64,000 bases of DNA from Jaapia argillacea MUCL 33604. Lineage: Eukaryota; Basidiomycota; Agaricomycetes; Jaapiales; Jaapiaceae. The DNA is taken from contig KL197729.1 of the NCBI GenBank assembly GCA_000697665.1, positions 452,121 through 516,120 of the forward strand, read 5' to 3'. Shown here one piece after another: positions 1-64,000 of this stretch; the stretch's first letter is position 1, and each line of letters opens with the position of its first letter. Made by a program: the position numbers and the translations under genes. The notes below the pieces were generated by a model that was not told where the DNA came from, ran no database searches, and saw only the letters and a program-made list of their open reading frames with translations.

Positions 1-755
1 TTTACCGCAGCACATCCTCATCATCGCTTGGTAGTTCATTCCATGGCAGTCCATTACCCGATAGCCCACACACCAATCCCGGTAGTCCATCCGTCCCTGG
101 CAGTCCATACCTCCCTGGTAGTCCGTATCATGGCGGCGACTACGGCTTCCCACCTCCGTCTCCATCGCCTTCGCTCAACTCTCGTTATTCGCCGTCGCCA
201 ATGCTTCCGTTTTGTGGGGACGAATTTCCAATCAGTGACCATGTCGAAGGCTCGAGTCAAGGACCAAGCTATTCGTCCGGTCTGGGAAGGACACATCCCG
301 ACGACAGTCTGTGCAGCCAGGATGAGAGCGCTGTTCCCCTTCATGGGCTTCCACTTCCGCCGTGCGCCAGATCCCAGGCTTTAATCGATGCGGCTGAGAG
401 GAGGCGCAAGAAGGAACACATATGTTCCTGCGATTTCTGTGGGCAGGGGTTCACTAGGAAGGAAGGTCTCTACAGTAAGCATCATATATCATCCTTTACA
501 TTCGTTCAGATTCAATCTTGGATCTATCTTGCTTGGTGAGCAACTTTCTTACCTCCTTTCCTACTAGACCACTTGAATACAGAGAAGAAGCATCCCTGCA
601 AGAAATGCGGGAAACTCTTTGGTAGGCAGAGCGACTGCAGTCGTCACATGAAAAACAACAGTTGGTGAGTGATGACTAGACAGACATTTGCCGGAGATTG
701 TGTTACTCACGCAAGTTGTGGATGCTTCAGTGGCAAGATATTCACACCGCCTTAA
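1..755 (+). CDS. ZF-A copy 1, two-finger zinc-finger protein (3' part only)
   Basis: The 3' end of a zinc-finger gene whose 5' part lies before the window; the reading frame starts at base 3. The visible N-terminal part is Ser/Pro/Gly-rich with a repeated GSPY/GSP motif (about residues 15-50), then SSxGxGxT and a basic ERRRKKEH stretch. Finger 1 (CDFCGQGFTRKEGLY) is split by an intron at 475-567, and the next exon gives NHLNTEKKHPC and finger 2 (CKKCGKLFGRQSDCSRHM). Read straight on, the protein stops at 668. A conserved GTGAGT donor at 665 and a TTCAG acceptor at 730 suggest one more intron and a stop at 755, ending in Cys-Gly-Lys-Ile-Phe. Presumably a nuclear DNA-binding regulator; target unknown. 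Close paralogues lie at 6,904 and 15,081. Confidence 0.8.
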
Positions 756-2732
756 TGAGTCATCCAGTTCACTCTGCCCTTCCACCGCATTCGTTGTTCT
801 CTGACGCATTCTTCATCACAATACCATTTGAATGTGCTAGAATGTCCTTCGAGGATTCAAGATCGTGTTGTATGCTGATTCCTCGATAAACCTTTGAAAT
901 CTGTAGAACGCTTTCTTGTTTTCCTGCTCTCTTGAATCCTTTGTTGCATATCGATGTATTCCGCCTATGCGCGACGTGTTTCCATTTGTTGTCGAAGGTT
1001 TTATTGATACCCACCGCCCTAGATTATACCATCCCTTCTCGCCCTCTCATTTCCCTTTGCACATCCGAGTTGATACGTTTCACCTAGGTCCAAATATTTT
1101 CACCTGCTGTGCGCGTGGAATCTGAGATCTTGGCATGCCCACCGCACTGTATTGCACAACGGTTTCGCTCTGCAATACACTGCATATTACTAGAAGGACG
1201 TATACTGTACGTGTGTCGATTTTGGAAGTGTGCCTAGGAGTCCTGTGCCACGCGGCAGCTCTATGTTCTTCATTAGCTTGACCCCCCCATTTCTCGCATC
1301 CCCCTGATCCCAGCACTACTGGCTTGCCATTTAATTCAACTTGTTTACCTTCGTTAACCCCTCGCCGGTAGCGCTAACACTCCATTTGAAGCTGAGGCGA
1401 TGGTCATCGGTCAACAAGCGACCGGGGACAACCTCAACATGCAGTGGCGTATGAGCAGATCCCTCTCTCGCTGGTTAGTGCCTATCTCGCCACTTGGCAA
1501 GATCGGAGGTCTTATGTGTCGATCTATAGAGGACAGAAACCACACGACGACCCACCATGCATGCAAACGCATGCGTTCATCGTATCTTCAACAGCCGAAT
1601 AGTCCTTGAGGGTTTCCTCGCCGACTTGTTCAATGAGCGCTTATTCGACTCCAATGACAGCGACCTCCTTGAACTACCAATCTGATCCTCGGATCCTGAG
1701 ATTTGTCTTGGCATCCGAGTCCTTCTCGCGTGAGATGGAGTGCCATCGGCCAGTGGCAATTGTTCGTTCAACGTATTCCATTCGTTGAAAGGGTTCAAGA
1801 TGGTCGGTAAGTGCTACTTGAGCTGTTGCCGCAGTTGGCTTGTAATCTAACGAACACAACACAGCCATAGAACCCTAGACATGCAGTAAGAAAGGAGAAC
1901 CATCGTGCCGAGATCGTCTAAGCCAAACGGGTGGGGGCTGCGCAAATCATGGCATATAATGAGATCTAATCTTCCTGAAAGCTCCCAAGGTGTTGATTCG
2001 CAAGATCTGTTTCCGTCGACAGATCTAGACGTTGCGATTGGGCTGTGCTCTGTTGTGTAACCCATTCAAATCTGATCGCGCAAAATCGATTGGCGGCGAG
2101 CCCAAGGAAACCAACTGGTGAAGTGATTCGTTTTCTAGGCTGCAAAGTTTTACCTTCCTCCTTGTCACACAATAGATCAGAGTGGTCATAACCGAGAAGG
2201 CAATGGAGCGGAGCTGCGGTAACAACGTGAGGTTACATTTTTTGGAACAGCTATTGGTGCTTTCGGTGGTAACTGGAGGAGCATGTCATCCAAGAACACA
2301 CGCACCTCGTTTTCAAGTTGACAGTCCCAGGACTTGCCCGAGGCGGTCAGCTATGATATGGGTTTGCGTCAGGGAGTCCTGAGTCAGGAGGTTTGCACAA
2401 TTACTGATGAAGGAAACGATATTTCTATGTTCGTCACCCGTGCATTCTCGAATCTCATCACCAATAATTCGACTGAGCACCCCCACTACGTCTTCGCGAT
2501 GACTCTGATCACTGAGATCCGAGGATATCATTACATGAACCACACCAACCTGTGGCCACGAATCCTTTGCCGGCTTGACGCGTCAGCTCCGCGACTCCTT
2601 GCAATTCGTCCGTCGTCAAGCGGCGCAGCACACAACGACGCTTCAAAGTGTCCCATGATGTCTGCCAACATCATCTCCCCAGGCCCCACTGTTGCTTTCG
2701 TTCCTTGATCCAAACTACTCAATGTAGTCCAG
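756..2732. other. Spacer U, copy 1 (no recognised gene)
   Basis: About 2 kb between ZF-A and the MAPEG exon, repeated at 8,732, 16,985 and 24,952. I found no protein I recognise on either strand. Short minus-strand frames (for example 2,313-2,543 and 2,531-2,785) have visible counterparts in the other copies but are not kept open throughout, so they are not called. The spacer holds a strongly conserved promoter-like block at about 1,907-1,970. It may be an untranslated or regulatory region, or a gene too decayed to read. Confidence 0.5.
1907..1970 (+). promoter_or_regulatory. Conserved TATA-containing block in spacer U, copy 1
   Basis: A block running from TGCCGAGATCGTCTAAGCC through a G-rich GGGTGGGGGCTG to an A/T element (TATAAT at 1,955) followed by GAGATCT. 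The same order of elements is kept in all four U copies, near 9,827, 18,087 and 26,180, while surrounding sequence drifts. It reads like a core promoter, but no convincing gene follows directly and the MAPEG start codon is about 750 nt downstream. Confidence 0.4.
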
Positions 2733-2822
2733 ATGTTCACCTCCATACTTGAATCAACCCCTCTGTGTCTGTATTCCATTCCCATCGTATGGCTTACTAC
2801 TTTCTGGCCAGCTGCAACCAGG
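2733..2822 (+). pseudogene. Orphan first exon of a MAPEG-family gene
   Basis: Encodes 30 residues nearly identical to exon 1 of the whole MAPEG gene at 18,885 (starting MFTSILESTP and ending FWPAATR) and ends at the same GTATGT donor at 2,823. The remaining seven MAPEG exons do not follow. About 50 nt into the intron, just after GAACCATGGG, the sequence switches to the DUF6589-like remnant. In unit II even this exon is reduced to about 25 bp (10,537-10,560). Confidence 0.7.
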
Positions 2823-2879
2823 GTATGTTCAGCACTTCTAATGCTACTATCAAGGAGAGATGTTGGCTGGATGAACCAT

Positions 2880-3640
2880 GGGTTTACGAATCAAAAATGC
2901 AACACATTTCAGGTTGTGTACACAATCTTGTTAACACCCCCGACAAGGTCATTCAATCCTTACCACACCTGGAGATTGGGATCTCGAGCGCCGCTATCAA
3001 CACCACAATCAAATCTCGCTCGCATGAAGCAGAGGATGAGATATGCACTCTCGGACACACACTCCTGACCTCGTACGCATATGACAATTTCGATGTGCAA
3101 CTGAAGAGCCAGCTCCCAAGCTTGGAAAAGTGTTCCGAGACACTCGCCCACATGACCTCCGCCATGCTTCTTAGACTTGAGCATGGAGTCACAACGAACG
3201 ATCTCAGGTGTTCGAGACTGCTATGGGAGTGCTCGACGCTGAACGACTCAGCTTGCTGGAGCATGCCATCGCCGAGTTTCGAGAACCTCTGTAACATCCA
3301 TCCAGAGTCTGAGCACCTATCGGGCCTTTCGCGTCGTGAACAGTCCAATTCATGGAAGCTCCGCTATGACATATTCTACCATGGGCCAAAATACTTCCAC
3401 CAGTTTCGCCACACCGGAGGAGGTTGATGCACTATGGCGAATATTCCTCGCACCAAAAGCTGGTAGGGATGATACAACAAGCTTCATGTATTTTGTTACC
3501 GTGCAACGGCCTCACGAATTCGGGAAGATAGCCTCGAAACCGACATATCAGCAGAGGGCGGGCCGCCGATGCAGGAAGTAGTTCAGATCACTGATACTGC
3601 CCTTCGACTAAATTGCTATTCCTGTAAATTCGCTAGTCCC
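2880..3640 (+). pseudogene. DUF6589-like protein remnant, copy 1
   Basis: An open stretch of about 180 codons carries blocks typical of basidiomycete DUF6589 proteins: PDKVIQSLPHL, TLLTSYAYDNFDV, ETLAHMTSAMLL and EHGVTTNDLRCSRLLW. This is only a part of such proteins, which are usually far longer. Compared with the copy at 10,609, about 350 bp are missing near 3,425, with GAT at both edges of the deletion, so the frame ends early and the C-terminal block (RIFLAPKAGRDDTTSFMYF) is detached. Family assignment rests on remembered motif similarity. Confidence 0.5.
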
Positions 3641-4914
3641 TGAAAATTTGTTGCCTTCCCGTCAATTCAATCTGTGCTTCCACTCTCGCTTTGATGATAA
3701 CCCCAAATCTCAATCGCAGGGCTTGTAGTTTGGCGATCATTCAAGTTGCAGCGGACCTTCGCAGGGCACGAGTCGGCATGAGTCGGACATGCTACCGCGT
3801 TTATGCCACGTTCATGCATCCTCGCGCTCTCTCTCGATTTTGGTCCTTTTCGCGCTGCCGTCGACGGTGCTGGTTTGCTTCACAATTTGACCTCTGATTT
3901 GGAACTTGCACTGAGTAATTATTACTGATTTTTTTTGGGGGGGGATGGCAACGAGAGACGGGAAATGGTCCTGGCATTAATCTGCACCAAACCGTCTCAT
4001 ATTTGGTACCATCTTCTCCTCGATCATAATTTTGAAAGTCGCCAAGTTACCACTCTAAAGCTGTGGGCCATTCACTCCAGGTCCATCCCCGTCAAGTTTC
4101 CAAGTATGACGTTATGTTGGGAATGCTACCTCTCTCAACTCGTCCGAGTTACAGTTGGCAGGGATGAGGCGTCAGATTGTTACAAAGGGTACCGTCGATC
4201 CTATGAAATCAAACTCCTCAGCTTCGCTGGCCTGATTGATACTGTGTTTCAGGCTAATGGATCCTCGAGGCCCTTATGTTTTTCTTAATCGTAGCCGCCA
4301 ACATCGCACTTCGGAGGAACCCGAGATGGTCTTGCAACCGCTATGCTATCCAGAGCATATGGTAATCTTCTTCTTGAAGATGGGATCTCTGTGGAGGGTA
4401 CTCGTGCTGACGTATAATGGCTCGTGTCGGATAGCCGAATTGTTGGTGGGACTGCTTTCATAACGCAAAGGGAACTTTCACCGCCGCGAGGCGTGATCAT
4501 CCCGGAATGAATCCCTTCTTTCCCAAATCGACTTTGCGACTCCCTAATCAGCTCTATGTTCTTTTAACACCTCCACCGCAAATACGATGCGCCTGGGCGC
4601 ATTCGCTTGATCCCGTTCGGAAACAGTCTGCAGAACGGTCCCGCGAACCTAATACAGGTCCACGTTGCACGATATGACTTTACGTTTCCTACCCCTCCGG
4701 GAGGCAAAGCTCCGCAGTATGGGATCTATAAGGGCAGTATTGGACAATATATACCAGAGGGAGCTGCACTTTTGTGGTTTGAATCGGTTTTGAAAATTTC
4801 TTGCTTTTTGGTTCCTTGACTCATTTTTAATCCTTTTATTCTTCTCCACCTCCCCCCTAGTCTCGGCATCTTGCTCTGTTTTCTTGTCGTTACTCCCTTT
4901 CGTTCCCGCTAGTC
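3641..4914. other. Region upstream of ZF-B copy 1 (no recognised gene)
   Basis: Conserved with 11,710-13,076. Contains a T8G8 run near 3,930 and, around 4,270-4,500, a patch where successive frames read ALRRNPR, then DGLATAMLSRAYGNLLLEDG, which may be the tail of a decayed gene; it is not open in one frame. The last 200 nt are the likely promoter and 5' leader of ZF-B. Confidence 0.4.
4746..4755 (+). promoter_or_regulatory. TATA-like element of ZF-B copy 1
   Basis: AATATATACC followed by AGAGG, about 160 nt before the ZF-B start codon; the equivalent at 12,921-12,930 reads TATATATACC. Position and conservation fit a core promoter; unproven. Confidence 0.4.
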
Positions 4915-5736
4915 ATGTTTCTCAACCAAAATTCGTTCGCCCACTCTCTTCTGAATTTCCAAACATCTCAGCTGATGGGTCGATTTGACAGGAATTGGAT
5001 GGAGGCCATTTCGACGCCTCCAGAGGACGCCTCCCTCGAATACGTGTCCCTGATTGACTCATTCCATGGCGTCCTAGCCTTGCCGTCCTTGGTCAACCCT
5101 TCGGGTTCAAGTCGATATCCAACCGGCGCACGCGACCCCTCCGCTCCCTCAGATGCCATGCCCAGTCTGACTACGTCCCTACCATACCGCACTCATTTAT
5201 CCAACCCACATACGAATTCCGAGCCTGCACATCTCTCGCCAGCCGACCCATCGCTCCAGACCTACACTTCTCAAATTGCCCCCGAGGGTTTGGGACTGCC
5301 GGCACATCTTGTCGTCGCCAATGGTGGCGATCATGGCATATACAGCCACCCTGTGGCTGTTCGAAACGCGGATCCTCCTTCCAACGTGATCAGCACCCTG
5401 TCAGCCCCGCCCTTCGGTGCATCATCTCCTTCTTCTGTTCGCCGTCTCAATGTGGCTTCAAGTGCGATGGTGGAGGCAAGCAAAGCGAGGCGAAAGGGCC
5501 TAAATAATTTGGGACATTTTCACTGCCCATGTTGTGACCAGGATTTCACAAGGGGGAGTAATCTGAAATGTGTCTTCCTCCTTTTCGCTGTCGTTTTGTC
5601 TATGGTGCTGAGACGGTCGGGTTTCTCAGCCCATTTACGTGCCCATCGCGACGAGCGACCGGTTTGTTGTAACATGTGCGGCTGTGCATTCACAACCCGG
5701 AGCGACCTTAAACGTCACATCAAGAAATTACACTGA
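4915..5736 (+). CDS. ZF-B copy 1, canonical two-finger C2H2 protein
   Basis: Likely a nuclear DNA-binding regulator. Two exons (4,915-5,569 and 5,630-5,736) give 253 residues, the same as its copy at 13,077. The N-terminal ~180 residues are Ser/Pro-rich. The basic stretch KARRKGLN precedes finger 1, CPCCDQDFTRGSNLKSHLRAH, a proper C-x2-C-x12-H-x3-H finger, linked by RDERP to finger 2 (CNMCGCAFTTRSDLKRHIKKLH). The 60-nt intron splits finger 1 just before the first His; it is a multiple of three without a stop, so the unspliced frame is also open. The start is fixed by agreement with copy 2. Unlike ZF-A, all eight zinc ligands are present. Confidence 0.88.
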   Translation: MFLNQNSFAHSLLNFQTSQLMGRFDRNWMEAISTPPEDASLEYVSLIDSFHGVLALPSLVNPSGSSRYPTGARDPSAPSDAMPSLTTSLPYRTHLSNPHTNSEPAHLSPADPSLQTYTSQIAPEGLGLPAHLVVANGGDHGIYSHPVAVRNADPPSNVISTLSAPPFGASSPSSVRRLNVASSAMVEASKARRKGLNNLGHFHCPCCDQDFTRGSNLKCVFLLFAVVLSMVLRRSGFSAHLRAHRDERPVCCNMCGCAFTTRSDLKRHIKKLH

Positions 5737-6903
5737 CACAGCCCCACACGATGAGTACGATCCTTCATCCCTTTGCTCCGTTGTTCTTGATAATTGATTG
5801 CCGACGTCACAGATTGTAAACCATCTTTCTTTCTGTCTATCCCTCCTATCAATTTCCCAGCTGGTATGCTCGTTGTCTATGACAACCTGGCGAACCTTGT
5901 CTCTATTCATGGTCACTCGTGAGCCAACCACCCTAATACTACTTAATTGTTTCAATCGCTTAGGTGGCGATCATCAACCCATGAGAACAGTACGAACCCG
6001 TTTGGCGGAGGGTTGCACGACTTCTTTTCATTAGTCCAATTCCCCGAACTTGATCCTCTGGTAAATGAACGATTCTCGAGAGCTCGCCCTCGTTGTTTGC
6101 GGGTATTTTTATCAGTTGTGGTATCTTATGTAGCCGAAAACCTTAACTTTCTTGTCTGGAACAAACGCCTTCAACAGTCTTTGTTTGGTCTTTGTTCATC
6201 AACGACTTGGAGCGTGGATAATCGCTGGGTTCCATCCATCACATTATAGTTGGGTGTCTCTGATCTGTGGCGGCGGCGTTGCTGGCGAATACGGCACGAG
6301 TCCCATCAGCATCTTTCCAAGTGACACTAAAAACCTTGCTATTCACGGCCGAGAAATGTTTGTGTTCTTACTCTATTCCAACTCTGGGTAAGGCGAAGTT
6401 CAAACCTTGCTGTTGGCAGGTCTAACTTCGCTACGACGGCAACCACTGATGGCAGGCTCCCGCTACTTACCTCCCATCTTCCCACTTCTTGTTCTCCGGC
6501 GTCAACGATTCAAGCCCTTGTGTTTCGAACAATGAGCGAAACTATGCATCTCCCTGTCATCTATAGATCTGTGATCTCCCCGCGATGCTTGTCCAATTCG
6601 GAGTCCGAGAAGATGTTTGCCGCTGGCTGGACGTGACGCCCATGATTAACCGTGTCGTTCAAATAGTGCTGGAATTGCTATTCATTTGGTCCTCCATCCA
6701 CCATCCTTTGCTCCTTCGTACTTTTTCCTACGCCAGAGAGTTTCTTTCACCGCCCTTACTGAGCACAGCTGGCTGTGCTTGCTCCCATACATCTTTGTGC
6801 CTCCCTTCCAGCGCAATCCTCTGCACCTTGGTTATAGCCTTCGCCTCACTTCCACCGCCTCTAGTTCCAAACCCCCAGCTTCCAGCAACAAGAGACCGCT
6901 TCC
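5737..6903. other. ZF-B to ZF-A intergenic region, copy 1
   Basis: Repeated at 13,906-15,080. Short open frames exist but none is kept between the copies and none is recognised. The last ~300 nt, pyrimidine-rich and conserved, are the probable promoter and leader of ZF-A copy 2. Confidence 0.5.
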
Positions 6904-8731
6904 ATGAGTCCTGCACCAGAGTTTGTCCGGATTTCCGGTGATCCTGTCCAATCGGAAGAGGTGGCGGGGGTGGTGGAACAGTAAGTCATTATCCGCCATG
7001 GCTGTGGGTTACTCAATCAGTGATTGCAGTCCGTGGGAGCCGTTTTTGCGTGACCATCCTCTTGTAAACCCCTTCACCTTCGAGCCGATCACTTTTACCT
7101 CCCTTGCCGCCGCGCACTGGTACCCTTCTCAGGCATCCGTAACGACCTCTGCCACGAATAGGGAACCTCCCTCCTCCACCGATTGGCTCGGTCTCGACCC
7201 CGTTGCCCTTGGGGTTCGTGATGTTCTTACATCAGACGTTCTAGGGAGGGCGTGTCCGGCGGTTGACGGCACGGAAGAGTCTGAGACTATCGACGTTGTT
7301 GGAGTTTCCGAAAGCATCCTCGTTGCAGAAGGCGGAGGACAGCCTCGCCAAGCCCTTTACCCCACCACTCCAACCACTATATCTCAATTCCCCGACTCAT
7401 CTTCACACATGGATTCCATGGAAGAGATGGCCAGGGTCTATAGCGGCGCTGCTGCTGCTGCTGCTGGTACGTTACTTGGTGCAAATTTGATCTCTGGATG
7501 CGTGGCTCATTCTTCACGGCGTCCAGGCCCCTATCAATCTCAATACTCTCTATCTAGTCCCTTTCCTGAAGCTGGTATGACATCAGAGCCTCTCCAAGGT
7601 CCTCCCGCATCAGATTCAAGAATGAGCATTAGCAGTAGTTCGTTAACCCCGACAAACGATTCTGCATCTTTTGCTCCGCCACGTCCAATCCCCGCCCACC
7701 GCCGGAGCAAGTCCGACGCTGGCCCCCCGACAAGTCAACCGGAGTCCGGCTCACAGCCGCCTTCGTCACATCATCGTGGTCGCTCTGAACTTTCGGGCTC
7801 TACCCCGGGGTCGATCAACACGAACTTCCTCCAAGTTCCTCAGACCAATCACTATGATCGCGAGTCGATGACCTCCTCACCATCCTCTAATGCTGGGAGG
7901 GGTCATCGTCGAACTGGATCACGGGGCTCGTCTCCCTACCCCCCACATCATGGCTCGTCTCTTCATGGCACTCCGCCGCATGGAGCAGGCAGTCAGATAT
8001 CGCTTGGAGATCAGCCTTCTCTTTACCGGGGCAGATCCTCGTCGTTCAACAGCTCTCTCCATGGTAGTTCATTCCGTGACAGCCCACATCCTAATCCTAG
8101 CAGTCCATACCATGACAGCAACCACGACCACCCGCCTCCATCTCCGTCACCTTCTGCCACCTCTCATTATTCCCCGTCACCAACTTCTCCGATCTCTGGG
8201 CACAGTTTCTCAACGAATCACCTCGGTGAAGGCTCCAGTCAAGGACCAAGTTACTCGACGGGTTTGGTATTAAGCCCTCCCAACAACAGTCAGTATAGTG
8301 AAGATAAGAAACCTGTGCTTCCTCATGAGTTCCCAGTTGGATCTTGCGCTGGATCCGCTGCCGCTGCCGCTGCGTCTGAGAAGAGACGAAAGAAGCCTCA
8401 CAAGTGGTTTTGTGATCTCTGTAAGAAGGGGTTCACTAGGAAGGAAACACTCCAGAGTGAGCATTCTATATCATCTCATCCCTGGGTTTCATTCGGGTTC
8501 AATCTTCGAACCACCCTTGCTTGGCAAACAAATTGCTTACCTCCCTTCCTACTAGACCACTACAACTCACTGACCAAAGAGAAAGAGTATCCCTGCGGGA
8601 AATGCGGGAAAACCTTTGGTAGGAAGAACGACCGCAAACGTCACATGGACTCTTGGTGAGTAGTGAATGGAGGGACCCTCGCTGGAGGTTGTATTACTCA
8701 CACAAGCTACGGTTTCTTCAGCACGAGATAA
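6904..8731 (+). CDS. ZF-A copy 2, two-finger zinc-finger protein with altered ligands
   Basis: Probable nuclear regulator of ~517 residues in five exons (6,904-6,980; 7,030-7,466; 7,527-8,456; 8,556-8,655; 8,722-8,731). The start ATG is chosen because it is shared with copy 3 and opens a short first exon ending before a GTAAGT donor. A poly-Ala tract lies near residue 170; the middle is Ser/Pro/His-rich with SSPYP and SPY motifs; a basic KRRKKPHKW leads into finger 1 (CDLCKKGFTRKETLQ-NH). At the place of finger 1's second His there is Leu (H-YNS-L), although the linker pattern is kept. Finger 2 is CGKCGKTFGRKNDRKRHM. If the last intron (8,656-8,721) is spliced, finger 2 ends H-MDS-C; if not, the stop is at 8,659. 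The 60-nt and 99-nt inner introns contain no in-frame stop here. Confidence 0.85.
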
Positions 8732-10608
8732 CCATCGCGCCTTAATGGGTCGTCCAGTACACGCTATCCCCATCGCTTTCGTTGTTCTGTCAGCGCATTC
8801 TTTTAGCGCAATACCGTTTGGCCGTTCGAATGATCTTCGAGCTTCGAACGTCGTGCCGATTTCTCGATCAATGCTTTGAAATCTGTCGGACGCTTTCCCT
8901 CCTTCTCGCTCTGTGGAATCTGTCATTTTATATCTACGCGTGCTCCTAGGTCCATCGTATTTTCATTTGTTGTCGAAGCTGTTGTTACGACTTTTTCGAA
9001 TACACAATGTACTAGATTGTACCATGCTTACGCCGTTTCACTTGAGTTCTACAGATTCCCACTCGGGTTCGGTCGATCCTGTCATTGGAGTACTAGTGAG
9101 TGAATTAAGTATACCATGCTTTCGCTCTGGTTTGTCCGAATAGGAAACGAGGAAACCGTGACGAGTCCAATGCGCCACGCGGCAGTTCCACGTACATACA
9201 TTACCAGCTTGACCTCCTATTTTTTCCATCCCCCAGTCCCACTCGCTAGCCGTCCAAGTCAACTGGTTACAGTAAACCCTTCGTCGGTATCGTTGACCCT
9301 TACTTTGAGCCTCAGGCGATGGCCACTGGTCCACAATTGAAGGCTGGAGATAACCTGTCAATGTTGGCGCATGGGCGGATCCCTCTCTCGTTGGTTAGTC
9401 CAGTAGCTTTCTCGCCACTGATCAAGGCTGGAGACCTTAGATGTCACTCTGTAGAGGACAGAAATCAAATGACGACCCACCATCCATGTAAATGCATGTG
9501 TTCTTCGTATCATCAACAGCTGAATATTCGTTGCCATCCTCGCCAAGTTGTTCAATAAACGCTCACCCGACCCTAATGACAACGCCCTCCTGGACTACCA
9601 ATCTGATACTCTCATCCTGGGATTGGTCTCATCTTTTTCGCGTGCGATGGAGCGCCATCGGCCAGTGGCAGTTGGTCGCTCAACGTTTCCCATTCGTTGA
9701 AAGGGGTTAAGATGGTCGGTAAGTGCTACTTGAGCTGTCACCACAGTCGGATTGTAATCTAACGACCACACAGCCATATAACCCTAGCCTTGCAGTAAGA
9801 AAGGAGAACCCCCCGTGCCGAGATCGTCTAAGCCAAACGGGTGGGGGCTGCGCAAATCATGGCATAAAATGAGATCTCATCGTCCTGAAAGCTTCCAGGT
9901 GGTGATTCGCAAGATCTGTTTCTGTCGACAGATCTAGACGTTGCGAGTGGGCTGTGTTCTATTGTGTAACCCATTCAAATCTGATCGCGCAAATCGATTG
10001 GCGGCGAGCCCAAGGAAACCAACTGGTGAAGTGATTCGTTTTCTAGGACTGGGTTTGCCTTCCTCCTTGTCACATGATAGATCAGAATGGGTCACAACCG
10101 AGATGACAATGGAGTGGAGCTGCGGTAACGACGTGAGGTTACATTTTTTGGAGCAGCTATTGGTGCTTTCGGTGGTAACTGGAGGCGCATGTCGTTCAAG
10201 AACACACGCACCTCGTTTTGACAGTCCCAGGACTTGCCCGAGGCGGTCAGCTATAATATGGGTTTGCGGCAGCATTTCCAAGGAAACGATATTTATATGT
10301 TTCGTCACCCCTGCATTGTCGAATCTCCTCACCAACAATTCGACTGAGCACCCCCACTACGTCTTCACGATGACCCTGATCACTGAGATCCGAGGATATC
10401 ATTACATGAATCATACCAACCTGAGGCCACGAATCCTTTGCCGGGTTGACGCGTCAGCTCCGCGACTCCTTCCGTCGTCAAGCGGCGCAGCACACAACGA
10501 CGCTTCAAAATGTCCCATGATGTCTGCCAACGTCATAGTTTCTAACCGGCTGCAACCAGGGTATGTTCCACACGTCTCATCTTGGTATCAAGGAGAGATG
10601 TTGGCTGA
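8732..10608. other. Spacer U, copy 2 (no recognised gene)
   Basis: Counterpart of 756-2,732, including the promoter-like block at 9,827-9,875 with a TAAAAT element. A plus-strand frame of 223 codons is open from 9,941 to 10,612 after that block, but its equivalents in the other three copies are interrupted and it matches nothing I know, so it is not called as a gene. The MAPEG exon is almost wholly deleted here, leaving only its last bases and donor at 10,537-10,562. Confidence 0.5.
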
Positions 10609-11709
10609 ATGAACCATGGGTTTACGAGTCAAAAATGCAACACATTTCAGGTTGTGTACACAATCTTTCTTCATTCTTGTAACACCCCCGACAAAGACAT
10701 TCAATCTTTGTCACATCTGGGATTGGGATCTCGAGTGTCGCTATCAACACCGCAATCAAATGTCGAGGAGGATGAGATATACACTCTCGGACAGACATTC
10801 CTGACCTCGTACGCCTATAACCATTTCGATGTGCAACTGAAGAGCCAGCTCCCAACCTTGCAGAAGTGTTCCGAGACACTTGCCCACATGACCTCCGCCG
10901 TGCTCCTCAGACTTGAGCATGGAGTCACAACGAACAATCTCAGGTGTTTGAGACTGCTATGGCAGTGCTCAACGCTGAACGACTCAGTTTGCTGGAGCAT
11001 GCCATTGCCGAGTTTCGGGACCTCTGTAACATCCATCTCCGAGTACCCATCGGGCCTTTCGCGTTGTGAATGGTTCAATTCATGGAACTTCCGCTATCAC
11101 CTATTCTACCATGGGCTAAAATACTTCCACCAGTTTCGCCACACCCTCGGGTCACCGAAAGAGGTTGATTCCACCCCGGTTGTCAAATCCCACCACTTTC
11201 CTGCTCAAGCCATGGATATCAACCAGTCCGAAGCATCAGGGAATATCCAAGTCATAGCAAACCTTCTAATGCATGGAGGTGTTGGAGATCCGTACCAGCA
11301 ACATCCGGGAGACGTAGCTGCAGGAGATGAGTGGAATATTGTCAACATGACAGACCATGTTATCTTGTTCCACGGAGATCTTGGGACCTCAGAACGGGTA
11401 CATTCGGTTCTCGAATACCGTTCCATCGAGGACACTGCTCCATGGCATCGTTATCAATCTATTGTATTTGTCATGGGATTGTTCCACTTGAAGACAGCTG
11501 CTGCAGATGCACTGCGGCGAATATTCCTCGCACCAAAAGCTGGTAGGGATGATACAAGAAGCTTGATGCATTTTGTTACCGTGCAACGGCCCCGCGAATG
11601 CAGGAAGATAGCCTGGAAACTGACATATCAGCAGATGCACGAAGTAGTTCAGGTCACTGGTACTGCCCTTCGACTAAATTGCCATTCCTGTAAATTCGCT
11701 AGTCCCTGA
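10609..11709 (+). pseudogene. DUF6589-like protein remnant, copy 2 (open, N-terminally truncated)
   Basis: Open for 366 codons. Motifs resembling basidiomycete DUF6589 proteins appear in order: PDKDIQSLSHLGLGSRVSL (~30-48), TFLTSYAYNHFDVQLK, EHGVTTNNLRCLRLLW, WNIVNMTDHVILFHGDLGT (~240-258), YQSIVFVMGLFHLKTAAADA, RIFLAPKAGRDDTRSLMHF (~306-324) and MHEVVQVTGTALRL near the end. Function of the family is unknown. The family's long N-terminal half is missing, and the frame begins within what is MAPEG intron 1 elsewhere in the window. It is probably a fragment carried along in the duplication; expression as a short protein cannot be excluded. Confidence 0.55.
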
Positions 11710-13076
11710 AAAATTGTTGTCTTCCTGCCAATTCGATCTGTGCTTCCACTCTCGCTTTGATGATAATCCCAAATCTCAATCGCAGGGGGCTTGTAATTGA
11801 ACATAGTTTGGCGATCATTGCAGCGGACACGAGTCGGCACGAGCCGGACATGCTGCCACGTTTATGCCATGTTTATGCATGCCACGTTTACGCCACGAGC
11901 ACAGAACTTTGCTTGAACCTCCGAATCAAACAAACCGCTGTTATACTCCATTCTCCATCATTCCACGGAACTTCTGAAGTGCTCTGAACTTATCTCCACC
12001 AATGTAATTCATCCTCGCTCACTCTCCCTCGATTTCGGTCCTTTTCGCGGTACCGTCGACGGCGCTGGTTTGCTTAACAATCTGACCTCTGATTCGGAAC
12101 TCGCACTGAGTAATGGGGGGGGGGCAACGAGAGAGGGGAAATGGTCTTGGCACCAATCTGCACCAAACCTTCTCATATTTCGTACCACCTTCTCCTCGAT
12201 CCTAAATTTGAAAGTCGTCAATTTACCACTCTGAAGTTGTGTGCCTTCACTCTAGGTCCATCCCCGTCGAGTCTCCAAGTGTGACGTTATCTTGGGAATT
12301 CTACCTCTCTCAACTAGTCCGAGTCACATCTAGCAGGGATGAGACGTAAGATTGTTACAAAGGTGCCGTCGATCCGATGAAATTGAGCTCCCCAGCTTCG
12401 CTGGCCTGGTTGATACTGTGTTTCAGGCTAACGGATCCTTGAGGCCCTCATGTTTTGCTTAATCGTAGCCGCCAACATCGCACTTCGGAGGAACCCGAGA
12501 CGGCCTTGCGACCGCTGTGCTATCCAGAGCATATGGTAATCTTCTTCTTGAAGATGGGATCTCTGTGGAGGCTACTCGTGCTGACGGATAGTTGCTCGTG
12601 TCCGATAGCCGAATTGTTGGTGGGACTGCTTTCATAACGCGAAGGGAACTTTCACCGCCCCGAGGCGTGATCATCCCGGAATGAACCCCTTCTTTCCCAA
12701 ATCGACCTTGCGAATCCCTAATCAGCTCTATGTTTTTTTTAACACCTCCACCCCAAATACTATGCGCCTGGGCGAATTCGATTGATCCCGTTCGGAAACA
12801 GTCTGCAGAACGGTCCCGCGAACCTAATACAGGTCCACGTTGCACGACATGACTTTACGTTTCCTACCTCTCCGCGAGGCAAAGCTCCGCAGTATGGGAT
12901 CTATAAGAGCAGTATTGGACTATATATACCAGAGGGTACTGCACTTGTGTCGTTTCTATGGGTTGTGGAAATTTCTTGCTTTTTGGTTCTTGAATCCTTT
13001 TATTCTTCTCCACCTCCCCTAGTCTTCGCATCTTGACGTGTTTTCTTGTCTTTACTCCCTTTCGTTCCCGCTAGCC
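11710..13076. other. Region upstream of ZF-B copy 2 (no recognised gene)
   Basis: Counterpart of 3,641-4,914, with the same decayed coding-like patch (about 12,440-12,690) and a run of ten G near 12,115 replacing the T/G run of copy 1. TATATATACC at 12,921-12,930, about 150 nt before the ZF-B start, is the probable core promoter. Confidence 0.4.
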
Positions 13077-13905
13077 ATGTTTTTCGACCAAAATCAGTTC
13101 GCCCATTCTCTTCTGAATTTCCAAACATCTCAACTGATTGGTCGATTTGACAGGGATTGGATGGAGACCATTTCGACGCCTCCAGAGGATGCCTCCCTCC
13201 AATACGTGTCTCTGATTGACTCATTCTATGGTGTCCCAGCCTTGCCGTCCACGGTCAACCCTCCGGAATCAAGTGGATACCCAACCGGCGCACGTAACCC
13301 CTCCGCTCCCTCAGAGGCCATATCCAGTCTGACTACGTCCCCGCCATACCGCACTCATTTATCCATCCCACATACGAACTCCGAGCCCGCACACCTTTCG
13401 CCGGCCGATCCATCGCTCCAGACCTACACTTCTCAAATCGCCCCCGAAGGTTTGGGACTGCCGGCACATCTCGTCGTCGCCAATGGTCCTGCTTATGGCA
13501 TATACAGCCGCCCTGTGGCTGTTCGGAACGCGGATCCTCCTTCCAACCTGATCAACAACCCATCAGTCCCGCCCCTCGGTGCCTCATCTCCTTCTTCTGT
13601 TCGCCGAATCAATGTCGGTTCCGGTGCGATGGTGGAGGCAAGCAAGGCGAGGCGAAAGGGCCCAAATAAATCGGGACATTTTCACTGCCCATCTTGTGAC
13701 CAAGATTTCACAAGGGGAAGCAATCTGACAGGTCTGCTTCCTCCGTTCCGCCGTCGTCTTGTCCATAGTGCTGAGAAGGTAATCTTCTGGTTTCTCAGCC
13801 CATTTACGTGCCCATCGCGATGAGCGACCGTTTTGTTGTAACATGTGCGGCTGCGCATTCACAACGCGGAGCGACCTCAAACGTCACATCAAGAAACTAC
13901 ACTGA
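13077..13905 (+). CDS. ZF-B copy 2, canonical two-finger C2H2 protein
   Basis: Two exons (13,077-13,731 and 13,799-13,905) give 253 residues, the same length as copy 1. Fingers are CPSCDQDFTRGSNLTAHLRAH and CNMCGCAFTTRSDLKRHIKKLH with linker RDERP, all ligands present. Here the intron is 67 nt, not a multiple of three, so splicing is required to join the fingers; this confirms the gene model for both copies. An in-frame ATG 39 nt upstream exists but is absent from copy 1, so the shared ATG is preferred. Most differences from copy 1 lie in the Ser/Pro-rich N-terminal part. Confidence 0.88.
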
Positions 13906-15080
13906 CACAAGCTCGCACGACGAGTACGATCCTTCATCTCTTTGCTACGTTGTTCTTGATAGCTGATTGCCGACGTCACAGATTGTAAACCATATTTCCT
14001 CCTATCTATCTCCTGGTCTGCCTGTTGTCGTTGGCAACCCGAGGAACCTTGTCTCTATTCCTGGTCCTTCTCGTTAGCCATCCACCCGATAATTGTTGTG
14101 ATCGCTTCGCTATTGATCATCAGCCGATTGAGAGAAGTACCCGGTTCGCAGAGTACGACGCAACTTCTTTCATTACTTCCCCGAACCTGATCATGATCCT
14201 CCTGTAAATGAAACCTTCTCAAGAACTCCCGTCCTCGTTGATTGCGCATGCCACTCGCGGTATTTTTATCAGTTGTGATATCGTGTATATCCGAAACCTT
14301 AACCTTATTTCCTGTTTGGAACAACGCTCACAGGGTCTTATCGCGACCTAGAGTAACTTGAACCGTCTTTGTTCGTCAACGACTTAGGGCGTGGATAATC
14401 GCTGGGTTCCATCCATCACATTATAGTTAGGTGTCTCTGATCTATGGCAACAACGTCACTGGCGAATACGCCACAAGCCCATCAGCATCTTTCCGAAGAT
14501 GATGCTAAAAACTTTGCTAACGGCCGAGAAAATCATTGTGTTCTGACTCTATTCCAACTCTGGGTAAGTAAGGCAAAGTTCAAACCTTGCTTGTGGCAGA
14601 TCTATCTTTGCTACGATGGCAACCACTGATAGCAGGCCCCCGCTACTTACCCCCCATCTTCCCACTTCTTGTTCTCCGGCTCTCAACAATCCAAGCCCTT
14701 GTCTTTCGAACAATGAGCGAAACTATGCATCTCCTGTCATCTTTGTAGATCTGTGATCTCCCCGCGATGCTTGTCCGATTCGGAGTCCAAGAAGATGTTT
14801 GGCGCTCGCTGGACGTGACGCCCATGATTCACCGTGTCATTCAAATAGTGCTGCAATCGCCATCCGTTGGGCCTCCATCCACTATCCGTTGTGATTTCGT
14901 ACCCTTTCCACAGCACCCTTCGACAGAGAGTCTCTTCCACCGCCCTTACTGAGCACGGCTGGCTGTGTTTGCTCCCACGCATTTCAGTGCAATCCTCTGC
15001 ACCTTGGTTATAGCCTTCGCCTCACTTCCACTGCCTCCATTTCCAATCCCTGCTTTCTACAACAACAACAGACTGCCTCC
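13906..15080. other. ZF-B to ZF-A intergenic region, copy 2
   Basis: Counterpart of 5,737-6,903. No gene seen. The last few hundred bases are the likely promoter and leader of ZF-A copy 3. Confidence 0.5.
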
Positions 15081-16984
15081 ATGAGTACTGCGCCTGACCC
15101 TGTCCCGATTTACGATGCTGTCCGGTTGGAGGAGACCGTGAAGGTGGTGCAGTTGGAACAGTGAGTCATCACCTGCTATGGCTATGGTTAGCTAAGCCAG
15201 TGGTTGTAGCCCATGGGATAACGATTTTAACCCCTCCGTCGCCACGAACTGGCACCCGTCTCCAGCATCCGCAACAACCTCTGCCACAAATGTGGAACCT
15301 CACTCCTCCTCCGATTTGAGTAGCCTCCACTCCGTTATTCGTGCCATTTGCGATCTTCCGCCCCGCGTTCCTGAGAGGGCGTATGTGGCGGTTGAGGCCA
15401 TAGAGGAGTCTGTGACTATCGATGTCGTCGGCGTTTCCGGAAGCCTCCTCGTTGCAGAAGGTGGAGGCCAGCTTCGCCAAGCCCTTCACCTCACCATTCC
15501 AACCACTCCATCTCAGTTCGCCGAACCATCTTCACCAGTTTGTTCCATGGATGAGATGGACAGGATATATCGCGGCACTGCTACTGCTGGTACGTCATCG
15601 TTTGAAGAATTGATATCTGGATGCACGGCTTAGCCTTTGCGATGTCCAGACATCCAGCGATCTCCCTCTTCTCTTTCTGTTCCTTTGCGTGAAGGCTCGA
15701 TGGCATCAGAGTCATCGCAAGGCATAGCCGCTTCATATCCAAGAATGAGCAATAATTCGTTACCTTGGACAGCCCATCCAGGCCCCGCTGATCCTTCTGG
15801 CCCTGGTCCGCCTCGTCCAATCCCCGTCCGCCGCCGAAGCAAATCCGATGCGGGTCCCCAGACAAGTCAAAGTCGACGAGAAAACGATGCTTTCTCACAA
15901 CCAGAATCCGACCTGTTGGCGCCTTCGCTGCATCGTCGTGGTCGCTCCGAAGTTTCGAGCATCACTCCTGGCATATTAGATAGGAGCTGCCATCTCCAAG
16001 TTCCCCTTCAGAACCATCACTATTCTCCATTCTCTGATGCTGGGAGGGGTCGGGGTCAAACTAGAGCTTCTAGCACCACCACGAGTGGGGGACCGAGCCG
16101 TGCTACAAGCAGGCAGAGACCTTCACGGGACTTGTCTCCCTACCCACCACATCATGGCACATCTCTTCATGGTAGTCCACCACAGGGCACGGGCAGTCAG
16201 ATATCATTCGGAGATCAATCTCCTCTTTACCGTAGCGCATCTTCATCATCACTCAACAGCTCGTTCCATGGCAGTCTGTTCCCCGATAGCCCGTACGCCA
16301 ATCCTGGTAGTCCATACGCCCCCGGTAGTCCATACACCAATCCTGGTAGTCCGTACCACGGCGGCGACTACGGCTTCCCACCTCCGTCTCCATCACCTTC
16401 GCTCAACTCTCGCTATTCGCCGTCGCCGATGCTTCCGTTTTCCGGGCACGAGTTTCCAACCAATGACCTCGGCGAAGGCTCGAGTCAAGGACCAAGCTAC
16501 TCGTCGGGTCTGGGATCCACCCATTCCAACGACAGTCAGTATAGCCAGGATGAGAGGGCTGTGCCCCCTCATGGGTCTCCACTTCCGCCCTGCGCTGGAT
16601 CTCCGGCTTCGAAGGCTGCGTCTGAGAGGAGGCGAAAGGCAGCTCACAAATATTTTTGTGAATTTTGTGAGAAGGGTTTCACCAGGAAGGAAGGCCTCGA
16701 AAGTGAGCATCATATGATATGTTAAGGATTGTTCAGATTCATTCTTGGATCTGCCCTTGCGTGGCCGACAAATTTCTGACCTCCTTTCCATAGACCACTA
16801 CAACTCGCTGAATGGAGAAAAGCAGTATCCCTGTAAGAAATGCGGCAAACACTTTGGTAGGAGGAGCGACTGCAAACGTCACATGAGACATTGGTGAGTG
16901 ATGACTGGACAGACCTTCGCCGGAGGCTGTGTTACTCAAACAAGTTGTGGATTCTTCAGCGGCACTGCAGTCACCCCGCCTTAA
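15081..16984 (+). CDS. ZF-A copy 3, two-finger zinc-finger protein with altered ligands
   Basis: Five exons (15,081-15,160; 15,210-15,589; 15,650-16,702; 16,794-16,893; 16,960-16,984) sum to an exact reading frame of 545 residues. The second intron contains a TAG in the reading frame, so splicing there is needed; this also supports the intron in copy 2. A Ser/Pro-rich middle carries tandem NPGSPY/PGSPY repeats (about 16,300-16,350) just as in copy 1. SERRRKAAHKY precedes finger 1 (CEFCEKGFTRKEGLE-NHYNSL), with Leu at the last His position, then NGEKQYPC and finger 2 (CKKCGKHFGRRSDCKRHM). With the terminal intron spliced the finger ends H-MRH-C; without it the stop is at 16,897. Confidence 0.86.
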
Positions 16985-18884
16985 TGAGTCGCTCAGAACG
17001 TGCTATCCCCGTTCGCTTTCGTTGTTTTTTCAACGCATTCTTTCAACGCAATGCCGTTAGGAGGTTCTAGGATGACCTTCGAGCATCTCGCATCGAACGT
17101 CGTGCCGATTTCTCGATCAATGCATTGAAATCTGTCGGACGTTTTCCCCCCTTCTCGCTTTGTTGAATCTATCATTGTATATCTACACCTACTCCTAGGT
17201 CCATCTTATTTTTGCTTGTTGTGGAAGCTGTTGCTACTACTTGCTCGAATACCCAATGTACTAGATTTATACAATGCTTTCTCGCTTGCTTGCACCTCCT
17301 TACATATCGATACGCCGTTTCACCTAGGTTCTACAGATTTCCACTTGTGGTTGAGCCCGTCCTTGGAATAACCACGCAGTGGAATTATACCGCGCTTTCC
17401 CTCTGCCAGACACCCTCACAGGTAGGTGTGTCCGATTTGGAAGCGAGTCCTAGGCGCCACGTGGCGGTTCCACGTACTGTACCAGCTTGACCTCCAATTA
17501 CTCGCATCCTCCTGGGCCAGTGCTACTAGCTAGCCGTCCAAGTCCACTGGTTAACCCTTTGTCGGTATCGTTGACCCTCACTTTGAGCCTCGGGCAATGT
17601 CCATTTGTCCGCAAATGAAGGCTGGAGACAACCTCTCAACACGTGGTGGCGCATGGGCGGATCCCTCTCTCGTTGGTTAGTCGAATACCTTTCTCGCCAC
17701 TTATTCACACCGAGACGTTACGTGCCAATATGCAGAGGGCAGAAACGAAACGACGACCCACCATGCATGCAAATGCATGGGTTCATCGTATCATCGACAG
17801 TCGAATAGTCCTCGAGACTTCCTCGCCGACTTGCTCAATAAGCGCTCACTTGACCCCAACGACAACGACCTCCTTGGACCACCAATCTGATACTCGGATC
17901 CTAATATTGGTCTCATCCTTCTCGCGTGCGATGGATTACAGTGGTAATTGGTCATTCAACGTTTCCCCTTCGTTGAAAGGGTTCAATATCGCCGGTATGT
18001 GCTACTTGAGCTATCGCCGCAGTCGGGTTGTAATCTAACGACAGCCATAGAACCCTAGCCTTGCGGGAAGGAAGGAGAACCGTGGTGCCGAGATCGTCTA
18101 AGCCAAACGGGTGGGGGCTGCACAAAACATTCCATAAAATGAGATCTCATCTTCCTGAAAGCTTCCAGGTGGTGATTCGCAAGATCTATTTCCGTCGCCG
18201 ACAGATCTAGACGTTGCGACTGGGCTGTGCTCTGTTGTGTAACGCATTCAAATCTGATCGCGCAGATCCATTGGCGGCGAGCCCAAGGAAACCCACCAGT
18301 ACTTGGGGTGATTCGTTTTCTAGGACTGCAGAGTGTTTGCCTTCCTCGTCACACAATAGATCAGAGTGGGTCATAACCGAGAAGGCAATGGAGTGGAGCT
18401 GCGGTAACGACTTGAGGTTACATTTTTTGGAGCAGCTATTGGTGCTTTCGATGGTAACTGCCAGAGGAGCATGTCATTCAAGAACACACGCACCTCGTTT
18501 TGATAGTCACAGGACTTGCCCAAGACGGCCAGCTACGATATGGGTTTGCGGCAGCATTTCTAAGGAAACGATATTTATGTGTTTCGTCACCAGTGCATTC
18601 TCCTCACCAACAATTTGATTGAACACTCCCACTACGTCTTCGCGATGACTCTGATCACTGAGCTCCAAGGATATCGTTACATGAATCACACCAATCTGAG
18701 GCCACGAATCCTTTGCCGGCTTGACGTGTCAGCTCCGCGACTCCTCAGGCTTGCGATTCGTCCGTCGTCAAGCGGCGCAGCACATAACGACACTTCAAAA
18801 TGTCCCATGATGTCTGCCAACATCATCCCTCCAGGCCCTGCAGTTGCTTTCGTTCCTTGATCCAAAATACTCAATCTAGTCCAG
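16985..18884. other. Spacer U, copy 3 (no recognised gene)
   Basis: Counterpart of 756-2,732 with the promoter-like block at about 18,087-18,150. No gene recognised on either strand. It leads directly into the whole MAPEG gene. Confidence 0.5.
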
Positions 18885-19749
18885 ATGTTCACCTCCATAC
18901 TTGAATCAACCCCTCTGTGTCTGTATTCCATTCCCATCGTATGGCTCACTAGTTTCTGGCCAGCTGCAACCAGGGTATGTTCAACACCTCTCATCATGCT
19001 ATCAAGGAGAGATTGGCTGAATGAACCATGGGTTGTCACGCAGCTTGCGTTAGTTGGAAAGACAATTGGGCCTCAGAAGTGAGTTTCGTCTTTCGATCGC
19101 CTCCACCACTGACCAGTTTCTGACGGGTTGACTTTGGTTCCGAATGGTACTTAGCCTTGCGCCGAGAGCAGGTGTTCAACGCTTGACTGAGAAAGATCCT
19201 TTGCTTGGTGCGAAGGCCGCGAGGATGGAGGCTGCTCACCAGGTAAGATCTCTTATCTCTGGCGCCCTTCAACTATTGACCTTTCGTTAGAATGGTAATG
19301 AGATATTCCCGTTGTGGATCGCTGCAGTCGTGAGCTTCTGGTCTCAATCATCGACATCCAGGATCTGATACATGTCCCTACAGTTCGCTGGTCACCTAGC
19401 TGGCATAGATAATTACACGATGAACACTTATTCTATCGCTTTGTGAGTAATTTCGCAAACGGGAGTCTTATCACGCCCGATTGTTGATCGTTCCAGTATC
19501 GCACTCCGGGTGGTATACAACTACATCTACGTCAATCAGTCCACGAATATCGTAGCAGCGTCGAGGTATGTCGGCCGAGAGCTTCACTTGGGGACTCGTC
19601 TAACCCATCCCAGGAGCCTTGTATGGTTGGCTGGATTCGGTGAGCGTGTCGTTCGTCTCGCCCATTTGGTGATTCTCAAGAAACCCCCAGGTTTACCAAT
19701 GACGATCCTTGTTAAAGCAGCGAATAAGGTTGCTGGGACAGCGACGTGA
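18885..19749 (+). CDS. MAPEG-family membrane protein (intact)
   Basis: Probable MAPEG-type membrane protein of glutathione or lipid-peroxide metabolism in internal membranes; substrate not deducible. Eight exons (18,885-18,974; 19,044-19,078; 19,155-19,242; 19,291-19,329; 19,384-19,442; 19,497-19,565; 19,614-19,639; 19,691-19,749) give exactly 154 residues, the family's usual size. Family marks in order: IPIVWLTSFWPAATR (first membrane helix), LVGKTIGPQN-LAPRAGVQRL, ARMEAAHQ-NGNEIFPLW-AAV, FAGHLAGIDNYTMNTYSIAF, ALRVVYNYIYVNQ and a last helix with SLVWLAGFGLPMTIL. The duplicate at 27,011 and orphan exons at 2,733 and 10,537 are decayed copies. Confidence 0.85.
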
Positions 19750-20398
19750 TAGTGGTATCCTGATGAGAGCCTGATCTATTGCTAGATTGTGCTCAGAGCG
19801 AATGTTATCGGCATACGTTTGTAGACTGAGGATATCATGTGCTTATGGTGAAGTCACCGACGATATTAAATGAAGGTCTCGCCCGAAATGTGCCGTAATT
19901 GATCGCAACGGGATCTACTTCAACACGTGTCGTGTACTAAGTAAGTAGTGCAGCATCCGCTCTTGGACAGTTGATCGCCCTCCAGCGTGTGAACAACATC
20001 GCTGCACTGTTCACGATTTCTATCTTCCTCAGCCTGTTCTTCTTGAAGATGTACAAACGACTTGCATTTGCTGTGTATCTACGGTCACCAGCGATGTCAG
20101 GGGCTATCGACCTGCTGGGAGGGCCTGCCGCAGCTAGATAATTATGTTTCCCGTCGAAGCAACAACAATCGCTGCCCCGCCATCAATGCACATCCCCGCC
20201 CTCCCAACCATGTCCTACCGAGCATAACCCAACTCAGCGGAATCGCAAGTTAAGTACCACGTGACCACTTACAGTGCAAGACACTGTAGGTGCGTTCCTT
20301 TTTGAATCTGCTGATGTCCATTCGTCCTTTTTTCACTCTCTTTCCGACCCTCCTCGTACATCCTCCCTAACTTTCCACCACGGCCTGCTGCTGGCACT
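19750..20398. other. MAPEG to ZF-C intergenic region, copy A
   Basis: No gene seen in 650 nt apart from the CACGTGAC motif described separately. Confidence 0.5.
20258..20265 (+). promoter_or_regulatory. CACGTGAC motif upstream of ZF-C copy A
   Basis: CACGTGAC about 135 nt before the ZF-C start, kept at the same place in copy B (28,630-28,637) within ACCACGTGACCA. CACGTG is the classical bHLH site in fungi, so this is a candidate regulatory site; no binding evidence. Confidence 0.45.
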
Positions 20399-21687
20399 AT
20401 GAATACCGCCTCTTTCTTCGCTTCCGGCGGCGTGGGTCAAGCTGGGGATGATACTCTTGAGGCTGCGGACATGGAATGGTAAGTTGCGATTTGTCGTGGT
20501 CATTCTGGACTTGGGGTTAAGCGTTTGATTGCAGCGATCTTTCTTCTCAAATCCAATCCTATCGGGGTGATATCTCCGCTATTCAGGGGGCGTCGACATC
20601 AGGCATGGAGGGCCGGCCCAACCTTCCCGGAGCTGGTGTCGCCACCACCCACCTCCCATTTTCCGGGAACGGGGCATCGGGACTCGTCGGTGGCGCTGAC
20701 CAGTCGTTTCTTTACCACAATCTTATCTCTCCCTCCGAATACCTTCCATATCCACCTCAACTCTCGATGGCGGATATGGAGCGTGTCCGACGTAGTTTTG
20801 GATCTCCTGGTGGTATGTCGACTGTGATATCCCTACCATTGAGATCTATAGCTGACTAGCTTCCTTGCATAGCGTATAATCATCTCGAGTCTCATCACTA
20901 CTTCACTGGTGAAGTCGGGGAGAGCCCTGACCCACGTCAAACCTTTCCAACATCGTCTCAAAGGTTTCCCACCTTGCCATACTCTTTGCGTGGCAGTCTG
21001 GCGCACGATGCAGTCAACGAGACGCCCTTCGGCTTTCTTCGTCCTCCCGACGTTGCCCTATCCCCTACGTGGCAGTTTCTCTCCCACTCATATAAGTCCC
21101 AATAGCGTCGCACTTTCGCCCCCGTCATCGTCACAATCGTCCTCGGGGTTTCCAGGTCACATTCCCCTCCCCCACGTGCCTGATTTTTCCAATGATACGT
21201 CTGGTGGAAACTTGAATCAAGGGTTAGCTGGCCCATTAGGTTTGGGGTTGTACGTTCCCGACCACGAGCAACATGGTCAGGGTGATGCTTCCGTCCCTCC
21301 CGCTCCACAGAACGTGGTGCGATGTCCTTCTCGCAAGGGTAGAAAACGCGAGGAGACCTCGAAGGTCAAATTCTTTTGTAAGTTCTGTGATGCAGGGTTT
21401 ACTAGAAAGACGAGTCGGGATGGTGAGCATTTTTCCTGAAATTGGGCTGAGTCGGTTTGTTAACGTTGTGACCCGCAAATAGATCACTACAATTATCGTA
21501 ACAATGTCAAGCCGTATCGCTGTCAGAAGTGTTTGCAAACATTCTTTACGCGCAGCGTTCGCAACCGTCACACGAAAACCTGGTGAATGCTAACCGCCGT
21601 TGTCCATCTGTTATGTTGCTGACCGATGTCCTTCCCCTCCGCAGTCGTCGCAGCGTCCACTCAAGCCATGTTGAAGCCGCTATCTAG
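20399..21687 (+). pseudogene. ZF-C copy A, two-finger zinc-finger gene with a frameshift
   Basis: Same architecture as ZF-A: a short first exon (20,399-20,478), exon 2 (20,535-20,812), a long Ser/Pro-rich exon 3 (20,873-21,422), and fingers split at the same point (intron 21,423-21,482). Finger 1 is CKFCDAGFTRKTSRD-DHYNYR, again without the second His; finger 2 is CQKCLQTFFTRSVRNRHTKT. Splicing the terminal intron 21,583-21,644 gives H-TKT-C and a stop at 21,687; otherwise the stop is 21,586. Exon 3 is open in two frames that do not join: comparison with copy B places a one-base shift near 21,070, after ALSPT. Either the gene is recently dead or there is a sequence error. One GGNLNQGLAG/DASVPP unit is present, expanded in copy B. 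Confidence 0.7.
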
Positions 21688-22602
21688 GTCTTCCTCCTCC
21701 CTGGAGATGTTGTTTGAATATTCACCTACCCCCATCGTAGTCTTTCGTTGACCGCTTTCAAACTTGTCGTCACTCTTGCTTTCAACGTTAACTGGCTCTT
21801 TGCTTTGGGTTGTAAATTATTCTGTTAATGCCCTAACGACTATGGACTGTACTTTACTACTCACAGGGTCGTACTGGTACTGTACTACGTGGAGAATGCC
21901 TGCTGTATTTCAGATGGCGCGTCGCCTCCCCTTCACACTTTACGAATGCTCGGGAGCCTTGGTAGAGTTGTTATGCTGCAACTGTGAATCAGTCTGCGAT
22001 TACAGAACCATCTCAACGCTTACATCTAGTCAAACATCCGCAATCGGTGAGCTCGCTGGCCTCGGCGGGAATGTCCTTGGAACTCCCGACTGCTGCGACA
22101 GGCTTGCAAGAGATGGTACAGTAATCCTCCTTGGCGAAACTGAACAGAAGGTGGTGTACCCGCGTGGATGGTCATACCATCACGCCTGCTGCAGTCAATT
22201 GCAGGCGATCGGGATGTGCAGCCCATAAAGACAGGTAAGTAGTTGGTTATGTTTGAATTTTGAGGAGCTCCTCCTATGAGAATAAATGTTCATCACTAAG
22301 CGAGAGCTACTTGCCCTCAGCCTGTCGATGGACCCATGACTAATTCGTCTCTTCTGAAAGAGATGCTCACCTCAGAGTGATATTCATTCCTTGAAATATG
22401 TAGGTGAGTAGAAGCTAATTCCGGCTGATTTCAGGCCTGTAGGCGGTTGGGAGGGCTGGCGAGGAAGGGCAACATACTTCTGTGTCACGAATCGTCAAGG
22501 AGTCGGTTTCCTAGAAACAAAGAACACGGCACAGCTTTGGACCGTCTGCGAAACCCTAGCCTCGCACAAGAAAAGAGAAGCTCTGACTCGGAAGCGAAGG
22601 GT
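21688..22602. other. Region between ZF-C and DAM1, copy A
   Basis: No gene recognised. Near 21,700 it has a single version of the unit repeated four times in copy B (about 30,000-30,345). Confidence 0.45.
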
Positions 22603-22931
22603 TCAAAGACCGCGTTGATAAAGGCTGCGGATCTTCCATCCTGTGGATCTTCCGGTCTTCTTGTCGGAGTTCTCGAATTTCACCAGGAATAAGCGGAGAT
22701 CCTTCTCGATGTACCAGATCTGGGCCTTCAATTGCAAACACGATCGAAGAGATCGACCATCGGCGTGATTGACGAGCAAGTCGACAACGCGACTTCGCGC
22801 GTTATCATAACTCCTTAAGGTGTGAATCTTTGCATATTGAAATACTCCTTCGAATAGAAGTGGATAATTGATACATTCCGGCAAGGTGGTGGATGCTACA
22901 GGTGCGTAAGGACGAGCTTGAGTTGGGATTA
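22603..22931 (-). other. Conserved minus-strand open frame beyond DAM1, copy A
   Basis: About 110 codons, opening immediately after the DAM1 stop, with a close match at 31,262-31,599 (shared HTLRxYDNARSRVVDLL, NHADGRSLRSCL, QIWYIEKDLRLFLVKFEN). No ATG at its start and no family I recognise. The block is read from the same strand as DAM1, so it may be 3' untranslated sequence, a decayed neighbour or an alternative 3' exon. Confidence 0.35.
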
Positions 22932-24060
22932 TCACGGTAATCCTTGCCAGCGATAGAGCACCTGACCCTGCGCTACAACAAGATCAGTGTCTGCAAACGA
23001 GCGGAACAAACGGTGACGAACAGAGCCGTTGTCTTTTCAGATGATCTTTCTAGCAACGAGAGCGATGAGGCATTTGTTGACTCGAGCTTGATTGAGGTCA
23101 GGCGCAGCGACGAGGTCCAAGACTGATTGGAAATAAGTCAACAGATATTGAGATAAGGACGCAAACGAGGGCGTACTCTTTACACCTTCACCAGACTTGT
23201 CCATTAGTTGTTCGACAACCATCTCCATGTGTCGACGCAGAGTCTGAAAACCATATCAACCAACGACTCTTATGACGGCAGGGAAAACCATACCGGATCG
23301 TTGACACGGAACTCCAGTGGTAGACTCCGGATGATCTTCTCGATGAACATCTGTTGTCACGAAAGATCGATCAAACACAACCCATGAATCAGGAACCAAG
23401 CGATCACATACACTTCGCTCTTTCTTCTCCTTCGCGCTCAGCTTTGGCTTCCCGACCTTCTTCTTGACCTTGCCGGTAGAATTTGAGCCGATCTTACCAG
23501 ATCGCGCATACACAAGGGTCGTTGCATTCGCTGCAAACGTGGTATCGTTGACAGTTGAATCAGCCGCCGATGTCTTGTCGATTTCGGAGGGCTCCGGTTC
23601 CGGGGGTGGTATCTGCTGTAAAGCGAGCAGAGCCACCTGGTGTTCTTCAGCTACACTTCAAGGTCAGTTGCGGAGTAATACCACAATATTTATTGGCGAA
23701 CCTGCTCTCCGTTTAGCGAGTTCAAGAGATGCTTTCGTGGGTTCCCATGGGCATCAGCGATAAAAGGATCGCCAAAATCGCCAAGAATAACAAACGAGCC
23801 TGCTTCCATTCAACAGTTAAAGAGTTCATCTTCATCATATCGAGGTAACTCGAGAATGCTTCGTTGAAAGTCTCCAGCGACTCGCTTAAGCCTTTGAGAC
23901 CTTCGATGTTGGCCCTCGTCGACGAGTTCTGCCATGGCTAGTTCAACAAATCCCAGGCCATAAGGAGCATCTGGAAAGGCAGTGGAGCGAGATAGAGCCC
24001 TTAATGACCCTTGCGAGACTCGCCGAAGAGGTGTTCGATGTGGTGCTGAAGGAGCCCCAA
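22932..24060 (-). pseudogene. DAM1 (DASH complex) duplicate, decayed
   Basis: Clear DAM1 sequence (PHRTPLRRVSQGSLRALS, DAPYGLGF, AMAELVDE, and downstream KPKLSAKEKKERS, LPLEFRGNDP, DLNQARVNKCLIALVARKI) in the same exon order as the intact copy at 31,600. It has lost the start codon of the intact gene, and 14 bases are missing after AMAELVDE, which shifts the frame and removes the EVEALQANIEGL coiled region. Both defects make this copy non-functional if read as the intact copy is. It lies between ZF-C and the truncated membrane-protein gene. Confidence 0.8.
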
Positions 24061-24393
24061 GTTGGAGGGAGCCACAAAAGCCAAACAACACAAACAACGC
24101 GCTTGTGGCAACTTCAAGTTGAACGTTGAAGTCCGCAATTCCGAAACTGGAGTGAAACCGTGCTCGCCTAGCTCACCCTTCCCTCGCTGCGACCCAAGGC
24201 TGAATCTACAACAAGCTGTTGATCTCAACGGATTTGACTCTTCCCTACGATTTCATAAGGGGAAGACTCCCTCGCGACTACTTCATTCGCTGCCAATTCT
24301 TCCGGACCACTCGGGCTTTGACACATCGTTCTCTCGTTTTCATTGCCTCCTTTTTATGTGGTTGGCAGGTCTCCTCCTACTATCCGCGCAGCC
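24061..24393. other. Divergent promoter region, DAM1 remnant and membrane gene, copy A
   Basis: Shared upstream region of two divergent genes, matching 32,745-33,104. No further feature seen. Confidence 0.4.
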
Positions 24394-24951
24394 ATGTGCG
24401 GCCAACAATACTACATTGTTCGTCCAATTCCTTCTTACCCAGCTGCTGATGTCAGGTAGGTTGAGGTAGCAGTTCTGTGGGTGCGGACGCCCATTGCCTC
24501 AAGTTGTTCTTGATCTCACGTACTTAGGCAGATTGAGGCCCTTTTGTATGGTTCGTCGTGGATTGGCTCCATGCATTCTGACCCTTAAGCTCTATCGTAG
24601 GGGTTGATGCACTCGTCGTCTCAACTTGTTGCTATCTCTTCGTTGTGTCACGACTCAGCAAGCTGATGTTGTGGTTTGCTGTGGCCATGTTCACTCTGTC
24701 GACGGGGCTGATGTTAGTGGACGTTGCGTTGGTGCTCCTTGCGCCCTCGCTTGTGACTAGCAGCATCTATGATGGAGGAACATGCTACTCCTGTTATCCG
24801 GAAGCACCCACCAGAGTTCACCAGCTCATTCTTTCCAACTTACTTCAAGGCAAAAGCAGCATATTGCTGACGACAAACCAGTATGCTGATTTTTTCTTCA
24901 TGCCTATGGATCCCCGCATCCATGCTGATTCATCCCCAATCAGAAAACAGT
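24394..24951 (+). pseudogene. Multi-pass membrane protein gene, copy A (3' truncated)
   Basis: Starts MCGQQYYIVRPIPSYPAADV, then exons at 24,528-24,550 and from 24,601 read QIEALLYG-VDALVVSTCCYLFVVSRLSKL and LWFAVAMFTLSTGLMLVDVALVLLAP, giving the first two to three membrane helices of the protein that is more complete at 33,105-34,644. The gene is cut at the end of its third intron: CCCCAATCAG is followed by the tail of a ZF-A gene instead of the next exon. The 5' end is intact here, unlike in copy B. Confidence 0.65.
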
Positions 24952-27010
24952 TGGTGAGCGATGACTAGAAAGACATTTGCCGGAGGTTGTGTTCCTCACG
25001 CAAGTTGTGGATGCTTCAGCGACAAGGTATTCACACCGTCTGAATGAGTCGTCCAGTATACGCTGCGCTTCCACCGCATTCGTTGTTCTCTCAACGCATT
25101 CTTCGTCACAATACCATTTGGATGTGCTAGAACGTCCTTCGAGGATTCAAGATCGTGTTATATGCCGATTCCTCGATGAACGCTTTGAAATCTGTCGAAC
25201 GCTTTCTTGCTCTCTTGAATGCTTTATTGCATATCGATGTATTCCACCTACGTACAACGTATGTCCATCTGTTATCGAAGGTTTTGTTAAAATACCCACT
25301 GTAGTAGATTATACCATCCCTTCTCACTCTCTCATTCTCTTTGCACATCCGAGTTGGTACGTTTCACCTTCGTCCAAATATTTCCACCTGCTGTGCATGT
25401 GGAATCTGAGATCTTGGTATGCCCACCGTACTGTATTGCACCACGCTTTCGTTCTGCAATATACTGCACATTACTCGAAGGACTCTGAGGTCGCGGATAA
25501 TAATAGGCACACGTAAGTGTACATGTCCATTGTGGAAGCGAGCCTAGGTGTGCCACGCGACAGTTCTACGTACTTGACTAGCTTGACCACCCATTTCTCG
25601 CATCCCTCTGACCCCAGCACTACTGGATTGCCATTTAATTCAACTCATTTACCTTCGTTGACCCTTCGCCAGTAGCGCTGACGCTCGATTTGAACCTGAG
25701 GCGATCGTCATCGGTCAACAAGCGACCGGGGGCGACTCGGACCTCAGCATGCACTGGCAGTGGCGTATGAGCGGATCCCTCTCGTAGGTTAGTACCTATC
25801 TCGCCATTTAGTAAGATCGTCTTATAAGTCGATCTATAGAGGGCAGATACCAAACGACGATCAGCCATGCATGCAAATGCATGCGCTCATCGTATCATCA
25901 ACAGCCGAATAGTCCTTGGGGCTTCCTCGCCGACTTGTTCAATGAGCGCTCACTCGACTTTAATGACAACGCACTCCTTGGACTACTCGGATCCTGAGAT
26001 TGGTCTTGGCATCCTTCCATCCGACCCAGAACAATTGGTCATTTAATGCTTCCCGCTCGTCGAAAGCGTTCAATATGGACGGTATGTGCTACTTGAGCTA
26101 TCGCTAAGTCAGCTTGTGATCTAACGAACACAACACAGCCATGGAACCCTAGCCTTGCAGTAAGAAAGGAGAACCATCGTGCCGAGATCGTCTAAGCCAA
26201 ACAGGTGGGTGCTGTGCAAATTATGGCTATAAAATGAGATCTCATCTCATGAAAGCTTCCAGGTGGCTTCTGCTCGATTCGCAAGATCTGTTTCCGAACA
26301 CGGATTTAGACGTTGGCTGTGCGACTCTGTTGTGTAACGCATTCAAATACGATCGCGCAGATCGATTGGCGGCGAGGCCAAGGGAACTCACTGGTGAAGT
26401 GATTCGGTTTTTAGAATTGCAGAGTGTTTACCTTCGTCCTTTTCCCATACGATAGATCAGAGTGGTTCAATCCGAGCACTTGGCAACGGAGTGGAGCTGC
26501 GGTGACGAATCACGACGTGAGGTTACATTTTTTGGGGCCGCTATTTGTGCTTTCGGTGGTAACTGGAGGAAGTGGCATTCAAGACTGCACGGAGCTAAGC
26601 ACCTGGTGTATCAGTCTCTCCCAAGACTTGCTCAAGGAGTCAAGATCGTCAGCCATGATATGGGTTTGCGGCGACATTTCCGAGGAAACGATATTTATAT
26701 GTTTCGTCACCTGTCCATTCTCCAGAGTCCAGACACCAACAATTTGACTGAACGCTCCCGCCAAGTCTTCGCGATGACTCTGATGACTGAGATTCAAGGA
26801 TACGATAACATGAATTATACCAACCTGAAGCCACGAATCCTTTGCCGGCATGACGCATCAACTCCGCGACTCTTTGGAATATGTCCGTAGTCAAGCGGCG
26901 CAGCAGACTTGAACGACGCTTCAAAATGTCCTATGACGTCTGTCGACATCGTCTCCCCAGAGTCTACCATTGCTTTCGTTTCTTGATCTAACATACTCAA
27001 TCTAACCCAG
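24952..27010. other. Spacer U, copy 4 (no recognised gene)
   Basis: Begins inside the last bases of ZF-A (AACAGTTGGTGAG, matching 656-668) and follows spacer U to MAPEG. The promoter-like block is at about 26,180-26,240 with a full TATAAAAT at 26,228. A 142-codon plus-strand frame at 26,462-26,890 is not kept in the other copies. An inverted GCATGCA-AA-TGCATGC motif lies near 25,870; degenerate versions occur in the other three U copies. Confidence 0.5.
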
Positions 27011-27900
27011 ATGTTTACCATACTTGAATCAACCCCTCTGTCCTGTATTCGATTCCCATCGTCTGGCTCGCTACTTTCTGGCCAGCTGCAATCAGGGTAT
27101 GTTCAATCGTTCTCATCCGATTATCGTGGAGAGATATTGGCTGAACGAACCATGACCCGTTGTCATGCAGCTTGCGTTAGTTGGAAAGACAATTGGGCCT
27201 CAGAAGTGAGTTTCGTCTTTCGATCACCTCCACACCAGTTTCTGACGAGGGTTGACTTTAGTTCCGAGTGGTACTTAGCCTGGCGCCGAGAGCGGGCATT
27301 CAACGATTGACTGAGGAAGATCCTTTGCTGGGTGCGAAGGCCGCGAGGATGGAGGCTGCGTACCAGGTAAGATCTCGTACTCTGGCGCCCTTCAATTATT
27401 GATCTTTGGTTAGAATGGTAACAAGATGTTCCCGTTGTGGACCGCTGCGGTCGTGAGCTCCTTGTCTTAATCATCGATGTCCAGGATCTGATACATGTCT
27501 CTGCAGTTCGCTGGTCACCTCGCTGGCCTGGATAACTACGCGGTGAACACCTATTCCATCGCTTTGTGAGCACCTTCTCAAAAAACAGGGAGTCTTATCA
27601 TGCCAGGTTGTTGATGGCCGTCTCTCGACCTTTATAGTATCATACTCCGGATGGTGTACAACTACATCTACGTCAATCAGTCCACGAATATCGTAGCAGC
27701 GACGAGGTACATCCATTGGGGTCTTTACTTTGGGACTCCAATTAACCCAATACTTTGTTGAAGGAGTCTTGTCTGGTTGGCTGGATTTGGTGAGCACATC
27801 GTTCGTCTCGTTCATATGGTGATTTTGACAGCCTTTCTCAGGCGTGCGGATGACAATCCTTACCAAAGCAGCGAACAAGCCAGCTGTGACAGCGACATGA
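27011..27900 (+). pseudogene. MAPEG-family gene, copy B (frameshift in exon 1)
   Basis: All eight exons of the MAPEG gene can be found with intact splice sites. Exons 2-8 read through cleanly (LAPRAGIQRLTEEDPLLG, ARMEAAYQ-NGNKMFPLW, FAGHLAGLDNYAVNTYSIA, MVYNYIYVNQ, and a final exon ending ANKPAVTAT). Exon 1 has lost one codon harmlessly and also a single base after ESTPL, so the first membrane helix is out of frame and the alternative frame contains a stop. Probably non-functional unless a different start is used or the base is a sequence error. Confidence 0.7.
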
Positions 27901-28789
27901 AGCGAATGACACCTTGGTCATAACCTCTCCATCGTCCAATCCCTGCGAACCTCGCTCAGAGTGAACATCCCAGAAAGGTTCGCTGCATGGTAGGACATCG
28001 TTGATTGAGGTTTTTATGCATGATTGAAGTGGATCCCATAAAACATGGGCGAATGTTCTGAAGCAACTGAAATACTTGGCATTCAAGACCAACTATGCTA
28101 CGAGTAGGTCAGATCATGCCTCCTTGGTCGACGAGAGAAAGAACGAGGACAACGGATCTCTCGTGAATTATGACGTAATGGCGATTGCGACCGATCAATT
28201 TTCGCTGAACCCGGAGGTTCATGATTTCTATCTCCTTGACCTGTCCTCGAGTCCTCTCTGAACATTAATGTTGTACCCACGACCTCCATATACTGTGTGT
28301 CTACTATCACCGACCATGTCTGTGGGGCCATTAACGCTAGGAGGGCGTGAAAACCATGTTCTCCTTCATGACAGCGTAATTAATTGTCCGAAATTTCTAA
28401 AATGGGAAAGTCACCTGTTAACCCCTGATAACTGGTTGCAATGGGATTCATGAAGCCCTTATAAGATCATTAAGCCCTGACAACTGGTTATCAGGGCCTG
28501 ACAATGGATTTTAACGCACTAATCACTTTTCCGACAATTCTGTCTATCTACCCCCCGCCCTGTGCATCCCCGCCCCAGTCACTTCCGAGCCGACCCAACT
28601 CAACGCATACGTAGCTTGATTTCGATTACCACGTGACCAACTAGAGTGCAAGAACACCGTCGATCCAATCCGTTTTAGACAGCCCGAGGATGTCGTTTCG
28701 CCCATGTTCTCACTCTTGCCCTCTTGCCCTCTTGCCAGCCCTCCTCATTCATCTTCCCCAAGTTCCTGTCACTACCTCTTCATATCAAT
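27901..28789. other. MAPEG to ZF-C intergenic region, copy B
   Basis: No gene recognised. Short repeats of the type CCTGATAACTGGTT / CCTGACAACTGGTTATCAGG lie at about 28,424-28,500. The CACGTGAC motif is at 28,630. Confidence 0.45.
28630..28637 (+). promoter_or_regulatory. CACGTGAC motif upstream of ZF-C copy B
   Basis: Same motif and position (about 155 nt before the start codon) as at 20,258. Confidence 0.45.
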
Positions 28790-29868
28790 ATGGATACCGA
28801 TATCTTCGCTCGTGGTGATGATTTCGTCGAGGACCAACAGTACGTTGCGATTTGTCGTGGACATGGTGGACTTGCAGCTTAGAGTTTGATTGCAGCAATC
28901 CTTCTTCTCTAATCCCACATCCTGGGGATGACCCCTCTGCTATTCTTGCGCCCGAAACAGCAAGCAAGGAGGGCCGGCCCATCCTTCCCGTCACTGGTGT
29001 CGCCACCACTGCCTCTTCCCACACACCTCCCGTGGACTGGGTATGGGGGCTTGGCAATGATGCTGACGCTGGCGGGTCGCTTCTCCATCCCACCGGAACC
29101 GAAATGTCGATGGAGAATATGGAGGGTGGCCCATGGCGTTTCGATGATTTTAGTCGTATGTCGGCTATGATAGCACTATCATCGAGATTCATAGCTAACT
29201 ACTATCCTTGCGTAGCACATCATTATCCCGACTCTCCTCATCACTTCACTGGTGAAGTCGCGATGAGCCCGGACCCACAACCACACTTTCCAACATCGTA
29301 TTCGAGATTGACCACCCCACTGTATCATCTTCATGGCAGTCCGTCCCAAGATGCAGGCGTAGGGACACTGCTCGAATGTTCTCCTCCTCCAGATAGCGCC
29401 TTATCTCCCCTATGCGGCAATATATTTCCTAGTGCCCTGTTTTCGTTCCCGTCCCCGCCCCTGGCACAACCGCCCACACCGGTTCTCAGTTGCATTCCGC
29501 TCCCTCACGGACCCGATATTTCCGAAGATGCATTTGGTGGAAATTTTGGTCAAGGGGTAGCAGGTCCATCGAGTTTGGCTTTGCCCATCCACCACCGCCA
29601 GCATGGCCAGGGTGGGGCTTCCGTCCCTCCTATTCAACTGACCATTGGTGGAAATTCGGGGCAATGGGTAATCGGCCCGTCGGGCCTGGGATTGTACTTT
29701 CCCTGCCACACCCAACACAGCCAGGGCGCGGCTTCCGTCCCCCCTGTTCAGCCGACCTCTGGTGGAAGTTTGGGTCAAGGGGTAGCAGGTCCATCGGGTT
29801 TGGGTTTGTCCACTTCCCACCACAACCAACATGGCCAGGGCGGGTGTCAGGCCTTATCCCTGTCCTAA
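28790..29868 (+). pseudogene. ZF-C copy B, zinc fingers deleted
   Basis: Exons 28,790-28,839, 28,896-29,155 and 29,216-29,868 keep the frame of the ZF-C N-terminal region (DTDIFARGDDF, PSHTPPVDWVWGLG-like Pro/Ser stretches, HHFTGEVAMSPDP). The Gly-rich unit GGNFGQGVAGPSS...GGASVPP is repeated nearly three times. Then, where copy A has the basic stretch, finger 1 and most of finger 2, sequence is missing; a trace of finger 2 (RPYPCPKCS) survives in another frame. The frame stops at 29,868. The terminal-intron donor (TTGGTGAATC) survives beyond it. The product would have no DNA-binding domain. Confidence 0.7.
29536..29844 (+). repeat. Coding tandem repeat, 111-114 bp, about 2.8 units
   Basis: Units start at 29,536, 29,647 and 29,761, each beginning GGTGGAA and encoding GG-x-x-GQ-x-V-x-GPS ... 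HGQGGASVPP. Copy A of ZF-C has one unit, so the expansion is specific to copy B. Confidence 0.8.
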
Positions 29869-29999
29869 GTGTTCGCGACCAACAGATGAAAAATTGGTGA
29901 ATCGTGACTATCGTTGGTTATCTGCCGTGTCGCTAACCCATGCCTTTCCCGTTAACAGCCGTCACAACGAACCTAATCTCTAGCCGCTACCCGAATCTT

Positions 30000-30345
30000 T
30001 CCTTTGTTGGTGGGATTTTTGGAATATCCCCGCATGTGTCACTGTCGTCCGTCAGCTGCTTTCATTCATTGCCGTCGCTTTACGCCCACTATCTTTCTAC
30101 TTTCCCTTCTTGGCGGGATTTCTTTGAATATCCACGCATATGCACTGTCCTTACGTTGGCCGCTTCCCGTCATCGCTGTTGTTTTACACCCCACTCTCTT
30201 CCAACTTTCCTTTCTTGGCGGGATTTTTTGAATATCCACGCAAATGTATCACTGTCCTTACGTTGACCGCTTCCCTTCATCACTGTCGTTTTACACCCCA
30301 CTCTTCCTATTTTCCTTTGTCGGCGGGATATTTGAATATCCACAC
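30000..30345 (+). repeat. Minisatellite, four units of about 104 bp
   Basis: The core GGCGGGATTTnnTTGAATATCC recurs at about 30,009, 30,112, 30,217 and 30,322 (spacing 103-105 bp), with shared ACGTTGnCCGCTTCC and TTTTACACCCCACTC segments between. Only one diverged unit is present in the copy A equivalent near 21,700. Confidence 0.75.
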
Positions 30346-30662
30346 ATATATATCACCGTCTTTTGACTGCTTTCGTTCATTGCTGTCGCTTTCCATCCCA
30401 CTTTCTTCCTGCTTTGTTTGCATTGCAATTGTTGTAACGATACTCTAACGACTACGGACCGGACTATACTGCTTATTAGATAGTACTGGTACTTACGATA
30501 TGACTAGGAAAATGCGCGCTGTATTAGATGACGGGTCATGACCTCACGATATTCGATTGCTCAGGAGATTTCCTGGAACCAGCTTGAAGGTTCGAGAGAT
30601 GGATTCCTCGGATTTTCAAAGGATATAGGTATATCGCTTGGTGGATCTTCACTCCGCTACCG

Positions 30663-30686
30663 CCTCTCTCTCTCTCACACACACAC
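30663..30686 (+). repeat. CT/CA microsatellite
   Basis: A run of CTCTCTCTC passing into CACACACAC. Confidence 0.7.
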
Positions 30687-31261
30687 TATCGGAGCTCTCG
30701 CGGACCTAGATGGGAATACATCCCTAACTGTACGCAATGACGTTCGTACGACTCGTACGGAATGCGAACAATAGCACTCACCGTAAAACTGAACCAAAAT
30801 TTGCGGTATCTGGATGCGGACGGCCTAACCATCACGCCTGCTATGGTCAATTACAGATGATCGGGATGGACAGCCCGAAAAGACAGGTGCGCAGTTGGTT
30901 ATGTTCGAAGTTTGAGGAGCTCCTCCTTTGACAACAACGTTCGTCGCCAAGCGAGAGCTACAGTACTTGCCATCAGCCTGTCCGTGGTGACCGGTGACCA
31001 TTTCGTCTCTGTTGAAAGAGGTGCTCACCTCCAAGTCATATTCCTTCCTTCGAATATATAGGTGAGCAGAAGCAAATTCCGACCATAGCCAAGGCTGATT
31101 TTCGGGCCTGTAGCCATTGGGCGTGCTGGCGAGGAAGGGCAACATCTACTGTGTCACGAATCGTCAGGGTGTCGGTTTCCTAGAAACAAAGAACACGGCA
31201 CAGCTCACGGAACCCTAGCCTCACACAAGAAAAGAGAAGCTCTGATCCGGAAGCGAAGGGT

Positions 31262-31599
31262 TCAAAGACCGCGTAGATGACCGCTGCGGATCTTCCATAT
31301 GTTATCTCCTGTGGATCTTCCGGTCTTCTTGTCTAAGTTCTCGAATTTCACCAGGAATAAGCGGAGATCCTTCTCGATGTACCAGATCTGGGCCTTCGCT
31401 TCCAAACACGATCGAAGAGATCGACCATCGGCATGATTGACGAGCAAGTCGACAACGCGACTTCGCGCGTTATCATAATTCCTCAAGGTGTGCATCTTTG
31501 CATATTGAAATAATCCTTTGAATAGAAGTGGATAATTGATACATTCCGGCAAGGCGGTGGATGCTACAGGTGTGTAAGGACGAGCTTGAGTTGGGATTA
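31262..31599 (-). other. Conserved minus-strand open frame beyond DAM1, copy B
   Basis: About 113 codons right after the DAM1 stop, matching 22,603-22,931 (HTLRNYDNARSRVVDLL, QIWYIEKDLRLFLVKFEN). Unrecognised, no ATG at the boundary. Conservation of amino acids between two copies is weak evidence of function because the surrounding DNA is conserved too. Confidence 0.35.
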
Positions 31600-32744
31600 T
31601 CACGGTAATCCTTGCCAGTGATAGAGCACCTGACCCTGCGCCACAACAAGATAAGTGTCTGCAAACGGGCGGAATAAACGGCGACGAACAGAGCTGTTGT
31701 CTTTTCGGACGATCTTTCTAGCAACGAGAGCGATGAGGCATTTGTTGACTCGAGCTTGATTGAGGTCAGGCGCAGCGACGAGTTCCAAGACTGATTGGAA
31801 ATAAATAAATAGATATTGAGATAAGGACGCAAACGAGGGCGTACTCTTTACACCTTGACCAGACTTATCCATTAGTTGTTCTACAACCATCTCCATGTGT
31901 CGACGCAGAGTCTGAAAATCATATCAACCGACGACTCCTATAACGGCAGGGAAAACCATACCGGATCGTTGCCACGGAACTCCAGTGGTAGACTCTGGAT
32001 GATCTTCTCGATGAACATCTGTTCTCGCAAAGGATCGATCAAACACGACCCAGGAATCAGAAAACGGAGTACCACATACACTTCGCTCTTTCTTCTCCTT
32101 CGCGCTCAGCTTTGGCTTCCCGACCCTCTTCTTGACCTTGCCCGTAGAACTTGAGCCGGTTTTACCAGATTGCGCGGACATGAGTGTCGTTGCATTCGCT
32201 GCAAACGTGGTATCGTTGACAGTTGAATCAGCCGCCGATGTCTTGTCGATGTCAGATGGCTCGGGTTCTGGGGATGGTATCTGCTGTAAAGCAAGCAGAG
32301 CCGCCTGGGCTTCTTCCGCTACACTTCAAGGTCACTTTCGAAGCAAGGAACACAACATTTGCGTACGAACCTGCTCTCCGTTTGGCGAGTTCAAAAGATG
32401 CTTCCGTGGGTTCCTATAAGCCCTAGCGATGAAGTGATGGCCAAAATCTCCAAGAGCAACACACGAACCTGCTTCCATTCAACAGTTAATGAGTTCATCT
32501 TCATCATATACAGGTAACTCGAGAACGCTTCGTTGAAAGTTCCCAGCGACTCGCTTAAGCCTTTGAGACCTTCGATGTTGGCCTGAAGAGCTTCGACCTC
32601 GTCGACAAGTTCTGCCATGGCTGGTTCGATAAATCCCAGGCCATAAGGAGCATCTGGAAAGGCGGTAGAGCGAGATAGGGCCCTTAGTGAGCCCTGCGAG
32701 ACTCGCCGAAGAGGTGTTCGATGTGGTGCTGAAGGAGCATGCAT
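31600..32744 (-). CDS. DAM1: DASH complex subunit Dam1 (intact copy)
   Basis: Dam1 is part of the DASH/Dam1 ring that couples kinetochores to spindle microtubules. Seven exons (in transcription order 32,744-32,469; 32,413-32,371; 32,318-32,080; 32,018-31,962; 31,911-31,854; 31,790-31,690; 31,635-31,600) sum to an exact frame of 269 residues. N-terminal Dam1 signature: HRTPLRRVSQGSLRALS, DAPYGLGF, AMAELVDEVEALQANIEGL, GTFNEAFSSYLYMMKMNSL, VEWKQ, then SFELAKRRAAEEAQAAL. A linker with KPKLSAKEKKERS leads to a C-terminal block MFIEKIIQSLPLEFRGNDP-TLRRHMEMVVEQLM and DLNQARVNKCLIALVARKIV, ending SSGQVLYHWQGLP, which looks like a winged-helix extension. The last intron has no in-frame stop, so its removal is inferred. 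The start is the ATG that begins MHAPSAPHR. Divergent from the membrane-protein gene. Confidence 0.88.
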
Positions 32745-33104
32745 GGGAGGCAGCCACAAAAGCCAAACAAGACAAACAACGCGTTTGTGGCAAGTTCAAG
32801 TTGTATGTTGGTGTCAAGCTGAAGTCCGTAACTCCGAAACTCGAGTGAAACTGAGCTCATTGTCCCCGCCTAGCTCATTCTTCCCTCGCTGCGACCCAAG
32901 GCTAAATGTACAACAAGCTGTCGATTTCAAAGGATTGGACTCTTTCCTACGATTTGATAAGGGCAAGACCCCCTCGTGACTAGTACTGCCTCGTTGACTG
33001 CTAATTCTTCCGTACCACTCGGAATTTGACACACCTGTCTCGTTCCGATTATTGTCTCCTTTTTTTTATTGGCAGGCCTCCTCCTACCATCATCCGCGCA
33101 GTTA
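32745..33104. other. Divergent promoter region, DAM1 and membrane gene, copy B
   Basis: 360 nt between divergent genes; matches 24,061-24,393. No individual element identified. Confidence 0.4.
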
Positions 33105-34644
33105 TGTGTGGCCAACGATACTACGTTGTTCGTCCCAATTTTCTCTTATCCAACTTCCGCTGATGTCAAGTAGGTTGAGGTAGCAGCTCTGTGGGTGCGG
33201 ACGTCGGTCGACTCAAGTTGTTCTTGATCTCACGTATTTGGGCAGATTGAGGCCCTTCTGTATGGTTCGTCGTGAATTTACTCCCTACATGTTGACTATT
33301 AAGTTCTATCGCAGGGGCGTATGCACTCGTCTTCTCTACCTGTTGCTATCTCTTCGCTGTGTCACGGCTCAGCAAGCTGATGCTGTGTTTTGCCGTGGCT
33401 ATGTTCACTATGTCGACGGGGCTGATGTTGGTGGACTTTGCGTTGGTACTCCTTGCGCCCTTGCTTGTCACTAGCAGTATCTGTGATGGAGGAACATGCT
33501 ACTCATGTTATCCGGAAACGCCTGCCAGAGTTCACCAAGTCATTCTTGCCGACTTACTTCAAGGCATCAGCAGCGTGTTGATGACAACAAACCAGTACGC
33601 TGATTTTTCCTTCATTCCTATGGATCTCCGCATTCCTGCTGATTCACCCCCAATCAGAATGGTGGCCGACTCCCTATTGGTCAGTTGACTCATTCTGTCA
33701 TACAGTTCTGTGTTCCGACCCTGCGTTCAGACCTACCGAGCAGTTTGGGTGTGGGGAAAGAACTTCAAAGTCGCTGTGCTGCCTGTGATCATGATAACCG
33801 CGACTGCTGGTCAGTATTTCCAGATCGAGTGAATCAATGCTGATATCGATGCACTTACACAGGCTGTGGATATGCCAATGCATACTACCAATTTGTTTTC
33901 TATTATCTGAGGCGATCCGCCCCGCCCACTGAAGTTTCTCCTCCTCCGCAGTGGTTCACCGCTCTCGCTATCTCGTACAAGGTGACAAACGCGAATTTCA
34001 TCCTGACCACGGTGACAAATGTATTCTTGACGATCTTGATTGGTATTGTGCATCTTGTTTCGTCTTATGTTCATCGATTCATTCAACTCCCAGCCGCTCG
34101 TCTGTGGTGGACCACTCGAGGTTTTTCCGCAGTTGGTGTTCCAGTATCAACATATTACCGGGTTATATCGATGATGTGAGCAACAAATGCACGCCCTTTT
34201 ACTCTATGTAACCAAACATTTGCCTCAGCCTCGAATCCGCTGCGGTGTTGTCCCTCGCCTTCGTCGCGGCATTGATCGTCCATAACGACGCGTCTGTATT
34301 CTATGCTATCGATGTGTTCACTGCGATTATCGGGCAGATGACGGTAAATTCCCCTTCTCGTAACCTTTGCTTCAAGTTTGAACCCTGAATTGTTTGATCA
34401 GGGAATCGTCCCAACTGTCATCATTGTGATCGTTGGCCTCGGCAAAGCCACGGAAACATCAATTGTCGTCATTTCGGATCGATCACCTGCCCTCTTGGAC
34501 GAATCAAAGGAGACGCAATTTTTCGAATCAAGCAATACAGCCGAGGACGTGCAAATCGCCAGCGCAGCTGTTTGTACTTCAGAAAGGACGGCGAGCGGCA
34601 GTGCCAACGTTCCACTGGCTGAAGAGCTTATTGTGGAACAGTGA
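33105..34644 (+). CDS. Fungal multi-pass membrane protein, copy B
   Basis: Multi-pass membrane protein resembling a large unnamed family of ~330-residue basidiomycete proteins with about seven helices; function unknown. From 33,246 eight exons (33,246-33,264; 33,315-33,594; 33,658-33,679; 33,731-33,809; 33,863-34,042; 34,094-34,175; 34,229-34,343; 34,402-34,644) give an exact frame of 339 residues: IEALLYGAYALVFSTCCYLF, FAVAMFTMSTGLMLVDFALV, ADSLL-TYRAVWVWGKNFKVAV, YKVTNANFILTTVTNVFLTI, ARLWWTTRG, ILESAAVLSLAFVAALIVHN and GIVPTVIIVIVGLGKATETS, then a charged cytoplasmic tail. The N-terminal exon is doubtful: at the ATG shared with copy A (33,105) the frame shifts and the acceptor used in copy A is altered, so this copy may start differently or be damaged at its 5' end. 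Confidence 0.65.
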
Positions 34645-34993
34645 CTGCCCTGCGGGTTTATGGTCAGTTGCTCGGTACAACAACGTTCTGCGCGGCGCTG
34701 ATTATGTCGACTCCAGACGGCTACGTGAACTTGGTGAACAAGCATCTATCCCCATATGTGGTTCGGTTCGAAGCATGTGTCACAACACATCGCTATAGCC
34801 GCCCATCCCAGACGGAACGCTCACACCTTCCATTACCCTAGCAGGCTTTCTCTGAATACAAAATGCGTGGAATTACAAGTACAAATGTATGACAATGTGT
34901 CTTCCATTAGGCCAAACAAGTTAGGGATAAATTATGAATAAATGAAGGTAGGACCGCCTTCTCAACTGTGGCGGATCTGGGGATCTGGCCTAG
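34645..34993. other. Intergenic, convergent genes
   Basis: About 350 nt between the 3' ends of two convergent genes; no feature seen. Confidence 0.4.
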
Positions 34994-36088
34994 CTAGTTA
35001 CCTGAACTGCTAACGCACTCCTCTCTCGCAAAGCAGAGGTCGGAAATGCCGCTTGTATAAGGGAGAAAGTGTTCGATGACGACATCTGTCCCCTCGAGAG
35101 GGCCGTGCAAGACCGTCGCTCGATAGCGCTTCTCGTGGAACGACTAGAGCAAAGACCGGCGTGTGAGATGGACGGTAAGGGTGCGGTTCGTCGAAGGCTT
35201 ACCGAAACGAGGTAGGCTGCAGTCCAGGTCTTATTGGTCCCCCTCTGTGAGTGCATATCAGAAGGGGTATCGACCAGAGCATAAACAAGATGCTGGAAGT
35301 CCGGATGTTAGTGCAAGTATGAGGCGATGAGGGGTGGCATTACCAATCTCCGACGTCGTTGTTCTCGTTCGGCGATTGTCATTGACGGTCCTTTCGATCC
35401 TCCATGCCAAACCTCTCCCAGATAAGGCCAGAACAAGCCGTTGAGATATCGACCATTGACTTGAAACATTACGATCAGTCCGGTAAGTTCTGTCCCAGAC
35501 TATGATTCGTCAGCTCGCACTGAAGTGCGGACAGGAACAGGAGGAGACTTACCGTGACACGGTAATGCTTGCGGCCCATTATCCACCCAGGACACCAAGG
35601 GTTCCAGATGTTGTTCTGACTGTTCAAGTTGCGGACCTGTACACCTCGCCCCACCTGTGAGGTGTGAACGTCGAGTTGTACGAAATATAGAGAGCCACAT
35701 ACCTGAAGATGATCCTCGTCTTCGACGGCCCAGAAGGCACGCACTCCCAAGGGAGGCAATTTACGAGACGGGAAGAGAGAGCCCGGCCTCAGCAGGTCGA
35801 CGTTTTCAATCGGTGCAAACTCCGTCAGCTGCAACGAAAGACTTGGAGGAAGATCCTTGACTTTTCCATAGCCCATCGTGGTCCGGATAAGTGGTAGCGA
35901 CCAGATCGTGTGGCGAAGGGATATATGCTCGTGGAGCAGGTGGGTAGTAAATTGATGTCCTGATCCATCACCAATCACTTGGAATTTAAGTAACTCGGAA
36001 AACAATATCACGGGAGCGTCACTGAGTACAAGGCGCTTGATGTGGCCCCGGCGAGACACAAAAAGGTCAGTAGCAACGAGGTCCACAT
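34994..36088 (-). CDS. Secreted protein of unknown family
   Basis: The proposed start gives a clear signal peptide, MWTSLLLTFLCLAGATSSA, so the product is probably secreted. Exons are linked by plausible short introns to read PSPHDL-LTEFAPIENVDLL, GVRAFWAVEDEDHLQ, GRGVQVRNLNSQNNIW, GWIMGRKHYRVT-SGTELTGL, VNGRYLNGLFWPYLGEVWHG, LHLVYALVDTPSDMHSQRG, TWTAAYLVS-SFHEKRYRAT and a last exon with DVVIEHFLPYTSGISDLC, ending SSSGN. About 240 residues. One inner intron (near 35,650-35,700) could be retained in frame. I do not recognise the family; Trp- and Tyr-rich segments suggest an extracellular globular protein. The 3' end converges on the membrane gene; the 5' end is divergent from the FAD oxidase cluster. 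Confidence 0.55.
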
Positions 36089-36533
36089 AACGTGAGTACA
36101 AGGATTGTGGGCGGGAGTGGCACTGATAGCAGTCGCGTATACAGGACCAAACAACACGTCAACAACCGAAGCCACTGAACTCCCCTTCATCTTATTTCAT
36201 AACATCGATATGCTTGGTGAACAGCTTTTCATTGCCCTCGTCGAGCTGATGAAGTTGTTATCCTGTTTATGGGAGCATAAACTCCGTGATCTTCGGCCTT
36301 TGCGGTTGTATTCACCTGGCACTCGGGCTTGGCTTGACGAATTCCCCGAGATCGACCACGTTGGACTGATCGGGTGGCCAGTTCTTGCTTCGTACTCGGT
36401 AGACCCCTGCTTGACGTCCTCGAGATCCAACTTCTTCTTCTTCCTCGGACCCTCTCGTTGAAGTCTGAGGCAGTTGTTCGGACAGAGTATATCGTTCAAG
36501 GATCAGCCATATCCTCCCCAAAAAGGCACCACG
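36089..36533. other. Divergent promoter region, secreted protein and FAD oxidase A
   Basis: 445 nt. A plus-strand frame (36,105-36,461) is open but has no recognised similarity and no copy elsewhere; not called. Confidence 0.4.
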
Positions 36534-38317
36534 ATGGCTGATTTTACTTCTTTCCTCGCGGCGTTTAATGGCGACATTGTCACTCCCTCTGATACTGGCT
36601 ATGAACATGCTATCTCCCGATGGGCACTCAATGCTCAGCGCAAAGCGAAGGTCGTAGCCTATGTGAAGAACGCCGAAGATATCGCCTTGGCTATAAAGCA
36701 TGCAAGGGTGCATATGCTTCCCATCGCGATCAAAGGTGGCGGACATAGTGCTGCTGGAGCCTCCTCGAGTGAGGGAGGACTCATCATCGATTTGTCCAAG
36801 TATTTCGATACCGCGACGGTGGACGTGGAGAGAGAACTTATTCGGATTGGCGGGGGTGCCGTTTGGGCCACCGTAGACGCTGCTGCAATCAAAGAAGGTT
36901 TTGCAACGGTTGGCGGTACTATCAATCATGTATGTTCTTGATACTCACAACACCACCCCATCGCTCACCCGCACGAGTTTAGATTGGTGTCGGAGGGTAT
37001 TTGTTCTATTGTTTATCATCGATGGAATAACGTACTCATCTCTCTTTAGCCTTGTTTTGGGCGGCGGTTACGGGTGGCTCAGTCCTGCTTATGGCCTCGC
37101 CCTTGATAACCTCGTCGAAGTAAGTCCTCTTTGTATGCTCAGATATCGGATCTAAGCTTTTTTTGAACAGGTAACGATTGTCACTGCAGATGGCTCCGTT
37201 CTTGTTGCCAATGCAGATTCCCACGTTGATCTTTTCTGGGGCGTAAGGGGGGGTGGTTGCAACTTTGGTGTTTGCACCGAATTCGTGATGAAAGTCCATC
37301 GTCAACGCGCCACCGTGTTCGGTGGAGCCATCGTATTCACTCCTCCGCTTCTACCAGCTTTATATGAAGCTACTCAGCAGTGGTGGAAGAACGGACCTTC
37401 TGAGAAGGAGGGTATGTATCAGATCTTTACCAAGGACCCTGGTGGTAACGTATGGGTACTTTGCGCTGAACGACAACCCTTGCTAAAATCGTATCTTTCG
37501 TAGCCATGCATTGTCGCCGCATTATTCTACAACGGCTCCGAAGCTGAAGGAAGGGATAACTTCAAAGCATTCTTCGATCTGGGTGTGTCCTTTCCGTCAT
37601 TCAAACCTTCCCTTTTGCGGTGCTGACGGGAATATTGCGATGTAGAGCCAGTCGGTGGTTTCTGCAGGGAAATGCCCTATGAACAACTCAACAGCCTACA
37701 GGTCCGTCGACCCCAACTATTTTCCCCACCAGGAATCATAGACTCATTCGTCTTAGAACGAGTTTACGCCCCACGGGATCAACTACTACATCAACGGAGC
37801 ATACCATCACGGTCCCGACCTCGAACTCGCGACGAAATTCTTTGCTCGATTCACCGAGCTTTCGGCCAACCCTGACTTCCAGATGAACTTGATCTTTGAA
37901 TACATTTCATTGGACAAGATTACGAGTGTCCCTAACGATGCGACGGCGTTCGTCCGTGGAGAACGTGGAAACATCCTGATCAGCACCAATTGGAAGGAAG
38001 ATAGTCCTGAGAGGTCGAAGCTTGGCAAGGAGATGGTTCATGAGCTCGTGAATCTCATCCACGGACATACTGGATACAGGAAGAAGGAGGAGGTTGGATA
38101 TGGGAATTATAGTCAGTCTCGTTCCTTTTGGGCTGCTGTTGGTGCGAGATTCGTGTTGACGGGAGACATTCTATTAGGTTCTGAGTCCACGGATGGGGTC
38201 GCCTTTGATAAGGCGAAGATATTGTTTGGCGAGAATTATCCTCGACTTCAGGGGCTTAAGAAGAGATATGATCCCGAGCAGATATTCTCGAAGTGGTTCC
38301 CCATAACTCCTGCCTAG
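36534..38317 (+). CDS. Berberine-bridge-like FAD oxidase A (intact)
   Basis: FAD-dependent oxidase of the PCMH/BBE type; substrate unknown, possibly sugars or a secondary metabolite. Eight exons (36,534-36,929; 36,983-36,996; 37,050-37,119; 37,171-37,449; 37,504-37,582; 37,646-37,701; 37,757-38,111; 38,178-38,317) give 462 residues. FAD-binding marks: [10 protein letters not shown] with His71 as the probable covalent FAD anchor, [25 protein letters not shown], and [14 protein letters not shown]. The second (Cys) FAD link of bicovalent members is not present, the matching site being within NHIGVGG. C-terminal BBE motif YGNY-S, then YDPEQIFSKWF. No signal peptide, so probably intracellular. Exon lengths 14, 70, 279, 79 and 56 are shared by the tandem copies. 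Confidence 0.88.
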
Positions 38318-38885
38318 GATTTGCTGTACATTGTATAATTGTATCCTCCAACATCTGCGACCTGCTAACTACACCATTATACTCGTGATCACATTCGTAC
38401 AACGAAGGTTTCCGCGTGATGCGGCGCAACTCGTCTCTGGCCGCCCGAACTGCCCAACTTGAACATATCACCCAAGCCCAGGCTGTTGTTGGTGCGACTA
38501 CCCTTCAGCTTCAACCATCTGCCTGCCAACTTCAAGTTGTGGCAACCGTAGTGCACCGGTTCCATGAATGCTGACCTTCTCACGCGCCGACGACTGTAAT
38601 GTATGCACCGCCTGGTACGTGCAGGCGGCCTGTGCCAAAGTTGGTTTCCATCAACGACGTCGACTCGTTCGAAGAGCGAAATCCGAACAAGTCGGAACAC
38701 CCGCACATTTGGCTCATAGGCTTCAACTCCACATACACCATGGTGCTTGGTCAGATCGCAATCTGCCGGTCTCGATAACCTGCCAAACGCTACCTCCAAT
38801 CATGGTCAGTTGTTCCGAATCTAATGGAGGGCCTAAAGGTCGAAGGGTTGTGGATCGTTGATGCCTCTGTCCCAGTTACGATATC
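38318..38885. other. Intergenic between FAD oxidases A and B
   Basis: 568 nt with no gene recognised. A short stretch just before gene B resembles a GMC-oxidoreductase tail but is too short to call (see rejected list). Confidence 0.4.
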
Positions 38886-40664
38886 ATGTCTAACACCATC
38901 CCAACGATTCCAGGATTCAAGGGCGACCTGGTCGCCCCCTCCGACCCCTCCTATTCGGCAGCCATATCGCGCTGGGCGATAAACGCCGCCCGGCCAGCCC
39001 ACACAGTCGCTTTCCCTACTTCATCTGAAGACACTGCCCTCGCCATAAAGCTCGCAAGGGAACAGAAGTTGCCAATTGCCATCAAAGGCGGCGGACACAG
39101 CGCGTCGGGTGCTTCAAGCAGTGAGGGTGGGTTGGTAATTGACTTGAGTCGATATTTGAATGGGGCAGAAGTGGATGTCGAAGAGAGGGTGGTGAGAGTG
39201 GGAGGAGGGGCTCTCTGGGACGTTGTCGATAAGAAGGCTATTGAGCATGGATTTGCCACTGTTGGGGGGACTGTCAACCATGTACGTCTGAGTTGGTTCT
39301 ATCCCGTTAGGCGGAGCTGATGTTGGAATCTGGTGTAGACTGGAGTTGGAGGGTAGGTCTTATCTAGGCTTATAAAATTCGGCACGGTTAACGGATCGAT
39401 ACTAGGCTAATCCTTGGTGGTGGGTATGGATGGCTCAGCGGTGCTTACGGGCTCGCGATCGATAACCTAGTTCAGGTACGTACTCTTACCTATCAACCTG
39501 CGATCCCTTCCGCTGGACGTTGCACCTCATAGGCGACTGTCGCTGTAGCCGATGGCTCCATCCTAACAGCGAACTCTCAAACAAATCCCGACCTCTTCTG
39601 GGGCATCCGGGGTGGAGGTTGTAACTTTGGAGTCGTAACGGAATTCGTGCTGAAGCTCTACCCACAACGCCGCACAGTGTTTGGCGGATTGTGTGTTTTC
39701 GCTCCGACCGTGTTGGACAAACTTGTGGAAGTCACGCAGGAGTGGTGGAAGGCGGGACCCGGGGAGAAAGAGGGAATGATTCAAGTCTTTACTCGAGGGC
39801 CTGACGCGAAGGTTAGTCTGCTGTATTTGTTTTGGTGACGAAACCTAAGTGGTTTTGGTAGCCAATGGTTGGAATATTTATGTTTTATAATGGGTCTGAG
39901 GAGGAGGGAAGGACTAATTACAAGAAGTTCTTCGATCTTCGTGCGTGTCTTCTGATGCACTTTCGAGCCTTCATGCTCACTCACTTCTCGTCTTTCCAGA
40001 TCCTGTTGTCGACATGTGCCACGAATTACCGTACGAGGAACTCAACTCTTGCAGGTTGGTTATTTCTTTCTCGTCATCCTCCCTTCTAATCACGTTTTCA
40101 CAGAACAAGGTTGCAGTCCCTGGACGGAATGTCTATATGAAAGGCGCATATCATACCGGCTCCAACCCTGATCTACCCAAGATCCTATTCGAGCGCGTCA
40201 TGGAACGTTCCTCCGACCCCTCCTTCATCATCGTCCTCCTCACAGAGTACTTCCCGCTTGGCAGAACCAACTCTGTTCCGAACGATGCAACAGCTTTCCG
40301 CCGAGGCGTCCCAAGCAACGTTCTCATCAACGTTATCTGGGAGGATGACACTCCTGAGCGAAGCAGGTTTGCCAAGGAGACTGCGCATGAACTTGGAGAG
40401 CTAATTAATAGTCATGCTGGACCAGGGAGGGATGATGTGGCGTATGGGAATTACAGTGAGTGTTTTCCTTGACGGTTGGGCATGTACTGATGGACTCCGC
40501 CAGGTCCCGATCAGGTGTCAGAGGTAGTGGCCAATGGAGTGGTCGCAGCCGACAAGGCGAAAATGTTGTTTGGGAGCAACTACCCTCGGATGCAGAGGAT
40601 CAAGAAGAAGTATGACCCTGAAGTTCTGTTCTCGAAGTGGTTTGCGATATCTCCTGCAGCATAA
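38886..40664 (+). CDS. Berberine-bridge-like FAD oxidase B (probably functional, unusual donor)
   Basis: Tandem paralogue of A with the same eight-exon plan. Marks: [85 protein letters not shown]. Exon 6 is one base shorter than in A and C up to the normal donor at 40,055, which would break the frame. Using a GTTATT donor four bases further on (exon 40,000-40,058) restores it and gives an exact 469-residue protein with one extra codon. The real splice choice decides whether the gene is alive. No signal peptide. Confidence 0.78.
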
Positions 40665-41258
40665 GATCGTGTTTGGTTGGACTGTCTTTCGTATCCAGGT
40701 TATAGCTTCGATTCACCGAGTCGTTCGGATCTCAGATATTGTCCTCGGCATCACTCTCATAGATCCTGAGGCGTGTTTCTCTCGTCTCGCTCATTATCGC
40801 GGCTCCAGGTGGCCGGTCGGTGGTCGAGGATGGCCTTTCATGCAGTTCATGTCTCAGGTCCATCAAACGTTCACGCTGGGAGGTGTGATTGCCAGCCATG
40901 GATTTTCAGCTTGAAGTTGTTTGGTTGCTCCAACTACTCCCACGTGGCCACGCCTTCGAGCTTCATCGACATCCCCTCCACCGTCAATTTGTAAATCAAC
41001 GCTTGCGCTGAACCACGCACCAGCAATTTAGGTTTCGTTCTGGACGGCGAGGGTATCGGTCATTTATCCTCTCAGTCAGACCCGTGCCCCATTCGTGGAT
41101 CATGAAACCCCCCGACTGGGGTCGGAAGTTGGGATTAGGCCTCGGATGATCAGCGTAGGCCTGTGCATTGTGCCTAGCACGATTGTAATATCGGACTCAA
41201 ATCCGATTGCTTTAAAGCTCGATGGTTTGATGGGTGAGTCCGTCCAACTCCTGCTATC
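40665..41258. other. Intergenic between FAD oxidases B and C
   Basis: 594 nt, no gene recognised. Confidence 0.4.
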
Positions 41259-43060
41259 ATGTCCCACCTCCATTTGGCACCATCGATCTCAATACCTGGC
41301 TTCAAGGGCGACTTGGTCACCTCCTCCAACCCAGATTACCCACAAGCCATATCCCGATGGGCTGCCAACGCCCAACGTCCCGCTCTCGTCGTCGCTTACC
41401 CGACAAGTGCAGAAGACACAGCTTTGGCTATCAAGTATGCCAGGGAACGGAAGTTGGATCTTGCAATTAGGGGTGGAGGACATAGTGCGTCAGGAGCTTC
41501 GAGTAGCGATGGAGGTTTGGTGGTTGATTTGAGTAGGTATTTGAATGGTGCTGAGGTTGATTTGGGTGGGGAGGAGAAGGTTGTTAGAGTTGGAGGAGGG
41601 GCAATTTGGGAGACGGTGGATAGGAAGGCTATCGAGTGTGGGTTTGCTACTGTTGGTGGGACTGTGAACCATGTGAGCACGTTCGTTGCTTTGATAAAGT
41701 GATATGAGGTTGACAATGACGTTGGCGTTGTAGACTGGAGTTGGAGGGTAGGGTTTTCGGAGGTTGATTGGATGAGCTTGCGTTGGTTGCTTACTAGGCT
41801 TTAGATTGGTCCTTGGCGGAGGGTACGGATGGCTCACCGGCGAATACGGCCTAGCTATCGATAACCTTGTCCAGGTAAGTCAATCGCCTATCTCCATTCA
41901 TCATGTACTAAATGCGCTTACCGTCAGGCAACAGTTGTGATGGCTGACAGCTCCATCCTAATGGCGGACTCCACCACTAATTCCCATCTCTTTTGGGGTG
42001 TTCGAGGTGGAGGTTGCAACTTCGGCGTTGTAACGGAATTTGTACTCAAACTCCATCCGCAACGAAGGAACGTGTTTGGTGGGGTATGTCTTTTTGATTT
42101 GAGTGTGTTAGATCGACTTGTGGATGTCACGCTGGAGTGGTGGAAGCGAGGTCCGTCGAAGAAGGAAGGTATGGCTCAGGTGTTTGGAAGGGGGCCTGAT
42201 GGGAAGGTATGGACTGTTGTGTGTCCTCTTGGTTGCAGATGGGCTCACGGGAGATTGTAGCCTATGATTAAGGTCCTCCTGTTTTACAATGGATCTGAAG
42301 AAGAGGGAAGGTCTGTCTACAAAGAGTTCTTCGACCTTCGTGCGTAACAGTTCTGTCCTCTCAAAACCTCTATCTTACCTATCCAGTTTCTAGACCCCGT
42401 TGTCGATATGTGTCGCGAAATGCCATTTGAAGAGATGAACACGTTACAGGTGCCTTTTGACGCCCTTGCCAACTACTCTTTCATTCGATCCTCGTTACAG
42501 AATAACGTTGCTGTGCACGGGCGGAACGTCTACTGGAAAGGTGCCTCTCATACGGGTGGCAACCCTGACCTGTGCAAGGTCCTGTTTGATCAAGTCATCG
42601 AGCGCTCATCTGATCCTTCCTTTACGGTCGGTCTCCTCACAGAGTACCTAGGTCAACTCCATTCCAGACGATGCTACTGCCTTCCTTCGCGGTGTCCCAA
42701 GCAACATGCTCATCAGCGTCGTCTGGGAGAATGACCTTCCTGAGAGAAGGAGACTTGCCAAGGATGCCGCGCATGAACTTGCAGAGCTCATCAGTAGTTA
42801 TGCGGGGGTGGGGAAGGAGGAGGACGTGGCATATGGAAATTACAGTGAGCCGTTTTCGCCGTTACACGTTTTGGGGACGTGTTGACGAAGAGGGCTTAAG
42901 TCCTGACCAAGTCTCGGAGGTGGAGGCTAATGGCGTCGTCGCAGCTGACCGGGCAAAGTTGCTGTTTGGGAGCAATTACTCTCGGATGCAGAGGGTCAAG
43001 AGGGAGTATGACCCTGAGATCGTATTCTCGAAATGGTTTGCGGTATCCCCCACTGTATGA
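41259..43060 (+). pseudogene. Berberine-bridge-like FAD oxidase C (frameshifted)
   Basis: Third tandem copy, closest to B. The first six exons are in order (41,259-41,672; 41,734-41,747; 41,805-41,874; 41,928-42,206; 42,261-42,339; 42,394-42,449), with [33 protein letters not shown] and [14 protein letters not shown]. In exon 7, next to EYL at about 42,650, 11 bases present in B are missing and the frame shifts. The last acceptor has also lost a G (near 42,900), which would shift the final exon ending YDPEIVFSKWFAVSPTV. Two independent breaks make a pseudogene likely. Confidence 0.75.
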
Positions 43061-43396
43061 TCTTGTGGCGTTTTCTGTACTATCTTTGTGGACTATGCCT
43101 TTTATCCTGCTACCCCCTGTGTAGTCCTTGCACCGGGAGACGCGACTCGTTTAGCCGAGCCTCGTGGATCAAAGTCGCGTGCCGTAATGAACCGAGTGGC
43201 GCATGTTGAACGCTCACGTGATAGACGCGAAGGCACCCGTTTCGAACACGCGCTGGCCTTGCGGACTTTTCGTTAACAGCAACATCTCGTCAGCCAGCGA
43301 CCTCTGCGCTTTTCCCGTCTCACCTCCTCAAACTTTTACGGCGTTAGGCCTATTGGCGTCAGGCCATTCATCTTTTCATAAAATATTATTCAGCAA
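43061..43396. other. Upstream region of the polo kinase gene
   Basis: 336 nt, GC-rich in its first half; no specific element identified. Confidence 0.4.
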
Positions 43397-46258
43397 ATGT
43401 CGGGCCAAGTCTATGGCAATCGTATGCCACCAGCGCCTCGTCGACCCCCCTTCACAAATGCGGTCAACCACGTTCCTCAGAATGGGTCTCCATTGAAGCC
43501 TCAGGCTCAGGAGAAGAAGCAACAGGCTTCTCCTCCTCTTCCGAGGCAGAATAGCAAGGCTGTGCCGCCTTCTCCGCCAAAGGTCATCACTGACAAGACC
43601 CGTCAGCAGGATTTCTTTAGGTTACATCTTTTGGGAGAGGTCAGCATTCGACCGGCTTACTAAATTGGCAGCGCTAACTCTGAGTCGACCTTAGGGTGGC
43701 TTTGCTCGTGTGTACCAGGTTCACGACTCCCAGAAGAGGCATTGGGCTTGCAAGGTAGTAACGAAAGATTCTCTCAAGACTAAAAAAGCGAAAACCAAGG
43801 TTAGTTATAATCCCATCTTCGCACCACAACCTGTTTCTGAGAAGTACGACGTAGCTCTATGCAGAAATCAAGATTCACCGTGCGCTCGAACATCCCAACA
43901 TCGTTTCCTTTCAAGACTGTTTTGAAGATGACGAAAATGTCTACATGACCCTCGAACTCTGTCCCAATGGCTCTCTGATGGACCTCCTCCGTCGTCGACG
44001 CCGTTTCACCGAACCTGAAGCTCGGTTCTTCATGGTCCAGCTCCTGGGCGCTTGTCATTACATGCACACGCATCAAGTCATCCACCGAGATCTCAAACTA
44101 GGCAACCTATTCCTTGACGCAAACATGAATGTCAAGGTGGGCGACTTTGGATTGGCAGCGTTGATCGAGAGTCCGGGAGAGAGGAAGAAGACCATTTGTG
44201 GGACGCCGAATTATATTGCCCCGGAGGTGCTGTTTGATACGGCCAATGGACATAGCTTCGAAGTGGATACGTGGAGTATTGGAGTTATTTTGTACACTCT
44301 CATTATCGGAAAACCACCTTTCCAAACAAAGGATGTCAAGAGCATCTACAAGTCAGTGTCTTCCTTTCAGTCCCGTCTCGTTTTTCACTCACCTTTTGAA
44401 TCATAGACGTATCCGGGATAATGAATACGAATTCCCAGCCGAACGCGAAATTTCGGTCCAAGCGCGGGAACTCATTCAACACATCCTCACTCAAGACCCC
44501 CAACAACGACCCACACTTCACGAAATCCTCGACGACGAATTCTTTACTCATGGCATCGTACCCAGCCACCTACCCAACACTACTCATAATGCCGTCCCGG
44601 ATTTCCGACACATCACTCGACCCGTCTCCCAAGCCAATCTCGCTCGATTACGACGAAAGGCCTTACTCGATGATGATCAAGCTACGACGATCTCGCTCCC
44701 TAACTCGGCTGTGGCCCAGAGTTCGACGATTGGTACCAAGAGTACTAGTGGTAAACCGAATGCGACTTTGGCGCAGCAGGAGAAGGAGTTCCAGCAAGCC
44801 GTCCAACCGGGTAGTCCTATCTCTGCTCTACTCAAATCGGCGAGACAGCCTTTGGTTATGGGCGTTCCTGGTAGTAGCAATACGCATCAGCGAGGAGAAT
44901 CGCCATTGATCAGGAAGTTGCAAGCGGTTAGTTTGGAGAACCAGATGCGCGGTGCTGGGACCAACGGAACTGGAGGGGAGCGCGGGGCTGGACTTGGGAG
45001 GGTGAGAGAAATGACGGAGGAGGATGGGTTTGTGGAAGAGATTAGGAGGAAGGAGTTGGAAACTCACAAGGCCAGGATTGTGGCGCAAATGGTGCCTGTG
45101 CCTCCTGGTAGCGCCGTCGGCTCGGAGTTCGATTTGAGGAGAAGGGAAGAGGAACAGGAGAACGTCGCTCCTTTTCCGGCGAGAAGTGAGATTGGGAAGG
45201 GTAAAGGCAAGGAGCGAGAGGTGATGGGAGTTGAGAAGCCCAATTTGGATCCTATGGGTGTAGTTGGGGCTGGAGGAGGAGGAGCGCTGCCACTGAAGTT
45301 GAATGGGTTCGATGCGGCTGCTCAGACTTTGACTGCTGCGTTCGATGCCAAGGCTGCTGGGAAGGTCTTCAGGGATCCGAGATTGGATGCGGACTTGAAG
45401 GATGAGAAGGTGTTCATCGTTTCTTGGGTGGACTATTGCAATAAGTATGGGATGGGATACGCGCTCACCGATGGGTCGGTTGGAGTCCATTTCAATGACA
45501 GTACGACTTTGGTTTTGTCTCCTGATAAACAGTAAGTCTTCGCTTTTCATTTTTCATCTCGGTCACTTGGTTCGTTTTTGGTATGCGATTACTGACATAG
45601 TTCGTTGACGATAGGCATTTTGACTATATCACCTCTCGTCGCCAGGGATCGGTATACGTTCGCAAGTATTATACGGTTTCAGAGTACCCTGAGGACCTCA
45701 AGAGTAAGGTGTACCTGTTGAAGCACTTTGAGAGGTATATCATGGATCGCCTGTATGGAGATTACGAGTATGTGTTTGAGAATTTGGAGAGGGCGAAAGG
45801 CATGGACTTTGTTCAGAAGTATTTGAGGATGAAGCATGTTATCGTGTTCAAGATGAGTCACGACGTCCTCCAGGTGCGATTCCTTCTTTCTTCTGCATCT
45901 CATCTACCTTCTTCGAATCAGCAACTCTAACCTTGACATTATCTCCATTTAGTTCAACTTTTACGACCACTCGAAAGTCATTTTATCATCTCAAGGCCTT
46001 CTCATAACCCACATCGACAAGAACTACAAACTGACGAAATGGAAACTCAGCGACGTTATGGTACAGGCTCTCAAACCTCCTTCCTCTGATCCTGAAGAGG
46101 CGAAGTTCCATCAAAAGTTGGTGGATAAGCTCAAGTATTGCAAGGAGGTGTTGTCATCCATCAGGAAGGCCAGTGAAGAAGGAGATGGGGCTGTGGCAGA
46201 GACGAAGACTCAGGCGCCGACGTTGAGTACGAGGGGGTCGAAGAACTCTTTACGATAG
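43397..46258 (+). CDS. Polo-like mitotic kinase (Plo1/Cdc5 type)
   Basis: Ser/Thr kinase of mitotic entry, spindle function and cytokinesis. Six exons (43,397-43,639; 43,695-43,799; 43,855-44,351; 44,407-45,531; 45,615-45,873; 45,953-46,258) give exactly 844 residues. Basic Pro-rich N-terminus; kinase domain from about residue 73: [10 protein letters not shown] loop, Lys101 (WACK), HRDLKLGN (Asp195), GDFGL (Asp213), T-loop [16 protein letters not shown] with Thr229 matching human Thr210. A long low-complexity linker follows. Polo box 1 is [20 protein letters not shown]...FNDST, keeping the phosphopeptide-contacting Trp; polo box 2 has [13 protein letters not shown], keeping the His/Lys phosphate pair, so phosphodependent docking should work. 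Intron 3 removal joins YK to [10 protein letters not shown]. Apparently single-copy, complete, and outside the duplications. S. pombe plo1 and yeast CDC5 are the family namesakes. Confidence 0.95.
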
Positions 46259-48515
46259 CGCAGCAAAGACGGTTCACGATGTCTTCACGTTTTTTTACGA
46301 CCTTGGCTCGACCTTGATCGGCGGCCTTTCCTGTCTTTCGTTGTCCAACACTCGTTTACACCCCAGCGGTCATTGCATACTCAGTATGAAACTGGTAGCC
46401 ATTCTGTGACAGTTGGGATCATTCGCCCCCTTCAAGTTGGGTGTGGGAGTCTTACGTTACGCGTGAAACTGAGTCTTTCGCAACCGTGGACTCCGACGAG
46501 CTATGGAGGTGGCCACTATTTCCACGGCTTAACTAGCTCGTACCTCTAGCCATGGTCGCACAGCGCTCGTTCTCCACTCTCTACTGATGGATACCTGTGT
46601 CCTGGGACAACGTATCACCAAGGGACATCCACGTAGCTCGCGTTGCGAAGGGCTTAGGGTGAAACGGGTCAGATGGGCTGAATCTAACGCCTGGTGGTGA
46701 AACTTGGATCATGTTCCTTGGCAGCTTCCATCCCCCGGTCTCCCACGAGCAGGGAGTAGGGCGCCTTTACGACCCATCAACGTGATCAGTAGGGCAGTGA
46801 CTGTGGGAGTTTGGGGTGCGGTTCAAGCTGCCGGATTCCGGTCAAGCAGAGGTGAGCGTAAATCGAGTCGATCTTTGTTAGTGTGCTTCTCAGGCTCTAC
46901 ATTTCGGAGACCGGGGCTTTCATTTTCAGGTCACTTTCCGATCAAAACCGAGGCCCAAGCCGACCATTCACCATGCTGTCGGCCTCCAGGTTGATATACG
47001 TGTGGTTTATCGAGACCTAGTCGAGGAGAACGGGACGGCAAATTGTCGACTTCGAATGGATCGTGTTCGTACTAGCCTGTAGTCTCATCGGTACGGATTC
47101 ATTCTAGCTGTGTTGAACTCGGAATGATCGCGTTGTAGAGGAAGTACGCTATTCGACCCTTGAAATCAGGTTTGAATGCAGTGTCAATCGGAAGGAGCAT
47201 CATCCAGTCTGGGCGTGATTGTCACCAGTCGAATAACGAGTCCTAATTGCCTGAATTGACTCGGAGGCGAGGATTGCTTAACTTTCTCTCCTCACCTAGT
47301 CCTGGCCGTCCACTGAGGTTTCCGTGGTATCCCCGTGGGGTTCTGATTTTTCCTCGGGATCATTCGACGCCTATTTCTTTGATGTGACGCTGCACATCGA
47401 CATAACCAATGATGTCTGTCTGGGCGTTCGATGTTCGACTGGCATGGACAACAAAACTTGCCAGTGGCAAGTTTTGTTGGCCGAATCGTGGTATTGAACT
47501 CATTCTGGGTCGTTTCCAAAGCAACGAGTTCCATGGCAGTGTAAGTTTCGTTAACCTTCAATCTCTTCGGATGATCTTCCCTTGTGGTGCTTCGCGGAAA
47601 TCATGTCACCTCTTGATTCCACAGACACGCAGACCCGGTGCTTGCTGGAGGGGTGGTCTTCTGGAAATGGATTAGTGTCCAGAAGCTCTTGAAATTAGGT
47701 TATGCCCATTTGTTTTATCAATCATACTCGACTCCCTTTCTCTGACATTTGACGTAATGTTCGTTCATAAGTTCAGTCGATCCCTGGTATTGGCACATAT
47801 ACCTACCTTAAGCACTTACGCCTGAAGAGCGTGTAGCCTTCCTCGTTGTCCCGAGCGCTGATACTTGGTCACCTTTCCAAATCTAGTCCCACAGAACCCG
47901 GCTCCTGGCGGCCCAAAGTCGAAATTGGGGATGATGCCCATTTTTTTGAATGCCCCCACAACTGTCCGAACTCCTTCCACCTTGACAAAACTCTGGTGCA
48001 TTTTTGAATCATTCTGAATCAAAACGTGGTGCATTCCTGGAATCATATTTCAAACGGTCAATCAGTGAGTTTGTTGTTGCCCCGCTCCGAAGCAGGACCT
48101 GAAACTGTGTCGGTGCCGATTTCCAGGACGCAGCTTTCATCTTCTCTTTCGGCATGATGTGATAGGCAGATCTCAGCTTGGTATCTTCCCCCACGATTCA
48201 CCCCGGGGGTTTATTTTTCTGGTCAGGTTCCCGTGACCTTCTCGCCGCCCATCAAATCGGTCACGCCGTCTGCGACTGCAACGTCCGGACGGACGGATGA
48301 TTCTCCAGTTCCGACCACCGCCCATATCTTCGTCTTGTCGACGGACGCCATGAGTAAAGAAGAAGCCGGATCAGACCCTTCGTCCCTGGTAATCATTCGG
48401 CGCCTCCCATCAGGGCTCCCAGCTTTATCTGAGCTCTGTGCAATGGGCTATGCTCTGGATTTGCTACTTATATGCCCACCTGGTCGAACCCCACTCCAGA
48501 TCAATCCCCGCCAAT
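46259..48515. other. 2.2 kb without a recognised gene
   Basis: Several short frames on both strands (for example 47,409-47,675 plus, 47,816-48,046 minus), none with a known motif, splice structure or copy elsewhere in the window. The only marked structure is the perfect inverted repeat at 47,449. It forms the boundary between ordinary gene space and the ZF-D array. Confidence 0.45.
47449..47479. repeat. Perfect 15-bp inverted repeat with 1-nt spacer
   Basis: Arms CAACAAAACTTGCCA and TGGCAAGTTTTGTTG separated by a single G. Could be a protein-binding palindrome, a fold-back footprint of a small element, or chance. Confidence 0.85.
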
Positions 48516-49766
48516 ATGGACCACGTCTACCCAGTTGCAGAAGCAGGCGATGCTCCCCTCGAGGAGCACGCTTTGCTTGATCGTGGGCAGGTGCAAACGT
48601 ATCCCGGTTCATTGGCCAATATGTCTCCGTATGTCGCTATTCTTTGAACCACCGGTCGAAAATTGACTCCCTTTCAGTCAGATATATGGCACTCAAGTCT
48701 ACTACGCACCGATCACAACCTCTAATGCGTCGGCCCAACCTCAGGTCCCTCACGATATGCACCCCACGTCCATTCCTGGGATCAACATCGACACTTCCCT
48801 TCTGTCTACAGACGCCGGACACTATGGTGGCCCCCCAGGGAATGTGGCACATTTCGAGCGGTCCTCGGGTGGTAAGTCATTATGTGGCACCGCTACCATC
48901 ATCTTCACTTAAATTTTTGGTTCGTTGTAGGTCATGCCCACTACGGCCTTGATCCTTCTGGTCAACACATGCATTTCCGGTCGCCGGTGCGATCGCATCC
49001 TTCGCCCAACTACGATTTATACTCGAATCTCGATGAACAAAACCTTGATCCCAGTCTTTTTTCCGCCCTTGATCCATCACCTCGCAGCGCTCACGCGTAT
49101 GGGTATCCCTCCTTTGCTGTTGCCCACCCAGAGGGGTACACCGCGGATGACTATGGTGGCCACAATCACCACCTACCTTCCGACCAGGACTACACTCTGC
49201 CGACGCTACCACCCGATAATCACCCTATGCCTGATGCCTCCAGGGATGCCTTGTCCACGGACCCGATGTCTCAAGTGGGATTTCTCACCCCAGATTTGCA
49301 TCGAGGCGGAGACTTATATAGTTCCGACGGTGGTAGGGTCGTGAGCCGCGGACGATCTGCCGGCCGGTCTTCTCCTTATCGTCTATCTCATTCTCCCAGC
49401 CCTTCTATACCTGATTCCACGGGTATTCCTACACGGTCACCCTCCACTATTGACGTAGACTCGATGCTGTCCGTTCCTGGGGAAGCTTCCTCCCAGGTTA
49501 TGACACCAGGCGTCCGAAGGGCCTCTATCAATAGGCGCAAGAATCCCGGTAATTTCATATGTGATTGGTGCAGCGAGACCTTTACCAGAAGCAGCAACTT
49601 GCGAGGTTTGTGAGCCATCATTGCTCTCTCTTCTTCACTTATACCGGTGTTCCATCCAGATCATTACCGGGCGCACAATCGAGAGAGACCTTATCCATGC
49701 TCCACGTGTGAGCAGACGTTCACCAGGCGCAGCGACATGCGTCGCCATGCTAGAGCCAAGCACTAG
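48516..49766 (+). CDS. ZF-D copy 1, canonical two-finger C2H2 protein
   Basis: Probable nuclear transcriptional regulator. Four exons (48,516-48,628; 48,678-48,871; 48,931-49,605; 49,660-49,766) give exactly 362 residues. The middle is rich in His, Pro, Asp and Ser, with SRGRSAGRSSPY before a Ser/Pro stretch; the basic INRRKNP leads to finger 1 (CDWCSETFTRSSNLRDHYRAH) and, through NRERPYP, finger 2 (CSTCEQTFTRRSDMRRHARAKH). All zinc ligands are present. The finger 1 intron (49,606-49,659) sits at the same codon and phase as in ZF-A, B and C. The N-terminus differs from the other ZF-D copies, and the start chosen is the first ATG in the open frame. Confidence 0.87.
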
Positions 49767-52700
49767 CCAACTACGGATCGTCCTAACCTCGTCATTTTCT
49801 ATCCCATGCTTAGTCTCCGTTGCCTTCTAAGTAAACTTTATTCCCTAGTCTACAATCGTAATAATGATCCTGACTCCCGTTGTTGAATATTGTAAAACAT
49901 TTGTACACTGATGAACTCCAATCGACGCTGAATTGGATGAATGTTAGTGGTGATTGTTGATGTTCTTCGTGGGTCCTCACGCCTCAACAGCCTCGAGCTA
50001 CGTCAAGCGTGATTCTCACGAGAGATATCGATCTAGACCGCTTAATTCACCACAATTCCTCCCCAAGTGCAAGAGATCTGTCGCGCTGGCTGCAAGTCCC
50101 TGTCTGCTGGGGTGATTTCCATTCAGCATGTTTTTGGCTGCTGTATGGATACGGCGTGACATCGCAACCCGTTGAATCCTGTTGTTGAAGCTAACAGCAG
50201 TCGCGGACGATGCGAACCTGTCTAATTCTGAACAAGGTCGGGTGGATGCCACGCTTTTTGGTGCAGGATAGGCCGGGAAACCCTTTGAACTGTCACTGTC
50301 GCACACTTTCTTGCTTCCCAGGTGTCCAGGACCAGACCTTGGAGGAAATTCGCTCCACCACTGCGCTTCGACCACCACGACACTGAAGCTCATACGTTGG
50401 TTCGTATCATCGTGAAGACGTTTCGATATTGGCAGGTACTAGGGTATATCCCAACACGATCCCGATATTCGAATACTGGTTTCGACAATGCGGTTATGAT
50501 ATGACGGACACAGTGGAGAAAGGCCATCACAAAATTCAGACGCTCGTTGAATTTACGGCATTCTGATGGCTGCGCAATGATGCATGATGGCAGACCAGCT
50601 CGCCAGAATGAGGACGTTGGGATAGGGGATAGAGGTGAGTGGGAAAGACACCTTCTTCATCCTTTCAAATTTCTGAGATCCTGAATCCTCAAACGGTTGA
50701 TCTGGGTAGTGAGCCGAAGGTCCTTGATGATTTCGCAGAACGCCGTTGTCTTATCGATCCTGCAGCACATTTTTTCCCCTTGTAGGATCAGAAGGGCGGG
50801 CTTCATGGGCTTCTCATCGGGCGGGTCGTTTCCAAGCGGCCTGCCGAAAGTTCGTCGATGAAATGTCGCTCAAATTCCGGTCAGTTGTGTCGGATGGCTT
50901 TGGACGACCGTCCTTCCAATCGGCATGGAAGGTATCGCGGTTTTGATACGTGCCACCAAATTTATCTTCACGATATACAAGTCAGCGACGGTTAGCCGCC
51001 TCCGGGTCAGCGTTTCCTTTGGATGGTCGTTTCGGCTGGATCTTCAAAGATATGCGGGAGGGCCGACTTGCGTTCCGTACGTATACGTTGATGTGCGCCT
51101 CCTTGGTATCGACGACATTAATCTTCTCCCCCAAAATATCCTGAACTCTATTTTATTCGTTCTCATGCCATGAAAGAAGTCTACTCGTACCCACAGCCAA
51201 AGCTCTCGGTGACATCACCTCCTATTATCGTTCCCACAGGAGGCTTCGCAGTGGTCGCCTGATCCGCCTTTGGCCGACCTGTCACCTAAACCTCTTGCCT
51301 CTGCGAGAAAATATGCGAAGCGTCGTTGAACTTGGGCGACACCATGTCTATCAGTCCCCAGAGATTTCAGTATTAGAGCTCCGGCATAGAGCGTCATCTT
51401 GAATGGCTCTCGTCTGCGCGTCTGTGCCACACAGACATACGATGGACGCCCTTACGCAGACCAGGACGAAGCCCGAAGGGGACGCCAGAAGAATCCTCTC
51501 CATCGGTCCCTTCATTCTTTTTTAATCAAGTTGGATATCACAACGCCCCGGAGACGTTCTCTTTCGAAAGCCCCTATCTTCGACAAGCCTTACCATTGAG
51601 GATGTCATAAAGGCGATCTTTTCCCACCGCCTGCTGGGCAATCATTTGCTGTCTGGATCATACTACCGTATCCCAACGGCGCTTTGGAAAAGATGGCACC
51701 GATCTCGACTCCAACATGTGTTGTGGGTGCTCCCTTAGGTTCCGAGAGCTTGGAATTTCAGAGGGTATGACGGCAAACCCTGGCTCTTTGTAGTTCAGAC
51801 CCCCTTCGTGCCAAACAAGGGTGCCCTCGTTCCATCCTCGCCTTTTAGGACAGGGGTCTTCTAAGATCCGTCTGTATCACAGCCAAGCATTATTATTATT
51901 AAAATCCATTTATTATCCGTTGTGGGGGACCCATATGTCGGATATAACATCCTATGTACTACGTCTCCTCTTCTCTCACAGCCAAGCATCTACTTTTGCC
52001 ACGTTCACTACGTTGGAGTCGAGGGGAAGTGTATCCGACGTTTGTGATATCGGTGTGAGATCTCTCTGTTTAAACTTTGGAGATGTTGAGCAGAAGAGTT
52101 TCAACGTCCACGAACCGCAGGTTGGAGACTGAATATTGAAATGGGAAACCATGGTTCACCGCTAGTAAAAAAAAGGTGTTCTATGCTTGGCGAACCATAA
52201 GGGTACCTACTAGGAAGCAACTGTACTGCTTGCACAGCATCAATCGTGTATGATTAATGTTCATCCACCAAGGACAATCCTCTGTTCGCTATGATAACCG
52301 CGGGGTAGCCGCCTTCTCATAATTGCGGAGCTCAAGCGAGATACGACATCGTCCGATATGAAATGGGATGAGGAGTGGGGTTGTCGAGGCGCTGCATATA
52401 CAGCCCTATATTCAGATTATATTAAGCGCGAAGCATTCAAAACAATTGGAGATCGACCTTCAGTCGCCCGGTCTTGACGACAGGCCGTGCCTCTTAGATT
52501 AGGCAGGTTCAGGGTGCCTGGATGGTAGCGTCAATCGAGGGGCGTCAAGCGGGTGAGTTTGCGCATCAAGGAGGTCAGCAGGGGCAAATTCAGATACAGA
52601 AACTAGTAAGCGCTCCAGGAAGCCGGCGGTGAGATGTGGGGCAAACTTTAATGGGATCGCAAGTAAGTACCATCTCTGGTACGAGCTATTGTTCACGGGT

Positions 52701-55558
52701 CATGTTTCGCGTGGATCGAACTGCCGGGAAATGGAGTTATGCGAACAAGAGAGAAGAGCCTGCGCTTTGCGAAAGCGACCAACCAAGACGCAGTGTAGAG
52801 CAACCAATTGTCAAGAAGGGATCTAGACTAATCCGATCAGGTCTAAGTCGAAACAGTGCATGTTCTCAAGGCGCCTCCTTCAGTAAGAAAACTCAACGAC
52901 GTACGCGCGAACGGATTTTCGGAGGAGGCGAGAGTCCGGATCCAAACCAGGGCTCTCAAATAGATGACGACTTCAGGAGAATTTCACGAGTCTGGATCCT
53001 CGATTGAGCTCAGACTCGGAGCTGCTTGGGGATTGTGAATGGTTTTGAAAGCACAGCTTCGGTTCGAGCACCGAGGACTTGAACAGTGAACCAAATCCTC
53101 CATAAACGGGTTGTGAGTTCGCAACGAAGAGAGCGTTTCGTTGAAAAGGCCACTCTGATCGCCTTGATGATGAAGCTCTTCCCTGATACCAAATTTTCCG
53201 GGGATGGGAAGGAACTCCCAGTTGGAATCGCAGTTGTGAAGGATTGTGACTCGGCCAGTGTGACATGCGATGCCGGCCACCTGTGGCATCTGTGACCTGA
53301 GACCACTACTTTCATTGCATCCCATCCTCGAGTTTGCTTGACTGCGGCGATCAGACCGATAACATCAAGAAACTCCCGGTTTTCCATGTTCGTGTATTGC
53401 ACGATGTTCGATTGGAGCATTCTAGCATGTCAAGGCTCGTCTCCCAGATTCATCACAACAACACAAAGGAAGATCTTGGAAAGCGCCTGCTACACCGATG
53501 CCCCGGCATTTCAATCGGACCATCAAACGCGACGCAGAAGTAGGTCAGCGTGGATTCGGCATGGAACGTGCCAAACTCTACTGTGTCAATTCCCTATCGA
53601 TTGCCAATCGTTTCGCGATGACTTTCGTCCTTCTCAACGTTCGATACGACAAGCAAATATGCGGGGACTTCAATCTAGCTGGTTCGTGTCATTGCGGCCA
53701 TCCGGGTCGTCTTCATGGAGATGATTCATGATTTATTATTTGACTCTCACTACCTGAAAGTGAAGGCCCATATCGACCGTCCAGTTCATGCCACGGGAAC
53801 GAGCTTTGGAAATAGGAGGATATACTCATCTGGAGAAGTGGGTAGGTTGTTCGTTTGGCATCTCATTGCCTATCCATTGTTCACTCCGTTTAGCCCGGGA
53901 CTCCACAACACGCCGGTGCGCGTGGCTTACATGCAACCGCGCCTTTGTGACCCGTGGTTGTCTATTTGGGAAGGGTGCTGGCTAACCCGTGTTCGGCGAA
54001 AGTGTGATTGCGTTCACCTCATCATCTCATGGATGTGTCCTCCTGGCCATTGCATCTATTGTGGGAGGATCGTCTCAGACTTTCTATCCCCAGATCGTCT
54101 AGTTGGACGCATTCAGACGCGAATCGAACCAGGTAAAGTCCGGGGTTGCGCATGAGAGCGTCACCTGAGTGGGTATGAGCTGTTTCCATTGCGTCCCCGG
54201 CCGATATCATGCCTTCCTCGTGCGCTCAGGCAAATTGTCTTAGGGACCCTGCAGGGATAGTCTTCTCTTTGCGCAATAGGTTGAGTTTGGAGTTCTTTGA
54301 CTTGCTCTTTATTGTCAAGTTGTCTTGACATTGCTGCCTCGGCTGGATCTCAGTGAGCGCTTCATCCACGGTCCGTGATGCGGTTCACTAGTGCCAGTGC
54401 TCACTGAATTGTCACGCTGCAGAATCTGTTGCGGTGCGCCCATGAAAACCCCAAATATTGCCTTTTTTTTCCACCATCTCCTCGGCCCCTTTGGGTCATT
54501 TTGCTGCTCGACGTTTTCGGGCGCGCCCGGGATCTCCACCAGCATGCAAAGATATCCTTGTTCCGCCTACATCTCGGTGCCACACGTCTACCAAGATTTG
54601 GGGGCAACGTCACAATTCCGAGGATCTAGGATGTCGGATCCAGGTTGTTACTCACTGTCTTGGGCAGTATCTACGTCCCCCTCTCTCCAACATCGTCCAT
54701 CTCGAGGCATTTTATGAGCCGGATTAGATTGTTCAAGAGGTTCAAGCAGACCTCAAAACCTTGACTCCAAATTCAAACGAGAACGCGGTTGTTCCGAATC
54801 GTCAATGGTACGTAATGAACCTCATACGTAAAAAAAACCATTGAACCGTAACTGGGCTCATTGGCGGCTTATTAGCATGCAATACGCAACTTCAAAATCG
54901 AGACCGCCGATTACATTGGAGGTGGCTGTGAACTAGCTAAGGCGCCACTCCTAGCTTCTTAATGCTGTAAGCATCCAACGCATTCATCGCATGTACAGAC
55001 TGCGCTCGAACCTCTCTAACCTCCTTCTGGGTTGATTATCTCCCTAGGATGGTGTCTACATTACAAAAACGTGGTATCTCCATGGATTCAGATCGGCTTT
55101 GCCGTAACGGAACAACGTCGACACCCCAGCGAGATTCTCATCCATCGGTTTCTAACAGCACCGTTGGCCAGAGGGTTTGCATTATGGAGACGTCCTGCCA
55201 GCCTTCAGCCTGCTTCCCCGGTAATCCGCTAGTCTACTTTTGTCAGGTAAGACTCTCGTTTTCCTTTTTGGTCAGACCAGATGACCCCAGTGGGCGCTTG
55301 TTCGTCGGCGGTCGCATTCACGCCGACCTGTAATCAGTGTCATCTCATTGATACGTCCTGGCACCACCTACTCAAGCCCAGAGCACACATGTTCTCATTT
55401 CATCTTGTCCTGCCCTCCGGTCGAATGCCTTCTTGTGACCTGTACGCCACGAGCGTTGTTTGATCTTTTAGTACTTATACAACTCATTTTCGTCCCAAGG
55501 TCAGACTCAAGCTCCAATTCACCCGGCCAGCCACTCTTAGATATACGTCTCCTCCTCT
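49767..55558. repeat. Long spacer between ZF-D copies 1 and 2
   Basis: 5.8 kb that matches 56,849-63,339 in pieces and order: 49,930-51,880 matches 57,160-59,110 closely, then matches become patchier (about 52,100-53,000 with 59,280-60,230; 53,320-55,470 with 61,170-63,260). No gene recognised. Minus-strand frames in the first part are mostly open for some hundreds of bases, and the second part has short frames with membrane-like stretches, so decayed genes are likely. ZF-D copy 2 promoter must lie at its end. Confidence 0.6.
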
Positions 55559-56848
<1,290 letters not shown>

Positions 56849-59800
56849 GCGGTGCCTCGTATTGACCGTCGCTGGACGCGATGCTGGGCTTTGTGCTTAC
56901 ATATTTGCCACTTCGTGCACTCGAATATCATCCGTCTTTGCAGACACGGAGTCGGTCCTTCCTATCTATCTCTCGCCTTCGAATCGTAAATGTGTATACT
57001 CTCATTCTTGCAGTTGGTCCGGGACCACTGACACGTAGTACTGGTTGTTTCATCTCTATCGCTCTCTCGATGTTAATATAAATATGAATTCGACGCCATA
57101 CTCTCATAGGCAGAGAATCATCCCCAGCAAAGGTGACCTGTTTTAAAAGTCGCTCACTCCAGAACCAATGTTAGCGGTGATTGTTGATGTACTTCGTGGG
57201 TCCTCAGGCCTCAACAGCCTCGAGCTACCTCAAGCGTTACTCTCACGAGAGATATCGTTTCGCTCGTTAGACTGCTTATGTAACTCACCACAATTCCTCC
57301 CCAAGCGCAAGAGATCTGTCGGGCTAGCTCCAAGTCCCTGTCCGCTGGAATGATTTTCATTCAGCATATTTTTGGCTGCTGTATGGATACGCAACTCGTT
57401 GTATCCTATTGCTGAAGCTAACAGCAGTTGCGGACGATGCGAGCCTGTCTAATTCTGAACAACGTCGGGCGGATGCCATTAGATGCCATTTCCACGCCTT
57501 TTGGTGCAGGATACGCCGGGAAACCCTTCGAAATGTCAGTCTCACACTTTCTTGCTTCCCGGGGGTCCAGGACCAGACCTTGGAGGAAATTCTCTCCACC
57601 ACTGCGCTTCGACCACCACGACACTGAAGCTCATACGCTGGTTCGTATCTTCGTGAAGACCTCTCGGTATTGGCAGATACTAGTGTATATCCCAACTCGG
57701 TCCCGATATTCGAATCCTGGTTTCGACAATGCGGTTGTGATATGACGCATCACAAAATTCAGACGTCCGTTGAATTTACGGCATTCTGATAGCTCCGCAA
57801 TGATGCATGATGGCAGACCAGCTCGTCAGAATGAGGACGTTGGGATAGGGGATAGAGGTGAGTGGGAAAGACACCTTGTTCATCCTTTCAAATTTCTGAG
57901 ATCCTGAATCCTCAATGGTTGATCTGGGTGGTGTGCCCAAGGTCTCCTTAATGATTTCGCAGAACGCCGTTGTCTTATCAATCCTGCAGTAGTTTTTTTT
58001 CCTTGTAGGATCAGAAGGGCGGGCTTCATGGGCTCCTCGTAGGGCGGGTCGTTTCCAAGCGGCCTGCTGAAAGTTCTTCGCTGAAATATCGCTCAAATTC
58101 CGGCTAGTTTTGTCGCATGGCTTTGCACGACCGTCCTTTCGATCGGCATGGAAGGTATCACAGTTTTGATATGTGCCACCAAATTTATCTTCACGATATA
58201 CAGGTCAATGGCGGTTAGCCGCCTCCGGGTCGGCGTTTCCTTTGGATAGTCGCTTCGGCTGGGTCTTCAAAGATACGCGGGAGTGCCTACTGGCGTTCTG
58301 TACGCGTACGTTGATGTGCGCCTCCTTGGTGTCGACGACATTAATCTTCTCTCCCAATATATCCTGAACTCTATTTCGGTCTTTTTCATGCCATGGAAGA
58401 AGTCCATTCGTACCCACAGCCCAAGCTCTCGGTGACACCATCTCCTATCGTTGTTCCCACAAGAGGCTTCGCAGCGGTCGCCTGACCCGCCTTTGCCCGA
58501 CCTGTCACCTGTCACCTAATTCTCTTGTCTCTACAAAGAAATGTGCGAAGCATCGTTTGAGCTTGGGCGACACCATGTCTATCAGTCCCCAGAGATTTCA
58601 GTATCACAACTCCGGCGTAGAGCTTCATCTTGAACGGCTCTCTTCCGCACGTCTATGTCGAACAGACCTACGATGGATGTGCTTACGCAGACTGCGGTGG
58701 AGTCTGAAGGGGACGCCAGAAGAATCCTCTCCATCGGTCCCTCTATTCTTTTCTAATCAAGTTGGATATCTCAACGCAAGGTTCTCTTTCGAAAGCCCCT
58801 ATCCCCGACTAGCCTCACCCCTCGGGATGCCATAAAAGCGATCTTTTCCCACCGCCCACCGGGCAATCATCAGCCGCCTGGGCCATACTACCGTATCGCA
58901 ACGGCGCTTTGCAAAAGATGGCACCGATCTCGACTCCAACATGTGTTGTGGGTGCTCCCTTATGTTCCGATCCAGAGAGCTTAGAATTTCAGAGGGTATC
59001 ACGGCAAGCCCTTGATTTTTGTTGTTCAGACCCCTTCGCGCGAAATAAGGGTGCCCTCGTTCCATCCTCACCCTTCAGAATTCACTCCCAAGATCCGTCT
59101 GGCATAGGACAAACATCCGCTTTTGCAATCTTCACTAGGCTGAAATAATTGCTCGTGGAGAGTGGGCCGAATTGGACGACTTGTGATGTGGTCGTGATAT
59201 TGTTTTCCTTACACTATGGAGATGCTTAATGAAGAAGTGACAATAACTACTCGTTGGAGATTGCAGATTGAGGACTGAGATGGAAAGGTACGGACTTAAC
59301 CGCCATAAAATATTGAGTTTATGATTGCCAGACTGAAAGGTAGTTCTGAAGCCAAATATTGTACTTGTAACGCAGTAGCAATCATCGATGACAAACATCC
59401 GGCCATCAAGGGTTAAATCCTCTCGGAGATCTTCGCGCGATGGGAGACTGGTCATTATCCGGAGCTGGCACGATATACAACATGTCCCCATAGGAAATGG
59501 AACAAGAAGTGTAGTGGGGAAGCAGCTGAATACCCGGCCCCGTTTTCAGAGCTGATCAAGTCCGCAAGGTTCGTCACGAATCAGAGATCAGCCCTCTGTC
59601 CTTTGGTCTTGGGCATGCGGGTTCAGGGCCCGAATGGCAGTGTCAATCCAGAAGTGTCGAGCTGGCGCGTTTGGGGCATCAAGGGGATCAGAAGAGGCTA
59701 TATTCGACGGAGAAACCGGTGCCAAGCGCTCAAGAAAGTTCGTGTGCAAACCTTAACGATGGCAAGAATAGCCATACGGAGCAAGAGTTTCGAATATGGC

Positions 59801-62800
59801 CCACAACTCATGTCTTGTCTGTGCGGAGGAGCAATATGAGAACAATTGGAGGTGCCATGCATTGTAGAAACGACTAACCACGAGATCATTAGCAGGACGA
59901 CGCGCAGTCACTGGCAATTGTCAAGAAGGCAATCTGAATCAATCTGATCGGACTAGGTTGAAACGGTGGCACAATCAGTTCAAGATCTCAAGGACCTCCT
60001 TCAATCAGCAATTCGAGCCGCGGTAAAATCGACTACGGATACGTGAAAGGGGATTTAGCCCGTCGCTTCAAACCTGAGAGTTGAAAAACCTACCTTCATT
60101 AGAAGTTACTGGAGCAACATACAAGATCGGCGAGCTCTGGAGAAGACCACGCTGAATTCCCAGATAAATAATGAGTTCAAGAGGTTTCTAAACTCATCTG
60201 AAACCTCGAGTGTGGCTCAGAGACGGACCTAAGTAGACAGCCAAGCGCAAAAGGCAGCATGTAACGCGTAACGGATAACTATTCCCGCTACTTTAGTAGT
60301 GGGTCTTGTACCGTCCTATACTTTACAGGCGCTCCGCCAGTTTTCCGCTCGATTACAAAGCTGAGACATTTCTTTTGTCTGAGCTCCAAAACTCGAGGGT
60401 GTTTCCGTGGCCATCCTCATCAACGAGGATTGTCTGTGGTCACTAACAACCATCCTGTTACCCCCACTCATGTCAAATCTCCGTGGATTGTACCTGTCTC
60501 ATGTCGACATCCTCCCCGCAGCCCAACCCTTGTTATCGATCAGCTTTCCCCCCCCCCCCCACAGCCACAACACTCCTCGTTCAATCTCCTCCGAGTCCGC
60601 CCAGGGTGCAGGAGCAGTCATTTCCTCCGTATCTAGTCCCGTTGTTGTTTGCGCGCTGGAAGTCATTTATCGGTCAACCTCAGGCTTTCCCCTTGCCGTG
60701 GCTAAATCGCGAGGAGCTGATATCTTGTCGGGCCGCGACTGGTTCGATTTGTGTTGTCCTTCATTCGAGTCTCCCAAGAAGACCGATTATTTGAACCCTT
60801 CCTGGACCGGTTGCCATGTGCTCGTCTCCCCTTCGCCCTTTCCTGCAGGATCACCCGCCTCCTTTTTTTTCCACCTACCAGTCAGGTTTCATACTTCATC
60901 GTAGTTTGCGTAGGTTGAACTACTGTCGTCGTATACTATTCGTTCGTGTGCTATAAGAATTCATTGTTGGTGCCGCCGTCTACTGGCTGTCGTTCAAGCT
61001 TAAGAGAGAACCTGGTATGCATCCCCTTGATTTTCTTCATCATGTCGACGTGAAATTACTATATTTATGAACACTGGTAGCGGGCTCTTGCCGCACATGC
61101 GGCCTTTTGCGTTATGACATCATGGTGTGACGTTTGCCAGCTTCAAGTTGTATCCTCTTATACCCTACCCTCGAGTTTCTTTGACTACTTCCCATCAACG
61201 ATATCGCACCATGACCGAATGGGGCATTCTGGTATCTCAACCCTTCTCCTTGACCTTGCATTACAACAACAAAAGGAGGAACTTGGCTAGCGCCGACCAA
61301 ATGCCAACGACCGCAACGATTCGATCTGCGGATCACAGACGTAGATCAGCGTGGGTTACGCGTGGAATGAACCTTGGTGGATCGATATCGCGATGGCTTT
61401 GTCCTGGCCAACCTCCGATACCGCAGGCAAGCAGGATGAAGGATATAGAACGTTGGCCGATTCATGTCATTACCGTCATCTGGGTCGTCTTGATTAGTAT
61501 GATTCGACCTTCAATCGAGGTCGTACTATATACCCTCCATGGTTGGCTGAAACTGAAGGTCCCATCGTCGGGGAAGTTGAGCATCTGATTCGCGTTATAG
61601 GAACGACGATGGTGATTGGATTACTGGATCCTCCAAAGACGTTGGTGAGCCATTCTTTCAGCCTGTTTCCTATCCAATATTCACTCCGTGAAGCTCGGCG
61701 TTTCCGCAATACTCCTGTGCTACACGACTTATAGGCAATCTGTCTTTGCGGCGGTGGTTGTCTATTTGGGAAGGGGTTGTATCTCCCGTGTTCGGCTCCA
61801 GTCTGACGCGTTCGCCTCGTTATCTGAATGGTGTAACCATCTCGCTATTGCGTTGATTTTGGGAGGATCGACTTTCTCCAGATCTTCTACATTGGACTCA
61901 TTCAGACGCGTATCTGGCCAGGAAGGAGTCAATTGAAGTGGGCACGAGTTATTTCCATTGTGTCCTGACCGATATCATGTCTTCCTCGTGCGCTCGTGCA
62001 GATCACCTTGGGGACCATTCAGGGAAAACCCTCTCTTTGTGCGACATGTGGAGTTTGGGGTTCTTTGAAATACCATTCATTGGCGAGTTGTCTTGTCATT
62101 GCTACCTCGGCTGGAACTTACCAACAAGCGCTTCACGGCCCGTGATACGCTCACTAGTGCTGCAGCTCACTGAATTGCCACCCTGTACAGCCTATTGGCG
62201 TGCGTTGATGGAAAACCGAAATGTTCCCTCAGTTTTCCAATCACCTCTCGCTTTCGGACGACACCCAATATTCCCGCCAGCATGCGACGATCCCGTTGTT
62301 CCGCGTACATCTCGGGGCAACACTTTTGCCGTGATGTGGAGGGAATGTTTCAATTCCGAAAATCGAGGTATTACTCCTATCCTGTCACTATGATCTACGT
62401 CCCCTCCGATATCTTCGAGCTAGAACCTTCTTAAGGTCTGGATTAGCTTCCCCAGGAGTTCCAAACACATCTCGAAGCATCTCGTCAGAATTCAAACGAG
62501 AATAATATTGCTAGGCGGTAATGGTACGTCGAGAACTGCATACCTCGATAAAGTTACAGAACCTATTTTGGGTTCATTGGCGGCACATAGGTTTGCAAGC
62601 CCAACTTCAACATCACGACCCTCGAATATATTCACATCCGGAGGTCGCTATGAGCGATATTTAGGCGCTCCTAGCTTCGAAATGCTGTCAGCCCTCAATG
62701 CACCTTTATCGCATGTATCACTGATATCGACTGCGCTCAAACATATCTAACCTCTTTCTGGATTGAAGGGCTCGTTAGGATGGCGCACATACTGCAAACA

Positions 62801-63339
62801 CGCGACGTCTCCCTGAATTCAGATCCAGAACAGCGTCGACACTGCAAAAAGGTTTGACACTGTTGCCTACTGACTCTGAGAAAGCCGACGACGATGACCA
62901 AGAGGGTAGCTTGTGCATAGTGGAGATGTCCAGCAGGCAGCCTGTTTGTCCGGCGATTCACTGGCCTATTTTGGTTATATAACAGCTTTTCAGACCTTTC
63001 CCATAAACCCAGTCGCACATTGCCCATTTGGGCGAGAACATATGACCTCCAATGGCGCTTGTTCGAAGCTTTCCGTTCCCTATCTTCGGCCAACATGAAC
63101 GCAAGCGCCGACCTGCAATCAGTGTCTCTTCAGTGATGCGTCCTGCCAGCACCTATCCAGGCCCAAAACATACATGCTCTCATTTCATATCCTCCTGCCC
63201 CTTGGTGGTATGCCGTCTCCTGACCTGTACGCCACGAGCGTCCTTTGGTCTTCTAGGATTTATAGAGTTCATTGCCGTCGAGGATCAGATTCAACCCCCA
63301 GCTCACCCACCCATCCGCTCTTGGATCTAAGCGTCCTCC
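56849..63339. repeat. Long spacer between ZF-D copies 2 and 3
   Basis: 6.5 kb, second copy of the spacer at 49,767-55,558. The best preserved part is 57,160-59,110; minus-strand frames there (57,357-57,695, 57,776-58,096, 58,205-58,441, 58,799-59,071) together look like fragments of an unrecognised decayed gene. About 60,240-61,100 has no counterpart in the first spacer. A C12 run is at about 60,550. No gene can be called with confidence. Confidence 0.6.
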
Positions 63340-64000
63340 ATGGCACCCACACTGAATGATTCGAATTCATCTTTGCTCGGCAATGGCCTCTCAGTTGATG
63401 ACAGGTGATTGAAAGGCTGTCTTGGTTGACTACTTGCGCAACCAACTAATTGTTATGCCCAGGTCGGATTATCCCGCGGAGCGCGAACGTGCAGCCGCAA
63501 CGACGTTGAATGACCCGCCAGCCTTGCATCTCCCTCCGCCGTTAATCCTTGCGCCGGTCCGGATTGCTATCGATTCGCCATTGTCCTTGGGAGATCAAGA
63601 TATATCCGAAATTTTCTCTGATTTTGGACCACCATACTATCACCATGGCGCCCTTGCCGAGTGGTCAATGAATTGTGAGGACCATTGTCCCATTCAGCAG
63701 CTTTGGTTCTTTCTAACCTTTATCTTAGCGTGTTACTTCGAATTCCCTCGAGACCACTTGGATCAGGGACCGACGCTCCATCCTACTCGGAATCTGCATG
63801 CCAATGATGACTTTTCCGAAATCAGCTCTCCCTCCACTTATCCTTCGTCGTCCTCCGTGTCACCATCGCCCGTTGGGAAAGACTGTGACAACTGGCCGCC
63901 AACCACTGATGACGCGGGCGTCACCCTCTCTCCTTATCCTAACGGCGATCATATGGCAGAGGGGCGTATGTTCAACCTTTCAGTCCCATCGACCGAGAGC
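63340..64000 (+). CDS. ZF-D copy 3, zinc-finger protein (5' part only)
   Basis: Exons 63,340-63,404, 63,463-63,674 and 63,729 onward match copy 2 in sequence, splice sites and phase (N-terminus MAPTLNDSNSSLLGN; YPAERERAAATTLNDPP; then SPYPNGDHMAEG and FNLSVPSTES at the window edge). The fingers lie beyond the window. Apparently intact as far as seen. Confidence 0.82.

What the first reader, a model, noticed from the sequence alone, without database searches (positions are those of the whole stretch)
1..64000. Lineage-specific cluster of ten two-finger zinc-finger genes in four subfamilies
Three ZF-A, two ZF-B, two ZF-C and three ZF-D copies lie in one 64 kb window. They share Ser/Pro/Gly-rich N-termini, a basic patch, and a pair of fingers at the very C-terminus. 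Subfamilies differ strongly outside the fingers. This looks like a fast-evolving, tandemly expanding regulator family of a kind not usual for fungi, and it drives the architecture of the locus.
Basis: partly seen in the sequence, partly recalled or inferred. Interest (0 to 1): 0.72.

Follow-up and report, generated by a model that had tools for sequence, protein, structure and literature searches.

The report
Tandem fungal zinc-finger gene array
A fungal chromosome carries about twenty related two-finger zinc-finger genes copied side by side, much of it as a repeated pair of two kinds, which is a large but otherwise ordinary case of a gene-regulator family growing by local duplication.

Summary
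The window (C21:452121-516120 of an unnamed 43.7 Mb genome) is the middle of a longer array. Genes with two C-terminal C2H2 fingers are real, but 8 finger pairs lie in the window, not 10: 'C2' lacks finger 1, and the fingers of the third 'ZF-D' lie past the edge. 'A3' has an in-frame stop. The array spans about 101 kb (422.4-523.3 kb) with 19 finger-bearing and 2 finger-less copies, all on one strand. 27 of 28 relatives examined share a phase-1 intron 46 nt into finger 1; fingers at four other C2H2 loci are uninterrupted. Fingers form three lineages, not four: B+E, A+F+C, D. In the left half the repeated unit is a pair, one B/E plus one A/F gene, seven times. A/F/C fingers have lost zinc ligands. 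Computable dN/dS estimates are below 1, N-termini evolve faster than fingers, and within a lineage DNA-contact positions are kept better than their neighbours. Segments of a unit differ in apparent age. Best reading: DNA-binding regulators expanding by unequal crossing-over under weak constraint. Smaller clusters are published for other mushrooms.

The parts
1..668 (+). A1, 3' part (start codon outside, at -1132): exon to 474, intron 475-567, last exon 568-668; finger 1 and finger 2 lack the fourth zinc ligand
4861..5736 (+). B1: exon open from 4861 (Met shared with B0 and B2 at 4999) to 5569, 60-nt intron in frame with weak donor GTGTCT, last exon 5630-5736; both fingers complete
6904..8659 (+). 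A2: short 5' exon 6904-6980, 49-nt intron, main exon 7030-8456, intron 8457-8555, last exon 8556-8659; both fingers lack ligand 4
13023..13905 (+). B2: exon open from 13023 (shared Met at 13161) to 13731, intron 67 nt, last exon 13799-13905; both fingers complete
15081..16897 (+). A3: 5' exon 15081-15160, 49-nt intron, main exon from 15210 with an in-frame TAG at 15631-15633, to 16702; last exon 16794-16897; fingers from 16657
20873..21586 (+). C1: A-lineage gene, exon open from 20873 to 21422, intron 60 nt, last exon 21483-21586; each finger has three ligands
28822..30000 (+). C2: finger-less relic; N-terminal 114-nt tandem repeat at 29535-29842, no finger 1, truncated finger-2-like piece in another frame; right end approximate
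48516..49766 (+). D1: probable 5' exons from a Met at 48516 (tentative, read from translations), main exon to 49605, intron 54 nt, last exon 49660-49766; both fingers complete, gene divergent from D2-D4
55680..56848 (+). D2: probable 5' exon from a Met at 55680, main exon to 56680, intron 61 nt, last exon 56742-56848; both fingers complete
63413..64000 (+). D3, 5' part only; fingers lie outside the window at 64400-64628
23412..24055 (-). Copy of DAM1 (DASH kinetochore subunit) next to C1; domain falls in two frames (broken copy)
32080..32741 (-). DAM1, copy with open Dam1 domain, next to C2
2753..3427 (+). ORF co-duplicated with the B-A unit; DNA 86% identical to part of the 10609 ORF's region; no Pfam match of its own
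10609..11709 (+). Relic of a dispersed DUF6589 gene (Pfam match at 11083-11685)

Best explanation
A family of DNA-binding transcription regulators (low-complexity Ser/Pro-rich N-terminus, basic patch, two Krueppel-type fingers at the C-terminus) has expanded on one strand beside DAM1 by unequal crossing-over between repeats. Shown: common descent, tandem block duplication, a two-gene repeat unit in the left half, mosaic units. Inferred: the proteins bind short DNA sites, copies of one lineage with nearly the same contact residues, and differ mainly in what their N-termini recruit, so copies of a lineage would compete for overlapping sites with different effects; the lineages themselves differ at several contact positions. 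Copies are under weak purifying selection, two are finger-less (C2, F0) and one carries a stop (A3): ordinary birth and death.
For: The intron at the identical place (46 nt after the first Cys codon, phase 1) in 27 of 28 relatives examined: 22 with the donor searched freely (20, 2), 5 with the donor tested at +46 only (F3; H2, two on C27, one on C3). Eleven fingers at four other C2H2 loci are uninterrupted. ML tree of 22 finger regions: B+E 95, A+F+C 94, D2-D4 with C10 99, with D1 83. Block duplications with periods of about 5.2-5.9, 8.0-8.2 and 6.6-7.8 kb. dN/dS 0.29-0.83 for N-termini (24 of 25 pairs computable) and 0.15-0.63 for fingers (21 of 25); finger dN lower than N-terminal dN in 22 of 25 pairs. 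Within lineages the eight contact positions agree in 177 of 200 comparisons, the other helix positions in 88 of 150; all five D-lineage genes, divergent D1 included, have identical contacts. Pfam C2H2 matches over cut-off in A2, B1, D1, D2; D2 fingers match many DNA-binding zinc-finger chains in PDB by sequence.
Against: No expression, binding or knockout data. Codon-position bias of N-terminal substitutions reaches p<0.05 in only 5 of 10 pairs tested (not in the three B pairs, D2-D4, E2-E3), in fingers in 0 of 10. The 95% interval of N-terminal dN/dS reaches 1 for B0-B1, B0-B2, E1-E2, D2-D4, so near-neutral decay of some copies is possible. A/F/C fingers lack zinc ligands, and A1 and C1 score below the Pfam cut-offs, so DNA binding by these is uncertain. 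The comparisons are not independent. No other fungus could be searched.
Confidence: 0.7

Rival explanations
1. Mostly dying duplicates: the array grows by neutral recombination beside DAM1, and most copies do nothing.
For: Broken or finger-less copies C2, F0, A3 and a broken DAM1 copy; weak codon-position bias; N-terminal dN/dS 0.52-0.67 for the B pairs and D2-D4.
Against: Finger dN/dS at or below 0.41 in 17 of 21 computable pairs; contact positions kept better than other helix positions; 19 copies in 101 kb keep an open frame through both fingers with usable splice sites.
Confidence: 0.3
2. A paired module: canonical B/E protein and ligand-poor A/F protein are duplicated together because they work together, the A/F protein modifying or antagonising the B/E protein.
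For: Strict alternation E-F, E-F, E-F, E-F, B-A, B-A, B-A over seven units; finger 1 of all 7 finger-bearing A/F/C genes modelled has lost only ligand 4 while keeping the other three.
Against: Co-duplication of neighbours is what block duplication gives without any joint function; C and D genes stand without a partner; F0 is finger-less beside an intact E1.
Confidence: 0.12
3. An arms-race cluster like KRAB zinc-finger clusters, each copy adapting to a new DNA target such as a transposon.
For: Tandem C2H2 cluster with turnover; contact residues do differ between lineages, and among F1-F3 in finger 2.
Against: Only two fingers; within lineages contact positions are the better kept part of the helix (177 of 200 against 88 of 150); fingers slower than N-termini; no computable dN/dS point estimate above 1.
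Confidence: 0.04
4. The ZF genes are cargo of a mobile element of the DUF6589 kind.
For: A DUF6589 relic lies inside a B-A unit, and a related ORF in the neighbouring unit.
Against: DUF6589 matches fall at 12 places in the genome, and only one is in the array; no match in the E-F and D units.
Confidence: 0.03

Closest known systems
C2H2 zinc-finger genes of Basidiomycota (survey of 30 species, PMC12295980; Flammulina survey, PMC11433517)
   Same: C2H2 genes of basidiomycetes with tandem copies and local clusters
   Different: Clusters in the passages seen are small (2 and 5 genes in Flammulina; 10 tandem genes in Schizophyllum); no two-gene repeat unit or finger-splitting intron is mentioned in the passages seen
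exp2 of Coprinopsis cinerea (two zinc fingers, cap expansion; seen only as a reference title) and c2h2 of Agaricus/Schizophyllum (PMC4947489, start of abstract and one passage seen)
   Same: Two-finger or C2H2 regulators of mushroom development
   Different: Orthology not tested: no sequence of either is held here
KRAB and other tandem C2H2 clusters of vertebrates (recalled; start of abstract of PMC4592553 seen)
   Same: Tandem clusters of C2H2 genes with birth and death
   Different: Here two fingers only, contact residues kept within lineages, variable N-terminus, no KRAB match in the six proteins scanned

Membership tests
Pfam zf-C2H2 (PF00096) two-finger regulators | C-x2-C-x12-H-x3-5-H in both fingers, B/E/D lineages | tested here: met
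   B0-B2, D1-D4, E1-E3 fingers complete; exception E4, whose finger 1 has Tyr for the second Cys
Pfam zf-C2H2 (PF00096) two-finger regulators | the same, for the A/F/C lineage | tested here: not met
   finger 1 lacks ligand 4 in 7 of 7 finger-bearing genes (A1-A3, F1-F3, C1); finger 2 lacks it at standard spacing in A1, A2, A3, C1 but is complete in F1-F3. Pfam score below cut-off in A1 and C1, yet above it in A2
One gene family sharing a finger-splitting intron (defined here) | intron 46 nt after the first Cys codon, phase 1 | tested here: met
   27 of 28 relatives examined; not found for C27:345.9k. C4:961.5k and C5:651.6k, weak hits of the protein search, have uninterrupted fingers and were counted as outside the family. 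Hits at C16:194.7k, C16:571.5k, C27:202.9k, C27:332.1k, C8:777.9k, C21:554.8k and C21:573.7k were not examined
KRAB-ZNF-like arms-race cluster | dN/dS above 1 in fingers and contact residues changing faster than the rest of the helix | tested here: not met
Lineage-specific family | absent or single-copy in related species | not testable with these tools
   no other fungal genome held; the genome has no relatives here
Agaricomycete host | taxonomic placement | not tested
   fungus is inferred from DAM1 (DASH), short introns and genome size; class is not tested

The most novel reading that the evidence does not exclude
The array replicates a two-protein regulatory module: a canonical two-finger DNA binder (B/E) and a co-duplicated partner (A/F) whose fingers have been re-made into three-ligand domains that no longer bind DNA in the usual way but act on the partner, so that each duplication adds a complete activator-modifier pair.
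Probability: 0.1. Interest if true: 0.6.

Novelty: new member of a known kind. Interest (0 to 1): 0.33.

Why it matters
The array holds about twenty copies of graded age in one place, with contact residues kept within lineages and freer N-termini, so it could be used to ask whether new regulators diverge through their effector part rather than their DNA-binding part. The paired unit with ligand-poor partners is a specific, testable oddity. Otherwise it is ordinary gene-family birth and death; that such large arrays are rarer in fungi than in animals is recalled, not tested.

Tried and rejected
Profile search of the own genome with an alignment was not accepted, so the genome-wide count is a lower bound from single-protein searches. 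Pfam gave nothing convincing for the N-termini of the six proteins scanned. DUF6589 as vehicle was considered and rejected. A KRAB-like arms race was considered and rejected. Paper searches for DUF6589 and for tandem or expanded C2H2 genes in mushrooms listed no paper whose title or abstract start describes this array; only three papers were opened (PMC12295980, PMC11433517, PMC4947489), in passages or one section, so that says little. A paper search on fingers with three zinc ligands gave no paper that I read. No structure prediction was run: the spliced finger pairs are not contiguous in the DNA, and such a model says little on the loss of one ligand. No scan of viral, metagenome or prokaryote collections was run.

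Results against my reading: A1-A3 and D2-D4 have higher dN in fingers than in N-termini, E1-E3 is a tie. The codon-position test is below 0.05 for 5 of 10 N-terminal and 0 of 10 finger comparisons. In D2-D3 the p of 0.042 comes from few second-position changes and not from a clear third-position excess (60, 39, 63). A2 passes the Pfam cut-off despite its missing ligands. In one search N-termini were aligned from the start of the open frame, so some codons may lie before the true start; omega was not computable for one N-terminal and four finger pairs, all with D1. K1, H2, the C3 member and two of the C27 members are not in the tree. One search stopped with an error after A2; one search repeated the rest.

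Contact residues are now given as kept within lineages, not across them.
Full report
What was given and where it lies.

The genes. Finger motifs, splice sites and open frames were modelled over C21:422122-546120 and a further 10 kb upstream. Inside the window there are 8 complete finger pairs: A1, B1, A2, B2, A3, C1, D1, D2. D3 begins in the window but its fingers are at 64400-64628. C2 keeps an N-terminal part with a 114-nt tandem repeat but no finger 1; only a truncated finger-2-like stretch follows in another frame. A3 carries an in-frame TAG at 15631-15633. A1, A2 and A3 have a short 5' exon (MST/MSPAP...) and a 49-nt intron with similar splice sites.

Common descent. In one search donor and acceptor were searched freely (donor 24-74 nt after the start of the first Cys codon) and 20 of 20 genes gave a donor at +46, phase 1. 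(free donor again) added C27:178.6k and K1 at C21:422.5k. Five more were tested at +46 only and fitted: F3, H2 at C21:545.6k, C27:477.7k, C27:481.5k and C3:1123.9k. C27:345.9k gave no match, so 27 of 28. Eleven fingers at four other C2H2 loci are uninterrupted; two of these loci, C4:961.5k and C5:651.6k, were themselves weak hits. Seven further hits were not examined. A tree of 22 finger regions (JTT+I+R2, 1000 ultrafast bootstraps) gives B+E 95, A+F+C 94, D2+D3+D4+C10 99, with D1 83. So there are three lineages in the array, and 'ZF-C' is an offshoot of the A/F side (A+C alone 62).

Architecture. Order on C21 (kb), all plus strand up to D4: K1 422.5; E1 427.6, F0 (finger-less, 428.8-429.9); E2 433.5, F1 436.1; E3 438.8, F2 441.4; E4 444.2, F3 446.9; B0 449.6, A1 452.5; B1 457.6, A2 460.5; B2 465.8, A3 468.8; C1 473.5 and a DAM1 copy (minus strand); a copy of the A 3' flank, C2 and DAM1 (minus strand); then FAD oxidases and a polo-like kinase; D1 501.7, D2 508.8, D3 516.5, D4 523.1. 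tblastn with the models found nothing of the family in 412.1-422.3 kb. H1 and H2 (543.7 plus, 545.6 minus) form an inverted pair. Within 422.4-523.3 kb that is 19 finger-bearing copies and 2 without fingers. From E1 to A3 the unit is a pair, seven times. The genome has only two DAM1 matches, one with an open domain and one split over two frames, both here, so the neighbour was carried along.

Mosaic units. In the comparison of unit B0-A1 with B1-A2 (200-base steps) the B gene is 86-88% identical, the A gene 63-79%, and the DNA at C21:453.9-454.8 kb, between the A gene and the DUF6589-like ORF, 92-98%; the ORF region itself is 86%. D1 and D2 genes are 37-59% identical but their 3' flanks 85-94% over about 1.8 kb, 73% in the last step. 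Pieces of one unit therefore have different apparent ages, as expected from ectopic recombination or gene conversion; which of the two was not tested.

Selection. Nei-Gojobori estimates for 25 within-subfamily pairs: N-terminal dN/dS 0.29-0.83 (24 computable), fingers 0.15-0.63 (21 computable). Finger dN is lower than N-terminal dN in 22 of 25, tied in 1, higher in 2. No bootstrap interval lies wholly above 1; some reach 1. The codon-position test is below 0.05 for 5 of 10 N-terminal and 0 of 10 finger comparisons. Weak purifying selection is the fair summary.

Fingers. Contact positions (-1, 2, 3, 6 of each helix; the numbering is recalled knowledge of Krueppel-type fingers) were tabulated for the 22 models. 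Finger 1 has R at -1 in 22 of 22. Finger 2 has R at 6 in 21 of 22 (E4 has C). All five D-lineage genes are RSND/RSDR; B genes are RSN(A/S)/TS(D/V)R; E genes R(S/C)N(A/T)/TSV(R/C); A genes RE(G/T)N/R(S/N)DR; F genes RESS with finger 2 SSDR, NRDR or TSDR; C1 RTSD/TSVR. Within lineages the contacts agree in 177 of 200 comparisons and the other helix positions in 88 of 150. Between lineages they differ. In A/F/C finger 1 keeps C, C, H and loses the last ligand in 7 of 7; finger 2 keeps all four in F1-F3 but not in A1-A3 and C1 (A3 has a His at too short a spacing). Whether such three-ligand fingers hold zinc was not tested.

What it does. The best-supported mechanism is an ordinary sequence-specific regulator with a low-complexity, probably disordered N-terminus (disorder inferred from composition). 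Within a lineage the DNA-contacting part is kept and the N-terminal part freer to change, so new copies would meet similar sites with different recruiting parts. This last step is inference. The pair unit may mean joint action or merely joint copying; the data do not separate these, and joint copying needs no further assumption.

Comparison. Tandem C2H2 copies are on record in Basidiomycota: tandem share 23% in Volvariella, 14% in Pleurotus, 10 genes in Schizophyllum (PMC12295980, section 3.5 and passages read); clusters of 2 and 5 genes in Flammulina among 58 (PMC11433517, passages). So the finding is a large case of a known kind.

Noticed in passing
window 23412-24055 and 32080-32741, minus strand: DAM1, normally a single-copy kinetochore gene (recalled), is duplicated with the C units; one copy has its Dam1 domain split over two frames, and these are the only two DAM1 matches found in the genome.
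   Followed up: partly
window 10609-11709 and 2753-3427: Relic of a DUF6589 gene, a family with matches at 12 places in the genome, inside one B-A unit, with a related ORF (86% in DNA) in the neighbouring unit.
   Followed up: partly
window about 1780-2780: Apparently non-coding DNA between A1 and the next ORF is 92-98% identical to the same place in the next unit, more than the zinc-finger genes on either side.
   Followed up: no
window 36462-43060, plus strand: Three neighbouring FAD-binding (berberine-bridge-like, label recalled) oxidase genes; copies 2 and 3 are 69% identical in DNA; Pfam FAD_binding_4 for the two of three tested.
   Followed up: no
window 43855-45535, plus strand: Polo-like kinase gene (protein kinase and POLO box) between the left and right halves of the array.
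   Followed up: no
window 29997-30415: Four copies of a 104-nt tandem repeat just after the C2 relic.
   Followed up: no
window 5570-5629: The finger intron of B1 is 60 nt, in frame and free of stops, with a weak donor (GTGTCT); if unspliced it would put 20 residues into finger 1.
   Followed up: no
L042 (C27:476001-481939): A small tandem pair of the same family lies at the very end of contig C27, with the same intron.
   Followed up: partly
L011, C21:444178: E4 has Tyr in place of the second Cys of finger 1 and Cys in place of Arg at helix position 6 of finger 2, so this copy looks impaired.
   Followed up: no
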